DNA of 64,000 bases, from positions 2,666,001 through 2,730,000 of the forward strand of contig NZ_PYHR01000002.1 of NCBI RefSeq assembly GCF_003121705.1. Reading direction: 5' to 3'. Made by a program: the position numbers and the translations under genes. Origin of the DNA: Serinibacter arcticus (GTDB lineage: Bacteria > Actinomycetota > Actinomycetes > Actinomycetales > Beutenbergiaceae). This document shows positions 1-64,000 of this stretch, in pieces. Position 1 is the stretch's first letter. Each line of letters begins with the position of its first letter. The notes below the pieces were generated by a model. The model saw only the letters and a list, made by a program, of their open reading frames with translations. It was not told the DNA's origin and did not search any database.

Positions 1-2892
1 GTGCGCGGCCTCCTCCAGCGCGAGGTCGGACCACGGCCGGGCCGACAGCTCGATCCCCAGCTGCGGCTCGCGGCCTCGCCGGACCTCGCCGACCTCGATC
101 ACCAGCGGCCCGTCGGGCAGCGCGATCTCGGCGCGGGTCACACCGCGACGGGCGCCGTTCTCCTGCGGGTGCGTGTAGCGCGTCTGCAGCTCGCCGAGCG
201 TCCGCTCCCACGCGCCGCCGCGGGCCGCGCGGCCGGAGTCCGCGTAGGACTCCTCGGGGCCGAACCCGTGCCAGGCGACGCGGGCGTCGTCGGGCACGTC
301 GACGTCGAGCACCAGCAGCAGGCCGAGCCGCGCCACGCTCTCGGGCCAGCGCCCCTCGGGGTCGATGGTCACGTGGAGGTCGACGGCGTCGCTCCCGTCC
401 GCGACCGGCCGCCACGTGTAGGCGGTGCGGAAGCCAGCACCCGTGGTCGGGCCAGCCGTCCGCGCCTCGACGCTCACGGCCTCGTCGCGCACCGCGGCCC
501 GGACCTTCCGCTCCGCCAGGAGGTGGAGGCCGACGCTGCGCCACCGCTCCTCGTCCGAGGGGCCGGTCCACATCCCCGAGCGCCGGTCGTTGTCGGTCGG
601 GGCGCGCCACGCGTCGACGCGGAGCTCCTCCACGCCGAGGCCGAGCAGCTGCGTCAGCGATCCGCGACGGTCGAACCGCGCACCGCCGGCGACGAGCGCG
701 CCGTCCGCCTCCGCCGTCGCACGTCCCGTGGCGGGAGCGAGCGCGGCGGGGGCGGCGAGGAGCACCTGGCCGCTCGCGATGGCGTCGCCGTCCGCGAGCC
801 ACTCGCGCTCGAGGCCGCGGGCCTCGCGCTGCACGGCGGCGAGGGTCCACCAGACGGGCGCGTCGCCGTCGTGCGGCACCGCGAGGTCCGACGGCGGGGC
901 CACGCGCGCGGACGCCCCGGGCTCCAGGTGGAGGTCGATCTCGCCGGCGGCCAGCGTCTCCTCGCCCCGGTGCGCCGTCCACGTGAACGCCAGGTGCGAG
1001 GTGTCGCGGAAGGAGTACCGGTTGCGGACCAGCAGCGCGGCGCCGTCGTCGGTCGGGTCGAGCCGCACGGGCGTGAACACCGCCGCGGTCTCGATCAGCG
1101 ACGGCGCGGGGGTGCGGTCGGGCAGGACGAGTCCGTCGGCGATGAAGGTCCCGTCGTGGAACCGCTCGCCGAAGTCGCCGCCGTACGCGTGGAACTCGCG
1201 GCCCTGCTCGTCCGTGCGCAGCAGGCCGTGGTCGATCCACTCCCAGATGAAGCCACCCATGAGGCGCGGGTAGCGGTCGAACAGCGCGTCGTAGTCGCTC
1301 AGCCCGCCCGGGCCGTTGCCCATGGCGTGCGCGTACTCGCACTGCAGGAACGGCATCCGGCGACGGCGGGCGTCGAGGTCCGCGCGGGCGAGCGGCGCCT
1401 CGACGCCGCGGCCGATGAGCTCGGTCTCCTGGCTCGTGGCGTACATCCGCGAGTAGACGTCGACCTCGTCGCTGGAGTAGTCGCCCTCGTAGTGCACGGG
1501 GCGGGTCGGGTCGAGCTCGCGGACGCGGTCGGCCATCGCGGCGATGTTGATGCCGCGGCCGGCCTCGTTCCCGAGCGACCACATCACGATGCTCGCGTGG
1601 TGTCCGTCGCGCTTGACCATGCGGGTGACGCGGTCCACGAGGACGTCCGTCCACGCGGGGTCGTCCATCGGGTTGCCGTCCCAGGTGAACGTCTCGAAGG
1701 AGGCGCCGTCCTCGGTGGTCGCCTTCATCGGGAGCCCGACGTTGCCGACGTTCTCGAACCCGTGGGTCTCGAGGTCGTTCTCGTCGATGACGTAGAGGCC
1801 GTACCGGTCGCACAGGTCGAGGAAGTGCGGGTGCGGCGGGGAGTGGCTCGTGCGGACGGCGTTGACGTGGTGCTTCTTCATCAGCAGCACGTCCTCGAGC
1901 ATCCGCTCGGGCGTCACGGAGCGGCCGCGCAGCGGGTCGAACTCGTGCCGGTTCACGCCGCGGAGCTTGACCGGCCGACCGTTGACGAGGAACACGGCGT
2001 CCTCGATCGTGATCCGGCGGAAGCCGACGTCCAGGCGCACGGTCTCGCCGGCGGTGGTGACCTCGACGGCGTACAGGCGCGGCGTCTCGGCGCTCCACGG
2101 CTCGACGGCGACCTCCACGGCGGTGGACGCGTCGGCGTCGACACCGAGCTCGGCGATCCGCACGCGGACCGCCGCGGGGTCGATGCGCCCACCCAGCAGC
2201 GACTCGGCGGTGACGGCGAGGCTGCCCGTCCCGGTCGTGTGGTCGTAGTCCGCGACGACGGCGACGTGGTCGAGCCCGTCGACCGGCCGGTGCTCGAGGG
2301 AGACCGAGCGGAAGATGCCCGAGAGCCACCACTGGTCCTGGTCCTCGACGTAGGACAGGGCCGACCACTTCGTCACGCGCACCGCCAGGAGGTTCTCGCC
2401 GGGCTGCACGCGCGCGGTGATGTCGACCTCGGTGGGCAGCCGGGAGCCGTGGGAGTGGGCGATCGACTCGCCGTTGAGCGCGACCTCGAACCACGAGTCC
2501 ACGCCCTCGAAGCGGAGCAGGGTCGCGCCGTCGGCGGGCCAGTCCTCCGGGAGCGTGAACGTCAGGCGGTACTCGCCGGTGGGGTTGTCGTCGGGGACGA
2601 ACGGCGGCTCGACCGGGAACGGGAACAGCTTGTTCGTGTAGGCCGGGGTGCCGTAGGGCCAGGCCGTCGGGGCCTCGGCGAGCTGCCAGTGGCCCGGGAC
2701 GGCGAGGACGTCCCAGTCGGCACCGGCGTCGTCGCGCGTCACCCCGGTGTCCGGGTGCGGGAAGAGGCGGAACCGCCACTCGCCGTCGAGCGACCGCGAC
2801 GACGCGGAGGACGCCCCGGTCGGGGGGCGGAAGCGGGGGGCGACAACCCCCAGGGGCGGGCTGACGGTCTCGTGCGTGACGGTGGTGGCCAT
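1..2892 (-). CDS. lacZ: GH2 beta-galactosidase (LacZ-type), C-terminus cut by window edge
   Basis: Hydrolyses terminal beta-galactosides, probably in the cytoplasm since no signal peptide is visible. The ATG at 2892 has a strong AGGAGGAG ribosome site just upstream; 964 codons are visible and the frame is open through base 1, so the C-terminus lies outside. Family GH2 signatures are clear: WSLGNEAG with acid/base Glu443 and LQCEYAHAMGN with nucleophile Glu519, matching E. coli LacZ Glu461 and Glu537. The end of the visible part belongs to the beta-galactosidase small-chain domain. It diverges from the GH51 gene across a 89-bp region with two copies of the cluster operator, so it is likely controlled by the LacI protein at 7970. 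Other GH2 specificities are less likely given the full LacZ-like motif set. Confidence 0.95.
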   Translation of the reverse strand, partial: MATTVTHETVSPPLGVVAPRFRPPTGASSASSRSLDGEWRFRLFPHPDTGVTRDDAGADWDVLAVPGHWQLAEAPTAWPYGTPAYTNKLFPFPVEPPFVPDDNPTGEYRLTFTLPEDWPADGATLLRFEGVDSWFEVALNGESIAHSHGSRLPTEVDITARVQPGENLLAVRVTKWSALSYVEDQDQWWLSGIFRSVSLEHRPVDGLDHVAVVADYDHTTGTGSLAVTAESLLGGRIDPAAVRVRIAELGVDADASTAVEVAVEPWSAETPRLYAVEVTTAGETVRLDVGFRRITIEDAVFLVNGRPVKLRGVNRHEFDPLRGRSVTPERMLEDVLLMKKHHVNAVRTSHSPPHPHFLDLCDRYGLYVIDENDLETHGFENVGNVGLPMKATTEDGASFETFTWDGNPMDDPAWTDVLVDRVTRMVKRDGHHASIVMWSLGNEAGRGINIAAMADRVRELDPTRPVHYEGDYSSDEVDVYSRMYATSQETELIGRGVEAPLARADLDARRRRMPFLQCEYAHAMGNGPGGLSDYDALFDRYPRLMGGFIWEWIDHGLLRTDEQGREFHAYGGDFGERFHDGTFIADGLVLPDRTPAPSLIETAAVFTPVRLDPTDDGAALLVRNRYSFRDTSHLAFTWTAHRGEETLAAGEIDLHLEPGASARVAPPSDLAVPHDGDAPVWWTLAAVQREARGLEREWLADGDAIASGQVLLAAPAALAPATGRATAEADGALVAGGARFDRRGSLTQLLGLGVEELRVDAWRAPTDNDRRSGMWTGPSDEERWRSVGLHLLAERKVRAAVRDEAVSVEARTAGPTTGAGFRTAYTWRPVADGSDAVDLHVTIDPEGRWPESVARLGLLLVLDVDVPDDARVAWHGFGPEESYADSGRAARGGAWERTLGELQTRYTHPQENGARRGVTRAEIALPDGPLVIEVGEVRRGREPQLGIELSARPWSDLALEEAAH

Positions 2893-2907
2893 GTCTCCTC
2901 CTCGAGT

Positions 2908-2925
2908 GCGTTCAACGTTGTACCC
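2908..2925. promoter_or_regulatory. LacI-type operator copy 1 (lacZ/abfA divergent region)
   Basis: Core TTCAACGTTGTA around a central CpG is a partial match to the palindrome TAGTTCAACGTTGAACTA found three more times nearby. It lies just upstream of the lacZ ribosome site. Assignment to the LacI protein at 7970 is by proximity. Confidence 0.6.
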
Positions 2926-2939
2926 TAGCAAGACACTCA

Positions 2940-2957
2940 TAGTCCGACGTTGAACTA
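2940..2957. promoter_or_regulatory. LacI-type operator copy 2 (lacZ/abfA divergent region)
   Basis: TAGTCCGACGTTGAACTA differs at two positions from the inferred consensus TAGTTCAACGTTGAACTA. It lies 25 bases before the GH51 start and 32 bp centre-to-centre from copy 1, close to three helical turns. Confidence 0.75.
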
Positions 2958-2981
2958 GCCAGGTCAGAGAGGACCCGTTCC

Positions 2982-4526
2982 TTGCCTTCCGCACACATCA
3001 CCATCGAGCCCGCGTTCACCGTGGGTCCGGTCCGCCGCGGCACCTTCGGGAGCTTCGTGGAGCAGTGGGGCCGCGCCGTCTACAGCGGCATCTACGAGCC
3101 CGGACACCCGACCGCGACCGAGGAGGGCTTCCGCGGCGACGTCCTCGAGCTGGTGCGCGAGCTGGGCATCTCCACCGTGCGCTACCCGGGCGGCAACTTC
3201 GTCTCCGGGTACCGCTGGGAGGACGGCGTCGGACCGGTCTCCGAGCGTCCGGTGCGCCAGGACCTCGCGTGGCACTCGCTCGAGACCAACGCCTTCGGCC
3301 TGAACGAGTTCATGGCGTGGGCGCGCAAGGCCGAGATCGAGCCGATGATGGCCGTCAACCTCGGCACGCGCGGGCTGCAGGAGTCGCTCGACATCCTGGA
3401 GTACGCCAACGGCACCGAGGCCACGGCCCTGGCCGACCTGCGCCGCAGCCACGGCGTCGAGGACCCGTACGGCATCACGTTCTGGTGCCTGGGCAACGAG
3501 ATGGACGGGCTCTGGCAGATCGGCCACAAGACGGCGCGGGAGTACGGCCGCCTCGCGTCCGAGACCGCGCGGGCCATGCGCCGCGCCCAGGCTGACCTGA
3601 CGCTCGTCGCGTGCGGCTCGTCGTCCTCGAACATGCCGACCTTCGGGGTCTGGGAGCGCGAGGTGCTGGAGGAGGCCTATGACGAGATCGACCTCATCTC
3701 CGCGCACGCCTACTACCGCGAGGAGAACGACCTCGGCTCGTTCCTGGCGAGCGCGCTGGACCTCGACTACTTCGTGGAGTCCGTGGTCGCGACGGCCGAC
3801 GCGGTCGGCGCGGCACGCAAGTCGCGCAAGCGGATCAACCTCTCCTTCGACGAGTGGAACGTCTGGTACCACGAGGAGGAGGACCCGAGCGTGGTCACCG
3901 GCGGGGCCTGGCCGCACGCCCCGCGGATGGAGGAGGACGTCTACACGGTGGCCGACGCCGTCGTGGTGGGCGGGCTGCTCATCGCGCTGCTGCGCAACAC
4001 GGATCGTGTCCACTCGGCCAGCCTCGCGCAGCTGGTGAACACGATCGCGCCGATCATGACCGAGCCCGACGGCCCGGCGTGGCGGCAGACGATCTTCCAC
4101 CCGTTCGCCCTGACGTCGGCGCACGCGCGCGGCGAGGTGCTGCGGGTGGCGATCACCTCCGACACCTACGACACGGCGCGCTACGGCCGCGCCGACCTGG
4201 TCGACGCCGTCGCCACGCACGACGCCACGACCGGCGACGTCGTGCTGTTCGTGATCAACCGCTCGCTCTCCGACGCCACCACCGTGACGCTCGACGCGCG
4301 CGCGTTCGGCGGCGCGAGCGTGGTCGAGGCCGTGACGTACGCGTCGGCGGACCACCACTGGCGCGCGACGGCGGAGGACCCGACCTCGGTGCTTCCCGCG
4401 CCGAACGCGTCCGCGGTGGTCGAGGACGGGCGCCTGCGGGTCGAGCTCCCGGCCGTGTCCTGGAGCATGGTGCGGCTGACGACGGCGGCGGTCGCCCCCG
4501 CGGGGGTCGCCCCCGCGGCGAGCTGA
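2982..4526 (+). CDS. abfA: GH51 alpha-L-arabinofuranosidase
   Basis: Removes terminal arabinofuranose from arabinoxylan or arabinan oligosaccharides, inside the cell (no signal peptide, 514 aa, normal for bacterial GH51). The TTG start at 2982 is chosen because GAGAGG lies about 10 bases upstream and the typical N-terminus follows. Motifs: RYPGGNF near residue 67, FWCLGNEMDG with acid/base Glu173, and SFDEWNVWY with nucleophile Glu291; a C-terminal beta-sandwich ends at about 514. It diverges from the GH2 gene with operator copy 2 immediately upstream and converges on the solute-binding-protein gene, with a perfect hairpin between them. Related GH51 enzymes can also cleave arabinan internally, but the exo-enzyme is the usual case. 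Confidence 0.95.
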   Translation: MPSAHITIEPAFTVGPVRRGTFGSFVEQWGRAVYSGIYEPGHPTATEEGFRGDVLELVRELGISTVRYPGGNFVSGYRWEDGVGPVSERPVRQDLAWHSLETNAFGLNEFMAWARKAEIEPMMAVNLGTRGLQESLDILEYANGTEATALADLRRSHGVEDPYGITFWCLGNEMDGLWQIGHKTAREYGRLASETARAMRRAQADLTLVACGSSSSNMPTFGVWEREVLEEAYDEIDLISAHAYYREENDLGSFLASALDLDYFVESVVATADAVGAARKSRKRINLSFDEWNVWYHEEEDPSVVTGGAWPHAPRMEEDVYTVADAVVVGGLLIALLRNTDRVHSASLAQLVNTIAPIMTEPDGPAWRQTIFHPFALTSAHARGEVLRVAITSDTYDTARYGRADLVDAVATHDATTGDVVLFVINRSLSDATTVTLDARAFGGASVVEAVTYASADHHWRATAEDPTSVLPAPNASAVVEDGRLRVELPAVSWSMVRLTTAAVAPAGVAPAAS

Positions 4527-4560
4527 TCCCGGGCGCACGACGACGTCGCTGACGTCGTCC

Positions 4561-4593
4561 GAAGCCCCGCCGGCCCTCGGCCGGCGGGGCTTC
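4561..4593. terminator. Bidirectional hairpin terminator between convergent genes
   Basis: A perfect 15-bp inverted repeat (arms 4561-4575 and 4579-4593) with a 3-base loop starts 34 bases after the GH51 stop. There is no clear U tract on either side, as is common in high-GC actinobacteria. Confidence 0.85.
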
Positions 4594-4631
4594 GTCGTGC
4601 TCGGGCGGGGGTGGGGTGCCGGGAACGCAGG

Positions 4632-4662
4632 AGCCCCGGACCCGCAGCGCGGATCCGGGGCT
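4632..4662 (-). terminator. Hairpin terminator of the sugar-importer operon
   Basis: Nine-base arms AGCCCCGGA (4632-4640) and TCCGGGGCT (4654-4662) lie 30 bases beyond the stop of the minus-strand binding-protein gene, backing up the hairpin at 4561. Confidence 0.65.
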
Positions 4663-4692
4663 GGTCCCGCGGGCGTGGCGCCCGCACGGCGA

Positions 4693-5997
4693 TCAGTTCA
4701 GCGTCGCCAGCTCGGAGGCGGGGTCGGCGCCGTTGGCGATGTTCTGCAGCACGATGCCGAGGTCGGTCTCGAGGCCGCCGTTCTCCGACGTCAGCTTGCG
4801 CGCGTGGCTGGCGCCCTGGATCGCGTCGGTGACGGCGGCGACGCTCGCCTTTGCCGTCTCCGACTCGTCGTCCGCGAGCTCGACCGTCACGTCGGACGCG
4901 GCGGGGAAGCCCTGCATCATGTCGACCCAGATCTGCTGGCCCTCGCCGACGGCCATGAACTCGGCGAACGTCGCGGCCGCCTCGAGCTTGGCGCCCTCGA
5001 GCTCGCCGCTCAGCGCGATCGCGTAGTCGACGCCCGTCGTCGCCGACGCCTCGTTCTCGCCGAGGGTGGGCATCGGCAGCATGCCGAGCACGTCGTTCTC
5101 GACGGCGCTGCCCGGCGTCTCCGTGTTGTCCGCCAGCGTGGCGCTCACGTGCCACGAGCCGGTCGGCATCGCCAGGGCGCGGCGGGCCATGAAGTAGTCG
5201 TCGCGGGCGGCCGGGTAGGTGACGGTCGACGTCGCGCCGTCCTGGAACACGCCGTCGCTGAACAGGCTCTGCCACGTGGTGGCGGCAGCCACGAGGTTCT
5301 CGGAGTCCCAGTCGAGGTCGCCGGCGGCGGCGGCGTAGACGTCCTCGCCGTCGCCGTACTGGGTGGTCAGCCAGACGAAGAGGTCCGAGGCGTGCCACGC
5401 GTCGGCGGCCCCCATCGCGAACGGCGTGTAGCCGGCGGCGCGCGCCGCCTCGCTGAAGGCCAGGACGCTGTCGAGGTCGGTCGGCAGCTCGAGGCCCAGC
5501 TCGTCGATCAGGGTCTCGTTGTAGAGGAAGAACTCCGAGCCCGCGGTGAGGATCGGCAGCGCGGCGACCGTGCCGTCCGACGTCGTGGTCGACTCGAGCA
5601 GCTCCGGCTTGACCTGGTCGATCCAGTCCGCGGCGAAGTCGTCGGTCGGCAGCGCGTACTCGGCGTAGTCGTCGAAGGCCGAACCGACCTGGATGCCGTA
5701 GATGTCGGGCACCTCACCGGCCAGGATCAGGTTGTCGAGCTCGCCCAGGTAGTTGCTCGCGCCGTCGGCGCCCTGGAAGTCGATCCTGATGTCGGGGTTC
5801 TCGGCCTCGAACGCCTCGACGATCGGGTTCCACTGCTCGGCGGAGGGGATCCAGGTGCGGAAGGTGAGGGTGACGGAGCCGTCCTCGGCGACGTCGTCCC
5901 CCGAGCCGCCGCCGCAGCCGGCGAGGACGAGGGCGGCCGTGAGGGCGGTGGCGGTGATGCTGGTGGCGCGCAGGCGCCGGGAGCGGACGGGGTTCAT
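4693..5997 (-). CDS. Sugar ABC transporter substrate-binding lipoprotein (CUT1)
   Basis: Extracellular solute-binding protein, 434 aa, tethered to the membrane as a lipoprotein; it delivers a sugar ligand to the two permeases encoded just upstream. ATG at 5997 is the start because AAGGAGGA lies directly before it; an open extension back to 6060 has no comparable site. The signal peptide MNPVRSRRLRATSIT leads to lipobox LVLAGC, then a Gly/Ser spacer, then the family 1 binding-protein fold (VTLTFRTWIPSAEQWNPIVEAFEAENPDI). It is last in the importer operon, 46 bases after permease 2. The ligand cannot be read from sequence; the GH2/GH51 neighbours and shared operators suggest a galactoside or arabino-oligosaccharide. 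No ATPase gene is nearby. Confidence 0.92.
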   Translation of the reverse strand: MNPVRSRRLRATSITATALTAALVLAGCGGGSGDDVAEDGSVTLTFRTWIPSAEQWNPIVEAFEAENPDIRIDFQGADGASNYLGELDNLILAGEVPDIYGIQVGSAFDDYAEYALPTDDFAADWIDQVKPELLESTTTSDGTVAALPILTAGSEFFLYNETLIDELGLELPTDLDSVLAFSEAARAAGYTPFAMGAADAWHASDLFVWLTTQYGDGEDVYAAAAGDLDWDSENLVAAATTWQSLFSDGVFQDGATSTVTYPAARDDYFMARRALAMPTGSWHVSATLADNTETPGSAVENDVLGMLPMPTLGENEASATTGVDYAIALSGELEGAKLEAAATFAEFMAVGEGQQIWVDMMQGFPAASDVTVELADDESETAKASVAAVTDAIQGASHARKLTSENGGLETDLGIVLQNIANGADPASELATLN

Positions 5998-6043
5998 GAA
6001 TCCTCCTTGATCGATGACAGGTGTGTCGGGATGAGGGGTGGGG

Positions 6044-6843
6044 TCAGCTCTTGACGGCACCGGCGGTGATGCCCGCCTGGAGGTACCGCTGGCTGAAGAG
6101 GTAGACGATCACCGAGGGGATCGTCATGAGGATCAGGCCGGCGTACAGCTGACCGATCTGCTCCTGGCTCATGCGCTCGAACTGCAGGAGCGAGATCGCC
6201 TGGGTGACCGGGTACATGCCCGGGTCGGAGATGAGCAGGTTCGGCAGCAGGTACTCGTTCCACGAGTACACGAACGACAGGACGGCGATCGTCGCCAGCG
6301 CGGCCCCGCTGAGCGGCAGGAAGATCCGCCAGAAGATGCCGAACATCGAGCTGCCGTCGAGCGTCGCCGCCTCCACCAGCTCGTGCGGGATGCCGTCGAA
6401 GTGGTTGCGCATGAGCAGCAGCATCACCACGACGTTGAACGCGACCAGCGGCAGGATCACGCCGATGTAGGTGCCGCGCAGGCCGATGGTGTTGATGGTC
6501 GCGAAGAGCGGGGTCACCACCGAGGCCACGGGCACCGCGAGGCAGATCAGCAGCACGCGGTACAGGACCGTGCGGCCGCGGAACTGCATCTTCGAGAACG
6601 CGAAGGCAGCCACGCTGGCGATGATCACGATGATGACCGTCGTCCCCCGGCGAGGAGGAAGCTGTTGCCGATGGCGGCCCAGTAGTCGAAGTTGTCGTGG
6701 TTCAGCACGGCCGAGTAGTTGCCCCAGCCGCCGACGTCGAAGGACTTCACGATGGCGACGACGATCGGGTACATCCACATCGCGACGAGGATGCCGATGG
6801 CGGCGTACATCGCGGTCCACGCGAGGAGACGCTTCTTCCGCAT
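6044..6843 (-). pseudogene. ABC sugar permease 2 (MalG-type), frameshifted at a C5/G5 run
   Basis: Second inner-membrane permease of the CUT1 importer. The first part reads from ATG 6843 (MRKKRLLAWTAMYAAIGIL, first membrane helix) to NSFLLAGG, then fails. The rest resumes in another frame as GTTVIIVIIASVAAFAFSK and runs to the stop at 6044, including the EAA loop ELVEAATLDGSSMFGIFWRIFLP. The break falls in five C on the plus strand at 6644-6648; one more base there would give a continuous 266-aa protein, normal for the family. Start is 3 bases after the stop of permease 1. Intact neighbours, a perfect family match on both sides and the homopolymer location make a sequencing or assembly error at least as likely as true inactivation. 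Confidence 0.85.
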
Positions 6844-6846
6844 GAC

Positions 6847-7716
6847 TCACTTCTCCCGGTTCGAGACGCGCATCTGCGCGAGGGCGAGGGCGAAGGCGAG
6901 CGCGAGGATGATCACGCCGATCGCCGAGGAGTAACCGGCCTCGCGGCCCTGGCGCTCCTGGTAGAGGAACGTGCTCAGGACGTGCGTCGAGACGCCCGGC
7001 CCACCCATCGTCGTCAGCCAGACCGTGTCGAAGGTCTTCAGCGAGCCGACGATCCCGAGCAGGATCAGGACGTTCGTGGTGCCGCTGAGGGATGGGATCG
7101 AGATCGCGACGAGGCGACGCCACCAGCCGGCGCCGTCGATCTCCGCCGCCTCGTAGAGCTCCTCCGGGATCGACATCAGGCCGGCGTAGTAGACCATCAT
7201 CGAGAAGCCCATCCACGAGAAGATCCCGATGATCGCGATCGACACGATGCCCAGATCGGCCCCGAGCCACTGGACGATGTCTCCCTCGCCGAGGATCCCG
7301 AGGCTGCGCAGCGTCTCGTTGAGGGAGCCGTAGTTCGCCTCGAAGATGAACTTGAAGACCGTGGCGATGATCGCCGGTGCCATCGCGATCGGCAGGAAGA
7401 ACACGGCCTTGAAGACGTTGCTCCCCGGGATCCGCTCCTTCGCGATGACGGCGACCAGCAGGCCGAGGACCGCCTGCAGCACCACGGTGATCACCATGAA
7501 GACCGCGGTGTTCCGCAGCGCGATGTAGAAGGTGCGGTCCTGGAACATCTGGACGTAGTTGTCGAGGCCGACGAACTCCATCCGGGTCAGCCCGTTCCAG
7601 TCGGTCGTGCTCGCGTAGAGGGCGAAGCCGATCGAGTAGTAGAGGAGTCCGCCCGCGATGAGCACGACGGGTGCGACGTAGAGGTAGGGCGTCCACCGCC
7701 CACCGAATGTCTTCAT
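6847..7716 (-). CDS. Sugar ABC transporter permease 1 (MalF/UgpA-type)
   Basis: Inner-membrane permease of 289 aa that pairs with permease 2 to form the transport channel. About six membrane helices are visible, starting with TPYLYVAPVVLIAGGLLYY, and the cytoplasmic EAA loop reads ELYEAAEIDGAGWWRRLVAISIPSL, which docks the ATPase. ATG 7716 has GGAGGGCTTGGC directly before it; a longer frame back to 7753 is not needed. First gene of a three-gene operon (permease 1, permease 2, binding protein). Operator copies 3 and 4 lie upstream, copy 3 against the ribosome site, so repression by the divergent LacI protein at 7970 is likely. The ATPase must be encoded elsewhere, as with shared MsmK-type subunits. 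Confidence 0.93.
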   Translation of the reverse strand: MKTFGGRWTPYLYVAPVVLIAGGLLYYSIGFALYASTTDWNGLTRMEFVGLDNYVQMFQDRTFYIALRNTAVFMVITVVLQAVLGLLVAVIAKERIPGSNVFKAVFFLPIAMAPAIIATVFKFIFEANYGSLNETLRSLGILGEGDIVQWLGADLGIVSIAIIGIFSWMGFSMMVYYAGLMSIPEELYEAAEIDGAGWWRRLVAISIPSLSGTTNVLILLGIVGSLKTFDTVWLTTMGGPGVSTHVLSTFLYQERQGREAGYSSAIGVIILALAFALALAQMRVSNREK

Positions 7717-7727
7717 GCCAAGCCCTC

Positions 7728-7745
7728 CAGTGCAACGTTGAACTA
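7728..7745. promoter_or_regulatory. LacI-type operator copy 3 (importer operon)
   Basis: CAGTGCAACGTTGAACTA has two mismatches to TAGTTCAACGTTGAACTA. It overlaps the region just before the ribosome site of permease 1 and a possible -10 (TAGTTC on the minus strand), as expected for a steric repressor site. Confidence 0.75.
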
Positions 7746-7797
7746 CGAAGCACGGCGACAGGGTCGAATCTCGGATCCGCCGGTGGTGGCCGGACCG

Positions 7798-7815
7798 TAG
7801 TTCGACGTTGAACTG
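7798..7815. promoter_or_regulatory. LacI-type operator copy 4 (importer/regulator divergent region)
   Basis: TAGTTCGACGTTGAACTG is the best palindrome of the set, with outer arms AGTTC and GAACT. Its centre is 70 bp from copy 3, so looping or cooperative binding is possible; it may also serve autoregulation of the LacI gene at 7970. Confidence 0.75.
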
Positions 7816-7969
7816 AACGTGTTCTGGGAGCGTAGCACAGCCGCTCGGGACGGCCGCCGCGAGTCGGGTCGCCGCGTCATTGCGCCGTTCGCGGCCCGTC
7901 GAGCCTCCTACACTGAGGGTCAGGGCGCGGCGAAGCGGCCCGTCGGTGGGTCGGAGCTACGGAGGTCGG

Positions 7970-8962
7970 ATGGCGCGCGTCAGACTCGTCGACATCGCCC
8001 AGAAGGTGGGCGTGAGCACGAAGACCGTGTCGAACGTCGTGAACGGCACCGGCTGGGTCGGTGAGAACGTCCGGGCCCAGGTGCTCGCGGCGATCGACGA
8101 GCTCGGCTACCGGCCCAACCTCGCCGCGCGGCAGCTGCGGAGCGGCTCCAGCGGGCTCCTCGGACTCTGCGTGCCCAACCTCCAGGAGCCGTACTTCGCC
8201 GAGTTCGCCTCCGAGCTCGTCGACGCGGCCCAGGTCCGTCGTCTCACCGTGCTCGTCACCCAGAGCAAGGGCGACCGCGCGGTGGAGCTGGACATGCTCG
8301 ACGGCACGAGCCTGCCCGCCCTGGACGGGCTCGTCTTCAGCCCCCTCGCCGTCACGCCCGACGACGTCCGCAGCCGTCGCAGCACCGTCCCGCTCGTGCT
8401 CATCGGCGAGCACGGCGAGACGCTCGCCTCCGACACCGTCTGCCACGTCGGTCCCGACAACGCCGCCGCTGCCGAGCACGCGACGCGCTACCTGCTCGAG
8501 TCGGGTCGCCGTCGCATCGCCGCGATCGGCCTCCAGACGCACGTCGCCGACACCGCCGTCCGTCGCTTCGAGGGCTACCGCCGCGCGCTGGCGACGGCGG
8601 GGGTCGAGCTCGACCCGGACCTCCTGATCGAGGTCGAGCGCTACAACCGCGCCGAGGGGTCGCAGGCCATCGAGCGGCTGATCGCCCGCGGGGTCCCGTT
8701 CGACGGCGTCTTCTGCTTCACCGACACGCTCGCCTTCGGCGCCCTCCACACGCTCGGGATGCACGGGATCGCGGTGCCGGACGACGTCATGCTCGTCGGC
8801 TACGACAACATCGACGAGAGCCGTTTCACGGTCCCGCCGCTGACGACCGTCGACTCGGGGGTCTCGAAGGCCTGCTCGCTCATCCTCGACGTGCTCGCGG
8901 GGACGAACGAGATCCCGACGGACGGCCGGATCACCGTGCCGCACGAGCTCGTCGTGCGCTGA
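7970..8962 (+). CDS. LacI-family transcriptional regulator
   Basis: Sugar-responsive DNA-binding repressor, 330 aa, normal for the family. The N-terminal HTH is ARVRLVDIAQKVGVSTKTVSNVVNG (residues 2-26) with the hinge following; residues 60-330 are a periplasmic-binding-protein-like effector domain ending in the usual ITVPHELVVR. ATG 7970 is chosen because GGAGG lies 5 bases upstream and the HTH starts right after; an open extension back to 7880 would add a non-conserved stretch. It is divergent from the importer operon. The four TAGTTCRACGTTGAACTA-like sites in front of lacZ, abfA and permease 1 are its probable targets; this is inferred from position and from the CpG-centred palindrome typical of LacI proteins. 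Confidence 0.93.
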   Translation: MARVRLVDIAQKVGVSTKTVSNVVNGTGWVGENVRAQVLAAIDELGYRPNLAARQLRSGSSGLLGLCVPNLQEPYFAEFASELVDAAQVRRLTVLVTQSKGDRAVELDMLDGTSLPALDGLVFSPLAVTPDDVRSRRSTVPLVLIGEHGETLASDTVCHVGPDNAAAAEHATRYLLESGRRRIAAIGLQTHVADTAVRRFEGYRRALATAGVELDPDLLIEVERYNRAEGSQAIERLIARGVPFDGVFCFTDTLAFGALHTLGMHGIAVPDDVMLVGYDNIDESRFTVPPLTTVDSGVSKACSLILDVLAGTNEIPTDGRITVPHELVVR

Positions 8963-9032
8963 GACCGCTGCTCGCCGGACCCGACTCGTTAGCCTGACCC
9001 CGACCACGTTCGCACGACGTCGGGGGAGCGCC

Positions 9033-9506
9033 ATGTGGGGCAGGAAGAAGCAGGACACGGTCACCTCGACCCAGGTCGATCCGGCCACCCCGGCGCTTGT
9101 CGTCGAGCCGCTCGACGCCGACTGGACCGAGAACCTCACCCGGATGCGGGAGTGGGTCGCCTCGTGCGTCGCCGGCAACGACCCGCCGCTCGACCTCGCC
9201 CACGTGCCGACGGCGCTGTCGGTGATCGACGCGCTGCTCGCCGACGGGATCCGCGCGGACGAGACGTGGAAGCTGCAGGCGCTCGGCGCGGTGCTGGGCG
9301 ACGCGATGGCGCGCGACCTCGGCGTCCCGTGGCGCCTGGTGACCGACCAGTGGGGCGCGACGCTGGGACTCCACCTGGGTGGTGAGATCGTCGCCTACCC
9401 GCTGACGATGATCGCCAAGCGGGTCGAGGCGGGGGAGCCGGTCGACGTGCGGACGCTGTTCGTCACCGCGACGGACCACGTGCGGGGGCTGCTGGCGCAG
9501 TCCTGA
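9033..9506 (+). CDS. DUF3806 domain protein
   Basis: Small cytoplasmic protein of 157 aa matching DUF3806. The conserved pattern is visible near the C-terminal half: WKLQALGAVLGDAMARDLGVPWRLVTDQWG, then YPLTMIAKRVEAGE. Function of the family is not known. ATG 9033 follows a purine-rich GGGGGAG about 8 bases upstream, and a TAGCCT -10-like hexamer lies near 8990. It stands alone between the LacI gene and the convergent exporter gene. Confidence 0.75.
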   Translation: MWGRKKQDTVTSTQVDPATPALVVEPLDADWTENLTRMREWVASCVAGNDPPLDLAHVPTALSVIDALLADGIRADETWKLQALGAVLGDAMARDLGVPWRLVTDQWGATLGLHLGGEIVAYPLTMIAKRVEAGEPVDVRTLFVTATDHVRGLLAQS

Positions 9507-9530
9507 GGGTCGAACGGCGCCGGCCCCCAG

Positions 9531-9565
9531 CTCTCGGCTCTCAGCCCTCAGCCCTCAGGTCTCGG
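9531..9565. repeat. Five tandem 7-bp units at the thrE 3' end
   Basis: Units read CTCTCGG, CTCTCAG, CCCTCAG, CCCTCAG, GTCTCGG. They cover the stop codon and last codons of the minus-strand exporter gene. Looks like local slippage. Confidence 0.6.
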
Positions 9566-10991
9566 ACCGCGCCGAGACCGGGTGCCGTTGCCGACGTCGC
9601 GGATGGCGCGGCTGCAGCCCGCGCAGACGCTGCGCCACGACCTCACCCAGCGTGACCCCGGCCGCCAGCCCGAGGCCGATCATCCCGGCCTCCAGCAGCA
9701 TCGACACACCCTGGGCGGTCTCCTCGTCGGAGACGATCGCGAGCATCCCGCGGTAGATGGTCAGGCCCGGCAGGAGCGGCACGATGCCGCAGACCGTCGT
9801 CACCAGGGCGGGCACGCGCAGCTTGCGCGCCGACGCGTCGGCCGCGAGACCGAGCGCGACGGCGGCACCCGCGCTCGCGATCGGCGCGCCCAGCCCGGCC
9901 CGGGTCAGGAGGTCGAAGACCAGGTAGGTCAGGCCGCCGGCCACCGCGGCCACGACGGCGGCGCGGCCCCGGCTGTAGGACGCGGTGGCCCACGCGGCGG
10001 AGGTCGCGGACGCGGCCAGCACGAGCACCACCAGCGGCCACGGGTTGGGCGGCAGGTCGAGCAGCACGAGGTTGACGCCGCTGCGCCGCGCCAGGTCGAG
10101 CACACCACCGATGCCGATCACGATGCCCAGCGTCAGCAGCACGACCTCGAACAGCCGGCCGCCAGCCGTGATCGGGAACCCGTTGATCGCGTCGTCCGCG
10201 GCGCCGACCATCGACATCCCGGCGAGCAGCGCGACGATGCTGGAGGCCACGACGAGCGACGGCGGCAGCGTCGTGAACTCGACCGGCAGCCCCGGGATGA
10301 GGGTCAGGAGGGCGACGGCGACGCCGGTCGCCACCGCGGCCCCGGCGATCTGCAGGAAGAAGGGCGGCAGCTGCCACCGCGCCAGGAGTCGCAGCACCGT
10401 GTCGATCAGTCCTGTCGTGACGGCGGCGACCGCGGCGACGATCAGGCCGCCGCCGAGCAGCACGCCGACGCTCGCCGCGAGCAGCGCCATCGCGGCCGTG
10501 ACGACCAGCCGGCGGTAGGGGTGGGGCGCCGTGACGATGCGGTCCAGGGCGCCGTGCGCCTCCTCGAGCCGCTCGCGCGTCGCCCGCTCCCACTCCTCGA
10601 CGGGTGCCTCGCGCAGGGGCGGCGCGGAGGCGACGTCGCGCGCGAGGTCGACGACGCGGGACATGCGCCCGTAGTCGGTGGCCTGCTCGTGCACCACGCG
10701 CAGCACGTTGGTACCGGTGGACTCGTGCTCGATGAGGATCGAGGTGAAGGTGAGGTCGATCTGGCAGCGCAGGTCGAAGGACCGGCAGACGTCGCGCATC
10801 GTGCCGAAGACGTCGGAGGCGGACGCGCCGAGGGACAGCATCGCCTCGCCCAGCCGGGCGGCGAGCTCGAGCGCGTCGCGCACGGTGCGCGGGTCCCGCG
10901 TGGTCGGGTCGGAGCGCCGACCGGTCGGGGTGACCGGCGGCTTGCCGGCCGTGTGGGCGGCCAGGCGGCGGGCGATGCGGGGCAGACTCAC
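9555..10991 (-). CDS. thrE: ThrE-family threonine/serine exporter
   Basis: Inner-membrane exporter, 478 aa, close to Corynebacterium ThrE in length and layout. Residues about 35-160 form the cytoplasmic ThrE N-terminal domain (RTVRDALELAARLGEAMLSLGASASDV, DLTFTSILIEHE), followed by about ten membrane helices in two blocks (for example LVVTAAMALLAASVGVLLGG and VTTVCGIVPLLPGLTIYRGML). The start is GTG 10991. It is preceded by two small envelope genes on the same strand (43-base gap), possibly one transcript. The family exports threonine and serine; the substrate here is inferred. Confidence 0.92.
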   Translation of the reverse strand: MSLPRIARRLAAHTAGKPPVTPTGRRSDPTTRDPRTVRDALELAARLGEAMLSLGASASDVFGTMRDVCRSFDLRCQIDLTFTSILIEHESTGTNVLRVVHEQATDYGRMSRVVDLARDVASAPPLREAPVEEWERATRERLEEAHGALDRIVTAPHPYRRLVVTAAMALLAASVGVLLGGGLIVAAVAAVTTGLIDTVLRLLARWQLPPFFLQIAGAAVATGVAVALLTLIPGLPVEFTTLPPSLVVASSIVALLAGMSMVGAADDAINGFPITAGGRLFEVVLLTLGIVIGIGGVLDLARRSGVNLVLLDLPPNPWPLVVLVLAASATSAAWATASYSRGRAAVVAAVAGGLTYLVFDLLTRAGLGAPIASAGAAVALGLAADASARKLRVPALVTTVCGIVPLLPGLTIYRGMLAIVSDEETAQGVSMLLEAGMIGLGLAAGVTLGEVVAQRLRGLQPRHPRRRQRHPVSARSET

Positions 10992-11034
10992 CTCTCGACC
11001 CTAGGTCGTTCCCGACGCCCCACGGACACCCCGC

Positions 11035-11448
11035 CTAGTCGCAGCTCGGCTCGCTGACCTCGACCGCCGACACGTCGGAGAGGCGGGTCATCGCCGTCTG
11101 GATCAGCACCTCGTCCGGCCCCACGGCGTCGAACGCCAGCTCGACGGTGTCGGCGACACTGCCCTCCTGGAGGAACTCGACCGCGATCGTCAGCTCGTCG
11201 CAGCCGGTGGTCGTGACGACCTCGACGTCGGCGCACGTCGGGCTGACACCGCTCGTGCACACGCCGTGCTCCCACCGTGCCAGGACGGTCCCGTCCAGGG
11301 ACGTGAAGCCGTCCTGCTCGTGGCGCTCGACGATCTCGTCCGTCGACGTGCTCGGAGCCGACCCGCCGTCGTCGGTCCCACCCGTGCACCCGGCGAGCAC
11401 CAGCGGGGCGAGCAGCAGCGGAGCCAGGAGCGGTCGGGCCCCTCTCAC
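11035..11448 (-). CDS. Small secreted lipoprotein, unknown function
   Basis: Predicted lipoprotein of 137 aa: a Leu/Ala/Pro-rich signal and lipobox VLAGC, then a Gly/Ser/Thr linker and a roughly 100-aa domain with four cysteines (VCTSGVSPTCADV, TTGCDELT, SEPSCD) that could form two disulfides. I take GTG 11448 as start because it overlaps the TGA of the upstream gene (GTGA) and gives a clean signal peptide. No recognised family. Translational coupling to the DUF3592-like gene suggests a joint envelope role. Confidence 0.75.
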   Translation of the reverse strand: MRGARPLLAPLLLAPLVLAGCTGGTDDGGSAPSTSTDEIVERHEQDGFTSLDGTVLARWEHGVCTSGVSPTCADVEVVTTTGCDELTIAVEFLQEGSVADTVELAFDAVGPDEVLIQTAMTRLSDVSAVEVSEPSCD

Positions 11449-11834
11449 AGCACCACCAGGCTGACCACCAGGAGCACCACGGCCATCCCCGCGACCACGC
11501 CTCCCACCACCAGGAACACGCCGCCGCGGTGGTAGAAGGTGTCGATCACGGCGCGCTCGGGCCGATGCGGGTCGTAGGTGATCGGGACGGGACCGCTGGG
11601 GGAGAACGAGGTGGCGTTCATCCACGGCATGATCTGGCGGACCTGACCGTCGTCCGCGACGTACTCCACCTGCCAGGAGTGGCCCAGGAGCGCCCGGCCA
11701 CGGATCCACCAGCCCATCGTCCGCGCCCAGCCGCGCCGCCGACCCCGTCCGGCGGCGAAGCCGACGAGCCAGAAGATCACGCCGAGCGCCAGGAGGGAGC
11801 CGGCGATGATGAGCAGCACGTGTCCCGGTTCCAT
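11445..11834 (-). CDS. DUF3592-like membrane protein
   Basis: Protein of 129 aa with a membrane helix at each end (VLLIIAGSLLALGVIFWLVGF and VFLVVGGVVAGMAVVLLVVSLVVL) and an extracytoplasmic middle part with ALLGHSWQVEYVADDGQVRQ and PVPITYDPHRPERAVID, the pattern seen in DUF3592 proteins. Function unknown. First of a short minus-strand run with the lipoprotein and probably the ThrE gene. Confidence 0.7.
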   Translation of the reverse strand: MEPGHVLLIIAGSLLALGVIFWLVGFAAGRGRRRGWARTMGWWIRGRALLGHSWQVEYVADDGQVRQIMPWMNATSFSPSGPVPITYDPHRPERAVIDTFYHRGGVFLVVGGVVAGMAVVLLVVSLVVL

Positions 11835-11897
11835 CTTCTCGACGCTACCAAGCGTGCACCGGTACCGCCCGGCGCCGAGAGCCGAGCGCCGTCGTCG

Positions 11898-13352
11898 TCA
11901 CGCGGCGTCGTCCCCCGGCGGCAGCGCCGGCCCCCAGCTCTCAGGCACGTCAGACCCGGCGGGGTAGTCCTCCAGCGGCACCTCACCGTCGGCCCACGCG
12001 GCGAGCACCTCGTCGCACAGCCGCCAGCACTCCTCGGCCGCGTCGCCGCGCACCGTGAGCATGCCGTTGCCGTCCAGGATCCCCGCGAGCACCTCGCCGT
12101 AGGGCCGCAGCGTCGCGTGCCGCATGTCGGCCCGCAGCACGCTCTGGGTGAGCGCGAGCGAGTCGTCGGCCGCGTTCGTGGTGATGCGCAGCTCCATCGT
12201 GTCCGGGTTGAGCCCGATGACCAGCCGGTCCTTCGGGTCGGTCCCCGTGAGGCCGGAGGGCAGGTGGCGGACGTCGGCGAACGTGATCACGACGTGCTTG
12301 TGCGTCGTTCCGAGCGCCTTGCCCGACCGCAGCGTGATCGGCACGCCGGCCCACCGCGAGGTCGCGACCTCGACCGTGATCTGAGCGAGCGTCTCGGTCT
12401 CGCGCGACGGGTCGACGCCGTCCTCGTCGACGTAGGACGGCACGCGTCGGTCGTCGGTGACGCCGGCCGTGTAGCGGGCGCGACGGCTGGCGGTCCGGGC
12501 GTCGCCGCCCCACAGCCGCGTCGCGCGCAGCACCGCCGCCTTCGCGTCCCGCAGGTCGCGCTCGGTGATCGACGACGGCGGTTCCATGGTCACCAGCGCC
12601 ATCACCTGCAGCAGGTGGGACTGGATCATGTCGCGCAGCGCGCCGGCGTGGTCGTAGTAGCCGGCGCGACCCTCGAGCGCGAGGGCCTCGTCGTAGGCGA
12701 TCTCGATGCTCTCGATGTGCTCCGCGCTCCACACCGCCTGGAACATCCGGTTGGCGAACCGCAGCGCGATGATGTCCAGCACCGTGGACATCCCGAGGAA
12801 GTGGTCCACCCGGTGCACCCGGTCCTCGGGTACGAGGCGTTCCACCAGCGCGTTGAGCGCGCGGGCCCCGGCCTCGTCCTCGCCGAACGGCTTCTCCATC
12901 GCCAGGTGCAGCTCGGCGGGCAGGTCCAGCGGCTGCAGCGCCTCGCACACGCGGGCGGTGACGGCCGGGGGCAGCGCGAAGTAGAGCACGACGCGGCGGG
13001 CGCCGTCGCCGTCGCGCGCCCCGCCGTCGCGAGCCCCGCCGTCGTCCTCGACCCCGGACGCGAGCGCCAGCAGCTCCTGCAGCTGCGCGGAGTCCGTGGC
13101 GTCGAGGCAGCGGTACGACGACGACGCGGCCACGCGGTCGATCACCTCGTCCGCGGCGCCCCCCTCCGCCAGCGCCTCGCGCAGCACCGCGTCGAAGGTC
13201 GACGCCTCGACCTCGACGCGGTCGGCGCCGACCACCCGCACGTCGCGGTCGGGCTCCTGCGCGAGCAGCGAGCCGATGCCGGGCAGGAGGAGGCGCCGGG
13301 TGAGGTCGCCCGAGGCGCCGAGGACGACGAGCGTGGCGGGGAGGTCGCTCAT
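11898..13352 (-). CDS. zwf: Glucose-6-phosphate dehydrogenase homologue with altered phosphate-binding motif
   Basis: NAD(P)-dependent sugar dehydrogenase fold, 484 aa. LGASGDLTRRLLLPG is the N-terminal nucleotide-binding loop, AMEKPFGED follows, and the active-site block reads HRVDHFLGM with Asp183 and His184; MIQSHLLQ carries the second conserved His and LRSGKALG the later lysine. In canonical enzymes these blocks read GDLAKRKL and RIDHYLGKE, so the Tyr and Lys that hold the sugar phosphate are Phe185 and Met188 here. ATG 13352 overlaps the stop of the GH15 gene (ATGA), so the two are translated together. It may be a real Zwf paralogue of relaxed specificity or act on an unphosphorylated sugar made by the GH15 partner; the second is inference. 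Confidence 0.88.
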   Translation of the reverse strand: MSDLPATLVVLGASGDLTRRLLLPGIGSLLAQEPDRDVRVVGADRVEVEASTFDAVLREALAEGGAADEVIDRVAASSSYRCLDATDSAQLQELLALASGVEDDGGARDGGARDGDGARRVVLYFALPPAVTARVCEALQPLDLPAELHLAMEKPFGEDEAGARALNALVERLVPEDRVHRVDHFLGMSTVLDIIALRFANRMFQAVWSAEHIESIEIAYDEALALEGRAGYYDHAGALRDMIQSHLLQVMALVTMEPPSSITERDLRDAKAAVLRATRLWGGDARTASRRARYTAGVTDDRRVPSYVDEDGVDPSRETETLAQITVEVATSRWAGVPITLRSGKALGTTHKHVVITFADVRHLPSGLTGTDPKDRLVIGLNPDTMELRITTNAADDSLALTQSVLRADMRHATLRPYGEVLAGILDGNGMLTVRGDAAEECWRLCDEVLAAWADGEVPLEDYPAGSDVPESWGPALPPGDDAA

Positions 13353-15190
13353 GCGCTCGGGGTCCGGTCGGCGAGCGGGCCGGCGTCGGACGCCTCGGCA
13401 CCCGCCGCCAGGGCGGCCTCGGCCGCCTCGATGGCGTCGGCGGCGCGGATGAGTCCGAGGTGGGAGAACGCCTGCGGGAAGTTGCCCATCTGACGGTCGT
13501 CCACGGTGTCGAACTCCTCGGCCAGCAGCCCGAGGTCGGTGCTCAGACCGACGAGGTGGTCCATGAGGCTGCGCGCGTCGTCCATGCGGCCGCTGTGCGC
13601 GTACTGCTCCACCAGCCAGAAGCAGCAGATGAGGAACGGGTGCTCGTGGCCCTCGAGGCCGTCGGTCCCGTCGGTGCGGTAGCGCAGCAGCAGGCCGTCG
13701 TGCAGCAGGTCGCGCTCCATCTGCTCCACCGTCGCGAGCATGCGCGGGTCGTCGTAGGGCAGGAAGCCGGTCTGCGGGATCTGGAGGAGCGACGCGTCGA
13801 CCTCGGTGTTGTCGTAGGTCTGCGTGAAGCCGCCGGTCTCGGAGCTGACGCCGCGCTCGAGGATCTCCTCGCGCAGCTCGTCGCGCACGCGGGTCCACTC
13901 CTCGACGGGCGCGTCCAGCCCGTGCTCGGAGCACGCGCGCACCCCGCGGTCCAGGGCGGCCCAGATCATCACGCGCGAGTGCGTGAAGAAGTGCGGGTCG
14001 CCGCGCATCTCCCACAGGCCCTGGTCCATCTCGGGCAGCCGCTCGACGGCGAAGTCGACCATCGCGCGCTGGAGCGGCCAGGAGAAGTCGTCCTCGGGGA
14101 CGCCGGCGTCGCGCAGCTGAGCCAGCGCGATCATCACCTCGCCGACGACGTCGGCCTGGAACTGGTCGACGGCGCCGTTCCCGACCCGCACCGGGCGCGA
14201 GTCCAGGTGCCCGACCAGGTGGTCGAGCTCGCGCTCGGGCAGCTGCCGCTCACCCGCGATGCCGTACATGATCTGCAGGTCCTGCGGATCTCCGGCGACG
14301 GCGCGCAGCAGCCAGTCGCGCCAGTGCAGCGCGACCTCGGTCCGGCCGTGCGCGAGCAGGGCCTCGAGCGCGAGGGCCGAGTCCCGCAGCCACACGAAGC
14401 GGTAGTCCCAGTTGCGCACGCCACCCGGGTCCTCGGGGAGCGACGTCGTGGGGGCCGCGACGATCCCGCCCGTGTCGGTGTGGGTCAGGGCGCGCAGCAC
14501 GAGCAGGCTGCGGCGGACGGCGTCGGCCCACGGCCCGGAGACCTCGACCTGGGCTGACCAGTCCCGCCAGTAGGCGCGCGTGGTGGCCAGCGCCTCCTCG
14601 ACGTCGAGCGGCTCAGGCACGCTGCTGTAGGACCGGGCCCACGCCAGGTCCCAGACGGCCTCCTCGCCGGCGGCCAGCGGGATGTCGCCCGCGTGGTGGT
14701 GGTTGTCGGGCGTGAGCGCCGGGCCGCGCAGCACGTAGGCGTCGGGGCCCGCGATCGCGAGGAGGTAGCCGTCGCCGTCCTCGCCGTCGTCCGTGACCCT
14801 CCGCACCCACGGGCTGGAGGCGCCGTACTCGGGGCGCAGCCGCAGGTCGTGCTCGATCCGCACCTCGCCCTCGGTGCACCGCGCGATGCGCACGAGGTCG
14901 GCGCGGTCGGTCCCGACGGGCATGAACTCGATGATCTCGGCGCGTCCGGTGGGCGTGCTCCAGGTGCTGCGCAGCACGAACGTGTCCTGCTCGTACTCGC
15001 GGTGCTCGAGCACGCCGTCGACCGGCGCGAGGCGCCAGCGGCCGTCGTCGGGCGTGCCGAGGATCGCCGAGAAGACCGCGTCCGAGTCGAACCGGGGCAG
15101 GCACAGCCAGTCGATGCTGCCGTCGGAGGAGACCAGGGGTCCGGTGCGGAGGTCGGCCAGCAGGGCGTAGTCGCCGATGGAGGAGGTCAT
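13349..15190 (-). CDS. GH15 glycoside hydrolase (trehalase/glucoamylase-like)
   Basis: Cytoplasmic inverting alpha-glucosidase-type enzyme of 613 aa. Actinobacterial GH15 proteins of this layout include trehalases, and others act on maltodextrins. N-terminal super-sandwich (IGDYALLADLRTGPLVSSDGSIDWLCLPRFDS), then an alpha/alpha6 barrel starting with RNWDYRFVWLRDSALALEALL and including DQGLWEMRGDPHFFTHSRVMIWAALDRG, where the catalytic acid sits. ATG 15190 gives the expected N-terminus; an in-frame TTG at 15202 adds four residues and is possible because GGAGAG falls between the two. Coupled by a 4-base overlap to the dehydrogenase gene. Diverges from the luciferase-like monooxygenase. Product glucose is inferred from the family. 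Confidence 0.9.
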   Translation of the reverse strand: MTSSIGDYALLADLRTGPLVSSDGSIDWLCLPRFDSDAVFSAILGTPDDGRWRLAPVDGVLEHREYEQDTFVLRSTWSTPTGRAEIIEFMPVGTDRADLVRIARCTEGEVRIEHDLRLRPEYGASSPWVRRVTDDGEDGDGYLLAIAGPDAYVLRGPALTPDNHHHAGDIPLAAGEEAVWDLAWARSYSSVPEPLDVEEALATTRAYWRDWSAQVEVSGPWADAVRRSLLVLRALTHTDTGGIVAAPTTSLPEDPGGVRNWDYRFVWLRDSALALEALLAHGRTEVALHWRDWLLRAVAGDPQDLQIMYGIAGERQLPERELDHLVGHLDSRPVRVGNGAVDQFQADVVGEVMIALAQLRDAGVPEDDFSWPLQRAMVDFAVERLPEMDQGLWEMRGDPHFFTHSRVMIWAALDRGVRACSEHGLDAPVEEWTRVRDELREEILERGVSSETGGFTQTYDNTEVDASLLQIPQTGFLPYDDPRMLATVEQMERDLLHDGLLLRYRTDGTDGLEGHEHPFLICCFWLVEQYAHSGRMDDARSLMDHLVGLSTDLGLLAEEFDTVDDRQMGNFPQAFSHLGLIRAADAIEAAEAALAAGAEASDAGPLADRTPSA

Positions 15191-15296
15191 CTCTCCAGGC
15201 AATCACGCCTGAGCCGCCCAGGAAAGCGGCGTGTTCGTCGGCGGGGCGCTCGGGGGCGGCGGGAACAGGTTCATCCAGATGAATGTTGGACCGGAC

Positions 15297-16322
15297 ATGA
15301 AGAAGATCGGGTTCCTGTCCTTCGGTCACTGGACGCCGTCGCCGCACTCGCAGACGCGGTCCGCGTCCGACGTGCTGCTGCAGTCCATCGACCTCGCCGT
15401 CGCCGCGGAGGAGCTGGGCGTCGACGGTGCCTACTACCGCGTCCACCACTACGCCCGGCAGCTCGCCTCCCCGTTCCCGCTGCTCGCCGCCGTCGGCGCC
15501 CGCACGAGCCGCATCGAGATCGGTACCGGCGTGATCGACATGCGCTACGAGAACCCGCTCTACATGGCGGAGGACTCCGGCTCGGCCGACCTCATCTCCG
15601 GCGGACGGCTGCAGCTCGGCATCAGCCGGGGTTCACCCGAGCAGGTCATCGAGGGCTACAAGTACTTCGGGTACGGCGCCCCCGACGGGCAGTCGATGGA
15701 CGACGTGGCGCGCAGCAACACGGAGGTCTACCTCAAGGTGATCGACGGCGCGCGGTTCGCCGAGCCGAACCCGCGCCCGATGTTCCCCAACCCGCACCCC
15801 GGGCCGCTCGGCCTCGAGCCGCAGTCGCCCGGCCTGCGGACGCGCATCTGGTGGGGCTCCGGCTCGAACGCGACCGGCGAGTGGGCAGCGACGCTCGGGA
15901 TGAACCTCATGAGCTCCACGCTGAAGAACGACGAGACGGGCGAGCCGTTCCACGTCCAGCAGCGCAAGCAGATCGAGGCCTATCGGGCCGCGTGGGCCGC
16001 GGCCGGTCACGAGCATGAGCCGCGGGTGTCGGTCAGCCGGTCGATCTTCGCGCTGGTCGACGACACGGACCGCGCGTACTTCGGTCGGGACGGCGGGAGC
16101 GAGGACCAGATCGGCAACATCGACGCGCAGACCCGGGCGATCTTCGGCCGGTCGTACGCGGCGGAGCCGGACAAGCTGATCGAGGAGCTCGCGCAGGACG
16201 AGGCGATCGCGGCCGCGGACACCGTGCTGCTGACGGTGCCGAACCAGCTCGGCGTCGACTACAACACGCACGTGCTCGAGGCGATCCTGGAGCACGTGGC
16301 GCCGGGGCTCGGCTGGCGCTGA
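15297..16322 (+). CDS. Luciferase-like flavin-dependent monooxygenase
   Basis: Bacterial-luciferase-family (LLM) oxidoreductase, TIM barrel using reduced flavin, 341 aa. Typical N-terminus MKKIGFLSFGHW, then ELGVDGAYYRVHHYARQLASPFPLLAAVGARTSRIEIGTGVIDMRYENPLYMAEDSG with the conserved flavin-pocket pattern, and a late ALVDDTDRAYFGRDGG segment. Start ATG 15297 gives the family N-terminus; ATG 15279 would add six residues. Substrate unknown. It stands alone and is followed by the first 22-bp repeat array. Confidence 0.88.
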   Translation: MKKIGFLSFGHWTPSPHSQTRSASDVLLQSIDLAVAAEELGVDGAYYRVHHYARQLASPFPLLAAVGARTSRIEIGTGVIDMRYENPLYMAEDSGSADLISGGRLQLGISRGSPEQVIEGYKYFGYGAPDGQSMDDVARSNTEVYLKVIDGARFAEPNPRPMFPNPHPGPLGLEPQSPGLRTRIWWGSGSNATGEWAATLGMNLMSSTLKNDETGEPFHVQQRKQIEAYRAAWAAAGHEHEPRVSVSRSIFALVDDTDRAYFGRDGGSEDQIGNIDAQTRAIFGRSYAAEPDKLIEELAQDEAIAAADTVLLTVPNQLGVDYNTHVLEAILEHVAPGLGWR

Positions 16323-16339
16323 CCGACGGCCCCACCCCG

Positions 16340-16447
16340 GCGAGGGGTTTCTGCACCGCCAGCGAGGGGGTTGCGCACCACCCGCGAGGGGTTTCCGCAT
16401 CGGCGGGTGTGCCGAAACCCCTCGCGGGTGGTGCGCAAACCCCTCGC
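16340..16447. repeat. 22-bp repeat array A (three direct plus two inverted units)
   Basis: Units of exactly 22 bp start at 16340, 16362 and 16384 with core GCGAGGGGTTTC or a close variant, and two inverted units occupy 16404-16425 and 16426-16447. The turn creates a perfect 23-bp inverted repeat, 16373-16395 with 16414-16436. It begins 18 bases after the monooxygenase stop. It shares period and core with arrays B and C. Function unknown; the RNA could fold into a long hairpin. Confidence 0.9.
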
Positions 16448-16461
16448 CGGGGGTCGCGCCC

Positions 16462-16467
16462 TACGAT
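16462..16467 (+). promoter_or_regulatory. -10 hexamer of a probable leaderless gene
   Basis: TACGAT ends 7 bases before ATG 16475, and no ribosome site is present. This spacing implies transcription begins at or next to the start codon. Confidence 0.55.
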
Positions 16468-16474
16468 CGGGGCG

Positions 16475-16807
16475 ATGACCACCCGATCGGCCCGAGACGC
16501 TCCGCCCGACCCCCGCACCGCCGGCCGGCTCGGCCGGATCGCGCTGGCTCTCGCCGTCGCGAGCGTCGTCCTCGTCCTGGTCCACCGCTGGATGATGGGC
16601 GACGGCAGCGACCTTCCCATCGGCGCGGTCGCTCAGCAGTTCCGCGGAGCCCGCCCACTCGTCCTGCTGGCCTTCTTCGCGACGTCGATCACCAGCCTCA
16701 CCCTCGCGGCCGTGAGCCTGTCCGAGGCCGGGCGCCCGCGGTTCGCCTCCGGCACCGCGCTCGTCCTGACGGTCGGCGCACTGATCGGCTTCGTCGTCGC
16801 GATCTGA
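16475..16807 (+). CDS. Small membrane protein, unknown function
   Basis: Hypothetical protein of 110 aa with three predicted membrane helices (ALALAVASVVLVLVHRWMM, RPLVLLAFFATSITSLTLAAVS, TALVLTVGALIGFVVAI) after a polar N-terminus. No family recognised. ATG 16475 follows a TACGAT box with no ribosome site, the leaderless pattern repeated in this window. It converges on the GH114 lipoprotein with 21 bases between stops. Confidence 0.7.
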   Translation: MTTRSARDAPPDPRTAGRLGRIALALAVASVVLVLVHRWMMGDGSDLPIGAVAQQFRGARPLVLLAFFATSITSLTLAAVSLSEAGRPRFASGTALVLTVGALIGFVVAI

Positions 16808-16828
16808 GCACCGTCGGGTGCGACCGTC

Positions 16829-17659
16829 TCAGGGGCACTGCTCGCGCTCGTGGTCGGGGGAGTCCGACCCGACGAGCAGCCGGTCGCGCAGCACGGTGAG
16901 CGGCGCGCGGTCGGGGTCGGCGCAGACGTCGTCGAACGTCAGCGCGTCGTCGAGGGTGTCGGAGTACTCGATCTGGAGCACGTGCTCGCCGTACACCTCG
17001 CGGTAGGCGCCGCACTCGTCGTAGACGGCGCACTCCTCCACGACGGCGAAGTCGAAGCCGGCCTCCTCGCGCGCCGCCTCCCCGACGTCGGCCGCGTTCT
17101 TCTGCCCGACGGCGAGACCAGCGTCGTGCGCCCGGCCCACGTACTCGCTGGCCAGGGCGAGCGCACCCTCGCGCGCCACGCCGTCGAACCGCAGGAAGGT
17201 GTCGAGGTTGTCGAGCTCGACGGCGTCGAACCCCTTTTCCGCGCACGTGTCGATCTGCGGTCCGACGACGGCGAGGATCGCCTCGCGCTGATCCGGCGTG
17301 GTCGGGTCGAGGACGGCCTCGTCGGGCCAGTCGGGGTCCATCACGAGCGCGCCGTCCTCGCGCAGCAGCGCATCGGGGTGCTCGTCCTCCCAGCTCGTCA
17401 GCGCGCCCGGCTGGGTCTGGAAGCCGTTGAGGTAGCAGACGTTGTACGCCCCCTCGAGGGGATCGGCGGTGACGTCGCGCCCGACCACGGCGAACTCGCC
17501 CGCCTCGCCGTACGGCTCGCCGAGCTGGTAGTCGAACGGACCGGAGGTGGGCGGGAGTGCGGGCGTGGCTCCGCCGTCGTCCACCGCGGGTGAGCAGGCG
17601 GCGAGGGCGAGCGTGCACGCCAGCGCGAGGGTCGCCGTCGCCGTCGGGGAGGTGCGCAT
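16829..17659 (-). CDS. GH114-like lipoprotein (endo-alpha-1,4-polygalactosaminidase family)
   Basis: Secreted TIM-barrel lipoprotein of 276 aa. Signal and lipobox LALAAC at residues 1-21, then the GH114 pattern: GPFDYQLGEP, VVGRDVTADPLEGAYNVCYLNGFQTQPG, CAEKGFDAVELDNLDTFLRF and GQKNAADVGEAAREEAGFDFAVVEECAVYDEC. The Asp and Glu of AVELDNLD and VVEEC are in the positions of the family's acidic active-site residues. The characterised member cleaves polygalactosamine; the natural substrate here is unknown. Single gene, divergent from the ATPase gene. Start at ATG 17659; no strong ribosome site is seen. Confidence 0.82.
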   Translation of the reverse strand: MRTSPTATATLALACTLALAACSPAVDDGGATPALPPTSGPFDYQLGEPYGEAGEFAVVGRDVTADPLEGAYNVCYLNGFQTQPGALTSWEDEHPDALLREDGALVMDPDWPDEAVLDPTTPDQREAILAVVGPQIDTCAEKGFDAVELDNLDTFLRFDGVAREGALALASEYVGRAHDAGLAVGQKNAADVGEAAREEAGFDFAVVEECAVYDECGAYREVYGEHVLQIEYSDTLDDALTFDDVCADPDRAPLTVLRDRLLVGSDSPDHEREQCP

Positions 17660-17823
17660 GCACGACGGTAGACCGCGTCGGCCTTCGGGGTGTGCGGCGG
17701 GGCTCTCCCCGGTAGCGTGGGAAGGGCCGGGCTCAGGCTCGGCACGAACGGCCGGAGCCGGTGCAGGGCGACCCCGGACGTCGCGCCCGCAGTCCCCAGC
17801 AGTGCCAACCCTGTGACGGCCTC

Positions 17824-20307
17824 ATGAACCCGCCTCCGCTGCCCACCGGTCTCGCCCGTCGGCGCGCCCTCGTCGACCAGATCCGCGACGCCCAGGGGCT
17901 CTGCATCGTGCGCGGGGGGATCGGTGTCGGCAAGACGTTCCTGGCCGGGATGGCTGCGGTCGAGGCCAGGGAGGCCGGCAGCCTGGTCGTGTGGGCCGAC
18001 GTCGCGACCCTCGCCGGCGACGGCGGGAGCGGCGCGGAGGTGTGGGCCGCGGTCGCTCGTCACCTCGAGCGGATGGAGACCCCCCTGAAGGCCGGGCCGA
18101 TCGTGGTTCCCGCGCCGGTCGAGAAGCCGGTGTCCGCCGCCGAGGCGACCGATGCGGTGAGGCGGGCGGTGCTCGCAGCGGGCGGTGGGGTCGTGCTCGT
18201 GCTGGACGACGTCGACCGGTGCGAGGATCCGGCGCTCGCCGAGTGGGTGGTCGGTCTCGTGCGGCGCCTCCCCGGAATTCTCGTCGTGGCGACGTCGCGC
18301 CAGGTGACCGCGCTCGAGTCGCGGCTGGTCCGGGCCCGGGTCGACGTGACGCGGATCGGCCCCGACCTCGCCCTGGACGCGGCCGACGTCGCCGAGCTCC
18401 TCGGTGACCGCGACACGTTCGACGACGAGACGGCCGCCCGACTTCTCGAGGCGACGGGTGGGCACGCCCTCACCCTCGGGATGCTGCTCGTCGTGCTCGC
18501 GGAGACACGCCGCGACCCGGGCGTCGCCACGGCCCAGGAGCTCGGGCGGGAGGCCGCCAGGTGCGCCGGCGAGATCCTCGACTCCACCGTCACGCCCGAG
18601 CAGCAGCGCGCGCTCGGACCGCTCGCCGTTCCCCTGCGTCTGACCCGCTACCTCGCCCGGGCGATCGCCGGCGACGCCGCGCTCGACCTCCTCGACCAGG
18701 CGCAGGCCAGCGGGCTCGGGGCGTGGAGCGCGCGGACCGCCGCGCTGGTCGACTCCGACGACGGAGGTGTGTTCGACATGCTCGGCGTCTTCCGCCGAGC
18801 GCTCCGGGACGGGCTCCGACGCGAGAACCCGGGCAGAGAGAGCGCGTTGCTCCCGGTGGTTGTGGACGCCAGCCTCGACGAGCGCGGGTTCGCCGTGGCC
18901 GCGCTGGCCGCGGTGGACTCGGGGGAGCCGAGACTCCTCGAGGAGGTCTGTCGTGCGGCGTGGATGGAGCTGCGCCACGCCGATCTGAGTCTTCTCGCCC
19001 GCGTGATGTCGCCCGTCCAGGCCTGGCCCGTGGAGCGCTACCCGACGGTCGCCCTCACCCTCGGACTGATGATCTACCAGGACCCCGCGCGACAGCGCCA
19101 GGCCGAGCACTTCTTCCAGCTCGCAGCATCGGGGCTGGGGCTGTTCGCGCCGAGCGACAGCGCCGAGCGGGCCTACCTCGGCACGGTCCGCAGCATGGCG
19201 CAGCGCTTCCTCGGGCTGCCCGAGGAGGCTGCCCTCAGCGCCACCGCGGCGCTCGGGTCGTTGCGCGAGGTGACGATCGACGACGGAGCCCGACTGCCGG
19301 GTCACGCGTTCCTCGTGCGCAACATCGCGAGCGCGCTGTTCGTGGCCGGCTACAGCGACACCGCCGGCATCCTGCTGCAGGAGGCCTACGACGAGGAGGA
19401 TCCCGACTCCGACTCGGCCCTCCTCACGGCCTGCCTGCTCGCGCTCGTGCTGGGGTGGGGCGGCGAGGCGGCGGCCGCCGAGCGGCTCACACGGTCGCAC
19501 CCGCCGATGGCGGAGGCCGTGGCCGCGCTCGGCTCCTACGGCGCGAACGCCCTGCTGCGGACGCGGGCGATCCTCGCGCTCGAGCGTCGCGACGGCGAGG
19601 CGCTCGCCGCCGCGCTCGAGGGGGTGCGGTCGCAACCGACGCTGCTCGACGAGTTCGCGCCCCTGGGGGTGATCACCGAGATGCTCGCCGAGCTGAGCCG
19701 GGGAAGGCTCGCCGCCTCTCTCGAGGTCCTCGCGTGGGCCCGCGCCCACGAGTCCTACGCCTCGACCGCCCCCGTGTGGCGGGCGCGGCAGGATGCGCTG
19801 GGACGTCTCGTCCGGACGGCCGCCGGGGACGGCGCGGACGTGCTCCGCGAGCTGCAGGCCGCCCGGCAGGGTCCGCCGGAGCCCGGTGACCGGTTCGTCC
19901 ACCTGCTCGACGCCGCGCTCCTGCTGGCGGCCGACGACGTCGAGGGCGCCCGGTCGACGATCGGCGAGACGCTCGGTGACGACGACGGGAAGCTCACGGT
20001 GGCGAGGCTCCTGGAGGCGGCGATCGCCGTGCGTGCCGGGGACCGGGAGAAGGCCGGACGCATGCTGGCGATCGTGCGCGAGCGGGCGCACGAGGGCTCC
20101 CTGCGAGGCTGGCTCCTGCTCACCCGTGCTGACCGCGAAGCTCTCGAGGCAGTGGACCCCGATGCGGTCGCCCACCTGGTGAGTCGGAACGTGCCGGTGG
20201 TGCTGCCGGTGGCTGAGGCGCCGGGCGGCGTGGGGTCGGGTGCTGTGGGTCCGGGTGCTGTGGGTCCGGGGGAAAACGACGGGACCGATGTCGGTGACGG
20301 TGGCTAG
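17824..20307 (+). CDS. STAND-like ATPase with helical repeats, no HTH seen
   Basis: Large P-loop protein of 827 aa from ATG 17824. Walker A GGIGVGKT at 31-38 and Walker B VVLVLDDVDR with Asp128-Asp129, then a region like the NB-ARC or MalT-type switch domain (ALTLGMLLVVLAETRRDP). Residues from about 330 on are a long Ala/Leu-rich alpha-helical array that resembles TPR repeats. In actinobacterial LuxR/LAL regulators this layout ends in a LuxR HTH; here it ends in a Gly/Pro-rich tail (GSGAVGPGAVGPG) with no HTH. It could be a signalling ATPase or a regulator that lost its DNA-binding domain. A GTG at 17761 would add 21 residues. A TAGCGT box at 17713 may be its -10. Confidence 0.75.
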   Translation: MNPPPLPTGLARRRALVDQIRDAQGLCIVRGGIGVGKTFLAGMAAVEAREAGSLVVWADVATLAGDGGSGAEVWAAVARHLERMETPLKAGPIVVPAPVEKPVSAAEATDAVRRAVLAAGGGVVLVLDDVDRCEDPALAEWVVGLVRRLPGILVVATSRQVTALESRLVRARVDVTRIGPDLALDAADVAELLGDRDTFDDETAARLLEATGGHALTLGMLLVVLAETRRDPGVATAQELGREAARCAGEILDSTVTPEQQRALGPLAVPLRLTRYLARAIAGDAALDLLDQAQASGLGAWSARTAALVDSDDGGVFDMLGVFRRALRDGLRRENPGRESALLPVVVDASLDERGFAVAALAAVDSGEPRLLEEVCRAAWMELRHADLSLLARVMSPVQAWPVERYPTVALTLGLMIYQDPARQRQAEHFFQLAASGLGLFAPSDSAERAYLGTVRSMAQRFLGLPEEAALSATAALGSLREVTIDDGARLPGHAFLVRNIASALFVAGYSDTAGILLQEAYDEEDPDSDSALLTACLLALVLGWGGEAAAAERLTRSHPPMAEAVAALGSYGANALLRTRAILALERRDGEALAAALEGVRSQPTLLDEFAPLGVITEMLAELSRGRLAASLEVLAWARAHESYASTAPVWRARQDALGRLVRTAAGDGADVLRELQAARQGPPEPGDRFVHLLDAALLLAADDVEGARSTIGETLGDDDGKLTVARLLEAAIAVRAGDREKAGRMLAIVRERAHEGSLRGWLLLTRADREALEAVDPDAVAHLVSRNVPVVLPVAEAPGGVGSGAVGPGAVGPGENDGTDVGDGG

Positions 20308-20310
20308 CGT
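20305..20310 (+). promoter_or_regulatory. -10 hexamer of a probable leaderless gene
   Basis: TAGCGT overlaps the stop codon of the ATPase gene and ends 7 bases before ATG 20318, with no ribosome site between. Confidence 0.55.
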
Positions 20311-20317
20311 TGGGGTC

Positions 20318-21691
20318 ATGACCGACCAGAACGCTGCTCAGCCGTCCGACCTGTCCGACCTGTCCGCGCTCGACGCCGGAACGGTGCCGCTCGACCCCGC
20401 CTCGACGGCGGCGCTCGCGGCGGTGGGGCTCACGTACCGGAAGGTCGACGTCGCCGGCGAGGACTTCGACCGCTTCGCGCTCGCGATGGACCGCGGCTTC
20501 CTCGGCCAGCGCGGGACGCCCGAGCAGCTCGAGGGCTTCCGCGGGGCGATGGACGGTCGTCGCCCGATCGGGGTCTTCGACGACGCGGCGGTCGAGTCCG
20601 GCGTGCCGGTCGCCACGGTCGACACCTGGGTCGAGGAGGTGACGGTCGACGTCGGCCGCGTCCTGCCGATGTGGGCGATCAGCGGGGTGACGGTCTCGCC
20701 GACGCACCGGCGGCGCGGGATCGCGCGCGCGATGCTCGAGGGCGAGCTGCGGTCGGCGGCGGCGGCCGGATTCCCGATCGCCGGGCTCACGGTCTCCGAG
20801 GCGACGATCTACGGGCGGTACGGCTTCGGCCAGGCCGCGACGGCGACGTCATGGTCCGTCGACGCGCGTCGCGCGGGGTGGATCGGACCGCGTCCGACCG
20901 AGGGTGAGCGGCCCGGCCGGATCGATCCGATCGAGCGGGAGCACGCGCGCGAGGACGTGACGGCGCTGCACGACGTCGTCCGCCGCGGGCGACCGGGTGA
21001 GATCCGGGCCTGGGCGAACCTGTGGCGCTTCACGGTCGGTCTCGGGGCCGGTCAGGAGGGCGCCGCGAAGGTGCGCGCCGTGCGGTACACGGACGCCGAC
21101 GGCGTGCGTCGTGGCGTGCTCGTGTACGAGATCGAGAACCACCCGGACGACTTCACCAAGAACACGCTGGCGGTGCGGTCGCTCATCGCGGACGGTCCGG
21201 AGGCCTACGCGGCGCTCTGGCGGTTCGCGCTGACCCACGACCTCGTGGCGACCGTGAAGGCCGAGCTGCTCTCGGCCGACGAGCCGTTGCGCTGGCTGAT
21301 CGCCGACACCCGGGCGGCGACCGTGACGGAGCGGGACCACCACTGGCTGCGGGTGCTCGACGTGGCTGCGTGCCTCGAGGCGCGCACCTACCGGGTGCCG
21401 GGAGCGGTCACGTTCGTCGTGTCCGACCCGGTGGGGCTGACCGACGGCGCGTGGACGCTGACGATCGACGAGGACGGTGCCGGCTCGGTGACGGCGGGGG
21501 AGGCCGGTGCGGGCGCCGGTGGGCACGAGGTGCACCTCGGGATCGCGGAGCTGTCGGCGCTGCTCGTCGGGGGTGTCCGCGCGACCACGCTGCGCGCGGC
21601 GGGCCGCGTGGAGTGCGACGGCGATGCGGCCTCCTGGCTGGACGTCGCCCTCGCGCCGCTCGCGCAGCCCCGCCTGAGCGTCTGGTACTGA
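20318..21691 (+). CDS. eis: Eis-like GNAT acetyltransferase with SCP2 domain
   Basis: Acetyl-CoA-dependent N-acetyltransferase of the Eis family, 457 aa. Mycobacterial Eis acetylates aminoglycosides and protein lysines and forms hexamers. The first GNAT domain has the acetyl-CoA loop VSPTHRRRGIARAML (about 127-141) and TVSEATIYGRYGFGQA; a second GNAT-like domain covers about 190-340, and the last 100 residues resemble a sterol-carrier fold ending in a free C-terminal SVWY, which in Eis supplies the catalytic carboxylate. ATG 20318 is chosen for the leaderless TAGCGT signal and because upstream sequence belongs to the previous gene. Array B of 22-bp repeats starts at the base after its stop. 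Confidence 0.88.
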   Translation: MTDQNAAQPSDLSDLSALDAGTVPLDPASTAALAAVGLTYRKVDVAGEDFDRFALAMDRGFLGQRGTPEQLEGFRGAMDGRRPIGVFDDAAVESGVPVATVDTWVEEVTVDVGRVLPMWAISGVTVSPTHRRRGIARAMLEGELRSAAAAGFPIAGLTVSEATIYGRYGFGQAATATSWSVDARRAGWIGPRPTEGERPGRIDPIEREHAREDVTALHDVVRRGRPGEIRAWANLWRFTVGLGAGQEGAAKVRAVRYTDADGVRRGVLVYEIENHPDDFTKNTLAVRSLIADGPEAYAALWRFALTHDLVATVKAELLSADEPLRWLIADTRAATVTERDHHWLRVLDVAACLEARTYRVPGAVTFVVSDPVGLTDGAWTLTIDEDGAGSVTAGEAGAGAGGHEVHLGIAELSALLVGGVRATTLRAAGRVECDGDAASWLDVALAPLAQPRLSVWY

Positions 21692-21779
21692 CGAGGGGGT
21701 AGTTCCCGCCCCTCGAGGGGGTGGTTCCTGTCCCTCGAGGGGGTGGTTCGTGCCCTTCGAGGGGGTGGGTGCGGTCGTA
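21692..21779 (+). repeat. 22-bp repeat array B (four direct units)
   Basis: Units start at 21692, 21714, 21736 and 21758, each 22 bp, with core CGAGGGGGTNGTTC; the fourth is degenerate. Unit junctions form CCCTCGAGGG-type palindromes. The array begins at the first base after the stop codon of the Eis-like gene and lies downstream of the convergent glutaredoxin-like gene. Same period as arrays A and C. Confidence 0.9.
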
Positions 21780-21834
21780 CTCGGGGGCTTCCTCAGCCCT
21801 GCGCGGAGGCGATTCTCCCCCGACCCGGGATGGC

Positions 21835-22110
21835 TCAGGCGAGCCCGAAGAGGTGGAGCTTGGCGGCGACCTCGAGGTTGGACGGCTCGACCTGGTGGGA
21901 CCCGTCCGGGTACACGACGACGGGGATGTTCGTGCGTCCCGAGATCCGGTGGGCCTCCTTGGCGGCCTCCGGCTCGACGACGAGGTCGACGTAGGTGAAG
22001 TCGACGCCGAGCGAGATGAGCTGCGCCTTGGTCCGACGGCAGTCGCCGCACCAGTCGGCGCCGTACACGGTGAGCGTCGGGGTGGTGGGCGTGGGGGTGT
22101 CGGTGGTCAT
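21835..22110 (-). CDS. Glutaredoxin/mycoredoxin-like thiol protein
   Basis: Small cytoplasmic redox protein of 91 aa from ATG 22110. After a Thr/Pro-rich N-terminus comes the glutaredoxin fold: LTVYGADWCGDCRRTKAQL holds the CxxC active site as Cys-Gly-Asp-Cys, then the cis-proline segment GRTNIPVVVYPDGSHQVEPS. Actinobacterial mycoredoxin Mrx1 and NrdH share this layout with other dipeptides in the CxxC. The role would be reduction of mixed disulfides; the partner is not visible. An open extension to 22149 lacks support. Confidence 0.85.
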   Translation of the reverse strand: MTTDTPTPTTPTLTVYGADWCGDCRRTKAQLISLGVDFTYVDLVVEPEAAKEAHRISGRTNIPVVVYPDGSHQVEPSNLEVAAKLHLFGLA

Positions 22111-22156
22111 GGACCCATTCTCCGCCGAGTCGACGGACGGCAGAAGCACGGCGCGT

Positions 22157-23128
22157 CTATGGCGCCTTGGTGGTCGTCAGGTTGACGGGGCGGTCGGTCA
22201 CGGCGACGTCGATCGTCTCGGTCAGGGTGTGATCGAAGGATCCGGCCTGGGTCGGGCCCTGCCAGTCGATCGTCCACGCGCTGGTGGCCTCGAGCGCGTA
22301 CGTGCCCGACGACGTCCAGGTGTGGCCGCACACGGGCGTGCCCTGGAGGGTCATCGACGCCGGCGGCGCGGCGACCTCATCGCGGGTGCAGGTGACGGTC
22401 GTGCCGTCACCGGTGGTGAAGTCGACGCTGGCGAACGTGGCGGCGAGCGTGATCGTCAGGCCGTCCTGCGTCACGGTGGTCGTGAGCGGGCCGATCGCCG
22501 GGGTTCCGCCCTCGGCCCAGAAGTAGGCCGGGGCTCCGATGAGGACATTCGGGTCGACGAGGTCGGGCGCCGGAGCCATGCCGATCGTGATGGGGTCGAG
22601 GTCGAGCTGCGCGACGGCTCGACGCGCGGCCCCGGGTTCGTCGACCGGAGCGGCTGCGGGGGCTGCTGGTGCCCAGTAGCGCGAGATCGTCGGGCAGTCG
22701 GGGATGGTCGCGCCTGTGGTGTTGACGCATGGGTAGGGCGTGCATGTGACGATGACGCCTGTCGTATTCCCGGCCCAGACCAGGGCATCAAGTGGGGGTT
22801 GCGGGTCTGCGACGGCTACGTAGCAGTTTCCGATCCACGACCCGGCGGCATTTGCGCACGGTACGACGATGGCGCCGTAGGCGCAGACCCGAGGACCCGA
22901 ATCCGCACCCTCCACTGGCGACAGGACCGGGTTGATCGGGTTGGCGCTAGAACCCCCTTGTCCGCCGCCAAGCGCCGAGCAATCGACGCCGACGACGTTG
23001 CCAAGAGCGTCGATGATGCTGCAGTCGCCGTTGCTCGGGTTCGAGGCAGCCTCGACGACGAAGGATGGTAACGCCCAGAGCGCAAGCGTGACGGCCACTA
23101 ATGCCGAGTTTGTGAGCCGTCTCAACAT
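22157..23128 (-). CDS. Secreted protein of a conserved actinobacterial type, PKD-like C-terminus
   Basis: Exported protein of 323 aa with signal peptide MLRRLTNSALVAVTLALWALPSFVVEA, a Cys-containing variable middle part, and a beta-rich C-terminal half with PAYFWAEGG, TFASVDFTTGDGTTVTCTRD and GTPVCGHTWTSSGTYALEATSAWTIDWQG. The GDG-TV-C ... CGHT pattern is seen in secreted proteins paired with lipoproteins in many actinobacteria; function unknown. ATG 23128 overlaps the stop of the lipoprotein gene by 7 bases, so the two are coupled. The first 400 bases are clearly lower in GC than the surroundings, which suggests recent acquisition or fast divergence. Confidence 0.75.
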   Translation of the reverse strand: MLRRLTNSALVAVTLALWALPSFVVEAASNPSNGDCSIIDALGNVVGVDCSALGGGQGGSSANPINPVLSPVEGADSGPRVCAYGAIVVPCANAAGSWIGNCYVAVADPQPPLDALVWAGNTTGVIVTCTPYPCVNTTGATIPDCPTISRYWAPAAPAAAPVDEPGAARRAVAQLDLDPITIGMAPAPDLVDPNVLIGAPAYFWAEGGTPAIGPLTTTVTQDGLTITLAATFASVDFTTGDGTTVTCTRDEVAAPPASMTLQGTPVCGHTWTSSGTYALEATSAWTIDWQGPTQAGSFDHTLTETIDVAVTDRPVNLTTTKAP

Positions 23129-23748
23129 GACTGCTCAACGAGCGCCTTGGCCTCGTTGATCGTCCAGTTTCCGGTCTGCTGATGCTGCATCAGCACTTCC
23201 CAGGTAAATCGGGAGGGAGTGGTCCTGGCGATCGGCATTCCCCCGCTATCGAGCGTGGACAGTTCGGAATAGTCGGCGCAGTACTGCAGTCGGATCTGTT
23301 CGTAGCCAGCGCCGCTGGGATCGGGGATGTACTCGATCAGAGACATGCTTGGGATCGCGGTCGATCCTTGAGTGCGCTTACTGTCGTCAGCGCTCGATTG
23401 GAATGCGGCACCCATGGCGTTCGAAATCTCGGGGGATCCCCAGTACATGTAGAGCTTGTCAGTCCAGGTCGCGAAGCCCTCGGCGCCGACCTCATCTGCA
23501 CGCCGGTGGTAGTCCCGCACCGTCTGCTCCGCCTCGGCGACGTGCTGCTCCTCCACCGTCGGCGGGGTCTCCGTCTCCGTCGGCGTGGGCGCCTCGGTCG
23601 TCTCGGTCTCGGTTTCGGTCGGCGTCGCCTCCGTTGTCGTCTCGGAGGTCTCCGGCTCGCCCGGCTCGTCCTGTGGCGAGCACCCCGCCAGCGCGAGGAT
23701 CACGGCGACCGACCCGCACGCCGTCGCCACCCACGTCCGTCCGCCCAC
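23122..23748 (-). CDS. Lipoprotein with Thr/Glu/Pro linker, unknown function
   Basis: Lipoprotein of 208 aa: signal ending in lipobox LALAGC (near residue 23), a 50-residue Thr/Glu/Pro linker that would span the wall, then a globular domain of about 130 aa (TVRDYHRRADEVGAEGFATWTDKLYMYW ... NWTINEAKALVEQSC). Linker plus domain resemble surface lipoproteins with NTF2-like folds, a weak guess. First gene of a two-gene unit with the secreted protein at 22157. The domain part is the lowest-GC stretch in the window by eye. Confidence 0.75.
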   Translation of the reverse strand: MGGRTWVATACGSVAVILALAGCSPQDEPGEPETSETTTEATPTETETETTEAPTPTETETPPTVEEQHVAEAEQTVRDYHRRADEVGAEGFATWTDKLYMYWGSPEISNAMGAAFQSSADDSKRTQGSTAIPSMSLIEYIPDPSGAGYEQIRLQYCADYSELSTLDSGGMPIARTTPSRFTWEVLMQHQQTGNWTINEAKALVEQSC

Positions 23749-23885
23749 GTCTCGCCGCCCTTCGTCCGCCCCGATGCCAGCCGACCCTAGAGCACCTCAA
23801 ACGCCGAGCGATAGGACGAACGAGAATCTGTGGACAACCCCACCGACCCGGACCTGGATGTCGGACCTCGGTGCCAGGATGAGCC

Positions 23886-24773
23886 ATGGCCTCCACCCCC
23901 GCTCCGACCGACGAGCTGGTGCTGCGCGAGCTCGCGGGAATCGCGGAGATCTCCGCGGCAGCAGCGCTGATCAGCGCCGTGTTCGGAGCAACCGACGGTG
24001 AGCCGGTTCCGGCCGACCTGATGATGGGCATCGCGCTGTCGGGAGGCTATGTCGGCGGGGCCTTCCTCGGCGGCCGCCTGGTCGGCGTCGCCGTCGGCTT
24101 CGGCGAGATCGCCGCCCCCGGCGCACCGTCGGCGTCGCCCTCGATGCACTCCCACGTCGCCGCCGTCTCGACCGCCGCCCGTGGGCGCCGCGTCGGCAGG
24201 TCCCTCAAGCTGCACCAGCGCGACTGGGCCCTCGACCGCGGCATCGGCGCCATCGAGTGGACGTTCGACCCGCTCGTGCGCCGGAACGCCTTCGTGAACC
24301 TCTCGCTCCTCGGCGCGACGGGCGTCCGCTACCTCCCGAACCTCTACGGCGAGATCCCTGACGCCCTCAACGCCGGGCAGGAGAGCGACCGCGTCCTCGT
24401 CCGCTGGGACCTCACCAGCCCCCGGGCTGCGGCCGCCGCCGTGGGAGACCTCTCCGAACCCGTCGTGACCGACGACGAGATTGCGACGGCGTCGCTCCCG
24501 CCGGGAATCGACCGCGACACCCCCGCGGCGCCACACCCGCACCGCGAGCGGGACACCGACGACACACCCGCACCAGGCCCGCCGCCGCGCACCCCGCAGC
24601 GCCACCTCTGCGGCACCCCCGCCGACATCGAGCACCTGCTCCGCAGCGACCCCGACGCAGCCCGAGGGTGGCGGGCCGCGCAGCGCGCCGTCCTGCAGCC
24701 GGCGATCGACGGCGGCGCCCACCTCACCGGCATCACCCGCACCGGCTGGTACGTCCTGGAGGAGAGCGCATGA
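23886..24773 (+). CDS. GNAT-superfamily acyltransferase (COG3375-like) with extended C-terminus
   Basis: Predicted N-acyltransferase of 295 aa. Residues 1-180 match the COG3375 GNAT group (LRELAGIAEISAAAALISAVFG, MHSHVAAVSTAARGRRVGRSLKLHQRDWAL with the acyl-CoA loop, and WTFDPLVRRNAFVNLSLLGATGVRY). Residues about 200-240 are a Pro/His/Asp-rich linker, then a short C-terminal domain follows. The stop overlaps the start of the enolase-superfamily gene (ATGA). In Geobacillus a GNAT and an N-succinylamino acid racemase act together to convert D- to L-amino acids; this pair may do the same, with this protein as the N-succinyltransferase. That role is inferred. Confidence 0.82.
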   Translation: MASTPAPTDELVLRELAGIAEISAAAALISAVFGATDGEPVPADLMMGIALSGGYVGGAFLGGRLVGVAVGFGEIAAPGAPSASPSMHSHVAAVSTAARGRRVGRSLKLHQRDWALDRGIGAIEWTFDPLVRRNAFVNLSLLGATGVRYLPNLYGEIPDALNAGQESDRVLVRWDLTSPRAAAAAVGDLSEPVVTDDEIATASLPPGIDRDTPAAPHPHRERDTDDTPAPGPPPRTPQRHLCGTPADIEHLLRSDPDAARGWRAAQRAVLQPAIDGGAHLTGITRTGWYVLEESA

Positions 24774-25894
24774 AGATCGAGGCCGTCCACCTGCGGCGCA
24801 TCACGCTCCCGCTCGTCACCCCGTTCCGCACCTCCCAGCACGTCGAGACCGAACGCACGCTCGTCGTCGTCGAGCTGGTCACGGACGTCGGTACGGGCTG
24901 GGCCGAGTGCTCGACCGACGACGAGCCCGTCTACTGGGCCGACTACCTCGAGGCGGAGATCGACGTCCTCGTGCGGCACTTCGCCCCAGCGCTCCTCGCG
25001 GGCACCGGCGGACCGGCCGCCCAGGCCGTCACGCCAGCGTCGGTCGCCGAGATCCTGCAGCGCTTCAAGGGCCACCGGACGGCGAAGTCGGCGCTCGAGG
25101 CCGCGGTCCTCGATGCCTGGACCCGGGCCGCCGGCACCAGCCTCGCCGACCACCTCGGGGGCGTCCGCGCGACCGTCCCGACCGGCGTCTCCGTCGCGAT
25201 CTCGGACTCCATCCCCGAGCTCCTCGACACCGTGGACGGCTACCTCGAGGCCGGCTACGGCCGCATCAAGCTCAAGATCGAGCCCGGCCGCGACATCGCC
25301 GTCGCGCGCGCGGTACGCGAGCACATCGGACCCGACGTCCTCCTCCAGGTCGACGCCAACGCCGCCTACTCCCTCGGCGACGCCGCCCACCTCGCCAAGC
25401 TCGACGACCTCGACCTCCTCCTCATCGAGCAGCCCCTGGCGTGGGACGACCTCCACCAGCACGCCGCCCTCGCCCGCCTGATCCGGACGCCCATCTGCCT
25501 GGACGAGTCGATCACCTCGGCCCGGTCTGCCGCGGCCGCGATCAGCGTCGGCGCCTGCCGGATCATCAACATCAAACCGGCGCGCGTGGGTGGGTACCTC
25601 GAGGCGAGGCGCATCCACGACGTCGCGCAGGCCCACGGCGTGCCCGTCTGGTGCGGCGGGATGCTCGAGTCCGGACTCGGGCGCGCCGCCAACCTCGCTC
25701 TCGCGAGCCTCCCTGGCTTCACGCTTCCGGGCGACATCTCCGCCACCTCCCGGTACTACGCGCAGGACATCACCGAGCCGTTCGAGCTCGACGCCGACGG
25801 GCGCATGGCCGTGCCCACCGGCCCGGGGGTCGGCGTGGAGCCCGACGGTGCGGTGCTCGACGCCGTCACCACCTGGCGCACGACCGTCACCTGA
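24770..25894 (+). CDS. N-succinylamino acid racemase / o-succinylbenzoate synthase-like enzyme
   Basis: Enolase-superfamily enzyme of 374 aa (MLE subgroup). Complete catalytic set is visible: KxK at Lys167 and Lys169, metal ligands Asp195, Glu220 and Asp245, and Lys269 in INIKPARVGG. N-terminal capping domain begins LRRITLPLVTPFRTSQHVETERTLVV, typical of NSAR/OSBS type 2. Coupled to the COG3375-like GNAT gene, which favours N-acylamino acid racemisation over menaquinone synthesis; no other men gene is present. Both activities coexist in some members, so OSBS function cannot be excluded. Confidence 0.88.
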   Translation: MKIEAVHLRRITLPLVTPFRTSQHVETERTLVVVELVTDVGTGWAECSTDDEPVYWADYLEAEIDVLVRHFAPALLAGTGGPAAQAVTPASVAEILQRFKGHRTAKSALEAAVLDAWTRAAGTSLADHLGGVRATVPTGVSVAISDSIPELLDTVDGYLEAGYGRIKLKIEPGRDIAVARAVREHIGPDVLLQVDANAAYSLGDAAHLAKLDDLDLLLIEQPLAWDDLHQHAALARLIRTPICLDESITSARSAAAAISVGACRIINIKPARVGGYLEARRIHDVAQAHGVPVWCGGMLESGLGRAANLALASLPGFTLPGDISATSRYYAQDITEPFELDADGRMAVPTGPGVGVEPDGAVLDAVTTWRTTVT

Positions 25895-25927
25895 GGCGGT
25901 GGCCCGTGACCGCCACAGGACTCGATC

Positions 25928-25933
25928 TACGAT
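25928..25933 (+). promoter_or_regulatory. -10 hexamer of a probable leaderless gene
   Basis: TACGAT ends 6 bases before GTG 25940; no ribosome site is present. Confidence 0.5.
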
Positions 25934-25939
25934 CGATCC

Positions 25940-26449
25940 GTGCCTTCCGCCGCCGCGACCCGTCCGCGCCGCACCTACCGGACCGGCCTGGCGACCCAGA
26001 TCCTGCGCGGACTCGCGCTCCTCGGGATGCTCGCCGTCACGATCGCGGTGCTGCGGGCCTACCCCGACCTCCCCGACACCGTCCCGACGCACTTCGGGGC
26101 GAACGGGCAGCCCGACAGCTACGGACCTCGGTGGTCGCTCCTCGTTCTCGTCGGGATCTGGTGGGTGCTGCTCGCGGGGATCGGATGGCTGTCCGCGCGG
26201 CCACGGATGCTGAATTACCCGTTGGTGGTCACCGAGTCCAACGCGCAGCTGCTCTACCGCGAGGCCGAACGCATGCTCGTCTGGCTGATGATCGCCCTGG
26301 TGGTCGTCGGCGTCGCGATGATCGTCGGAGTCCTCGGCCATCAGGTCGGCTGGCTCATCTGGGTCGGCCTCGCAGGCACGTTGGCCGTCACGGTCGCCGG
26401 GATCGTCCGGATGATCCGCGTCGACGGTCGAACCGACCCCGACGCCTGA
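25940..26449 (+). CDS. DUF1648 membrane protein
   Basis: Membrane protein of 169 aa from GTG 25940. DUF1648 signature near residues 37-60: YPDLPDTVPTHFGANGQPDSYG. Four helices follow the pattern ILRGLALLGMLAVTIAVL, SLLVLVGIWWVLLAGIGWL, MLVWLMIALVVVGVAMIVGV and GWLIWVGLAGTLAVTVAGIV. SdpI-like immunity proteins carry the same domain, but most DUF1648 proteins have no known role. Confidence 0.85.
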   Translation: MPSAAATRPRRTYRTGLATQILRGLALLGMLAVTIAVLRAYPDLPDTVPTHFGANGQPDSYGPRWSLLVLVGIWWVLLAGIGWLSARPRMLNYPLVVTESNAQLLYREAERMLVWLMIALVVVGVAMIVGVLGHQVGWLIWVGLAGTLAVTVAGIVRMIRVDGRTDPDA

Positions 26450-26522
26450 CCCGCGCCCGCACCGGCCCCCGACGCCCCGCCCCGAGTCCCACTCCACCCG
26501 TGACTCAGCGGTCCTCGCGGGT

Positions 26523-26528
26523 TAGCGT
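26523..26528 (+). promoter_or_regulatory. -10 hexamer of a probable leaderless gene
   Basis: TAGCGT ends 5 bases before ATG 26534; no ribosome site lies between. Confidence 0.5.
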
Positions 26529-26533
26529 CGAGC

Positions 26534-26839
26534 ATGGCCGAAACGAAGCACGAGGAACCCGCGAGCACGTCCGCCAAGATTCTCTACCGTCCGTTCGGCA
26601 TCGTCTCCTCGATGGCGGGCGGCCTCATCGCGTCGGCCGTGTTCAAGCAGGTCTACAAGCGCGTGGTGAAGGGCGACAAGCCCAACGCCCCCGGGCCGCT
26701 CCAGTCCGAGTACAACCTGCGCCAGATCCTCGTCGCCGCTGCGATCCAGGGCGTCATCTACTCCGTCGTCAAGGCCGCGATCGACCGCGGCGGGGCGCGC
26801 ACGTTCCAGAAGTGGACGGGCGAGTGGCCCGGGAGCTGA
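26534..26839 (+). CDS. DUF4235 membrane protein
   Basis: Protein of 101 aa matching DUF4235, found almost only in actinobacteria. Pattern: KILYRPFGIVSSMAGGLIASAVFKQVYKRV then LRQILVAAAIQGVIYSVVKAAIDRGGARTFQKWTGEWPG, two membrane helices separated by a Pro-rich hydrophilic loop. Function unknown. Its stop codon lies in the first unit of a 20-bp tandem repeat. Confidence 0.88.
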   Translation: MAETKHEEPASTSAKILYRPFGIVSSMAGGLIASAVFKQVYKRVVKGDKPNAPGPLQSEYNLRQILVAAAIQGVIYSVVKAAIDRGGARTFQKWTGEWPGS

Positions 26840-26893
26840 CGCCCGCGGTCGCCGACTGACGCTCGCCGTCGCCGGCTGACGCCCGCCGTCGCC
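26836..26893. repeat. Three tandem 20-bp units over the DUF4235 stop codon
   Basis: Units start at 26836, 26856 and 26876 and each begins CTGACGCYCGC. Because 20 is not a multiple of 3, the repeated TGA falls in all three frames. Probably slippage duplication of the gene end. Confidence 0.75.
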
Positions 26894-26946
26894 CGCCGTC
26901 GCCCCGCCCGCGCCGTCCTCCCAGGAACACCAGGGATGATGGAGCG

Positions 26947-28092
26947 ATGAGCGCAGACACCCTGGACCTCTCCCGCCTGCGCCGGTTCCCGGACATCGAG
27001 GCGCCCAACCTCGTGGCCGTCGACGCCAGCGACCGGCTGATCCTCGACGAGGCCGCCGACGCCGTCGCGTCCGCCGCGCCCGGAACCGTCGTCGTGATCA
27101 ACGACCACTACGGCGCCCTCACGCTCGGCGCGATCGGCCTGCACGGCGCGAGCGACGTCCGCGTCCACGTCGACATGCTGACCGGCGAGCGCGCCCTCGA
27201 CACCAACGCCGAGGACTCCGGTCTCGCGGGCACCTACCGCCACCTCTCCCTCGTGCCCGAGCTCGTCGACGGCGCCCGCGTCGTCCTCGTCCAGCTCCCG
27301 CGCGGCCTCGACGCCCTCGAGGAGATCGCCCAGCTGATCGCCGCCCACGCCCACCCGGACGTCGTCGTCATCGCCGGCGGCCGCGTCAAGCACATGTCCC
27401 GCGGCATGAACGACGTCCTCGGTCGCTCGTTCAGCAGCGTGACGGCGACGCTCGGTCGCCAGAAGTCGCGCGCCCTGGTCGCGACCGGCCCGACCGCGTC
27501 CGACGCGGTCTACCCGAAGAAGGTCGTCGACGACGAGCGCGGGCTGTGGATCGTCGCGCACGGCGCCGCGTTCGCGGGCCCGCAGGTCGACGTCGGCTCG
27601 CGCTACCTGCTGACCTTCCTCGACACCATGGGCCCGACGGCGAGCACCGCCATCGACCTCGGCTGCGGCACCGGGGTGCTCGCCACCGAGCTGGCCTCGG
27701 CCCGCCCCGACCTCACGGTCACGGCGATCGACGCCTCCGACGCGGCCGTCCGCTCGACCACCGCCACGCTGGAGGCCAACCACCTGGCCGGACGCGTCGC
27801 CGTCGTGCGCGAGGACGGACTCGGTGAGCGCGCGGCGGGCTCGGCCGACCTCATCGTCTGCAACCCGCCGTTCCACGTCGGCGCGACGCTCGCCCCCGAC
27901 GCGGCGCTGCGCATGATCCGCGGCGCGGCCCGCGTGCTGACCGACGGCGGTGAGCTGTGGACGGTCTTCAACTCGCGCCTCGCGCACGCCGGCGCGCTGC
28001 GCCGCATGGTCGGCCCGACCGAGATCATGGGCGACAACGGCACGTTCACCGTCACCCGGACCGTCCGTCCTGCCCGCAAGGCCGCCCGATGA
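26947..28092 (+). CDS. RsmC/RlmG-like class I methyltransferase
   Basis: S-adenosylmethionine-dependent methyltransferase of 381 aa with two halves, as in RsmC/RlmG 23S and 16S rRNA guanine-N2 methyltransferases. The N-terminal half (to about 190) is a degenerate Rossmann domain; the C-terminal half has SAM motif AIDLGCGTGVLATELA (about 236-251), acidic TVTAIDASDAAV, and target-base motif CNPPFH with Asn306. ATG 26947 is preceded by GGAG. Its stop overlaps the start of a small lipoprotein gene. Exact rRNA position is not predictable from this alone. Confidence 0.88.
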   Translation: MSADTLDLSRLRRFPDIEAPNLVAVDASDRLILDEAADAVASAAPGTVVVINDHYGALTLGAIGLHGASDVRVHVDMLTGERALDTNAEDSGLAGTYRHLSLVPELVDGARVVLVQLPRGLDALEEIAQLIAAHAHPDVVVIAGGRVKHMSRGMNDVLGRSFSSVTATLGRQKSRALVATGPTASDAVYPKKVVDDERGLWIVAHGAAFAGPQVDVGSRYLLTFLDTMGPTASTAIDLGCGTGVLATELASARPDLTVTAIDASDAAVRSTTATLEANHLAGRVAVVREDGLGERAAGSADLIVCNPPFHVGATLAPDAALRMIRGAARVLTDGGELWTVFNSRLAHAGALRRMVGPTEIMGDNGTFTVTRTVRPARKAAR

Positions 28093-28520
28093 CCGCCCGC
28101 CCCGCGCGCTTCCGGCGGCTGGTCGCCGTCGCGAGCCTCGCCGTCGCCGCCCTGGCCGTGACGGGTTGCTCGGCGATCAGCGAGAGCGTCTCGGAGGCCA
28201 CCGATCAGGCCGCGTGCGCCCTGATCACCCCGATCGCCGAGAACCTCGGAGCCCAGGTGCAGGTCGTGGCCGACGACATCGCCGTCGACCCGAGCGGCGC
28301 GATCGCGACGCTCGAGGGGCTGCAGGGGCAGGTCGACACCGCCGCCGCCACGACCTCCGGCGGGACGCGGACGACGCTCGAGAACATCTCCACCTGGCTC
28401 GGCGACCTCAAGGCCCAGGCCGAGACCGCGCGCGACGGCGGCGTCGTCAGCCAGGAGACCGTCGACGGGATCGAGGCCCAGGTCGTCCAGTCCGTGACGT
28501 CGCTCGCCGGGGGCTGCTGA
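28089..28520 (+). CDS. Small lipoprotein, unknown function
   Basis: Lipoprotein of 143 aa: Arg-rich n-region, lipobox LAVTGC near residue 27, then a mostly alpha-helical domain (SAISESVSEATDQAACALITPIAENLGAQVQVVADDIAVDP) ending in GGC. Two cysteines beyond the lipid-modified one could pair. No family recognised. ATG 28089 overlaps the TGA of the methyltransferase gene. Confidence 0.72.
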   Translation: MTARPARFRRLVAVASLAVAALAVTGCSAISESVSEATDQAACALITPIAENLGAQVQVVADDIAVDPSGAIATLEGLQGQVDTAAATTSGGTRTTLENISTWLGDLKAQAETARDGGVVSQETVDGIEAQVVQSVTSLAGGC

Positions 28521-28526
28521 CGCCGG

Positions 28527-29462
28527 TCAGATCCGCGCCGGCGACGCCGGGGGTCGCTCGAGCTCCCCAGCGACCGCCGCCTCGGCCGACACCACCGGCT
28601 CGGTGACCCGCGCTCGACGGCGGAGCGTCGCCACGAGCACCCCGACCACCAGCACCGCGCCACCCACGGCCTCGGCCGCGGTGGGGTGCTGCCCGAGCAG
28701 CAGCGCGGCCGACAGCATCGCGACGACCGGCGCCAGCAGCACCCACGGCACGACCGCCGACGACGGGTTCCGCCCCAGCAGCGCGTTGAAGATCGCGTAG
28801 CCGACGAGCGTGCACAGACCTGCGGTGTAGAGCGTCGAGAGCGCCGGGCGCCAGCCGAACGCCGCGAGCCCGGCGGCGACGGCATCGCTCCCGTCCACGA
28901 CGAACGACAGGCCGAGCGCCGGCAGCGGCACCACGAGCGAGGACCACACGGTCAGCGACAGCCCGCCGACACCCCTCGCGCGCCGCGAGATGACGTTGCC
29001 GACCGCCCACGAGAGCGCGGCGAGCAGGCAGAGGACGACGGCGAGCAGCGGCGCGTTCCCGCCCCGACCCACCGCGACGATCGCGAGGCCGACGGACCCG
29101 ACGGTGACGCCGACGATCTGGGCCGGTGAGGGCCGCTCGCGCAGCACCCCCGCGGCGATCAGCACGGTGAAGACGACCTGGGCCTGGAGCAGCAGCGCCG
29201 CGAGACCCGGCTGCAGGCCGGCGGCCATCGAGGTGTAGAGCAACCCGAACTGTCCGAGCGACATGAACAGGCCGACGCCGACGATCGTGCGCCAGGACAT
29301 CGCCGGCCGCGGGACGACGAACGCCGCGAGGGAGACGATCGCGAACCGGATCGCGACGAACAGCAGCGCCGGGATCCCGTCCATGCCCCAGTCGATGACG
29401 ACGAAGTTGAAGCCCCAGAGCGAGGCGACGAGGGCGGCGAGGAGCATGTCGCGTCTGTTCAC
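28527..29462 (-). CDS. EamA/DMT-family transporter
   Basis: Inner-membrane drug/metabolite exporter of 311 aa with ten predicted helices in two EamA repeats; the first starts DMLLAALVASLWGFNFVVIDWG, the second LSWAVGNVISRRARG. I take GTG 29462 because VNRRDMLLAAL gives the common EamA N-terminus; ATG 29447 is the alternative. Diverges from a LysR-type regulator with 72 bases between starts, which suggests that the regulator controls it. Substrate unknown; amino-acid or metabolite efflux is typical. Confidence 0.87.
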   Translation of the reverse strand: MNRRDMLLAALVASLWGFNFVVIDWGMDGIPALLFVAIRFAIVSLAAFVVPRPAMSWRTIVGVGLFMSLGQFGLLYTSMAAGLQPGLAALLLQAQVVFTVLIAAGVLRERPSPAQIVGVTVGSVGLAIVAVGRGGNAPLLAVVLCLLAALSWAVGNVISRRARGVGGLSLTVWSSLVVPLPALGLSFVVDGSDAVAAGLAAFGWRPALSTLYTAGLCTLVGYAIFNALLGRNPSSAVVPWVLLAPVVAMLSAALLLGQHPTAAEAVGGAVLVVGVLVATLRRRARVTEPVVSAEAAVAGELERPPASPARI

Positions 29463-29522
29463 CTGCTTACTCGACCACGTCCGATCGCGCAGCACCAGCG
29501 ATCATGTCGAGGCGTGATTCGG

Positions 29523-29528
29523 TAGCAT
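29523..29528 (+). promoter_or_regulatory. -10 hexamer of the LysR gene (leaderless pattern)
   Basis: TAGCAT ends 6 bases before ATG 29535. There is no ribosome site. Confidence 0.5.
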
Positions 29529-29534
29529 CGCTGC

Positions 29535-30449
29535 ATGATCGATCTCGACGCCGTGGTGGCGCTCCGCGCGGTGGCCACCCAGGGGAGCGTGGCCGCGGCC
29601 GGGACCTCGCTCGGGTTCACCCCCAGCGCGGTCTCGCAGCAGATCAAGCGCCTCGAGCGCTCGACCGGCGTCGGACTGCTCGAGCGGGTGGGGCGCGGGG
29701 TGGTGCTGACCGACGCCGGGCGTCGCCTCGTCAGCGCGTCCGGGGCGCTGCTCGCCGACCTCGAGCAGATCGAGACCGACCTGCGCGCGAGCGTCGGCGA
29801 GGACGCCGCCGAGGTGACAGGTGAGGTTCGCCTCGCGGTGTTCTCGACGGCGGTGCGCGGCCTGGTCTCCCCGGTGCTGGCGGAGCTGCGGTCGAGCCGC
29901 CCGGGCGTGCGCGTCCCCCTGCTGGAGTCGGAACCGTGGGACACGGTCTCCCTGGTGGCGTCGGGGCAGCGCGACCTCGGCGTCGTGCACCGGTGGGGCG
30001 GCGTGGCGCTCGCGATGCCGAGCCATCTGGTGGCGACGCCCCTGGTCACGGACGTCGCCGACGTCCTGCTCCGGCGCGACCACCCGCTCGCCGGTCGTTC
30101 CGAGCTGCGGCCGAGCGACCTGGCGGACGAGGACTGGATAGGCACGCCGGAGGCGACGATCTGCCGGCAGTGGCTGCGGAGGCTGTTCGACGGCGTTCCG
30201 AACGCCCCGCGCGTGGTCCACGAGTCGATGGAGTTCGCCAACCATGTCGATCTCGTACGGGCCGGGCTCGGCGTCGCGCTCGTGCCGCGGCTCGGGCGGG
30301 GTCCGCTCGGCGACGACATCGTCGCGATCCCGACGACGCAGCCCGCCTCGACCCGCGACGTCGTGGCCCTGCACCGGCGCAGCCTGGGGGAGTCGCCGGC
30401 GCTGCGCGCCGTGCTCGACGCGCTGGTCGCGGCGGCGGCGCAGCTGTGA
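29535..30449 (+). CDS. LysR-family transcriptional regulator
   Basis: LTTR of 304 aa. N-terminal winged HTH (LDAVVALRAVATQGSVAAAGTSLGFTPSAVSQQIKRLERSTGVGLLERVGRGVVLTDAGRRL, residues 3-67), linker helix, then the two-lobed effector domain (GEVRLAVFSTAVRGLVSPVLAELRSSRPGVRV). Divergent from the EamA transporter gene, the classic arrangement for an LTTR and its target. The effector is unknown. Confidence 0.93.
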   Translation: MIDLDAVVALRAVATQGSVAAAGTSLGFTPSAVSQQIKRLERSTGVGLLERVGRGVVLTDAGRRLVSASGALLADLEQIETDLRASVGEDAAEVTGEVRLAVFSTAVRGLVSPVLAELRSSRPGVRVPLLESEPWDTVSLVASGQRDLGVVHRWGGVALAMPSHLVATPLVTDVADVLLRRDHPLAGRSELRPSDLADEDWIGTPEATICRQWLRRLFDGVPNAPRVVHESMEFANHVDLVRAGLGVALVPRLGRGPLGDDIVAIPTTQPASTRDVVALHRRSLGESPALRAVLDALVAAAAQL

Positions 30450-30455
30450 CAGCCT

Positions 30456-30516
30456 CGCCGAGCACGCGCGTCGCTGCTGTATCGCGCCGATAGAGCAGCC
30501 AGACGCGTGCTCGGCG
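30456..30516. terminator. Long bidirectional hairpin between convergent lysR and helicase genes
   Basis: Outer arms of 13 bp (30456-30468 with 30504-30516) enclose inner pairings GCTGCT/AGCAGC and TATCG/CGATA, giving an almost continuous stem over 61 bases. It starts 6 bases after the LysR stop and ends 12 bases before the helicase stop. Confidence 0.8.
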
Positions 30517-30527
30517 GAAAAGGGTGG

Positions 30528-33500
30528 TCAGGCGAGGAGGGTGCGGATGTCGTCGGCGCCCAGGCGGGCACCGGACCCGGCGGTGCCGGCACCGGCGCCC
30601 GACCCTGAACCGTCCGGACCCGACCCGCTCCCGAGCACGCCGGCCACGAGCGCGCGCTTGCTGTCCTGCAGCGCCATGACCTTCTCCTCGATCGTGTCGG
30701 AGGCGACCATCCTGTAGACCATCACGGGTCGGGTCTGACCGATGCGGTGCGCGCGGTCGACCGCCTGGGCCTCGGCCGCGGGGTTCCACCAGGGGTCGGC
30801 CAGGATGCAGTAGTCGGCCATGGCCAGGTTGAGCCCGACCCCGCCCGCCTTGAGGCTGATGAGGAACACCGGCTGCGTGCCCTCGGCGAAGCCGCGGATG
30901 ACCTCGGCCCGCTTCGTCGTCGACCCGTCGAGGTAGGCGTACGGGATGCCTTCCGCGTCGAGGCGCGCGGCGATCTTGCCGAGGTAGCGCGTGAACTGGC
31001 TGAACACGAGCGCGCGGTGCCCCTCGGCGGCGGCCTCCGTCAGCAGCGGCATCAGCACGTCGAGCTTGGAGGAGGGGACGTCGGCGTACTCCTCGTCCAC
31101 GAGCGACGCGTCGATCGCGAGCTGGCGCAGCCGGGTCAGGGCGCTCAGCACCTCGACGCGGTTGCGCTCCATGTCCTTGACCAGTCCGAGCACGCGCTGG
31201 CGCTCGCGGCCGAGGTGGCGCGCGTAGACCTTCCGGTGCGCAGGATCCAGCGTCACGGTGAGCACCTGCTCCTGCTTCGGCGGCAGGTCGGGTGTCACCT
31301 CCTCCTTGGTGCGGCGCAGCAGGAACGGCGCGACCCGCTTGCGCAGCCGCTCGAACAGGCCGAGCTCGGCGCCGTTGCCCCGTTCGATCGGCGCCGCGTA
31401 GACCTCGGTGAACTGCTGCGGCGTGCCGAGCAGCCCGGGCGCCGCGATCGCGAACATCGCCCACAGCTCGGCGAGGTTGTTCTCCATCGGGGTGCCGGTG
31501 ACGACGAACTTCACGTCGGCCGGCAGCGTCTTGGCGTGCGCGAACCCGCGTGAGGTGCGGTTCTTGATGTTCTGCGCCTCGTCGAGCACCAGCCCGGCCG
31601 GCACGATCGCCTCGTACTCGTGGTGCTCGAGGCGGAAGAGCGCGTAGCTCGTGACGATCACGTCCGCCGTCGCCGCCAGCTCCGCGAGGCTCTCCCGGCG
31701 CTTCTTGCCGGTGGCCGTCACGACGGCGACCCGCAGGTCCGGCGCGAACCGCGCCGCCTCCGTGGCCCAGTTGGGCACGACCGACGTCGGCGCGACGACC
31801 ACAAATGGTCGCTGGCGCGGCATCCCGTCCCCTGCCGTCGACTCGTCGACCGCCTCCCCGGGCACGGGCGCCGTCAGCGCGCCTGAGTCCTTCGCGTCGA
31901 GGATCATCGCCAGGGTCTGCAGGGTCTTGCCGAGGCCCATGTCGTCGGCGAGCACCCCGCCGAGCCCCGCCCGCCGCAGGCGCGCGAGCCACTCGTAGCC
32001 CGCGCGCTGGTACGGCCGCAGCTGGGCCTGCAGGCCGGCGGGCACGGCGGGCGGCTCGCCGTCGAGCGACGTCGCGGCCTTGACGCGGTCGAGCCACTCC
32101 TGCGCCTGCCGGTCGATGACACCGAGCGCCTGCAGCTCCTCCCACCAGGAGAGGTTGAGCCGGCTCACGCGCAGCCCGGTGCGCCGCTGGTCCTGGAGCT
32201 CGCGGCCCTCCTCCAGCAGCTGCCGGAGCTGGTCGAGCTCGGGCCGGTCCAGCGAGACGTAGGCGCCGTCCTCGAGGAACAGCGTCTGCTCCTTGCGCGC
32301 GAGCGCGGTGATGACGTGACCGACCGGGACGTCGCGGTCGGTCAGTCGCAGCCGCACCTCGAGGTCGAACCAGTCGCGGTTGGTGCCCACGACGTCGACG
32401 GCGATCTCCGGCTCCCCGAGGTCGCGGAAGGTCGGCAGCTCCTCCTCGGGGAGGTCGACGTCGATGCCCTCGATGCGCTGCAGCGCCGGGATGACGTGAT
32501 CGACGAGCTCCACCACGGAGTGGCCCGTGACGACCATCTCCTCGAGCGGCAGTCCGTCGCGCGAGAGGAGCGAGGGGAGCGTGCCCATCGCCGCCGCGGC
32601 GCGGTGCAGCAGCACGTTCTCGGCGATGTCGTCGCGCTCGGTGCGGCGCGGGTCGGTGGGCAGGGAGTAGGTGAGCGCGAAGGGGTTGTCGGAGTCGCCG
32701 TAGCGCCACTCGCACTCCACGGACGCGCGCGGGCTCGCGCCCAGCGCCGTCCACAGCAGCCGGATCCGCACCACGAGCGTCGGGCCGGGCGGCACCTCGG
32801 GCGCGAAGTCGCCGGCGGCGTGCCAGGTCTGCTGCCGGATGCGCGGCAGGATCGTGCGCTCGAACAGCGTTCGCTCCGACGCGGGGACCTGGATCGCGCC
32901 GCTGCGCCGCAGGTCGACCCACGGTCGCGTCGCCGGGGTCTCGAGCGGGACGAGCGTGAGCGTGCCGGTGGCGTCGCGCCCGACGAACCCGTGGGTCGGT
33001 CGCCCGAGCAGCAGCGTCTCGGTCAGCGTCGAGGGGTGGTCGATCGTGGCCGCGACCTCGAGGTCGGGCCCGCCCGGGGAGGGGGCGCCGCCGTCGTCGT
33101 CCACGGACGAGACCGTCACCGCGGTCAGGGCCGCGACGTCGGACAGGATCGCTGGCTCGCCGTCGACCTCGAGCAGCTGGACGCCCGAGTCCGCGATGTC
33201 GCGCAGGACGGTCCAGAGCGCGCGGCTGGGGATCGTCTGCAGCGAGAGCCACGTGGGCACGCCGTAGGCGTAGACGTCCGAGGCCTGGTGCAGGCGGACG
33301 AGCGAGGACAGCGCGTCGAGCTGGGCGGGATCGGCGTCGTCGATCGCCGCCCGGGTGACCTCGTGCCAGGCGGCCCCCGTCGCGATCCACTGCCCGCGCT
33401 TGCCGAGCCGCATCGCGCGGGCCTCGAGCGAGCCCTCGTGGACGGCGCGGTAGCCGCCCATGCCCGTGCGCTGCGGCCCCGCGAGGCTCGGCGGCGGGGT

Positions 33501-33899
33501 GAACTGCAGGCTCAGGGCCAGCGGGGACCAGACCTGGGTCGTCGGGTCGGGGAAGATCCCCTCGAGCTGGGAGCGCCACTGGCTCACGACGACGGTGCGC
33601 GCCTGCGCGGCGCGCTCCTGCTCGAGCGCGGTGATCAGCAGCGCGACGGTGTGCTTGCAGTCGACCTGCACCGGGCACGAGCAGCGGCCGTCGAAGAAGT
33701 CGACCGTGCCGTTCCGCGTGAAGCCGTAGTAGGTGGTGGCGGTGTAGACGTGGCGCCCGCTGCCGTCGACCGAACCGACGACGACGCGCGCCTCGGCGTC
33801 GTGACGCCGGACGACGGCGCGGTGCTGACGCGCGTAGGACGACCCCGCATCGAACGCGTGCCGGCCCACGAGGCCGACGAGCTCGATGGGTGCGTGCAT
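30528..33899 (-). CDS. SWIM zinc-finger SNF2-family helicase
   Basis: Double-stranded-DNA translocase of 1123 aa in the HepA/SNF2 group. N-terminal SWIM zinc motif with Cys73, Cys75, Cys81 and His83; long central region; then the helicase core with LADDMGLGKTLQTLA (Walker A Lys658), DEAQ box at 773-776 in LVLDEAQNIKNRTS, and the C-terminal lobe with LVFSQFTRYLGKI and QAVDRAHRIGQTRPV (motif VI). Ends in a Gly/Ser/Pro-rich tail plus IRTLLA. ATG 33899. Such proteins are common in actinobacteria; no restriction, methylase or phospholipase-D gene lies beside it, so a defence role is not supported. Chromatin or RNA-polymerase recycling roles are known for relatives. Confidence 0.93.
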   Translation of the reverse strand: MHAPIELVGLVGRHAFDAGSSYARQHRAVVRRHDAEARVVVGSVDGSGRHVYTATTYYGFTRNGTVDFFDGRCSCPVQVDCKHTVALLITALEQERAAQARTVVVSQWRSQLEGIFPDPTTQVWSPLALSLQFTPPPSLAGPQRTGMGGYRAVHEGSLEARAMRLGKRGQWIATGAAWHEVTRAAIDDADPAQLDALSSLVRLHQASDVYAYGVPTWLSLQTIPSRALWTVLRDIADSGVQLLEVDGEPAILSDVAALTAVTVSSVDDDGGAPSPGGPDLEVAATIDHPSTLTETLLLGRPTHGFVGRDATGTLTLVPLETPATRPWVDLRRSGAIQVPASERTLFERTILPRIRQQTWHAAGDFAPEVPPGPTLVVRIRLLWTALGASPRASVECEWRYGDSDNPFALTYSLPTDPRRTERDDIAENVLLHRAAAAMGTLPSLLSRDGLPLEEMVVTGHSVVELVDHVIPALQRIEGIDVDLPEEELPTFRDLGEPEIAVDVVGTNRDWFDLEVRLRLTDRDVPVGHVITALARKEQTLFLEDGAYVSLDRPELDQLRQLLEEGRELQDQRRTGLRVSRLNLSWWEELQALGVIDRQAQEWLDRVKAATSLDGEPPAVPAGLQAQLRPYQRAGYEWLARLRRAGLGGVLADDMGLGKTLQTLAMILDAKDSGALTAPVPGEAVDESTAGDGMPRQRPFVVVAPTSVVPNWATEAARFAPDLRVAVVTATGKKRRESLAELAATADVIVTSYALFRLEHHEYEAIVPAGLVLDEAQNIKNRTSRGFAHAKTLPADVKFVVTGTPMENNLAELWAMFAIAAPGLLGTPQQFTEVYAAPIERGNGAELGLFERLRKRVAPFLLRRTKEEVTPDLPPKQEQVLTVTLDPAHRKVYARHLGRERQRVLGLVKDMERNRVEVLSALTRLRQLAIDASLVDEEYADVPSSKLDVLMPLLTEAAAEGHRALVFSQFTRYLGKIAARLDAEGIPYAYLDGSTTKRAEVIRGFAEGTQPVFLISLKAGGVGLNLAMADYCILADPWWNPAAEAQAVDRAHRIGQTRPVMVYRMVASDTIEEKVMALQDSKRALVAGVLGSGSGPDGSGSGAGAGTAGSGARLGADDIRTLLA

Positions 33900-33915
33900 G
33901 GAACGAGCCTAGGCG

Positions 33916-33951
33916 CGCCCTCCGACACCTCCGGCACGGTGTCCGAGGGCG
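33916..33951 (-). terminator. Hairpin terminator downstream of the 34006 gene
   Basis: Arms CGCCCTC/GAGGGCG and GACACC/GGTGTC around one mismatch form an interrupted 13-bp stem. It lies 55 bases past the stop of the minus-strand membrane-protein gene and before the helicase start. Confidence 0.6.
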
Positions 33952-34005
33952 GTGGACGACGGGGCGCCGTCACCGCCTGGGGACAGCGCGCACCGGGACC
34001 GGGCC

Positions 34006-34608
34006 TCAGGTCAGGCGCGTGTACTGCCGGCGGTAGATCCGCGAGGCGGCCCACGGGACGGCTGCGGCCGGGATCACCACGGCGAGCACCGAGTACGCCA
34101 CGTAGAGGTAGGGCGCGGCGCCGCTCTCCCCGGCGATCCCGTCCACCAGGGCGATGCCGCCGACCAGGACGACGGTCACGGCCGCCAGTCCGACCACGAC
34201 GCCGACCAGTCCAGCGATCGCGGCGAGGGCATGTCCGCGCAGGCGGACGTCCGCGCGCGAGCGGGCGAGCAGCAGGGGCGTCAGGAGCGTCAGGACGACG
34301 AGGGCCACGACGGCGCCGACCGCCACCGCGACCGGGGAGAACGCATCCTCCCCGCCGGATCCGAGGATGACGCCGAGCACCACCAGCGCCGCGGCGACCA
34401 CGGCCGCGAGACCCGAGCCGACGACGGCGTTCAGCACCTGTCCCCAGGTCGCGGCCTCGCGGTCGCTCGCGGCGGAGGAGGTGGAGTCCCAGAGGGGGTG
34501 GGTGGAGGGGCCCTCGCCCGCGGGCGGGGCGTCGCTCCAGGCCAGGGCCTCGCTCAGTCGGGACGCGCGGTCGGAGACGGCGGGTCGGTCTGGTGCGTCG
34601 TTGCTCAC
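34006..34608 (-). CDS. Hypothetical membrane protein with four helices
   Basis: Protein of 200 aa from GTG 34608. A polar, Ser/Ala/Pro-rich N-terminal 50 residues precede four hydrophobic segments (LNAVVGSGLAAVVAAALVVLGVIL, VAVAVGAVVALVVLTLLTPLLL, GHALAAIAGLVGVVVGLAAVTVVLVGGIAL, YVAYSVLAVVIPAAAVPWAA) and a basic tail. No family recognised. Divergent from the endonuclease gene with an 86-base shared upstream region. Confidence 0.72.
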   Translation of the reverse strand: MSNDAPDRPAVSDRASRLSEALAWSDAPPAGEGPSTHPLWDSTSSAASDREAATWGQVLNAVVGSGLAAVVAAALVVLGVILGSGGEDAFSPVAVAVGAVVALVVLTLLTPLLLARSRADVRLRGHALAAIAGLVGVVVGLAAVTVVLVGGIALVDGIAGESGAAPYLYVAYSVLAVVIPAAAVPWAASRIYRRQYTRLT

Positions 34609-34694
34609 GGGTTCCTCGCCATCGCCGGTCGGTGTCGCGCCAGTCTCCCACCCGACCCTGGTCCGATGTCACACCCCGGCTCCACGATGGAGAC

Positions 34695-35567
34695 ATGACC
34701 ACCGCGAGCTACGAGCCGGGCTTCCTCGGCGTCGACGTCCCGCTTCCTCGCCCCCTCGACGGCCGCGAGGTCCTCGAGCTGACCTACCCGCGGTTCTCCG
34801 TGCTGCTGGATCCGGTGCGGCGGCTGGCGGTGACCACCGGCGTCGTCATCGACGGCGCGACGCTCCGCGACGTCCCGCGCCGCGGAGACTGGCGGCTCGA
34901 TCCGCGCGCTCCCGCCGAGGCACAGGCCGGTCCGGAGATCTACTCCGGCAACGACCTCGACCGCGGCCACCTCGTGCGACGCCGCGATCCCGGCTGGGGC
35001 ACGGACGAGCAGGCGCGCGTCGCGACGGCGGCGACCTTCGCCTATCCCAACGCGGCGCCGCAGGTCGCCTCGTTCAACCAGAGCAAGGAGCTGTGGCTCG
35101 GGCTCGAGGACCACGTCCTGGAGCACGCGGACGCCGAGGACCTGCGCGTGTCCGTGTTCACGGCGCCGGTGCTCGACGACGACGACCCGCCCTACCGCGG
35201 CCTCCAGGTGCCGCTGCGGTTCTGGAAGATCGCGGCGTGGTCGTCGGTGCGGGCAGCGCGGGCGACTCCGGCGGGGGTCTCGGACGGGCCCGACGGCGGA
35301 CCGGTGCTCGCGGCCGCCGCCTTCCTCCTGGACCAGTCCGACCTGGTCGAGCGCGTGACGGCGAGCGTCAGCGGCGCGGCAGTCCCGCCGCTGGGTGCCT
35401 TCCGCACGTTCCAGGTGCCGGTGGCGGAGATCGGCGACGTGGCGGGGCTCGACGTCGGGCCGCTCGCCGCCGCCGACGTCCTCGAGACGCCGTCGGTCCG
35501 CGGCGCGGGTGCGTGGCGCGAGCTCGCCGTCCCTGACGACATCCGCCTCGCCCGGCCACGGCCGTGA
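34695..35567 (+). CDS. DNA/RNA non-specific endonuclease (NUC1 family)
   Basis: Beta-beta-alpha-metal nuclease of 290 aa. The active-site motif DRGH is at 89-92 in GNDLDRGHLVRR, with His92 the general base; FAYPNAAPQVASFNQSKELWLGLEDHVL supplies the metal-ligand Asn region. No signal peptide is seen, so it would stay in the cytoplasm unless exported another way, which is odd for a family with many secreted members. ATG 34695 has GGAGA 3-7 bases upstream. No immunity gene is recognisable next to it. Confidence 0.88.
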   Translation: MTTASYEPGFLGVDVPLPRPLDGREVLELTYPRFSVLLDPVRRLAVTTGVVIDGATLRDVPRRGDWRLDPRAPAEAQAGPEIYSGNDLDRGHLVRRRDPGWGTDEQARVATAATFAYPNAAPQVASFNQSKELWLGLEDHVLEHADAEDLRVSVFTAPVLDDDDPPYRGLQVPLRFWKIAAWSSVRAARATPAGVSDGPDGGPVLAAAAFLLDQSDLVERVTASVSGAAVPPLGAFRTFQVPVAEIGDVAGLDVGPLAAADVLETPSVRGAGAWRELAVPDDIRLARPRP

Positions 35568-35620
35568 CCACGCCGGCGGCCGGTGGACACGCTCCGCCGC
35601 ATGGGGCAGGGTTGATGGCC

Positions 35621-35640
35621 GTGTGTGACCGGTCACACAC
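35621..35640. promoter_or_regulatory. Perfect 20-bp palindromic operator upstream of thuA
   Basis: GTGTGTGACCGGTCACACAC is a perfect inverted repeat without spacer, centred on a CpG, 21 bases before the thuA start and just upstream of its ribosome site. The form fits a dimeric repressor of LacI or GntR type. No regulator gene adjoins it. Confidence 0.75.
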
Positions 35641-35661
35641 CACCCGACGAGGAGGTCGAGC

Positions 35662-36417
35662 ATGACCACCACCCCGCCCACCACCACACCGCCCACTGCC
35701 ATCCCGCCCACCCCCACCCGCCGCGCGCTCGTGGTCCGTGGCGGCTGGGACGGCCACCAGCCCGTCGCCACCACCGACGCGTTCCTCCCGTTCCTGCGCG
35801 AGAACGGGTTCGCCGTCGAGATCACGGACGACCCCGAGGTCTACGCGGACGAGCACCTGATGGCCGCGACCGACCTGGTGCTGCAGTCGGTGACGATGGG
35901 TCGGGCGAGCGGCGAGGCCGTGACCGGCCTGCGCACCGCCGTCGAGAACGGCACCGGGTTCGCCGGCTGGCACGGCGGCATCGCGGACTCCTTCCGCGAG
36001 AGCTCCGACTACGTGCAGCTCGTCGGCGGCCAGTTCGCCACCCACCCCGGTCGGTCGCCGAGCGAGCGGGTCGGCGACCCCTCCGACAACTACGTGCCCC
36101 ACACGATCGAGATCACCGACCTCGGCCGTGAGCACCCGATCACCGCGGGGCTGAGTGACTTCGCCCTCGACACCGAGCAGTACTGGGTGGTCCACGACGA
36201 CCTCATCGACGTCCTCGCCACGACCGAGCACCCGGTCCGGCCGTGGAGCCCGTGGCACCGACCGATCGTCTCGCCCGCGGTCTGGACGCGTCGGTGGGGC
36301 GCCGGCCGGATCGTCGTCGCCACCCCCGGCCACACCCCCGAGGTGCTGGCCGACCCGAACGTCCGCACCATCGTCGAGAGGGGTCTGCTGTGGGCCAGCC
36401 GCACAGCGTCGGAGTAG
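35662..36417 (+). CDS. thuA: ThuA-domain protein
   Basis: ThuA (trehalose-utilisation type) protein of 251 aa with a glutamine-amidotransferase-like fold. A Thr/Pro-rich N-terminus leads to RRALVVRGGWDGHQPVATTDAFLPFLRENGFAVEI, then TGFAGWHGGIADSFRESSDYVQLVGGQF and EHPITAGLSDFALDTEQYWV, all typical. ThuA-ThuB pairs convert disaccharides through 3-keto intermediates in rhizobia. GGAGG lies 6 bases before ATG 35662. The next gene, a Gfo/Idh dehydrogenase, overlaps by 28 bases, so the pair forms an operon under the 35621 palindrome. Confidence 0.9.
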   Translation: MTTTPPTTTPPTAIPPTPTRRALVVRGGWDGHQPVATTDAFLPFLRENGFAVEITDDPEVYADEHLMAATDLVLQSVTMGRASGEAVTGLRTAVENGTGFAGWHGGIADSFRESSDYVQLVGGQFATHPGRSPSERVGDPSDNYVPHTIEITDLGREHPITAGLSDFALDTEQYWVVHDDLIDVLATTEHPVRPWSPWHRPIVSPAVWTRRWGAGRIVVATPGHTPEVLADPNVRTIVERGLLWASRTASE

Positions 36418-37523
36418 TCGGTCTCGGCGTCATCCTCGACGCCTACCTCGCCACGCTCGCCGACCACCCCGGCGTGCGGATCGCCGCCGTGGCGGATCTC
36501 GACCCCGACCGCGCGCGGGCCGTGGCCGAGCGCACCGGCGCCCGCGCCGTCGCCGTCGCCGAGCTGATGGCGAGCGACGAGGTCGGCACCGTGCTCGACC
36601 TCACCACCCCCGGCGCGCACGCGGAGGTCGCGCTCGCCGCCGCGGCGCACGGGAAGAACCACTACGGCGAGAAGCCGCTGGCCGCCACCCTGGCGGACGC
36701 GCGCGAGGTCGTCGGGGCGACGACGGCGGCCGGCACCGTCCTCGGGTGCGCCCCCGACACGGTGCTCGGCACCGGGATCCAGACGGCGCGCGCCGCCGTC
36801 GAGGCGGGCCGGATCGGCCGCCCGACGGCCGCCGTCGCCACCTGGCTCTCGCCCGGCCACGAGGCCTGGCACCCGCAGCCCGACTTCTACTACGCCCGCG
36901 GCGGTGGCCCCGTGCTCGACATGGGGCCGTACTACCTGACGAGCCTCGTGCACCTGCTCGGTCCGGTCGTGGCCGTCAGCGGCGCCGCCTCGAGGCTCCG
37001 GGACACCCGCACGATCGCGACGGGTCCGCGGGCCGGGGCCGTCATCGACGTCGAGGTCCCCACGCACGTCGCCGGGACGCTCGTCCACGCGAACGGGGCG
37101 ATCTCGACGGTCACCGTGAGCTTCGACGCGGTCGGCACGCATGCGCGACCGATCGAGGTGCACGGCGAGGAGGGATCGCTCGCGATCCCCGACCCCAACC
37201 GTTTCGACGGCGACGTCGAGCTCCTCGCGCGGGGCACCCGCGACTGGGTCACACTGGAGCCGAGCGCCGGGTTCGTCGACGCCTCCCGCGGGATCGGGCT
37301 GCTGGAGATGGTGGAGGCGGCCGGGCTGGAGGCGGCGTCGTCGGCATCGTCGGCATCGTCGGACACCCCGCGCGCGAGCGGCGGCGTCGCGCTCCACGTC
37401 ATGGAGATCATGACGGCGCTGCTCGACTCCGCGGAGACCGGCCGGCGGATCGACCTCACCACCGCGCCCCTCGTCCCGCCGGTCGTCCCCCTCACGCCGG
37501 CCGAGCGGTGGCGCCGGGGCTGA
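36390..37523 (+). CDS. Gfo/Idh/MocA-family oxidoreductase
   Basis: NAD(P)-dependent sugar dehydrogenase of 377 aa. Rossmann start SVGVVGLGVILDAYLATLADHPGVRIAAVADLDPDRA with an acidic residue favouring NAD, then HGKNHYGEKPLAATLADAREVV, the conserved EKP lysine region. GTG 36390 has GAGAGG 9 bases upstream and lies within the thuA reading frame. Partner of ThuA by overlap, so oxidation of a sugar hydroxyl such as C3 is plausible. Its 3' end overlaps the convergent uxuB gene by 32 bases. Substrate not predictable. Confidence 0.9.
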   Translation: MGQPHSVGVVGLGVILDAYLATLADHPGVRIAAVADLDPDRARAVAERTGARAVAVAELMASDEVGTVLDLTTPGAHAEVALAAAAHGKNHYGEKPLAATLADAREVVGATTAAGTVLGCAPDTVLGTGIQTARAAVEAGRIGRPTAAVATWLSPGHEAWHPQPDFYYARGGGPVLDMGPYYLTSLVHLLGPVVAVSGAASRLRDTRTIATGPRAGAVIDVEVPTHVAGTLVHANGAISTVTVSFDAVGTHARPIEVHGEEGSLAIPDPNRFDGDVELLARGTRDWVTLEPSAGFVDASRGIGLLEMVEAAGLEAASSASSASSDTPRASGGVALHVMEIMTALLDSAETGRRIDLTTAPLVPPVVPLTPAERWRRG

Positions 37524-38964
37524 TCTCGCCGCAGTGCCGCGAGCCCTCAGCCGCCCCGACCAGCCGCCGCACGCCGTCGCGCACCCGGGCGCCCACGGGC
37601 GTCCCGGCGAACAGCGCCGGATCGAGCATCGCCAGCAGCGCCTCGACCGGTTCGGCGGCCGAACACGCCCGCGCGACGTCGTCCCCGGCCGCGTCCACGA
37701 GCGGGAGGCCGCGCCGGTGGGCCGCGACCCAGGCCGCGACGGCGAGCTCCGCGCCCGGCGCCGCGCGCCCGGCGTCGGCCTCCGCCCGCAGCACGGGCAG
37801 GATCCGCAGCCGGATCTTCGCGCTTCCGTCGGCCGAGATCTGGGCGAGCCGGTGCTCGACCCGGTGGTTGCGGAAGCGGGCCAGCAGCGCGCGGCTGTAG
37901 GCGGCGGCATCCAGGTCGGCCGGGAGGTGGCGCGCGGCCTCGCTCCACCAGCCCTCGACGGCGCGGCGGAGCGTCGGGTCCTCGATCGCCTGCGCCACCG
38001 TGACGTGGTCCGCGAGCAGCCCGGCGTACGCGAGCAGGCTGTGGGCGCCGTTGAGCAGCCAGAGCTTGCGCGACTCGAAGGGCTCGACGTCGTCGACGAC
38101 CAGCGCGCCCGCGGCCTCCCACGCCGGTCGGCCGGCCGGGAACTCGCCCTCTAACACCCAGTCCGAGAACGGCTCGGTGACGACGGGGACGGCGTCGGAC
38201 CGGCCGGTCGCCCGCCGCACCGTCTCCGCGAGGTCGGGTTCAGCGCGCGGGGTGATGCGATCGACGGAGGTGGAGATGACCGATGCGTGGTCGGCGAGCC
38301 AGGACGCGAGCGAGCCGTGGTGCCCGCCGGCGTCGACCTCCGCGGCCAGCGCGAGCAGCCCGCCCCGCAGCAGCGCGCCGTTGCCGGGCAGGTTGTCGCA
38401 CGGGACGAGGGCGATCGGGCCGGCGCCCGCCCGCCGTCGAGCCTCGAGCCCCGCGAGCAGGCGTCCGGGGGCGGTGGTCGCCCCGGTGAGGGCGGCGGGG
38501 TCGTCGACGGCGGACGCCTCCCGCAGCCGCGCGAGGTCCGCGAGGAGTGCCGGATCCGCGAGGTCCGGTCCGCCGTCGGGCGCGAGGCGGTAGCCCGCCT
38601 CGGTGATGGTGAGGGTCACGACGGCGGTGCGCGGGTCGGCGAGGTGGGCGTTGATCAGGTCGGTGCGGGGGCCGGGGTGCGCGGCGACGATGCTGTCGAC
38701 CACGGTGAACGCGTCGCCGTCCTCGCTGCGCTCGACCAGCGTGTAGAGCCCGTCCTGGCGCGCGAGCGCGGCCGGGACGTCGAGGTCGCCCGGCCGGGGG
38801 GCGCGACCGCCGAACGCGACGATGCCCCACTCGGCGGCGTCGTCGGCCCTGGCGGTGTACCAGGCCTGGTGCGCCCGGTGGAAGGCGCCCAGGCCGAGGT
38901 GGACCAGGCGCGGCGGGGCGGCGGGGGCGGTGTCGCGCCGCAGGGGGCGCGGATCGGCGGTCAC
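37492..38964 (-). CDS. uxuB: Fructuronate reductase / mannitol-dehydrogenase-family protein
   Basis: NAD-dependent polyol/uronate dehydrogenase of 490 aa. Rossmann loop HLGLGAFHRAHQAWYTARAD at the N-terminus, PCDNLPGNGALLRGGLLAL, and the catalytic-lysine block EPFESRKLWLLNGAHSLLAYAGLL, all diagnostic of the long-chain mannitol dehydrogenase family. The GTG start overlaps the TGA of uxaC (GTGA), and UxaC makes the fructuronate that this enzyme would reduce to mannonate. Mannonate then goes to UxuA, divergent from uxaC. The 3' end runs into the Gfo/Idh gene on the other strand. Confidence 0.92.
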   Translation of the reverse strand: MTADPRPLRRDTAPAAPPRLVHLGLGAFHRAHQAWYTARADDAAEWGIVAFGGRAPRPGDLDVPAALARQDGLYTLVERSEDGDAFTVVDSIVAAHPGPRTDLINAHLADPRTAVVTLTITEAGYRLAPDGGPDLADPALLADLARLREASAVDDPAALTGATTAPGRLLAGLEARRRAGAGPIALVPCDNLPGNGALLRGGLLALAAEVDAGGHHGSLASWLADHASVISTSVDRITPRAEPDLAETVRRATGRSDAVPVVTEPFSDWVLEGEFPAGRPAWEAAGALVVDDVEPFESRKLWLLNGAHSLLAYAGLLADHVTVAQAIEDPTLRRAVEGWWSEAARHLPADLDAAAYSRALLARFRNHRVEHRLAQISADGSAKIRLRILPVLRAEADAGRAAPGAELAVAAWVAAHRRGLPLVDAAGDDVARACSAAEPVEALLAMLDPALFAGTPVGARVRDGVRRLVGAAEGSRHCGEISPGATARPA

Positions 38965-40352
38965 AGCTTGAACGCCCGGCGCGGCACGGCGTCGACGAGG
39001 TCGCGGGCGACGCGCCCGGCCTGGTCGTGGGAGAGGCGCCCCTCGCCGACGAGGCGGGCGAGGTAGGCGGCGTCGGCGCGACGCGCGGTGTCGTGGCGGG
39101 CGGGGATCGACAGGAACGCGCGCGTGTCGTCGATGAAGCCGGTGCCGCGGTAGAAGCCGGCCGTCTCGGTGACGGCGGAGCGGAACCGCGCGATCGCGTC
39201 GGGAGCGTCGAGGAACCACCACGGGGCGCCGACGTAGACGCTCGGGTAGAACCCGGCCAGCGGGGCGAGCTCGCGCGAGAACGTGGTCTCGTCGACCGTG
39301 AACAGCGCGAGGTGCAGGCCCGGCTCCAGGCCGTGGCGCTCGAGCAGGGGGCGCAGGCCGTCGACGAACGACGTCGGCAGGGGGATGTCGTGCCCCGTGT
39401 CGGGCCCGAAGGTGCGCAGCGTGGCGGAGGAGTGGTTGCGGCGGACGCCGGCGTGGATCGTCATCACCAGGCCGTCCTCGACGCTCATGCCCGCCATCTG
39501 CAGCAGGAGGTGGCCGCGGAGCGCGCGGTTCTCGGCGGCGTCGGACTCTCCGCGCAGCGCGCGCTGCAGCAGGCGGTCGGCCTCCCCGGGCTCGAGGTCG
39601 ATCGTGAACGGCTCGACGACGCCGTGGTCCGCCGAGAAGGCGCCGTGGCCGACGAAGTGGGCGCGTCGCTCGCGCAGGGCGTCGAGGTAGCCGGCGAACG
39701 TGGCCGGGTGGCCGGTCGCCGCGAGGAGCGCCTCCGCGCGACCGACGAACGCCGCGCCGTCGGGATCCAGGTAGGCGTCCGGCCGGAACGTCGGCGCGAC
39801 GCGCAGTCCCTGGGCCTGCAGGAGGGCGTGATCGGCGAGATCGTCCAGCGGGTCGTCGGTGGTCGCGAGCACGTCGATCCGGAACCGCTCGAGCAGCGCG
39901 CGGGGCCGGAAGGCCGGGGTGCTGAGCGCCTCGGCGACGGCGTCGTAGATCTCGTCGGCGCTCGCGGCGTCGAGCGGGGTGTCGATGCCGAAGACGCCCG
40001 ACAGCTCCTCCTCGATCCAGTAGCCCGTGGCCGTCCCCGCGAAGAGGTGGAAGCGCCGCGCCACCTCGCGCCAGGTCTCGCGCGGATCGGCGACGGCGCC
40101 GGCCATGCCGATGAGGTGGGGGTCGGCGCCGTCGGCGTGCAGGAGGCGCGTGAGGTAGTGGTCGCCGACGACGAGCAGCTCCGTCGGGTTGCCGAACGGC
40201 TCGTCCGCCCGCAGCAGCGAGGCGGGGACGTGACCGTGCGGCGAGAGGATCGGCGCGTCCGCCACCGCCCGGTACAGCTCGCGCGCGATCGCGCGCAGCG
40301 TCGGGTCGAGGGGCAGGAGGCGATCGGGGTCGCGGCGGTGCGAGCGGGGCAT
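38961..40352 (-). CDS. uxaC: Glucuronate isomerase
   Basis: Converts D-glucuronate to D-fructuronate (and galacturonate to tagaturonate); 463 aa, usual length. Amidohydrolase-fold metal site begins with SPHGHV, His39 and His41; later HLIGMAGAVADPRETWREVARRFHLFAGTATGYWIEEEL and QMAGMSVEDGLVMTIHAGVRRNHSS are family blocks. ATG 40352. First gene of the uxaC-uxuB unit. A TTGACA-like -35 on the minus strand (40382-40387) overlaps the CAATCGTTTG operator, so repression by one of the nearby LacI proteins is likely. Confidence 0.95.
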   Translation of the reverse strand: MPRSHRRDPDRLLPLDPTLRAIARELYRAVADAPILSPHGHVPASLLRADEPFGNPTELLVVGDHYLTRLLHADGADPHLIGMAGAVADPRETWREVARRFHLFAGTATGYWIEEELSGVFGIDTPLDAASADEIYDAVAEALSTPAFRPRALLERFRIDVLATTDDPLDDLADHALLQAQGLRVAPTFRPDAYLDPDGAAFVGRAEALLAATGHPATFAGYLDALRERRAHFVGHGAFSADHGVVEPFTIDLEPGEADRLLQRALRGESDAAENRALRGHLLLQMAGMSVEDGLVMTIHAGVRRNHSSATLRTFGPDTGHDIPLPTSFVDGLRPLLERHGLEPGLHLALFTVDETTFSRELAPLAGFYPSVYVGAPWWFLDAPDAIARFRSAVTETAGFYRGTGFIDDTRAFLSIPARHDTARRADAAYLARLVGEGRLSHDQAGRVARDLVDAVPRRAFKL

Positions 40353-40384
40353 CGCACCAGCAGACCGGATAGCCCTGGGCTTGT

Positions 40385-40394
40385 CAATCGTTTG
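40385..40394. promoter_or_regulatory. CAATCGTTTG operator between uxaC and uxuA
   Basis: One mismatch from the palindrome CAAACGTTTG found upstream of the GH3 gene at 47527, with shared flank GCCA. It overlaps possible -35 elements for both divergent genes (TTGACA for uxaC, TTGCCA at 40392 for uxuA followed 18 bases later by TACCGT). Confidence 0.65.
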
Positions 40395-40504
40395 CCACCA
40401 GGCGGGCCGCCCCGCTACCGTCGTGGACGACCCCTCGGCCGGTCGCCGTCGAGTTCGATGGGGTTTTCCGCCGAGACGCTGCGACGACGCACGAGGAGAC
40501 GACT

Positions 40505-41689
40505 GTGGAGCACACCTGGCGCTGGTTCGGGCCGGAGGATCCGGTGACGTTGGCGGAGATCCGTCAGACGGGGGCGACGGGGATCGTGCATGCGATGCAC
40601 GAGATTCCCAACGACCGGCCCTGGCCGTTGGAGGCGGTCCTGGAACGCAAGGCCGTGATCGAGGAGGCCGGGCTGACGTGGTCGGTGGTGGAGTCGATCC
40701 CGGTCACGGAGTCGATCAAGCGCGGCGACGCGGGTAGGGACGAGGCTGTCGCGACGTGGATCGCGTCGTTGCGGTCGGTGGCCGCGGCCGGGATCGAGGT
40801 GGTCTGCTACAACTTCATGCCGGTCCTGGACTGGACCCGGACCGATCTTCGTCACCGCCTCCCCAGCGGGGCGTGGGCGTTGCGGTTCGACCAGGACGCG
40901 TTCGCGGCGTTCGAGCTGTTCATCCTGCAGCGGCCCGGGGCGGTGCGGGAGTATGACGACCTCGAGCAGGAGCAGGCGCGGCAGGTCTACGACGCGCTCG
41001 GTGATGCCGGGCGCGCCGAGCTGGTCGAGACGGTGATCGCGGGCCTGCCGGGGTCGGAGGAGCATCACACCCTGGAGACCCTGCGGGCGGCGATCGCGGC
41101 CTACGACACCGTGTCCGAGGCTGACCTGCGGGCCAACCTCGCGGCCTTCCTCCGGGCGGTGGTGCCGGTCGCGCAGGAGCTGGGGGTGCGGTTGGCGATC
41201 CATCCCGACGATCCGCCCCGACCGCTGCTGGGTCTGCCGCGGGTGGTCTCGACCGCCTCCGATGCGCGTGAGCTGCTGGCGGCGGCGCCGTCGGTCGCGA
41301 ACGGGTTGACGTTCTGCACGGGCTCCTACGGGGTGCGGGCCGAGAACGACCTGGTCGCGATGGCGGGGGAGTTCGCCGAGCGGATCTACTTCGCCCACCT
41401 GCGCTCGACCGTGCGCGAGGAGCCGGATGCGCGGTCCTTCCACGAGGGCAATCACATCGCGGGTGATGTCGACATGGTCGGGGTCATCACCGCGCTGGTG
41501 AAGGAGGAGCGTCGGCGGGCGGCCCTGCCGCAGGGTGGTCCCCGGATCCCGATGCGTCCCGACCACGGCCACCAGATGCTCGATGACCAGCACCGCACCA
41601 CCAACCCCGGCTACCCCCTCATCGGACGCCTGATCGGACTGGCCGAGCTCCGCGGGGTCGAGACCGCCGTCGCCGCACTGCTGCCCTGA
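40505..41689 (+). CDS. uxuA: Mannonate dehydratase
   Basis: Dehydrates D-mannonate to 2-keto-3-deoxygluconate; 394 aa, as in E. coli UxuA. Start WRWFGPEDPVTLAEIRQTGATGIV, then GIEVVCYNFMPVLDWTRTDL, metal-site region LAIHPDDPPRPLLGLPRVVS, and SFHEGNHIAGDVDMVGVI plus RPDHGHQMLDD, all UxuA signatures. GTG 40505 has GAGGAG 6 bases upstream. Completes glucuronate breakdown with uxaC and uxuB on the other strand. The last 79 bases overlap the antisense LacI frame, and array C begins 8 bases after the stop. Confidence 0.95.
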   Translation: MEHTWRWFGPEDPVTLAEIRQTGATGIVHAMHEIPNDRPWPLEAVLERKAVIEEAGLTWSVVESIPVTESIKRGDAGRDEAVATWIASLRSVAAAGIEVVCYNFMPVLDWTRTDLRHRLPSGAWALRFDQDAFAAFELFILQRPGAVREYDDLEQEQARQVYDALGDAGRAELVETVIAGLPGSEEHHTLETLRAAIAAYDTVSEADLRANLAAFLRAVVPVAQELGVRLAIHPDDPPRPLLGLPRVVSTASDARELLAAAPSVANGLTFCTGSYGVRAENDLVAMAGEFAERIYFAHLRSTVREEPDARSFHEGNHIAGDVDMVGVITALVKEERRRAALPQGGPRIPMRPDHGHQMLDDQHRTTNPGYPLIGRLIGLAELRGVETAVAALLP

Positions 41690-42810
41690 AGCGCCCCGCG
41701 ACCGGACCCAAATGGCCTCGCGACCGGCCCCCAAAGGGCCTCGCGACCGGACCTGAAGGGCCTCGCGAGTGGACCCGAAAGGCCTCGCGAAGGGTTAGGC
41801 GGAGGGGCCGGGCCCGTCGACGCGCGCAGCACCAGCTCGGCCGGCAGCGCCGGGGCGGCCTCCGGCTCCGTGCCCTCGATCTCGGCGAGCAGCAGCCGGA
41901 CGGCGGCGTCGCCGGCCTTCCCGAGCGGGCTGCGCACCGTCGTGAGCGCCGGGCTCGCCAATGCCGCCCCGAAGATGTCGTCGAACCCGACCACGCTCAG
42001 GTCGTCGGGCACGGCGACGCCCCGCTCGCGCAGCTGCGCGATCAGGCCGAGCGCCACGAGGTCGTTGTAGGCGACGACGGCCGTCGCGCCCGACGCGAGC
42101 ACCGCCGTCGCCGCCTCGCCGCCCCCCTCGAGGGTCGCCGCGTACGGACCGAGATCCACGACGTCCAGGCCGCGCGACGCTGCGGCCGCGCCGAGCAGCT
42201 CGCGTCGTCGGCGGCTCGCCCACGACGCCGGGGGCCCCGCGATCCAGCCGAGGCTGCGGTGGCCGTGCGCGTGCAGGTGGGCGACGACGTCGTCGATCGC
42301 CGTCGTGAGGTCAGGCACCAGCGTGGGCAGGCCCGCGACCTCCCGGTTCACCACGACCACCGGCGTGCGCTCGGCGAGGGCGAGCACCTCGGCGTCGTCG
42401 ACGCGCGGCCCCATCAGCAGCACGCCGTCCACGGCCTGCGCGAGCCGGTCGACCGAGGCGATCTCCAGCTCGGGGGAGTCGTGGGACTCGGCGAACAGCA
42501 GGGTGTACCCGGCCGCCGTCGTCACCGCCTCCGCGCCCCTGACGAACCCGGAGTACACCGGGTTCGTCAGGTCGGAGAGCATGACGGCGATCATCCGCGT
42601 GCGCCCGGTCTGCAGCGCCCGGGCCACCGGGTTGAGGCGGTAGCCGAGCTCCGCCGCGGACGCCTGGATCCGCGCCTCCGTGGCGGCCCCGAGCCGGCCC
42701 GGCTTGTTCAGGGCGCGCGAGACGGCGGACGTGCTCACCCCCGCGTGGCGCGCGACGTCGGCGAGGGTCACCCCTCGCGCCCGCCGGACCCCCGGTTCGC
42801 TCCGTACCAC
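41611..42810 (-). CDS. LacI-family regulator with repeat-encoded C-terminal tail
   Basis: Repressor of 399 aa. HTH at about 13-37 (GVTLADVARHAGVSTSAVSRALNK), effector domain to about 338 ending PAELVLRASTGPAPPP, where LacI proteins normally stop. The frame then continues through all of repeat array C, giving a Pro/Arg/Gly-rich tail with PLARPFRSGREAL and VARPFGSGRGAL, and 79 bases further antisense to the end of uxuA before a TAG at 41611. GTG 42810 has AAGGAG 5-10 bases upstream. Last of a minus-strand run after the alpha-glucuronidase gene. Likely controls the uronate genes through CAAWCGTTTG sites; inference. The tail may be real or result from a lost stop. Confidence 0.88.
   Translation of the reverse strand: MVRSEPGVRRARGVTLADVARHAGVSTSAVSRALNKPGRLGAATEARIQASAAELGYRLNPVARALQTGRTRMIAVMLSDLTNPVYSGFVRGAEAVTTAAGYTLLFAESHDSPELEIASVDRLAQAVDGVLLMGPRVDDAEVLALAERTPVVVVNREVAGLPTLVPDLTTAIDDVVAHLHAHGHRSLGWIAGPPASWASRRRRELLGAAAASRGLDVVDLGPYAATLEGGGEAATAVLASGATAVVAYNDLVALGLIAQLRERGVAVPDDLSVVGFDDIFGAALASPALTTVRSPLGKAGDAAVRLLLAEIEGTEPEAAPALPAELVLRASTGPAPPPNPSRGLSGPLARPFRSGREALWGPVARPFGSGRGALQGSSAATAVSTPRSSASPIRRPMRG
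41697..41785 (-). repeat. 22-bp repeat array C (four direct units)
   Basis: Units start at 41697, 41719, 41742 and 41764 (22, 23, 22 and 22 bp) and a partial fifth follows. On the minus strand the core is CGAGGCCTTTCGGGTCC-like, comparable to the CGAGGGGTTTC core of array A. It lies between the uxuA stop and the conserved end of the LacI protein, and is translated as part of that protein's frame. Confidence 0.9.
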
Positions 42811-42854
42811 GCACGCTCCTTCCAGCGACGGCCCAGCCTAGGGCGAAGCGCCCG

Positions 42855-44924
42855 TCAGTAGATCGTCCGTCCGCTCGCGTCGGGGACGCCGGACTTGCGG
42901 AAGAAGTACGTCCGGATCTGGTCGCGCCACTCGATCGCGCTGCGACGCTGCTCGGCCAGCCGTTCGCGGACCCGCGCGTCGAACGAGGCGGGCAGCGCCC
43001 CGCCCACGAGGTCGGCGACCGACTCCCACGCCTCCTCGACGCCGTCCAGCTCCTCGACGGCGTCGGACCGGGAGTCGTAGATGTGCTGGATCACGGTGGT
43101 GCCCGAGTGCAGCACGTGGGTGTACGGCACGTGGTGGAAGAACAGCACGAGCTCGTCCGGGCAGGTCTCGAGCGACTCGTAGACGTCGTGCCACGGCTGC
43201 GGGTACTGCCCGGTGAAGCCGGTCCCGGTCGCCCGCGTGCGGTCCACGCCCACGCCGTCGCGATCGGCGAAGTGGTACGTGCCCCACGCCGAGTACTCGT
43301 AGCCGTCGACGTCGGGCCCGTAGTGCTGGCGCGTCGGGCTCACCATGAAGCAGACGCCGAGCGGCGCGGTGTAGCCCTCGTACCGGCGCCAGGACTCGTC
43401 CATCACGGAGTGCAGCACCGCGCGCAGCCGCGTGAGGTCGGCGTCGTCGGCCCCCGCGAAGGTCAGTGCGATCCACTCGTCCAGAACGTCCTGCGCCCGC
43501 AGCGTCGGGTCCCAGGCGAGCCGGCCGAACGCGTACAGGTTGGCCTGCGCGAGCGGGTGCCCGGTCCAGAACTCGTCCGAGCCCACGTTGGAGACGGCGG
43601 AGATCCCGCCCGGGCGCCCGCCGCCCTCACCGGCGACGATCTGCGCGACCGACCGCTCGCCGTCGAGCGGGAAGGAGAGGATCTCGCTCCACCACGGCGC
43701 CAGGTAGCAGACGTGCTTCTGCTGACCCGTGTACTCCTGCGTCACCTGCAGCTCCAGGGCCACGCGGGTGCGGGGCATCGCCGCGATGACCGGCGAGACG
43801 GCCTCGCGCACCTGGAAGTCCAGCGGGCCGTGCTTGACCTGCAGCACCACGTTCGGCTCGAACGAGCCGTCCAGCGGCGCGAAGTGGTCGAACGAGGCGC
43901 GGGCGCGGTCGGTGCGGCGGTCGCGCCAGTCCTGGTGGTGGTTGTAGACGAACGCGCGCCAGATCAGCGTGCCGTCGTGCGGGGCGAGCGCCCGCGCGAG
44001 CACGTTCGCGCCGTCGGCGTGGGTGCGGCCGTAGGCGAACGGCCCGGGCTGACCCTCGGAGTCGGCCTTGACGAGGAAGCCGCCGAAGTCCTCGATGACG
44101 TCGTAGACGCGGGCGGCCGCCGTCGCCCACCACTGCTCGACGGCCGGCTCGAGGGGGTCGGAGGTGTCCAGGTCGCCGAGCAGCACCGGGGACCCGAACG
44201 AGACCGACAGGTAGGTGCGGATGCCGTAGGGCCGCAGCGCGTCGGCGATGCGCGCGACGTCGGGCAGCCCGTCGGTGAGCAGCCGCGCCTCGCGGGCGTG
44301 CACGTTGACGTTGTTGATCGCGACGGCGTCGACCCCCGTCGCGGCCAGCAGTCGCGCGTACTCGCTCACCCTGCTCAGGTCGGCCCGCACCTCGCCGTCG
44401 GCGTAGAAGATCGACCCGCCCGAGTAGCCGCGCTCGATCTGCCCCATCACGGGGTGCACGGCGATGTTGTCCCAGTGGTCGAGCATCCGCAGCGGCTGGT
44501 GCGGTGCGGACGCGGTGACGCCGTCGGCCGGGACGGCGCCGGTGAGGCGCGCGACGGCGGTCTCCCGCACGAACGCGTAGAACCCGCGCAGCGCGGCGAC
44601 GTCGTCGTGCCCGAGCACGAGGGTCCGGCCCGCCTCGCGGACGAGGACGTAGCCGTGCGGCGCCGGGTCGGGCAGCGCGGTGAGCGTGGTCAGGCCGAGG
44701 TCGGCGGGGGTGGCGACGGCGTCGCGCACCGCCACCACTAGCTCTGCCCGTGCGGACGTCCCCTCGGGGGCGCCGGACAGCTCGGCGCGGACGGTGTCGA
44801 GCAGGCCGTGGCCGAGGACGGCGACGCTGCGGGTGCGCACGGCGTCCAGGGCGGCGTCGGGCAGCCAGGCGGCGTGCGGGGTCGGGGTGGACGTGGGCGT
44901 GGACGTGAGCGAGGAGGTGGTCAT
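42855..44924 (-). CDS. aguA: GH67 alpha-glucuronidase
   Basis: Releases (4-O-methyl-)glucuronate from the non-reducing end of aldouronic acids derived from glucuronoxylan; cytoplasmic, 689 aa. Catalytic acid Glu290 is in FLVKADSEGQPGP; the base pair blocks are QVKHGPLDFQVRE (Asp369) and ALELQVTQEY (Glu391), equal to those of Cellvibrio and Geobacillus enzymes. LAPWWSEILSFPLDG and MVSPTRQHYGP are further family blocks. ATG 44924. Lies 73 bases after the serine-hydrolase gene in an operon that starts with a LacI gene. Its product feeds UxaC, UxuB and UxuA next door. Confidence 0.97.
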   Translation of the reverse strand: MTTSSLTSTPTSTPTPHAAWLPDAALDAVRTRSVAVLGHGLLDTVRAELSGAPEGTSARAELVVAVRDAVATPADLGLTTLTALPDPAPHGYVLVREAGRTLVLGHDDVAALRGFYAFVRETAVARLTGAVPADGVTASAPHQPLRMLDHWDNIAVHPVMGQIERGYSGGSIFYADGEVRADLSRVSEYARLLAATGVDAVAINNVNVHAREARLLTDGLPDVARIADALRPYGIRTYLSVSFGSPVLLGDLDTSDPLEPAVEQWWATAAARVYDVIEDFGGFLVKADSEGQPGPFAYGRTHADGANVLARALAPHDGTLIWRAFVYNHHQDWRDRRTDRARASFDHFAPLDGSFEPNVVLQVKHGPLDFQVREAVSPVIAAMPRTRVALELQVTQEYTGQQKHVCYLAPWWSEILSFPLDGERSVAQIVAGEGGGRPGGISAVSNVGSDEFWTGHPLAQANLYAFGRLAWDPTLRAQDVLDEWIALTFAGADDADLTRLRAVLHSVMDESWRRYEGYTAPLGVCFMVSPTRQHYGPDVDGYEYSAWGTYHFADRDGVGVDRTRATGTGFTGQYPQPWHDVYESLETCPDELVLFFHHVPYTHVLHSGTTVIQHIYDSRSDAVEELDGVEEAWESVADLVGGALPASFDARVRERLAEQRRSAIEWRDQIRTYFFRKSGVPDASGRTIY

Positions 44925-44997
44925 GGCTCCGAGGGGGATCGGTGGGCGGCAGGGTGGTCGGGGGGCCGGCGGGCAGCGTGGCCAGTGAGCGGCACGG

Positions 44998-46389
44998 TCA
45001 GCGGGCAGCGCGGTCGGTGACGTGGTCGGGCACGAGCAGGGTGGTGAGGTCGGGTCGCCACAGCGGCGTGGTGTGCCAGCGCACGTCGAGCGCGCCGGCG
45101 GGGTCGCGGCGCACGAGCAGCCGGTGGGGCGAGCTCGTCACCACGAGGTGGGCCAGCGCGGAGCCGTCGGCGCGTCGCTCGCCGCGCGTCGCCGTCGCGA
45201 GCCCGCGCTCGCCGTGCGGCACCCGGGCGTGGCGCCAGTCGCCGTCGGGCACCGGCAGCACCACCGACCCGTGGCCGAGCGGGAACCGCAGCTCCCAGCC
45301 CGCGCCGCCGTCGGCGTCGCGCAGCTCCCAGCCGACGGGGTCGATCGCCTCGCCCGGGATCCCGGCCACGACGGCGTCGCGCGCGCCCCAGGAGTCGGCG
45401 GCCACGACGCGCTCGGCCAGCAGTGCGGCGGCCTCGTCGTCGGGCGGCAGCGCGTCGTCGGCGAGCTCCGCGAGCAGCGCCCAGAACGCGTCCAGCGTGC
45501 GCTGCACATCGGTCGTCGCGCCGAGGTAGCCGATCACGAGGCCGCGCTCGGGCACCGCGACGCCGAGCTGGCCGTAGGCGCCGTCGAGCCGGAAGCCGTG
45601 CCGGCTGCGCCACAGGTGCAGCCCGTAGCCGTGCGCCCAGTCGCCGGTGGTTCCGGGCTCGCCGCCGTCCCCCGCCGACTCGGACGGGAGCGGGGTGGCG
45701 GGGGTGGTCATCGCCGCCACGACCTCGGCCGGCACGAGGCGGTGCCCGCCCGCGCAGCCGTCCTGCGCGATCAGCAGGGCGAGACGCGCGAGGTCCTCCG
45801 CCGTCAGGTGGAGCCCAGAGAACCCCTCGTCGAGGTCGCCGAGGGGGCGCCACCAGCGCTCGCCGATCCCCAGCGGGTCGAGCAGTCGCGGCCGCACGTA
45901 GTCCCCGAGCCGCTCGCCGGTCAGCGTCGTGACGATCTGCGAGAGCGCGAAGCTCGCGGGGGAGCTGTAGGCGAAGTGGCCGCCCGGCGCGTGCTCGGGC
46001 GGGGTGGTCAGCAGCGCCTCCACCGAGAACGGCAGCGCCAGCGTCTGCTCGCGGGAGTGGCCGGTGGCCATCGCCAGCAGGTGCCGCACGGTGAGGCCGT
46101 GCGGGTTGGGGAGGTCGAGGTGGGTCTCGAGCCGGTCGTCGAGCGTCAGGCGCCCCTCGCCCACGAGCAGCCCGATCCCCAGCGCGGTGACGGTCTTGGA
46201 GACGGAGTAGACGAGCGCGGGGCCGTCGGTGTCGTAGGGGCGCCAGGCGGTGCGCAGCACCACGTCGCCGTGCCGCAGCACGACGAGGGCGTGCGGGTCC
46301 AGGCCGTCCTCGAGGCGGTCCAGCAGGGCCAGCAGCGCACGTTCGGGGACCCCGCGCGACGACGGCGTCGCTCGGTCGAGGTGGGGCAT
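44998..46389 (-). CDS. Beta-lactamase-like serine hydrolase (class C / esterase family)
   Basis: Serine hydrolase of 463 aa with the class C beta-lactamase fold; no signal peptide. SxxK motif SVSK (VYSVSKTVTALGIG, near residue 63), Tyr motif FAYSSPASFALSQIV, and a later HGYGLHLW in place of KTG, as in esterases of this superfamily. A C-terminal beta-rich 130 residues follow. GGAG lies before ATG 46389. Its place between the LacI gene and aguA suggests action on a substituent of imported xylo-oligosaccharides, for example deacetylation; this is inference. Peptidase or lactamase activity cannot be excluded. Confidence 0.85.
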   Translation of the reverse strand: MPHLDRATPSSRGVPERALLALLDRLEDGLDPHALVVLRHGDVVLRTAWRPYDTDGPALVYSVSKTVTALGIGLLVGEGRLTLDDRLETHLDLPNPHGLTVRHLLAMATGHSREQTLALPFSVEALLTTPPEHAPGGHFAYSSPASFALSQIVTTLTGERLGDYVRPRLLDPLGIGERWWRPLGDLDEGFSGLHLTAEDLARLALLIAQDGCAGGHRLVPAEVVAAMTTPATPLPSESAGDGGEPGTTGDWAHGYGLHLWRSRHGFRLDGAYGQLGVAVPERGLVIGYLGATTDVQRTLDAFWALLAELADDALPPDDEAAALLAERVVAADSWGARDAVVAGIPGEAIDPVGWELRDADGGAGWELRFPLGHGSVVLPVPDGDWRHARVPHGERGLATATRGERRADGSALAHLVVTSSPHRLLVRRDPAGALDVRWHTTPLWRPDLTTLLVPDHVTDRAAR

Positions 46390-46425
46390 CGGTGCTCCAG
46401 GGGGTGGGGGTGAGGGGCGGTCGGG

Positions 46426-47463
46426 TCAGACGGCGCCCGGGGTGGGCGTCGGAGGGGGTGGTGCCGTCGAGGCGCGCACCACCAGCTCGGTGCCGAGCTC
46501 GACCTGCGTCGTCGGCGCGGGGCCGCCGGCCGACAGCGTGAGCAGCATCCGCGTGGCGAGCGACGCCATCTCGCGCAGCGGCTGGTTGATCGTGGTGAGG
46601 GCGGGGTTGAGCCACTGCGTGATCGGCAGGTTGTCGTACCCCACGACCGAGACGTCCTCGGGGATGCGCAGTCCGAGCTCGCGGGCGGCGCGCATGACGC
46701 CGAGCGCCTGGTAGTCCGAGCCGGCGAAGATCGCGGTGGGGCGGTCGGGCAGCGACAGCAGCTCCCGCCCGAACCGGTAGCCGCTCTCGGCGTCGAACGC
46801 CCCCCAGCGCACCAGCGCGGGATCGCGCGGCAGCTGGGCCTCGTCGTGCGCCGAGCGGTAGCCGTCGACGCGGGCGCGGGAGCACAGCACGTCGTCGGGA
46901 CCCGAGATGACGGCGATCCGCCGGTGGCCGAGCCCGACCAGGTGACGCGTGGCGGCGAGGCCACCGTTCCAGTTGTTCGACCCGACGGTGGGCACCCCGG
47001 CGGGCGGCTCGCCCTGGGTGTCGAGGACCACGAACGGGATCGAGCGCGAGCTGAGCTGGTGGCGGTGGGTCTCGTCGAGGCTGGAGAGCACGAGCAGCAC
47101 GCCCAGCGGGCGGCGCGCCATCACGTCGTCGATCCACTCCTGGGGCGGGCGGTGCGAGCCGCCGAGCTCGGAGAGCACGACGCCGACGCGCTGCTCGCCG
47201 CACACCCGCTCGACGCCGGTGATGATCTCCTGCGCCCACAGGTTGTCGGCCTGGTGGAAGACCAGGTCGAGCAGGCGCGGGCCGCTGCCGTTCGTGGGTC
47301 CGGCCACGGGTTTGCGGTAGCTGTGGCGGGCGAGCGCCTCCTCGACGCGCGACCGCGTCCCGGGGGCGACGTCGAGCCGGCCGTTGAGCACCTTGGAGAC
47401 GGTCGGCACCGAGACGCCGACCTCTCGGGCGATGTCCGCGATCGTCGCGCGGGTCTGTGCCAC
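46426..47463 (-). CDS. LacI-family transcriptional regulator
   Basis: Repressor of 345 aa. HTH RATIADIAREVGVSVPTVSKVLNGRLDVAPGTRSRVEEALARHSY (about 5-49), then an effector domain ending TELVVRASTAPPPPTPTP. The GTG start at 47463 is fixed by an excellent AAGGAG 7-8 bases upstream. First gene of the regulator, serine hydrolase, aguA, LacI run; divergent from the GH3/importer operon. A TCGAAA half-site lies just upstream of its ribosome site and a full GTCGAAATGTTTCGAC palindrome before the GH3 gene, so it probably represses both directions. XylR/BxlR-type actinobacterial regulators use similar CGAAA-centred sites. Confidence 0.93.
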   Translation of the reverse strand: MAQTRATIADIAREVGVSVPTVSKVLNGRLDVAPGTRSRVEEALARHSYRKPVAGPTNGSGPRLLDLVFHQADNLWAQEIITGVERVCGEQRVGVVLSELGGSHRPPQEWIDDVMARRPLGVLLVLSSLDETHRHQLSSRSIPFVVLDTQGEPPAGVPTVGSNNWNGGLAATRHLVGLGHRRIAVISGPDDVLCSRARVDGYRSAHDEAQLPRDPALVRWGAFDAESGYRFGRELLSLPDRPTAIFAGSDYQALGVMRAARELGLRIPEDVSVVGYDNLPITQWLNPALTTINQPLREMASLATRMLLTLSAGGPAPTTQVELGTELVVRASTAPPPPTPTPGAV

Positions 47464-47526
47464 GTTGTTTCTCCTTCGAAAGTGTCGCCAGCCTAGCCCC
47501 ATCCGGGCGTGAGGTGGGTCACTGAT

Positions 47527-47536
47527 CAAACGTTTG
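47527..47536. promoter_or_regulatory. CAAACGTTTG operator upstream of the GH3 operon
   Basis: Perfect 10-bp palindrome centred on CpG, flanked by GCCA as at 40385. It lies 10 bases before a -35 like TTGACG at 47547. Confidence 0.65.
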
Positions 47537-47546
47537 CCATTGGGGG

Positions 47547-47576
47547 TTGACGGATCGCCGACGCGCTCCGTACGGT
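47547..47576 (+). promoter_or_regulatory. Candidate promoter of the GH3/importer operon
   Basis: TTGACG (47547-47552), an 18-base spacer, and TACGGT (47571-47576). The -10 and following bases (TACGGTCGTGG) resemble the uxuA region (TACCGTCGTGG at 40416). Operators lie on either side. Confidence 0.5.
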
Positions 47577-47603
47577 CGTGGCACTAAAGATATCGGAGAC
47601 GAT

Positions 47604-47619
47604 GTCGAAATGTTTCGAC
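47604..47619. promoter_or_regulatory. GTCGAAATGTTTCGAC operator before the GH3 gene
   Basis: Seven-base perfect arms (GTCGAAA/TTTCGAC) with a 2-base centre, downstream of the candidate promoter and 20 bases before the GH3 start. It would block transcription when bound. A half-site TCGAAA at 47476 lies beside the divergent LacI gene. Confidence 0.75.
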
Positions 47620-47638
47620 CACAGCGGAGTGGGGACGG

Positions 47639-49987
47639 ATGACTGACCAGACGCAGGCACCCTGGCACGACACCCGGCGAGGTGTGCCCGAGCGCGTCGA
47701 GGCCCTCGTGGCGGAGATGACGCTCGAGGAGAAGGTGAGCCAGCTCGTCGGCCTGTGGGTCGGGGCGGACGCCTCGGGCGGCGACGTGGCCCCCCACCAG
47801 GGCGACATGACGCAGAACGGTCCGGAGCTGGCGGACGTGATCGTCGGTGGCCTCGGCCAGCTCACGCGCCCGTTCGGGACCGCGCCCGTCGACCCCGCCC
47901 TCGGGGCGCGGTCGCTGGCCCGGTCACAGCGCGCGGTGATGGCGGCCAACCGGTTCGGCATCCCCGCGCAGGTGCACGAGGAGTGCCTCGCCGGCTTCGC
48001 CGCCTGGGGCGCCACCGCCTACCCCGTCCCGCTCTCGTGGGGCGCCACCTTCCACCCCGAGCTCGTGCAGGAGATGGCTGCGCAGATCGGTGAGTCCCTC
48101 CGCTCGGTCGGCGTCCACCAGGGCCTCGCCCCCGTGCTCGACGTCGTCCGCGACTACCGCTGGGGACGCGTGGAGGAGACCATCGGCGAGGACCCCTACC
48201 TCGTGGGCACGGTCGGTGCCGGCTACGTGCGCGGTCTCGAGAGCACCGGCCTGGTCGCCACGCTCAAGCACTTCGCGGGCTACTCCGGCTCCCGCGCCGC
48301 CCGCAACCACGCGCCGGTCTCCGCCGGCCCGCGCGAGATGCAGGAGATCTTCTACCCGCCGTTCGAGATGGCGCTGCGCGAGGGCGGGGCCCGCTCGGTG
48401 ATGAACTCCTACGCCGACGTCGACGGCGTCCCCGCCGCCGCAGACGAGCAGCTGCTCACCGGCCTGCTCCGCGAGGACTGGGGCTTCGAGGGCGTCGTCG
48501 TGGCGGACTACTTCGCGATCGCGTTCCTGCGCACGCTGCACCGCGTGGCGGCGACCGACGGCGAGGCCGCGGCGCTCGCGCTGACGGCCGGCATCGACGT
48601 CGAGCTGCCCTCGGTGTTCGCCTACGGCGAGCCGCTGATCGAGGCGGTCCGCACGGGTGCGCTGGACGTGGCGGTCGTCGACCGCGCGCTGCGGCGCGTG
48701 CTGGAGCAGAAGGCGCAGCTCGGGCTGCTCGACGCGGGCTGGACGCCCGAGGTCGACGGCGAGATCGACCTCGACGCCCCGGCCCACCGCGAGGTGGCGC
48801 TGCAGCTCGCCCGCGAGGCGGTCGTCCTGCTGGCGAACGACGGCGGGGCCCTCCCGCTCGCTCCGGCCGCCCGGCTCGCGGTGCTCGGCCCGCTCGCCGA
48901 CGACCCCTTCGGGATGCTCGGCTGCTACTCCTTCCCCGCGCACGTCGGGGTCCACCACCCCGACCACGCGACGGGCATCGAGATCCCCTCGGTCCTGGCC
49001 GAGCTGCGCACCCACCACGCCGGTGAGGTGACCTTCGCCCGGGGCTGCGACGTCAAGGCCCCCGGCCGCGAGGGCTTCGAGGAGGCCGTGGCGGCCGCGC
49101 GGGCCGCGGACGTCGCCGTCGTCGTCGTCGGCGACCAGGCCGGGCTGTTCGGCCGCGGCACGTCGGGGGAGGGCTGCGACGCCGCCGACCTCCGTCTTCC
49201 CGGCGAGCAGCAGGCGCTCGTCGAGGCGGTGCTGGAGTCGGGCACCCCCGTCGTCGTGCTGGCGCTCGCGGGCCGGCCGTACGCGTTCGGCACGTTCGCC
49301 GACCGCGCCGCCGCCCTCGTGCAGACGTTCTTCCCCGGCCAGCTCGGCGGGCGCGCGATCGCCGAGGTCCTCACGGGCGCGGTCAACCCCTCCGGCCACC
49401 TGCCGGTCGGGATCCCGCGCGACGCCGGCTCCCAGCCCTCGACCTACCTCGCGCCGCCCTACGGCCGACGCAACGAGGTCTCCAACATCGACCCGACGCC
49501 GCTGTACCCGTTCGGGCACGGCCGCTCCTACGCCGAGGCGACCTGGGGCGCGGTCACCAGCACCGGTCCGACCTGGGACGTCGACGGCGAGGTCGAGGTG
49601 GGCGTGGACGTCACCAACACCACGGACACCACGGTGGCCGACGTCGTGCAGGTCTACCTCCACGACCCGGTCGCCCAGGTGCCGCGGCCCGACCACAAGC
49701 TGATCGGCTACCAGCGCCTGACCCTCGCCCCGGGTGAGACGGGCCGGGTCTCCTTCCGGATCCACGCGGATCTCACGTCCTACGTGAACCGCGCGGGGGA
49801 GCGGATCGTCGAACCCGGCGCCGTCGAGCTGCGCGTGGCGCGCTCGAGCCTCGACGTGCACGAGGTCGTCCCGCTCGAGATCGTCGGCGCGCAGCGACCG
49901 GCCGGTGCGGCCCGACGGCTCGTCACCTCCTCCACCGTGGCGCTCGCCGCCCGCGCGGGAGCGTCCGAGACGGTGGTGCCGGCATGA
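47639..49987 (+). CDS. GH3 beta-glycosidase (probable beta-xylosidase)
   Basis: Retaining exo-beta-glycosidase of 782 aa, intracellular. N-terminal TIM barrel with MTLEEKVSQLVGLW, HEECLAGF, ATLKHFAGYSGS and nucleophile Asp290 in GVVVADYFAI; alpha/beta sandwich with VVVVGDQAGLFGRGTSGEGCDAADLRLPG carrying the acid/base Glu; C-terminal fibronectin-like domain (VDVTNTTDTTVADVVQVYLHDP). ATG 47639 has GGAG upstream. First gene of an operon with the LplB/YtcP importer, which it overlaps by 4 bases. GH3 covers xylosidases and glucosidases; context with alpha-glucuronidase favours xylo-oligosaccharides. Confidence 0.94.
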   Translation: MTDQTQAPWHDTRRGVPERVEALVAEMTLEEKVSQLVGLWVGADASGGDVAPHQGDMTQNGPELADVIVGGLGQLTRPFGTAPVDPALGARSLARSQRAVMAANRFGIPAQVHEECLAGFAAWGATAYPVPLSWGATFHPELVQEMAAQIGESLRSVGVHQGLAPVLDVVRDYRWGRVEETIGEDPYLVGTVGAGYVRGLESTGLVATLKHFAGYSGSRAARNHAPVSAGPREMQEIFYPPFEMALREGGARSVMNSYADVDGVPAAADEQLLTGLLREDWGFEGVVVADYFAIAFLRTLHRVAATDGEAAALALTAGIDVELPSVFAYGEPLIEAVRTGALDVAVVDRALRRVLEQKAQLGLLDAGWTPEVDGEIDLDAPAHREVALQLAREAVVLLANDGGALPLAPAARLAVLGPLADDPFGMLGCYSFPAHVGVHHPDHATGIEIPSVLAELRTHHAGEVTFARGCDVKAPGREGFEEAVAAARAADVAVVVVGDQAGLFGRGTSGEGCDAADLRLPGEQQALVEAVLESGTPVVVLALAGRPYAFGTFADRAAALVQTFFPGQLGGRAIAEVLTGAVNPSGHLPVGIPRDAGSQPSTYLAPPYGRRNEVSNIDPTPLYPFGHGRSYAEATWGAVTSTGPTWDVDGEVEVGVDVTNTTDTTVADVVQVYLHDPVAQVPRPDHKLIGYQRLTLAPGETGRVSFRIHADLTSYVNRAGERIVEPGAVELRVARSSLDVHEVVPLEIVGAQRPAGAARRLVTSSTVALAARAGASETVVPA

Positions 49988-51012
49988 GCCTCACCGGGCC
50001 GGAGGCCACGCGCGGGGCCGACGCCCCGGCGACGCCCGGCGTCGCCGCCGTCGCCCTCGAGGAGAAGACGGTCGTCCCGCGCCGCAAGACCCGCCGCGAC
50101 GGCAGCGCCAAGCTGACCTGGCGCAAGGCGCTGCGTCGCGACTGGCAGCTGTACACGTTCCTCATCGTGCCGCTGGTGTTCCTGCTGATCTTCCGCTACC
50201 TGCCGATGCTGGGAAACATCATCGCCTTCCGGCGGTTCCGTCCCGGCGGCTCGATCTTCGGCGACGAGTGGGTGGGCCTGTACTACTTCGAGGCCTTCAT
50301 CAACAACCAGCAGTTCTGGACGGTGTTCTGGAACACCGTCATCCTCGGCGGGCTCACGCTGCTGATCTGCTTCCCGCTCCCGATCGTGCTCGCGCTCCTG
50401 CTGAACGAGCTCCGCTCGCGGCGCGCGAAGAAGTTCGTGCAGACGATCTCCTACCTGCCGCACTTCATGTCGATCGTCATCGTGGCCGGCCTCGTGCTGC
50501 AGCTCACGGCGGTCAACGGCACGGTGAACCAGATCGTGGAGGCGTTCGGCGGTGACGCGGTCGCCTTCATGCAGAGCCCGGAGTGGTTCCGCACGATCTA
50601 CGTCTCCTCCGAGGTGTGGCAGACCGTGGGTTGGGGAACGATCCTCTACCTGGCCGCGCTGACCACCATCGACTCCCAGCTCTACGAGGCCGCGCGCATC
50701 GACGGCGCGAACCGGTGGAAGCAGACCTGGCACATCACGCTGCCCGGCATCCGCCCCACGATGATGGTGCTGCTCATCCTGAACATCGGGTCGTTCATGG
50801 CGGTGGGCTTCGAGAAGGTCCTCCTGCTGCAGAACCCGTTGATCTACTCGACGGCCGACGTCATCTCGACCTATCTCTACCGGGTCGGCATCCAGTCGGC
50901 CCAGTTCTCCTACGGCACCGCGATCGGCCTCTTCGAGGCCCTGATCGGGCTGGTGCTCGTCCTCAGCGCGAACGCCATCTCGCGCCGCGTGGTTGGAGCC
51001 TCGCTGTGGTGA
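49984..51012 (+). CDS. lplB: LplB-type ABC transporter permease
   Basis: Permease of 342 aa in the LplB/YtcQ-associated CUT1 subgroup used in Paenibacillus for aldouronic acids. A polar 45-residue N-terminus precedes six helices, the first WQLYTFLIVPLVFLLIFRYLPMLGNIIAF. The EAA loop is QLYEAARIDGANRWKQTWHITLPGIRP, and GFEKVLLLQNPLIYSTADVISTYLYRVG is typical of the subgroup. ATG 49984 overlaps the GH3 stop; the stop overlaps the next permease start. ATPase not encoded nearby. Confidence 0.94.
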   Translation: MSLTGPEATRGADAPATPGVAAVALEEKTVVPRRKTRRDGSAKLTWRKALRRDWQLYTFLIVPLVFLLIFRYLPMLGNIIAFRRFRPGGSIFGDEWVGLYYFEAFINNQQFWTVFWNTVILGGLTLLICFPLPIVLALLLNELRSRRAKKFVQTISYLPHFMSIVIVAGLVLQLTAVNGTVNQIVEAFGGDAVAFMQSPEWFRTIYVSSEVWQTVGWGTILYLAALTTIDSQLYEAARIDGANRWKQTWHITLPGIRPTMMVLLILNIGSFMAVGFEKVLLLQNPLIYSTADVISTYLYRVGIQSAQFSYGTAIGLFEALIGLVLVLSANAISRRVVGASLW

Positions 51013-51944
51013 CCGATCCCCTGACCAGGACGCCCGACATCGCGGAGGTCCGCCCCGAGGGCGGCTCCCTCAAGGACACGACGGGCTACCGCGTGTTCCG
51101 CGTGGTGAACGTCGTCATCCTCACGCTCGTCTGCGCCGTCACGCTCTACCCGTTCCTCAACCTGATCGCGAAGGCGTTCTCCTCGGAGGGCTTCATCGCG
51201 GCCGGCGAGGTCAACCTCATCCCGCGCGGCTTCAACACGGCCACGTTCGCCGCCGTGATGAGCGACCCGCTGTTCTGGACGAACTACCGCAACACGTTCG
51301 TCTACACGGTGCTCGGGACGGTGATCGCGATGGCGATCACCACGACGTACGCCTACGCGATCAGCCGGCCGCGACTCAAGGGCCGCACGTTCTTCGTCGG
51401 CATCGCCGTCTTCACGATGTTCTTCAGCGGCGGCCTCATCCCGAACTACATCCTCGTGGCCAACTTCCTGGGCTGGCGCAACTCGATGTGGGCGATCGTC
51501 GTCCCCGGGGCGCTGTCGGTCTTCAACCTCCTGGTCATGAAGTCGTTCTTCGAGAACTTCCCGGTCGAGCTCGAGGAGGCGGCCTCGATCGACGGCCTGT
51601 CCACCTACGGCGTCTTCGCCCGGATCGTCCTCCCGCTGTCGAAGGCCGTCATCGCGACGATGACGCTCTTCTACGCCGTCAGTCTGTGGAACTCGTGGTT
51701 CAGCGCGTTCCTCTACCTCGACGACAAGAACCTGTTCCCAGTCACGGTCTACCTGCGCAACCTCATCGCGGCCGCCACCGGCACCGAGGCCGTCACGGGT
51801 GGCGCCGGGGGCGACGCCGTCCAGATCGGCGCCAACATCCAGTCGGTCACCATGCTCCTCACGGTGCTGCCGATCATCTGCTTCTACCCGTTCATCCAGA
51901 AGTTCTTCGTCTCGGGCGTGATGCTCGGGTCGGTCAAGGGATGA
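51009..51944 (+). CDS. ytcP: YtcP/LplC-type ABC transporter permease
   Basis: Second permease of the importer, 311 aa from GTG 51009, which overlaps the lplB stop (GTGA). Six helices, starting FRVVNVVILTLVCAVTLYPFLNLIAKAFS; EAA loop ELEEAASIDGLSTYGVFARIVLPLSKAVI; ends in FYPFIQKFFVSGVMLGSVKG, the standard C-terminus of this subgroup. Followed after 53 bases by its binding-protein gene. Confidence 0.94.
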   Translation: MTDPLTRTPDIAEVRPEGGSLKDTTGYRVFRVVNVVILTLVCAVTLYPFLNLIAKAFSSEGFIAAGEVNLIPRGFNTATFAAVMSDPLFWTNYRNTFVYTVLGTVIAMAITTTYAYAISRPRLKGRTFFVGIAVFTMFFSGGLIPNYILVANFLGWRNSMWAIVVPGALSVFNLLVMKSFFENFPVELEEAASIDGLSTYGVFARIVLPLSKAVIATMTLFYAVSLWNSWFSAFLYLDDKNLFPVTVYLRNLIAAATGTEAVTGGAGGDAVQIGANIQSVTMLLTVLPIICFYPFIQKFFVSGVMLGSVKG

Positions 51945-51962
51945 GCACCCGCCCCACGCGTC

Positions 51963-51978
51963 GAAACGACGACGTTTC
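51963..51978. promoter_or_regulatory. GAAACG/CGTTTC inverted repeat before the binding-protein gene
   Basis: Six-base arms with a 4-base centre lie between ytcP and the binding-protein gene and include a GTCGAAA half-site. It may be a small hairpin or a secondary operator. Confidence 0.45.
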
Positions 51979-51997
51979 ACTCGAAGGAGACAGCACC

Positions 51998-53665
51998 ATG
52001 ATCACCACCCGCAACAGATGGACGACGGCCGTGGCCGCCGCGGCGGCCTGCGCCGTTCTCGCCGCCTGCTCGAGCGGCGGTGGAGGCACCGGAGGTGGCG
52101 ACGCCGACGGCGAGGCCGGCATCGGCGAGGCCCAGTCCGTGGGCGCGATGGAGGAGTTCGAGGCCGGCACCACGTTCCGGGCGACCGAACCGCTCGAGTT
52201 CTCCCTGATGTACCGCGACCACCCGAACTACCCGGTGCTGGGTGACTGGCTCGCGTTCTCCACGCTCGAGAGCGAGCAGAACGTCACCTTCAGCCGCACC
52301 GACGTGCCGCTGGCCGACTGGGACCAGAAGAAGGCGCTGCTCATCGGTGCCGGTGACGCCGCGGAGCTCATCCCGGTCACCTACCCGGGCCAGGAGGTCC
52401 AGTTCATCAGCGGCGGGGCGATCCTGCCGGTCTCGGACTACCTCGAGTACATGCCGAACTACACGCAGAAGGTCGAGGACTGGGGCCTCCAGGACGACAT
52501 CGACGCGCAGCTGCGCCAGGCCGACGGCAAGTACTACCTGCTGCCCGGCCTGCGCGAGATCCCGGACGTGCAGTACTCGGTCGTCATCCGCGAGGACCTG
52601 TTCGCGAACGCCGGCATCACCGAGGACCCGGAGGACTGGGAGGAGTTCGCCGAGCAGCTCGAGCAGGTCAAGGCCGCGAACCCCGGGCTCTCCCACGCGT
52701 GGTCGGACCGCTGGACCGACAGCACGCCGCTGGGCTCCGCGCTCAACGTCATGGCGCCGACCTTCGGGACGTCGGCCGGCTGGGGCTACGAGAACGCCTG
52801 GTACGACCAGGAGGCCGAGGAGTTCGTGCTGGCCGGGACCACGGACGCCTACCGCGACCTGGTCACCTACGCCGCCGGCCTCGTCGCCGACGGGTCGCTC
52901 GACCCGGAGGTCACGCAGAGCGACGACCAGGCGATCCAGAAGTTCGTCTCGGGCTCGTCGGCCGCGATCTCCGGCAACACGCAGGAGCTCACGTCCTACC
53001 GCACGAAGTTCGCCGACAGCGGTCAGGCCGACGTGCCGCTGCGTCTGATCGAGATCCCCGACGGCCCGTTCGGCAACTACCTCTCCGGCAGCCAGCTCTC
53101 CTCCGGTCTCATGATCTCCGCGAAGGCCGCCGAGCAGCCGCACTTCAAGGCGCTGCTGCAGTTCGCGGACTGGCTCTACTACTCCGACGAGGGCATCGAG
53201 TTCGCCCAGTGGGGCGTGGAGGGTGAGACCTACACCAAGGACGCCGAGGGCGTGCGCACGCTCGAGCCGACCATCGGCTGGAACGCCCTCAACCCGGACG
53301 CGCCGGAGCGCCTGAACGCCGACTACGGCTTCAGCAACGGCGTCTTCCTGCTGGCCAACGGGTCCACCACGGACCTGCTGCAGTCGGTGATGTCCGAGGA
53401 GATCCAGACCTGGACCGACGAGGTGCTCGCCGGCAAGGAGACCCTCCCGGTCTCTCCGTCCCCGCAGTTGGAGGAGCTCGAGCTCGAGCAGACCTCCCTG
53501 CTGGACACCCAGATCCAGGACGCCGTGATGGCCGCGACCGCCGCGTTCATCACCGGTGGCCGCTCGCTCGACACCTGGGACACCTACGTCTCCGAGATCG
53601 AGGGTCTGGGCGCCACGCAGCTCATCGACACCTACAACGCCGCGCTCGAGCGGCAGCAGGGCTGA
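51998..53665 (+). CDS. Oligosaccharide-binding lipoprotein (LplA/YtcQ-like)
   Basis: Substrate-binding lipoprotein of 555 aa, the large size typical of LplA/YtcQ partners of LplB-type permeases. Signal and lipobox AVLAAC near residue 24, Gly/Ser spacer, then a domain starting LEFSLMYRDHPNYPVLGDWLAFSTLE and continuing YYLLPGLREIPDVQYSVVIREDLFANAGI, with many aromatic residues for sugar stacking. Excellent GAAGGAGA site 7 bases before ATG 51998. The ligand is inferred as aldouronic acids or xylo-oligosaccharides from aguA, uxa/uxu and xylosidase neighbours. A strong terminator follows. Confidence 0.93.
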   Translation: MITTRNRWTTAVAAAAACAVLAACSSGGGGTGGGDADGEAGIGEAQSVGAMEEFEAGTTFRATEPLEFSLMYRDHPNYPVLGDWLAFSTLESEQNVTFSRTDVPLADWDQKKALLIGAGDAAELIPVTYPGQEVQFISGGAILPVSDYLEYMPNYTQKVEDWGLQDDIDAQLRQADGKYYLLPGLREIPDVQYSVVIREDLFANAGITEDPEDWEEFAEQLEQVKAANPGLSHAWSDRWTDSTPLGSALNVMAPTFGTSAGWGYENAWYDQEAEEFVLAGTTDAYRDLVTYAAGLVADGSLDPEVTQSDDQAIQKFVSGSSAAISGNTQELTSYRTKFADSGQADVPLRLIEIPDGPFGNYLSGSQLSSGLMISAKAAEQPHFKALLQFADWLYYSDEGIEFAQWGVEGETYTKDAEGVRTLEPTIGWNALNPDAPERLNADYGFSNGVFLLANGSTTDLLQSVMSEEIQTWTDEVLAGKETLPVSPSPQLEELELEQTSLLDTQIQDAVMAATAAFITGGRSLDTWDTYVSEIEGLGATQLIDTYNAALERQQG

Positions 53666-53670
53666 GTCGA

Positions 53671-53711
53671 CGGCCGCCCCACCCGGACCCCAGGTCCGGG
53701 CGGGGCGGCCG
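53671..53711 (+). terminator. Strong hairpin terminator after the importer operon
   Basis: Arms of about 19 bp (53671-53689 with 53693-53711) with one mismatch and a 3-base loop begin 5 bases after the binding-protein stop. It separates the importer operon from the GH39 operon. Confidence 0.85.
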
Positions 53712-53787
53712 CGTCGCGCCCGGCCCTGTCGGGTACGGCCCCAGCCCGCCGTCCCCGCACCGCCCGAGTCGGACCACCGGAGCTCCC

Positions 53788-55299
53788 ATGACTCACGTCC
53801 TCGTCCCCGCCACCCCGCAGCGCACGCTGACCGACGCCTGGCGCGCCTGCGTCGGCACCGGCCGCACACGCGAGGTGCTGCACGCCGACTACCGCGACTC
53901 GCTCGCGCTCGTGCAGCGCGAGATCACCTTCGGCGCCACCCGCGCGCACGGGATCCTGCACGACGACATGGGCCTCGTGCGCCGCTACGAGCACGAGGGC
54001 GTCGCCGGCACCCGGTACTCCTTCAGCTACGTCGACCTCGTCATCGACACCTGGCTCGAGGCCGGCATCGCGCCGTTCCTCGAGCTCGGGTTCATGCCGC
54101 GCGACCTGGCCTCGGGCGAGCAGACCATCTTCTGGTGGCAGGGCAACGTGACACCGCCGCGCGACGCGCGCGAGTGGGCCGACCTCGTCGCCGCGCTGCT
54201 GCGCCACCTGGTGGCGCGCTACGGCGTCGAGCAGGTCCGCACCTGGCCCGTGGAGGTGTGGAACGAGCCGAACCTGCCGGACTTCTGGAGCGGGTCGGAG
54301 GCGGACTACCACGACCTGTACGAGGTGACCGCGCACGCGGTGAAGGAGGTCGACGCCGAGATCGCCGTCGGCGGCCCCGCCGTCTCCCCGGGGGCGGACG
54401 ACTGGCTGCCGCGGTTCGCCGACGTCGTCGAGCGCCGGGACCTGCCGTGCGACTTCGTGAGCAAGCACGCCTACACCAGCGGTCCCGCGCAGCACGTGCC
54501 GTTCGGGACCTACCAGACGCTGCGCCCCGCGTCCCACCTGCTCGAGCAGTTCGCGACGCCGTCGACGCTGCTGGCGGGGACGGCCCTGGCGGGCCTGCCG
54601 GTCCACATCACCGAGTTCTCCTCCTCCTACCGCCCCGACAACCCGATCCACGACACCGCCTACCAGGCCGCCTACCTCGCCCCGGTGCTCGCCGCCGGCG
54701 GTGACCACGTCGCCTCCTTCTCCTACTGGACGCTGTGCGACGTGTTCGAGGAGGTCGGGATCCCGACCGCGCCCTTCCACGGCGGGTTCGGCCTGCTCGG
54801 TCACCGCCAGGTGCGCAAGCCCGTGTTCCACCTCTACGCCTTCGCCGCCGCGCTGGGCGCGGACGTGCTGGCCCGCGGCGGGGACCACCTCGTCACGCGG
54901 CACCCCGACGGCCGGATCGCGGCGCTGCTGTGGCAGCCCCTCGACCCGACCCGCGTGGCCGAGGCCGGGCACACCGTCCGCCTCGACCTCTCGGTCGCCG
55001 CGCCTCAGGTGCACGTCAGCGAGCGCCACGTCGACGCCGAGCGCGGCAACGCCCGCACCGCCTGGCAGGCGATGGGCTCCCCGCTCGCACCGTCGGCGCG
55101 GGCCACCGAGGACCTGCACGCCGCCTCCGTCCCGGCCTACCGGGGACGGGCCGTCCGCGCCGAGGGCGGCCGCGTCGTCGTCGACGTCGAGCTCGGCCGG
55201 CACGGGATCGCGCTGGTCGAGGTGGCGCCGACCGACCCGCAGCCCGCACCCTGGCTGGACGAGGGCCGCCTGCTCGGCGGCCCGGGGACGAAGGGATGA
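53788..55299 (+). CDS. GH39 beta-xylosidase
   Basis: Retaining beta-xylosidase-type enzyme of 503 aa, no signal peptide. Family GH39 signatures: FGATRAHGILHDDMGLVRRYE, acid/base Glu160 in VEVWNEPNLPDFW and nucleophile Glu276 in HITEFSSSYRPDNP, then FSYWTLCDVFEEVGIPTAPFHGGFGLL. A C-terminal beta-sandwich follows. ATG 53788 has CGGAG 6-10 bases upstream. First of an operon GH39, YesL, GH42, ManD with 4- to 8-base overlaps. Second backbone-cleaving enzyme besides GH3. Confidence 0.94.
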   Translation: MTHVLVPATPQRTLTDAWRACVGTGRTREVLHADYRDSLALVQREITFGATRAHGILHDDMGLVRRYEHEGVAGTRYSFSYVDLVIDTWLEAGIAPFLELGFMPRDLASGEQTIFWWQGNVTPPRDAREWADLVAALLRHLVARYGVEQVRTWPVEVWNEPNLPDFWSGSEADYHDLYEVTAHAVKEVDAEIAVGGPAVSPGADDWLPRFADVVERRDLPCDFVSKHAYTSGPAQHVPFGTYQTLRPASHLLEQFATPSTLLAGTALAGLPVHITEFSSSYRPDNPIHDTAYQAAYLAPVLAAGGDHVASFSYWTLCDVFEEVGIPTAPFHGGFGLLGHRQVRKPVFHLYAFAAALGADVLARGGDHLVTRHPDGRIAALLWQPLDPTRVAEAGHTVRLDLSVAAPQVHVSERHVDAERGNARTAWQAMGSPLAPSARATEDLHAASVPAYRGRAVRAEGGRVVVDVELGRHGIALVEVAPTDPQPAPWLDEGRLLGGPGTKG

Positions 55300-56000
55300 C
55301 CGCCATGACGGAGCGCGGTGCCACCGGCGCGGAGGAGGTCGGCCGGGGACCGCTCTCGCGCGGGACGGCGGCGTTCTACCGATACCTCGTGCTCACGGCC
55401 CTGATCGCGCTGACGACCCTGCCGGGGAGCGTGCTCGCGTTCCTGCTGCACCGGGACGCCTCCAACGCCCCGCTGTTCGCGCTCGCGCTGGTGCCGCTCG
55501 CGCCCGCGCTGTCGGCCGCCCTGTACGCCCAGCGGGAGTGGGAGCGCGACGACGACCAGCGCCCCGCGCGCCCGTTCTGGCGCGGCTACCGACGCAACCT
55601 CGGCGACGTGCTGCGGTGGTGGGTGCCGGCGCTCGCGCTCGGGACCGTGCTCGCGATCAACCTCGCCGGGGCGGGCCTGGTCGCCGGGGCCGCGTTCTAC
55701 GTGCCGGTCAGCCTGCTGCTCCTCGTCGTCCTCGCCTTGCTCTGCGCGCAGATGCTCGTCATCACCGCCACGCTCAGCTTCCGCACGGTCGACGCCGCGC
55801 GCATCGCGCTGCACGGCCTCGTGCGGTACTGGCGGTTCGACGTCGCCGTGCTCTGCCTCCTGCTCGTCGTCGGCGCGCTCGTGGTCCTGGCCTGGGACCC
55901 CGCGCCGATCCTCGCCTCCGGCGTGCTCCTCGCCATGCTCCGCCCGTTCGCCCGACCCGTCGTCGCCGACGTCACCGAGAGGTTCACCACCCGTGACTGA
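55296..56000 (+). CDS. YesL-like DUF624 membrane protein
   Basis: Membrane protein of 234 aa with about five helices; DUF624/YesL features include FYRYLVLTALIALTTLPGSVLAFLL, RPFWRGYRRNLGDVLRWWVPALALG and FDVAVLCLLLVVGALVVLA. YesL proteins are usually encoded with LplABC-type importers and their role is unknown. Here it is separated from the permeases and sits between two hydrolase genes, overlapping both (ATGA with GH39, 8 bases with GH42). Confidence 0.83.
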   Translation: MTAMTERGATGAEEVGRGPLSRGTAAFYRYLVLTALIALTTLPGSVLAFLLHRDASNAPLFALALVPLAPALSAALYAQREWERDDDQRPARPFWRGYRRNLGDVLRWWVPALALGTVLAINLAGAGLVAGAAFYVPVSLLLLVVLALLCAQMLVITATLSFRTVDAARIALHGLVRYWRFDVAVLCLLLVVGALVVLAWDPAPILASGVLLAMLRPFARPVVADVTERFTTRD

Positions 56001-58155
56001 CCCGCAGCTCCCGACCGCCCCGACCGCTGCCACCACCCCCGTGTCCGTGCCGCTCCCGCTGGCGCCGCTGCGCACCCCGGCGCCCGCGCCGACCCCCGCG
56101 CGCCTGCCGGCCACGCCCGGCCTCGCGTTCGGCGGCGACTACAACCCCGAGCAGTGGGGCAAGGACGTCTGGGACGCGGACTACGAGGCGTTCGACGCCG
56201 CCCGCATCACCACCGTCACGCTCGGCGTGTTCATCTGGTCGCTCACGCAGCCGGCGGAGGACACGTTCGACTTCACGGTGCTCGACGAGATCGTCCAGCG
56301 GGCCGCCGACGAGGGCCGCACGATCTGCCTCGCCACCGGCACCGGCGCGCTGTCGCCCTGGATCGCCCGCGCCCACCCCGAGGTGACGCGCGTCGACTTC
56401 GAGGGGCGCAAGCACCGCTACGGACAGCGACACAACGCGTGCTGGAGCTCGCCGCACTTCCGCCGGCTCGCCGTCGGGATCGCGGGGAAGGTGGCCGAGC
56501 GCTACGCCGACCACCCGGCGGTCGTCGCGTGGCACATCGGCAACGAGTACGGCGGCGACGGCGGGGCCTGCTACTGCGACCTGTGCGCGGCCGAGTTCCG
56601 CCTGTGGCTGCAGCAGTGCTACGGCACGCTGGACGAGCTCAACGAGGCCTGGAACACGACGTTCTGGTCGCACCGGTTCGGCGACTGGGACGAGATCGTG
56701 CCGCCGAGCGCCCTGACGGAGCACTGGAAGGGGCGCGGCTACACCGCCTTCCAGGGCATCACGCTGGACTACTACCGGTTCACCACCGACAACGCGATCC
56801 GGCAGTACAACGAGGAGAAGGCCGCGATCCGGCAGTTCTCCGACCTGCCCGCGACCACCAACTTCATGGGCTTCTTCCAGCCGCTGGACTACCACCGCTG
56901 GGCGCCCCACCTCGACTTCGCCTCCTGGGACAACTACCCGCCGCGCAGCGACGAGCCGTGGCGCACCGCGCTGACGCACGACCTCATGCGCGGTCTGAAG
57001 GACGGCGCCCCGTTCTGGCTGATGGAGCAGACGCCGACCGTCACCGCGTCGCGCGACGTCAACCCGGTGCGCCGCCCCGGCATCATGCGGCTGTGGTCCT
57101 GGCAGGCCGTCGCGCACGGCTCCGACTCGGTCCTGTACTTCCAGATGCGGCAGTCACGGGGCGCGTGCGAGATGACGCACGGCGCCGTGCTCGACCACTC
57201 CGGGCGCCTGGACACCCGCGCCTTCCGCGAGGTCGCCGGCCTCGGCGCCGAGCTCGAGCGGGCGGGCGAGGCCCTGCGCGGCGGCCGGACGCCGGCGCGC
57301 GTCGCGCTCCTGGTGGACTGGGACTCCTGGTGGGCCGTGGAGATGGCCGACGGGCCCAACCGCCTCGTGAAGTACGCCCCGACGGTGCTGGAGTGGGGCC
57401 GGGCGCTGTGGGAGGCGGGCGCGCAGCTCGACGTCGTGCCCGTGACGGCGGACCTCGGCGGGTACGACGTCGTGGCCGCGCCCCTGCTGCACCTCGTGGC
57501 CGGTGACCTGCCGGAGCGGCTCGCGGCCGTGACGGCGCGCGGCGGCACCGTCGTCACCGGCTACCTCTCGGGCCGGGTCGACGAGGACGACCGCCGGTTC
57601 CTCGCCGACGTGCCCGGCCCGCTGGCCGACCTCGTGGGTGTGCGCGTCACCGAGACGGACGCGGCCGAGCCGGAGGTCGGCAACCCGGTGGCGTTCGACG
57701 GCGACGCCCCGCTCGAGGTCCCCGGCCGGATGATCTTCGAGCTGCTGGAGCCGCACCCCGGCACCGAGGTCGTGGCGCGCTACGGCGCCGACTTCTACGC
57801 GGGCGTCCCGGCCGTGACCCGGCGCCGCACCCCGGCGACGGGTGACGCGGCGGGCGACGGCGAGGCCTGGTACCTCGGCACGCAGCTCGACCAGCCGGGC
57901 CTGGCCCACGTGCTCCGCCGCGTGCTCGCGCGGCACGACCTCCTCGGGCCGTACGCCGACGTCCCCGGGCTCGAGCTCGCCACGCGCGTGGCGCCGTCGG
58001 GCGGTCAGGTCGACCTCCTGCTCCACCACGGCACCGAGGCCGTCACCGTGGCGCTGCACGCGAGCGGCACGGACCTGATCACGGGCCGTCGGCTGCTGGC
58101 CGGCGAGGAGCTGCGCCTCGAGCCGACCGACGTCGTCGTGCTGGCGCTGTCGTGA
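55993..58155 (+). CDS. GH42 beta-galactosidase
   Basis: Retaining exo-enzyme of 720 aa, intracellular. Catalytic acid/base Glu185 in [10 protein letters not shown] and nucleophile Glu345 in FWLMEQTPT. Zinc-cluster cysteines NACWSS and CYCDLC are present. Domains: TIM barrel, then trimerisation domain from about 400 ([21 protein letters not shown]) and a short C-terminal sandwich. GTG 55993 lies inside the yesL gene; a Pro/Thr-rich N-terminal 40 residues precede the usual [10 protein letters not shown], so a later start is possible but no other in-frame start looks better. In a xylan locus it may act on galactosyl or arabinopyranosyl decorations. Confidence 0.94.
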
Positions 58156-59360
58156 CCACCATCGAGCGGGCCGAGGTCCTGCTCACCTCGCCCGGCCGGA
58201 ACTTCGTCACGCTGCGGATCACGACGTCGGACGGCGTCACCGGGCTCGGTGACGCGACCCTCAACGGGCGCGAGCTCGCCGTCGCGAGCTATCTGCGCGA
58301 CCACGTCGTGCCGCTCCTGGTCGGCCGCGACCCGGCGCGCATCGAGGACCTGTGGCAGTACCTGTTCCGCGGCGCCTACTGGCGCCGCGGCCCGGTGACG
58401 ATGACCGCGATCGCCGCGGTCGACGTCGCGCTCTGGGACGTCAAGGGGAAGGTGGCCGGCCTGCCGGTCTACCAGCTGCTGGGCGGCCGCTCCCGCGAGC
58501 AGGTGCTGGTCTACACGCACGCCTCCGGCGAGAGCGTGCCCGAGATGCTCGAGGACGCCGACCGCGCCCGCGAGCTCGGGTACGCGGCGATCCGCGTGCA
58601 GGCCGCCGTGCCGGGGATCGCGGGCACGTACGGCGTGAAGAAGAACGGTCGGTACGAGCCCGCCGACCACGCGCTGCCGCAGGAGCAGCCCTGGTCGACG
58701 GAGGCCTACCTGGCGTTCGCGCCCGACTACCTGCGCGCCGCGCGCGAGCACCTGGGCGCCGAGGTCCACCTCCTGCACGACGTCCACCACCGGCTCACGC
58801 CGCTGGAGGCGGCCCGGTTCGGGCGCAGCGTGGAGGACGTCGGCCTCTACTGGATGGAGGACCCCACGCCGGCCGACAGCCAGGACGCGTTCCGGCTGAT
58901 CCGTCAGCACACGACGACGCCGATCGCCGTCGGGGAGGTCCTGACCTCGATCTGGGACGTCAAGGACCTCATCACCGAGCAGCTCGTCGACTACGTCCGC
59001 TGCTCGGTCGTGCACGCGGGCGGGATCACGCACCTGCGGCGCATCTACGACCTCGCGGCCCTGTACAACGTGCGGTCGGGCTCGCACGGCGCCTCCGACC
59101 TCTCACCCGTGACGCAGGCCGCCGCGACCCACCTCGCGACGGCGATCCCGAACTTCGGGATCCAGGAGCACATGGGCTACCCGGACCTGACGGCGGAGGT
59201 GTTCCACGGCGGTGCCCGCTACGACGGCGGGGCGCTGCACGTGGACGACGTCCCCGGTCTCGGCGTGGAGTACGACGACGCCGCGGCGGCCCGGTTCGAG
59301 TACTCGCCGAAGTACCTGCCGGTCGCCCGCCGGCTGGACGGGTCCGTGCACGACTGGTGA
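58152..59360 (+). CDS. manD: ManD-type D-mannonate dehydratase (enolase superfamily)
   Basis: Enolase-superfamily sugar-acid dehydratase of 402 aa. Metal ligands Asp210, Glu236 and Glu262 and catalytic His212 fall at the same residue numbers as in Novosphingobium Man[14 protein letters not shown] and [14 protein letters not shown] are family blocks, and [27 protein letters not shown] is the capping-domain start. GTG 58152 overlaps the GH42 stop. The reaction is mannonate to 2-keto-3-deoxygluconate; some members prefer gluconate and some have little activity. It is the second predicted mannonate dehydratase in the window, unrelated in fold to UxuA. Confidence 0.93.
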
Positions 59361-59441
59361 ATCCCGGGTGAGGCTGCGGGCGGGGCTCGCGCGGACCGTT
59401 CGTGTCACCGGCCGGACACCTGCCGGTGCGACACTCCTCCC

Positions 59442-60143
59442 ATGCTCGACACTCCCGACTACGAGGTGCACGACGTCGCGTGGGTGCGCGACCTGCTCGC
59501 CCGTCGACCCTGGATGACGATCGTCGCCGCGCCCGGCGGCGTCCCCACGGCCACGCACATGCCGGTGCTGCTGGAGGACGCCCCGGCCGGTGACCCCGGC
59601 GCGCCGCTCACCCTCGTCACCCACCTCGGCATCCCCGACGACGAGATCCTCGGCCTCGCCGACGGCGTCGAGGTGCTCGTGGTCGTCGAGGGCGCGAGCG
59701 GCTACGTCTCACCCGGCTGGTACGCCTGGGGTCCGGCGGTGCCGACCTGGAACTACGAGGCCGCACACCTGCGTGCCCGCGTCGAGATGCTCGACGCCGA
59801 GGCCACCTGGGACGCGCTGGTCGCCACGATCGACGTCTTCGAGCGCGAGCGCTCCGAGCCGTTCGTCCTCACGACGGCGGGCCCGGGCGGCACCGACGAC
59901 CTGGCCTACGCGCGCCGCATCCAGCGCGGCGTGGTCGGCGCGCGCCTGCACGTCACGTCGTGGCAGGCCAAGAGCAAGCTGTCGCAGGACAAGCCGCCGG
60001 AGGTCGTGGCGCGCATCGTGCGCGGCCTGGAGACCGACGGCGACCCGCACGCGGACGCGGGCCTCGCCGTCGCGATGCGGACGGCGCACGGGCTCGGGAG
60101 CCGCGGCCACGCGGGAGCCGGCCTCGCGGGGGACGTGGCGTGA
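59442..60143 (+). CDS. PaiB-like FMN-binding protein
   Basis: FMN-binding negative-regulator family (PaiB) protein of 233 aa, split-barrel fold. MTIVAAPGGVPTATHMPVLLE, SGYVSPGWYAWGPAVPTWNYEAAHLRARV and SWQAKSKLSQDKPPEVVARIVRGLE are signature blocks. Bacillus PaiB represses sporulation and protease genes; the biochemical function of most members is not known. The stop overlaps the amidohydrolase start. Confidence 0.9.
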   Translation: MLDTPDYEVHDVAWVRDLLARRPWMTIVAAPGGVPTATHMPVLLEDAPAGDPGAPLTLVTHLGIPDDEILGLADGVEVLVVVEGASGYVSPGWYAWGPAVPTWNYEAAHLRARVEMLDAEATWDALVATIDVFERERSEPFVLTTAGPGGTDDLAYARRIQRGVVGARLHVTSWQAKSKLSQDKPPEVVARIVRGLETDGDPHADAGLAVAMRTAHGLGSRGHAGAGLAGDVA

Positions 60144-61644
60144 CCGCCGTCCTGACCCCGACCCTGACCCTCCTGCGCGGCGCCCGGCTCGTCGGTGCGG
60201 ACGCGCCCGTCGACGTCCGGCTCGCGGCCGGCCGGATCGCGGGGATCGCCCCGGCCGGCACGCTCACCCACGAGCGCGGCGAGGACGTCGTCGAGCTCGC
60301 CGGGCGCTGGCTCGTGCCCGGTCTGTGGGATGCGCACGTCCACTCCGTCCAGCACGCGCTCGCGGCGCAGCGGCTCGACGTCAGCGGCGCCACGTCCGCG
60401 CGCGAGGCCGCCGACCTCGTCGCCGAGCGCGCCGCGTTCCTGCCCGCGGGGAGCGAGGGCGTGCTCGTGGGCTACGGCTTCCGCGACGCCGCGTGGCCCG
60501 ACGTCCCCTCGACCGAGCTGCTGGACCGTGCGGCGCCGGGGCTCGCCGTCGTGCTCGTCAGCGGCGACCTGCACTGCGGCTGGTTCTCGACGGCGGCGCT
60601 CGCGCGGTTCGACCGCGTCGCGCCCGACGGCACCGGCCTCGTGCGCGAGGACGAGTTCCTCCCGATCGCGGGCGACCTCGACAACGCGGGCGACGCCGTC
60701 CGCGACCGGTGGGTGCTGTCCGCGGCGGCCGAGGCGGCCAGGCGCGGCGTGGTGGGTGTGGCCGACTACGAGGCCGAGGACCCGCTCTCGTGGTCGCGCC
60801 GCGCGACGGCCGGCGAGGTGCCGCTGGCCCTGCGCGTGCGCGCGGGCGTGTGGCCGCAGTTCCTGGCGGAGACCATCGCGGCCGGCCGCCGCACGGGGGA
60901 CGCGCTGCCGGGGTCGCCGCGCGACGCCGTCGGGCAGGCGCTCGTGACGGTCGGCCCGCTGAAGGTGATCACGGACGGCTCGCTCAACACGCGCACCGCC
61001 TACTGCCACGACCCCTACCCGGGCACGAGCGACCGGGGCGTGCTCACCTACGCCCCGAGGAGCTGCGCGACCTCATGGGCCGCGCGCACGCGGCCGGGCT
61101 CCGGTGCGCGATCCACGCGATCGGCGACGACGCGTGCGGACTCGCGCTCGACGCGTTCGCCGCCACCGGCGCGCGCGGCAGCATCGAGCACGCCCAGCTG
61201 CTGGCCGGCCGCGACGTGCCGCGGTTCGCGGAGCTCGGCGTCGTCGCGAGCGTGCAGCCCGCACACCTCCTGGACGACCGCGACGTCGCCGGCGACCTCT
61301 GGCCCGGACGGACCGACCGCGCGTTCGTGCTGGCCGCGCTGCACGCGCACGGCGCGTCGCTGGTGCTCGGTTCGGACGCCCCCGTGGCGCCGCTGGACCC
61401 GTGGCTCGCGATCGCCGCGGCCGTCCGTCGTACGGGCGACGAGCGCCCGGCCTGGCACCCGGAGCAGCGGCTTGAGGCGACGACGGCGCTCGCGAGCTCG
61501 ACCGACGGGCGCGGCACGACGCCGTCCGTCGGTGAGGTCGCCGACCTGGCGATCACCGACGTCGACCCGCTGGCCGCCGACCCCGGGACGAGCGTCGCCG
61601 GGACGCTGCTCGCGGGGGAGTGGACGCACCGCGGGGAGATTTGA
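60140..61644 (+). pseudogene. YtcJ-like amidohydrolase, frameshifted near 61053-61057
   Basis: Metal-dependent amidohydrolase (family 3) of about 500 aa if restored. From GTG 60140 the frame gives the N-terminal barrel with DAHVHS, LVGYGFRDAAWPDVPS and LKVITDGSLNTRTAY up to GVLTYAP. There the frame breaks; the next part continues one frame over as EELRDLMGRAHAAGLRCAIHAIGDDA, SIEHAQLL and LVLGSDAPVAPLDPW to the stop at 61644. One missing base in CCCCG (61053-61057) would restore TYAPEELRDL. As both halves are intact, a sequencing error or very recent mutation is likely. Coupled to the PaiB-like gene. Confidence 0.85.
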
Positions 61645-61722
61645 GGCCCCGCGCGAGGATGACGCAACACAGAGTTCACCCGACCGCCACGCGGGCGTCG
61701 CCCAACCGGCCACGGGGCGTCC

Positions 61723-61728
61723 TAGCGT
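61723..61728 (+). promoter_or_regulatory. -10 hexamer of a probable leaderless gene
   Basis: TAGCGT ends 7 bases before ATG 61736, without a ribosome site. Confidence 0.55.
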
Positions 61729-61735
61729 CGCTGCC

Positions 61736-62446
61736 ATGACCACGACAGCACCGGTCGCACCGACGACGACCACGCTCACCCTCGTCCGCCACGGGCAGAC
61801 GCACCTCAACGCCCGCCGCATCATGCAGGGCTCCTGCGACTCCCCGCTCACCCGCACCGGCCGCGCCGGCGTGCTCGTGACCGCGCAGCACCTGTCCACC
61901 CACGACTTCGACGCCGCCTACTCCTCCCCGCAGGGTCGCGCCGTCATGACGGCGGTCGAGATCGTCCGCCACCACGCGGACCTCCCGCTGCGCAGCGTCC
62001 AGGGCCTGCGCGAGTTCTCCTTCGGCGCCTACGAGCGCCGCCCCGAGCGCGAGCTCGACGAGGTCGAGCCGTGGGCCGAGCTCATCCCCCGCGTGCTCTC
62101 GGGTCAGCACCCCGGCCTGCCCGGGGGCGGCGAGTCGGGCGAGGCGTTCATGGACCGCGTCCGCACGACGTTCTCCGAGATCGTGGACGCGCACCCCGGC
62201 GAGCACGTGCTCGTGGTCGGCCACGGGCTCACGCTCGGCGCCTACCTCGCCACGATCGACCCGGTCGGCCTGGTGCCGCTGCCCAACGCGTCGGTGTCCA
62301 CCGTCGAGGTGGTGCGCGAGCCCGGGACCGACGTCACGATCTCGCGGATCCTCTCCGTCGCGGTCGACGTCGCCGGCCACGGCTCGCTGTCCGCCCGCCC
62401 GGCGCCCGCCGTCGTCGGCGTGCGCGAGGCCGAGCGGGTCGCCTGA
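61736..62446 (+). CDS. Histidine phosphatase family protein
   Basis: Phosphoglycerate-mutase-like phosphatase of 236 aa. RHG motif TLVRHGQTHLNARRIMQG, SSPQGRAVMTAVEIV, proton-donor Glu region LREFSFGAYERRPE, and HVLVVGHGLTLGAYL with the second catalytic His. ATG 61736 follows a leaderless-type -10. Substrate unknown; such proteins act on small phosphorylated metabolites. Confidence 0.9.
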   Translation: MTTTAPVAPTTTTLTLVRHGQTHLNARRIMQGSCDSPLTRTGRAGVLVTAQHLSTHDFDAAYSSPQGRAVMTAVEIVRHHADLPLRSVQGLREFSFGAYERRPERELDEVEPWAELIPRVLSGQHPGLPGGGESGEAFMDRVRTTFSEIVDAHPGEHVLVVGHGLTLGAYLATIDPVGLVPLPNASVSTVEVVREPGTDVTISRILSVAVDVAGHGSLSARPAPAVVGVREAERVA

Positions 62447-62495
62447 CCGAGGGCCTAGGCTGACGCCCCCGCACGTCTGTCAGCAGGAGGCACCC

Positions 62496-62828
62496 ATGTC
62501 CGGCACCACCCTTCCCGAGCCCGTCGCCCGCGTGGTCGCGGCCATCAACGACGCCGACATCGACGCGTTCGTCGACGCCTTCACGCCCGACGGCGTGGTG
62601 AACGACTGGGGCCGCGTGCTCACGGGTCCCGAGGGCGTGCGGTCGTGGGGGCAGAGCGACGCCATCGGCGCCGGCGCCCGGATGACGGTCGTCGAGGCCA
62701 CCACCGACGGCGACACGACGATGATCACCTTCGACTGGCGCAGCTCGGTCTTCAACGGTCGCTCGGACGCGTACGTCACCGTGCGCGACGGGAAGGTCGC
62801 GGAGTTCCGCATCCCGCCGTCGCACTGA
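62496..62828 (+). CDS. SnoaL/NTF2-like protein
   Basis: Protein of 110 aa with the cone-shaped NTF2 fold pattern: VARVVAAINDADIDAFVDAFTPDGVVNDWGRVLTGPEGVRSW, then two beta strands and DAYVTVRDGKVAEFRI. Such proteins are enzymes or ligand binders of unknown role. AGGAGG is 7-8 bases before ATG 62496 and TAGGCT near 62455 may be the -10. Confidence 0.82.
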   Translation: MSGTTLPEPVARVVAAINDADIDAFVDAFTPDGVVNDWGRVLTGPEGVRSWGQSDAIGAGARMTVVEATTDGDTTMITFDWRSSVFNGRSDAYVTVRDGKVAEFRIPPSH

Positions 62829-62858
62829 CGGGGCGTGTGTCGCGGACGACGCGGTGGT

Positions 62859-62888
62859 GGCCGGGGCGCCCGTGTCGGTGCCCCGGCC
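62859..62888 (+). terminator. Hairpin terminator after the NTF2-like gene
   Basis: Perfect 9-bp arms GGCCGGGGC (62859-62867) and GCCCCGGCC (62880-62888) with a 12-base loop, 31 bases after the stop; it abuts the -10 of the next gene. Confidence 0.65.
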
Positions 62889-62894
62889 TACCGT
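62889..62894 (+). promoter_or_regulatory. -10 hexamer of a probable leaderless gene
   Basis: TACCGT ends 7 bases before GTG 62902; no ribosome site. Supports GTG 62902 over the earlier GTG 62854. Confidence 0.5.
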
Positions 62895-62901
62895 GGCTCC
62901 C

Positions 62902-63894
62902 GTGACGAACGGGGCGGAGGGCGGAGAGGGGCCGGGTCCGCCGCGCCCCCTCGCGACCACGTACGCGCCGTCGCACCCGCTCGACCTCGCCCGCACGATC
63001 CGGCCGCTGCGGCACGGGAGCGGCGACCCCGCCGCCGTCCTCGTGCGCGACGGCGCGTGGCTGGCGCTGACCACGCCGCTCGGCCCGGCGACGCTCGCCC
63101 TGGCCAGGACGCACGACGGCGTGTCCGCGCACGCGTGGGGGCCGGGCGCCGAGTGGGCGATCGCCTCGGTGCCCGACCTGTGCGGTGCCTCCGACGACCT
63201 CGAGGGGTTCGACGCGACGCGCCACCCGGTGCTGCACGAGGCCGCGCGGCGCTTTCCCGGGCTGCGGCTGACGCGCACGAACCGCGTCCTGGACGCCCTC
63301 GTGTCCGCCGTGCTCGAGCAGGAGGTGACCACGATCGAGGCCCTGCGCGGCTGGCGCCTCCTGGTGGGGCGGTACGGCACCCCCGCCCCCGCCGTCGTCG
63401 GGATCCCGACGGCGACCGCCGCGTCCGCCCCGCGACTCACCGTCCCGCCCACCGCCGCCGGGTGGCGGGCCGTGCCGTCCTGGGCCTTCCACGCGGCGGG
63501 CATCACGGAGCGGCGCTGGCGCACCGTCGTCGGCGCCGCCGAGGTGGCCCCGCGGCTGGAGAGGACGCTGCGCGCCGGTCGCGGGGGTCCGGAGACCAGC
63601 CGGCTGCTGAGGACGCTGCCGGGCATCGGGGTGTGGACGGCGGCGCTCACGACGCAGACCGCGCACGGCGATCCCGACTCGCCCGCCTACGGCGACGAGC
63701 ACATCGCCCGCGCCGTGTGCTGGCAGCTCGCGCGCGAGCTGCTCCCCCCGCGCGTGGCCGACCTCCGGATGGCCGAGCTGCTCGAGCCGTGGGAGGGGCA
63801 CCGGGAGCGCGTCGTCCGGCTCCTGCTCGCCACGGGGGTGGCCGCTCCGCGTCGCGGTCACCGGCTGGCCCCGCCACCGCACCGGTCCTGGTGA
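62902..63894 (+). CDS. AlkA-like DNA-3-methyladenine glycosylase (HhH-GPD)
   Basis: Base-excision DNA glycosylase of 330 aa. N-terminal beta domain, then the helix-hairpin-helix LLRTLPGIGVWTAALTTQTA (about 235-254) and catalytic Asp265 in AYGDEHIARAVCWQL. The LDALVSAVLEQEVTTIEALRGWRLLV segment matches helices before the HhH. Removes alkylated purines in related proteins. GTG 62902 chosen from the leaderless -10; GTG 62854 would add 16 residues, read across the upstream hairpin. No ada gene is nearby. Confidence 0.85.
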   Translation: MTNGAEGGEGPGPPRPLATTYAPSHPLDLARTIRPLRHGSGDPAAVLVRDGAWLALTTPLGPATLALARTHDGVSAHAWGPGAEWAIASVPDLCGASDDLEGFDATRHPVLHEAARRFPGLRLTRTNRVLDALVSAVLEQEVTTIEALRGWRLLVGRYGTPAPAVVGIPTATAASAPRLTVPPTAAGWRAVPSWAFHAAGITERRWRTVVGAAEVAPRLERTLRAGRGGPETSRLLRTLPGIGVWTAALTTQTAHGDPDSPAYGDEHIARAVCWQLARELLPPRVADLRMAELLEPWEGHRERVVRLLLATGVAAPRRGHRLAPPPHRSW

Positions 63895-63914
63895 CGGCCC
63901 GTCCCGGTGACGGG

Positions 63915-63955
63915 CCGAGAACGGGAGTGCAGGGGGCAGGCGCTCCCGTTCTCGG
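63915..63955. terminator. Hairpin terminator after the glycosylase gene
   Basis: Perfect 13-bp arms (63915-63927 with 63943-63955) and a 15-base loop begin 20 bases after the stop. A smaller 7-bp hairpin precedes it. The last 45 bases of the window hold nothing recognisable. Confidence 0.8.
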
Positions 63956-64000
63956 CGGCGGCGCAGCGGCCGGTCGTGGGGGACACGGGACCGGCACCGC

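Follow-up and report, generated by a model that had tools for sequence, protein, structure and literature searches.

Polar arrays of 21-22 bp units next to stop codons in Serinibacter arcticus and related genomes: a possible gene-border element or a tolerated repeat

Bacterial intergenic DNA is usually purged. Among the short motifs known from bacterial chromosomes are the DNA uptake sequences, which are single, very numerous short sites, often near terminators, with a core that occurs in species-specific dialects. Another is the KOPS-like replication-polarity motif, which has a strand bias by chromosome arm. The BIME-2 and REP elements of enterobacteria are interspersed, extragenic and found in composite arrays, and BIME-2 binds gyrase, according to the excerpted text of two papers (PMC2817692, PMC6379681). 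A related class, the RIBs, is placed at the 3' ends of transcription units by the title of a reference. In the excerpted text of PMC2817692, REPs linked to RAYT transposases are imperfect palindromes with a GT(A/G)G head. Finally, an excerpt on the Beggiatoaceae describes TAACTGA direct repeats that are abundant, short and intergenic, come in 2-6 copies per set and are suggested to be binding sites (PMC4679880).

The arrays described here resemble BIME-2 and REP in being interspersed, extragenic, arrayed and located at gene 3' ends. Unlike those elements, they consist of head-to-tail units with a fixed period of 21-22 bp, mostly no more than about 20 nt past a stop codon. The units are not palindromes with a GT(A/G)G head; only one subfamily, C, holds a palindrome (CCCCTCGAGGGG). 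The TAACTGA repeats, as far as their excerpt goes, are heptamers mostly just 5' of start codons, whereas the arrays are built of 21-22 bp units just 3' of stops. The arrays share with DNA uptake sequences the species variants of a core, but their units are tandem and uptake sites are single. No published description of such arrays was found among the listed matches in open PMC papers. In the part of the Beutenbergia cavernae genome paper that was available, the word "repeat" matched once, for one CRISPR.

The window is a stretch of 64,000 nucleotides of the S. arcticus genome. An earlier note, made from the sequence alone, had pointed out three arrays in it, which lie among the following features.

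15231..16322, + strand, gene before array 1, luciferase-like monooxygenase (PF00296); its stop codon is 18 nt ahead of the array
16341..16446, no strand assigned, array 1, five family A units (GCGAGGGGnTTnnGCACC), the first three forward and the last two inverted
20318..21691, + strand, gene abutting array 2, GNAT/SCP2-like protein (PF13527 and PF13530)
21692..21779, + strand, array 2, four forward family C units (CGAGGGGGTnGTTCC..CCCCT)
40505..41689, + strand, convergent gene near array 3; 9 nt separate its stop codon from the array's far end
41611..42771, - strand, LacI-like ORF (PF13377, PF00532, PF00356), which reads through array 3 with no stop codon
41699..41787, - strand, array 3, four family B units (GCGAGGCCnTTnnGGTC), one step being 23

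All three arrays are real. A motif-free scan of the whole window (periods 15-40, with 0.77 identity or more across two periods) returned six segments: the three arrays, which are the only ones with period 22, one segment of period 20 (26829-26909) and two coding segments of period 15. The same scan gave no segment in 20 locally shuffled windows. Each array represents a different one of the three subfamilies A, B and C, and array 2 starts immediately 3' of the TGA that closes the gene ending at 21691. The note's count of four or five units per array holds in the window, and its array 1 is present, but the change of orientation in two of the five units had been missed. Inverted arrays of this kind would fold into long stems without a U tract. 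Rfam gave no match above gathering score in the window.

The note had taken the arrays for a functional class with a period of two helical turns, and the rest of the genome agrees with such a period. A pattern of three CGAGG cores 21-23 bp apart (gaps of 16-18 nt between cores) has 194 matches genome-wide (87+107), some of them coding among the matches listed, against 1 (0+1) for the reversed pattern. Further patterns gave 114 against 0 and 111 against 0. The step is 22 in 197 of 215 cases in genome G000 and 119 of 120 in G023, and 21 in all 44 cases in G001 and 96 of 115 in G002. Copy number across 150 arrays, at a detection floor of three units, ranges from 3 to 8 and is once 13; pairs occur too. 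These arrays remain from 175 runs after 25 were dropped because half or more lay within a predicted gene or neighbouring units were less than 0.55 alike. Array 3 of the window is among the dropped runs because the LacI-like ORF overlaps it, and inverted two-unit halves, as in array 1, fall under the three-unit floor. The sample of the window's own genome comprises 45 stretches, 44 around listed arrays and one array-free stretch of 20 kb, and extends up to about 3.42 Mb.

The subfamilies have the motifs GCGAGGGGnTT (A), GCGAGGCCnTT (B) and CCCCTCGAGGGGGT (C). In family A (28 arrays) unit likeness is 0.84 within an array and 0.81 between arrays; in family B (29 arrays) the values are 0.86 and 0.79. 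Homogenisation is genome-wide, and the proposal that each array is homogenised on its own is not supported. Array units also differ from species to species. The wider core that had been proposed does not extend to every genome. TT at positions 9-10 is found in 0.91, 0.98 and 0.92 of units in G000, G001 and G023, and G at position 13 in 0.87, 0.98 and 0.98. The corresponding fractions are lower in G002 (0.60 and 0.67) and G006 (0.47 and 0.32), and both features are rare in G003 (0.11 each). TT was also forced in some of the patterns that chose loci and in the grouping of family A; G13 was never forced. Only CGAG(G/A) is common to the units of all genomes, and these letters were imposed by the search. 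Because TT and G13 are weak in G002 and G006 and rare in G003, and subfamily C has no TT at 9-10, the units give no proof of one conserved site.

The placement of the arrays after stop codons is not random. Neither result that the note had named as fatal to its idea, a lack of further 22-bp-period arrays in the genome or random placement relative to stops, came about. The nearest upstream gene is in the sense direction for 115 of the 150 arrays and antisense for 35. With a sense gene upstream, the median distance from stop codon to first CGAG is 10 nt, and the CGAG end, or head, is no more than 20 nt past the stop in 85 of 115 arrays. A further set consists of 35 convergent single arrays with a slack of at least 60 nt. 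In 30 of them the head is the end nearer to a stop codon (p=2e-5). Uniform placement would put 3.0 heads no farther than 20 nt from the stop, and the count is 22. In genomes added later, 10 of 16 arrays have a sense stop no more than 20 nt away. By gene calls from a codon-usage script, in which small genes called falsely or overlooked alter the contexts, 124 clusters (5 more at locus edges excluded) divide into 63 convergent, 53 codirectional and 8 divergent; 16 of the 53 codirectional clusters are antisense. The 64 arrays of one genome, set against some 3,400 genes by estimate, suggest that only about 2 per cent of genes are followed by an array, as a lower bound.

Among 396 genomes sampled from the order, 6 carry the class in number, and these belong to four genera; the sample of the family comprises these six and 18 others. 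Some orthologous gene ends bear arrays in several species, each with its own units. For instance, the end of a methyltransferase gene has an array in 5 genomes. G000 and G001 share four reciprocal pairs of positions, against 0.17 expected by a Poisson figure that assumes 3,360 genes. Positions are also gained or lost: 8 of 12 G001 arrays have no G000 partner among those fetched, and the 13 other loci of the family that were examined lack a CGAG array at the position of array 2.

The best explanation, which is held tentatively, is that the arrays are putative tandem sites on DNA where copies of a protein would bind next to one another and insulate the ends of transcription units. Of the three functions suggested earlier (terminators, RNA-stability elements and protein sites), this one fits best. 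Each 21-22 bp would hold one site for a sequence-specific protein, and because of this spacing the sites would lie on the same face of the helix. The arrays would mark the 3' borders of transcription units, with the CGAG end mostly toward the arriving RNA polymerase. Their likely job would be to block or slow polymerases that read through or come from the opposite direction; alternatively, they may tether a nucleoid or topology factor at the border. Changes in the unit may spread through each genome by recombination between arrays. The extent of the recognised core is uncertain, because the search imposed CGAG(G/A) and G003 does not hold TT and G13. Against the border-site reading stand the 35 arrays with an antisense gene upstream, the antisense codirectional clusters, the weakness of TT and G13 in some genomes, the small share of genes that have an array, the gain or loss of positions, and the arrays added to gaps that keep a hairpin. 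The main rival is possible but somewhat doubtful. It holds that the arrays are a selfish or neutral interspersed satellite, spread by recombination between loci or some transposition route, that survives only beside stop codons because insertion anywhere else harms genes, promoters or hairpins. Such a satellite would account for the genome-wide homogeneity of species-specific units, the turnover of positions, the small share of divergent clusters (8 of 124) and the tight convergent gaps that arrays fill right up to both stop codons. It also fits the lack of site letters held in all genomes beyond CGAG(G/A), and the finding that TT and G13 do not hold in G003 and G006 makes this rival somewhat more likely and the border-site reading somewhat less so. 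Neither the head-first bias (30 of 35) nor the positions common to different genera despite different units would be expected of a satellite, and the eight genomes searched all lack the known family of REP transposases.

Readings at the level of the transcript fit less well. It is unlikely that the unit acts as a 3'-UTR RNA element, bound by an RNA-binding protein or the ribosome to protect mRNA or aid termination. The sense bias and the start of arrays a few nucleotides past the stop codon agree with it, as does the GAGG of the unit, which presumably looks like a sequence that pairs with the 3' end of 16S rRNA. The suggestion of RNA-stability elements is weakened by the antisense orientation of 16 of the 53 codirectional clusters; inverted and antisense arrays are common. 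The stem at the GCGA junction is inconsistent between genomes, and an RNA hairpin there was rejected. Compared with re-dealt partners, pairing shows no excess in G001 and G023 and a mixed result in G002 (23 of 500 shuffles attained the pair count and 497 the stem length). Only G000 has an excess (reached by 0 and 1 of 500), of a kind that subfamily mixing can cause. Transcription terminators, whether intrinsic or of the Rho type, are very unlikely, and the suggestion fared poorly even though the arrays sit at gene ends. In favour of terminators, hairpins outside the arrays are fewer in array-bearing than in control convergent gaps: 14 of 38 against 19 of 34 below -20 kcal/mol (p=0.16), and 14 of 38 against 20 of 34 below -15 kcal/mol (p=0.10). 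Among gaps with room, at the latter threshold, the figures are 14 of 18 and 20 of 20 (p=0.04). Most such array gaps still keep a separate strong hairpin, which counts against terminators. Replacement of intrinsic terminators was rejected, the deficit being significant at one threshold only (otherwise p=0.10 to 0.26). The units have no consistent stem, a five-T run occurs in the last unit or the next 25 nt in 1 of 149 arrays, and window regions 15800-22500 and 40500-43500 contain no terminator-like site. Rho utilisation sites are RNA rich in C and poor in G. The sense strand has more G than C in the pooled units of all four genomes, also in families A and B separately, which is the opposite composition.

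These results suggest that the arrays are either a gene-border element not described before or a repeat that is tolerated at gene ends alone. Places kept across genera, combined with sequence that differs genome-wide, demand an explanation by selection, genome-wide copying or both. If the arrays insulate transcription units, they would be a way of ending genes besides hairpins and Rho. It is doubtful that they form a new class of border element, in which polar arrays serve a candidate Beutenbergiaceae DNA-binding protein, gene ends are kept and the unit changes throughout the genome of each species; the border-element reading, if true, would mean bacterial concerted evolution of regulatory satellites. 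Because the position and the sequence of an array can be followed apart in four genera, concerted evolution in bacterial non-coding DNA becomes testable.

Several candidates borrowed from other repeat systems were rejected or found no support. Spread driven by RAYT was rejected, as the Y1/RAYT transposase (Y1_Tnp, PF01797) matched in none of the eight genomes searched and in 5 of 14 control genomes. Replichore polarity was also rejected, with no contrast between two arcs in G000 (64 arrays, p=1.0) or G023 (37 arrays, p=0.34). Binding of gyrase or IHF is a trait of REP and BIME elements. For the arrays, wrapping by gyrase is unsupported because A+T phasing at 10-11 bp is absent: no set has a 10.5-11 bp harmonic (smallest p 0.12). 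Family B has a 5.5-bp harmonic (p=0.014).

A scan of genome contigs found 87 stretches; the 80 listed comprise 7 from Serinibacter arcticus, 1 from Miniimonas arenae and 72 from other lineages. In a check of 29 stretches, mostly of 22-bp period, a sense gene end lay within 25 nt in 3 of the 28 from outside Miniimonas (L088, L119, L141), by a crude longest-ORF caller that picked the wrong gene, an antisense one, beside the array of Miniimonas and makes this check weak. The Miniimonas array itself has a sense gene at 7 nt.

The three 22-bp arrays that the earlier note had reported in the window are all present as described. A motif-free scan over periods of 15-40 detected no period-22 segments besides these three, and scanning 20 shuffled windows in the same way yielded nothing. 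Each array belongs to a different subfamily of units (A, B or C).

16341..16446: array 1, family A, one of several inverted-pair arrays
21692..21779: array 2, family C
41699..41787: array 3, family B
41611-42771, minus strand: LacI-like open reading frame with no stop codon ahead of array 3
26829-26909: period-20 repeat at a gene end, TGA contained in its units

With no stop codon ahead of array 3, the LacI-like frame in this genome continues through the array, which thus reads as an extension of the protein's C-terminus. In the period-20 repeat, the stop codon belongs to the repeat, because the units contain TGA.

The earlier note had also proposed looking for a genome-wide excess of arrays with a 21-23 bp period, and this excess exists. 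In the genome of the window (G000), three CGAGG cores spaced 21-23 bp apart match 194 times, part of these matches being coding, against 1 match for the reversed pattern. Pairs of family B units occur 114 times (control 0), and pairs of family A and C units 111 times (control 0).

Across a sample of 396 genomes from the order, arrays with the wider core GCGAG(G/A) are numerous in 6; no other genome tabulated has a count above 7. A narrower pattern including TT had picked out five genomes, giving just 2 matches in G006 and none in G003. Only CGAG(G/A) is shared by all genomes, and the search itself demanded these letters.

Array-bearing genomes: wider-core matches / control; fraction of units, without grouping into families, with TT at unit positions 9-10 / G at 13; period
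G000: 140 / 1; 0.91 / 0.87; 22
G001: 18 / 1; 0.98 / 0.98; mostly 21
G002: 79 / 0; 0.60 / 0.67; mostly 21
G003: 98 / 0; 0.11 / 0.11; 22
G006: 119 / 12; 0.47 / 0.32; 22
G023: 71 / 0; 0.92 / 0.98; 22

Placement was studied in stretches fetched around listed arrays in G000, G001, G002 and G023, plus one in G006. Of 175 runs, 150 were retained as arrays, each with three or more units (64, 16, 32, 37 and 1, respectively); the 25 left out include array 3. The nearest upstream gene is sense in 115 arrays and antisense in 35. The claim that arrays lie right after stop codons holds: in the 115 sense cases the first CGAG follows the stop codon at a median of 10 nt, and at 20 nt or less in 85. By context, 124 clusters, a count excluding 5 more at locus edges, fall into 63 convergent, 53 codirectional and 8 divergent gaps. 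Where a convergent gap leaves 60 nt or more of slack, it is the head of the array (its CGAG end) that lies nearer in 30 of 35 cases (p=2e-5). In codirectional clusters, the proximal half is sense in 37 of 53 (p=0.005); among single-direction clusters only, 28 are sense versus 15 (p=0.07). Thus, array orientation is a bias and no strict rule.

In some codirectional gaps, a start codon and a box that we take to be promoter-like lie directly beyond the array end. At loci L031 and L046, a GTG start close behind the array is preceded at 6-7 nt by a TAGGCT-like box; these genes are presumably leaderless. At L207 (G023, 3039-3170), an array stops a few nt short of the start of an aminotransferase gene, the same gene that has 3'-end arrays in G000, G001 and G002. 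A second unit family in G002 (L192-L197), CGAGGGCGTCGCCGTCGTGAG, often has no TT at 9-10, and most of its arrays are 100-500 nt away from the closest gene upstream.

The rule was then applied to G003 and G006, whose arrays, detected with the wider core, were examined after it was formed. Of 16 arrays, one of them (L295) known before, 10 start within 20 nt past a sense stop codon (8/11 in G003, 2/5 in G006), and the G006 array examined before does the same. In the remaining 6, the gene called by the script is antisense, or sense but distant. In G003 (L332-L337, L295), CCTTCG stands ahead of the first CGAG in 7 of 11 arrays, unlike the inner junctions, which are mostly ACCG, as if these arrays had a proper left end.

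Orthologous gene ends allow position and sequence to be compared. Of 24 genomes of the family, 22 contain a match to a methyltransferase gene, and inspection of its end was not motif-guided. Five genomes carry an array there; it is absent in the other 17, including G003.

Arrays at the methyltransferase gene end
G000: 11 nt past stop, CGAGGCC.., 22 bp
G001: 4 nt past stop, CGAGG..CTT.., 21 bp
G002: past stop, CGAGAGACTT.., 21 bp
G023: 7 nt past stop, CGAGGTGGTT.., 22 bp
G006: 62 nt downstream, mixed CGAGG/CGAGA

At the convergent gcvP gene end, arrays are present in G000, G001 and G023 but not in G022; the sequence of five further loci, including those of G002 and G006, does not extend to the gene. 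At the aminotransferase gene end, arrays occur in G000, G001 and G002 and are absent in G006, G023 and G003 (21 loci, one running off its end); G014 and G019 have repeats of a different kind. Array 2 has no CGAG counterpart in 13 other loci (of 19 matching genomes, 14 were examined). Array-bearing genes form 16 reciprocal best hits: 4 for G000-G001 (0.17 expected), 4 for G001-G002 and 2 in every remaining pairing. Likeness between arrays at orthologous positions is 0.52-0.76, versus within-genome means of 0.81 (G001) and 0.83 (G023). In G000 (0.66) and G002 (0.62) this contrast is weak or absent because both mix subfamilies.

The model we favour is that a protein acts on DNA at the ends of transcription units, a tentative reading that we hold with less than even confidence. 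A sequence-specific protein would bind the tandem copies, and bound arrays would affect transcription at unit ends; we infer the steps from binding to insulation of unit borders. A DNA-bound protein is favoured over an RNA structure by the tandem copies, by the acceptance of either orientation and by a spacing of two helical turns that all six genomes maintain though their units differ. The sense bias and border position favour an influence on transcription where units end. Another model, which we rate only slightly lower, is a selfish repeat surviving only where it is harmless. It accounts better than a DNA-bound protein for turnover, spread and the loose core, but worse for the head bias and the shared positions.

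The arrays are probably not RNA stems, terminators or Rho sites, RAYT-spread, chromosome-arm polarity, phased-bend or Rfam elements. An excess of RNA pairing at the GCGA junction is missing in G001 and G023 and present in G000, a genome with mixed subfamilies; G002 gives a mixed result. G exceeds C in sense-strand units of four genomes, and five-T runs lie near the ends of 1 of 149 arrays. A separate hairpin is kept in 14 of 18 array gaps with room, versus 19 or 20 of 20 control gaps. Spread by a Y1 transposase was rejected, the enzyme being absent in 8 of 8 genomes. Neither strand bias by chromosome arm nor phased A+T content near 11 bp was found in the arrays, and the window holds no Rfam families.

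The nearest known kind is the BIME-type 3'-end repeat, which resembles the arrays in place and number but differs in unit structure and transposase. Among the matches listed in open PMC papers, no published description was found. In two Bacteroidales metagenome genomes (L093, L119, L135, L137, L138), several 22-bp arrays particular to those genomes, CGAGGCGCTTCCGAAATAAGCG, lie between genes and show no evident link to stop codons. In sister genera, L251 (G011), L256 (G010), L288 (G014) and L285 (G019) have other direct or inverted repeats directly past stop codons, such as CCGAGTTCGCACCTGGGCG and GGTGCGATCTCAGCG. Stop-adjacent repeats with other units may be a wider phenomenon. In about 92 kb surveyed per genome, tandem repeats occur in 3 of 49 gaps in G010, 2 of 43 in G014 and 1 of 43 in G022.
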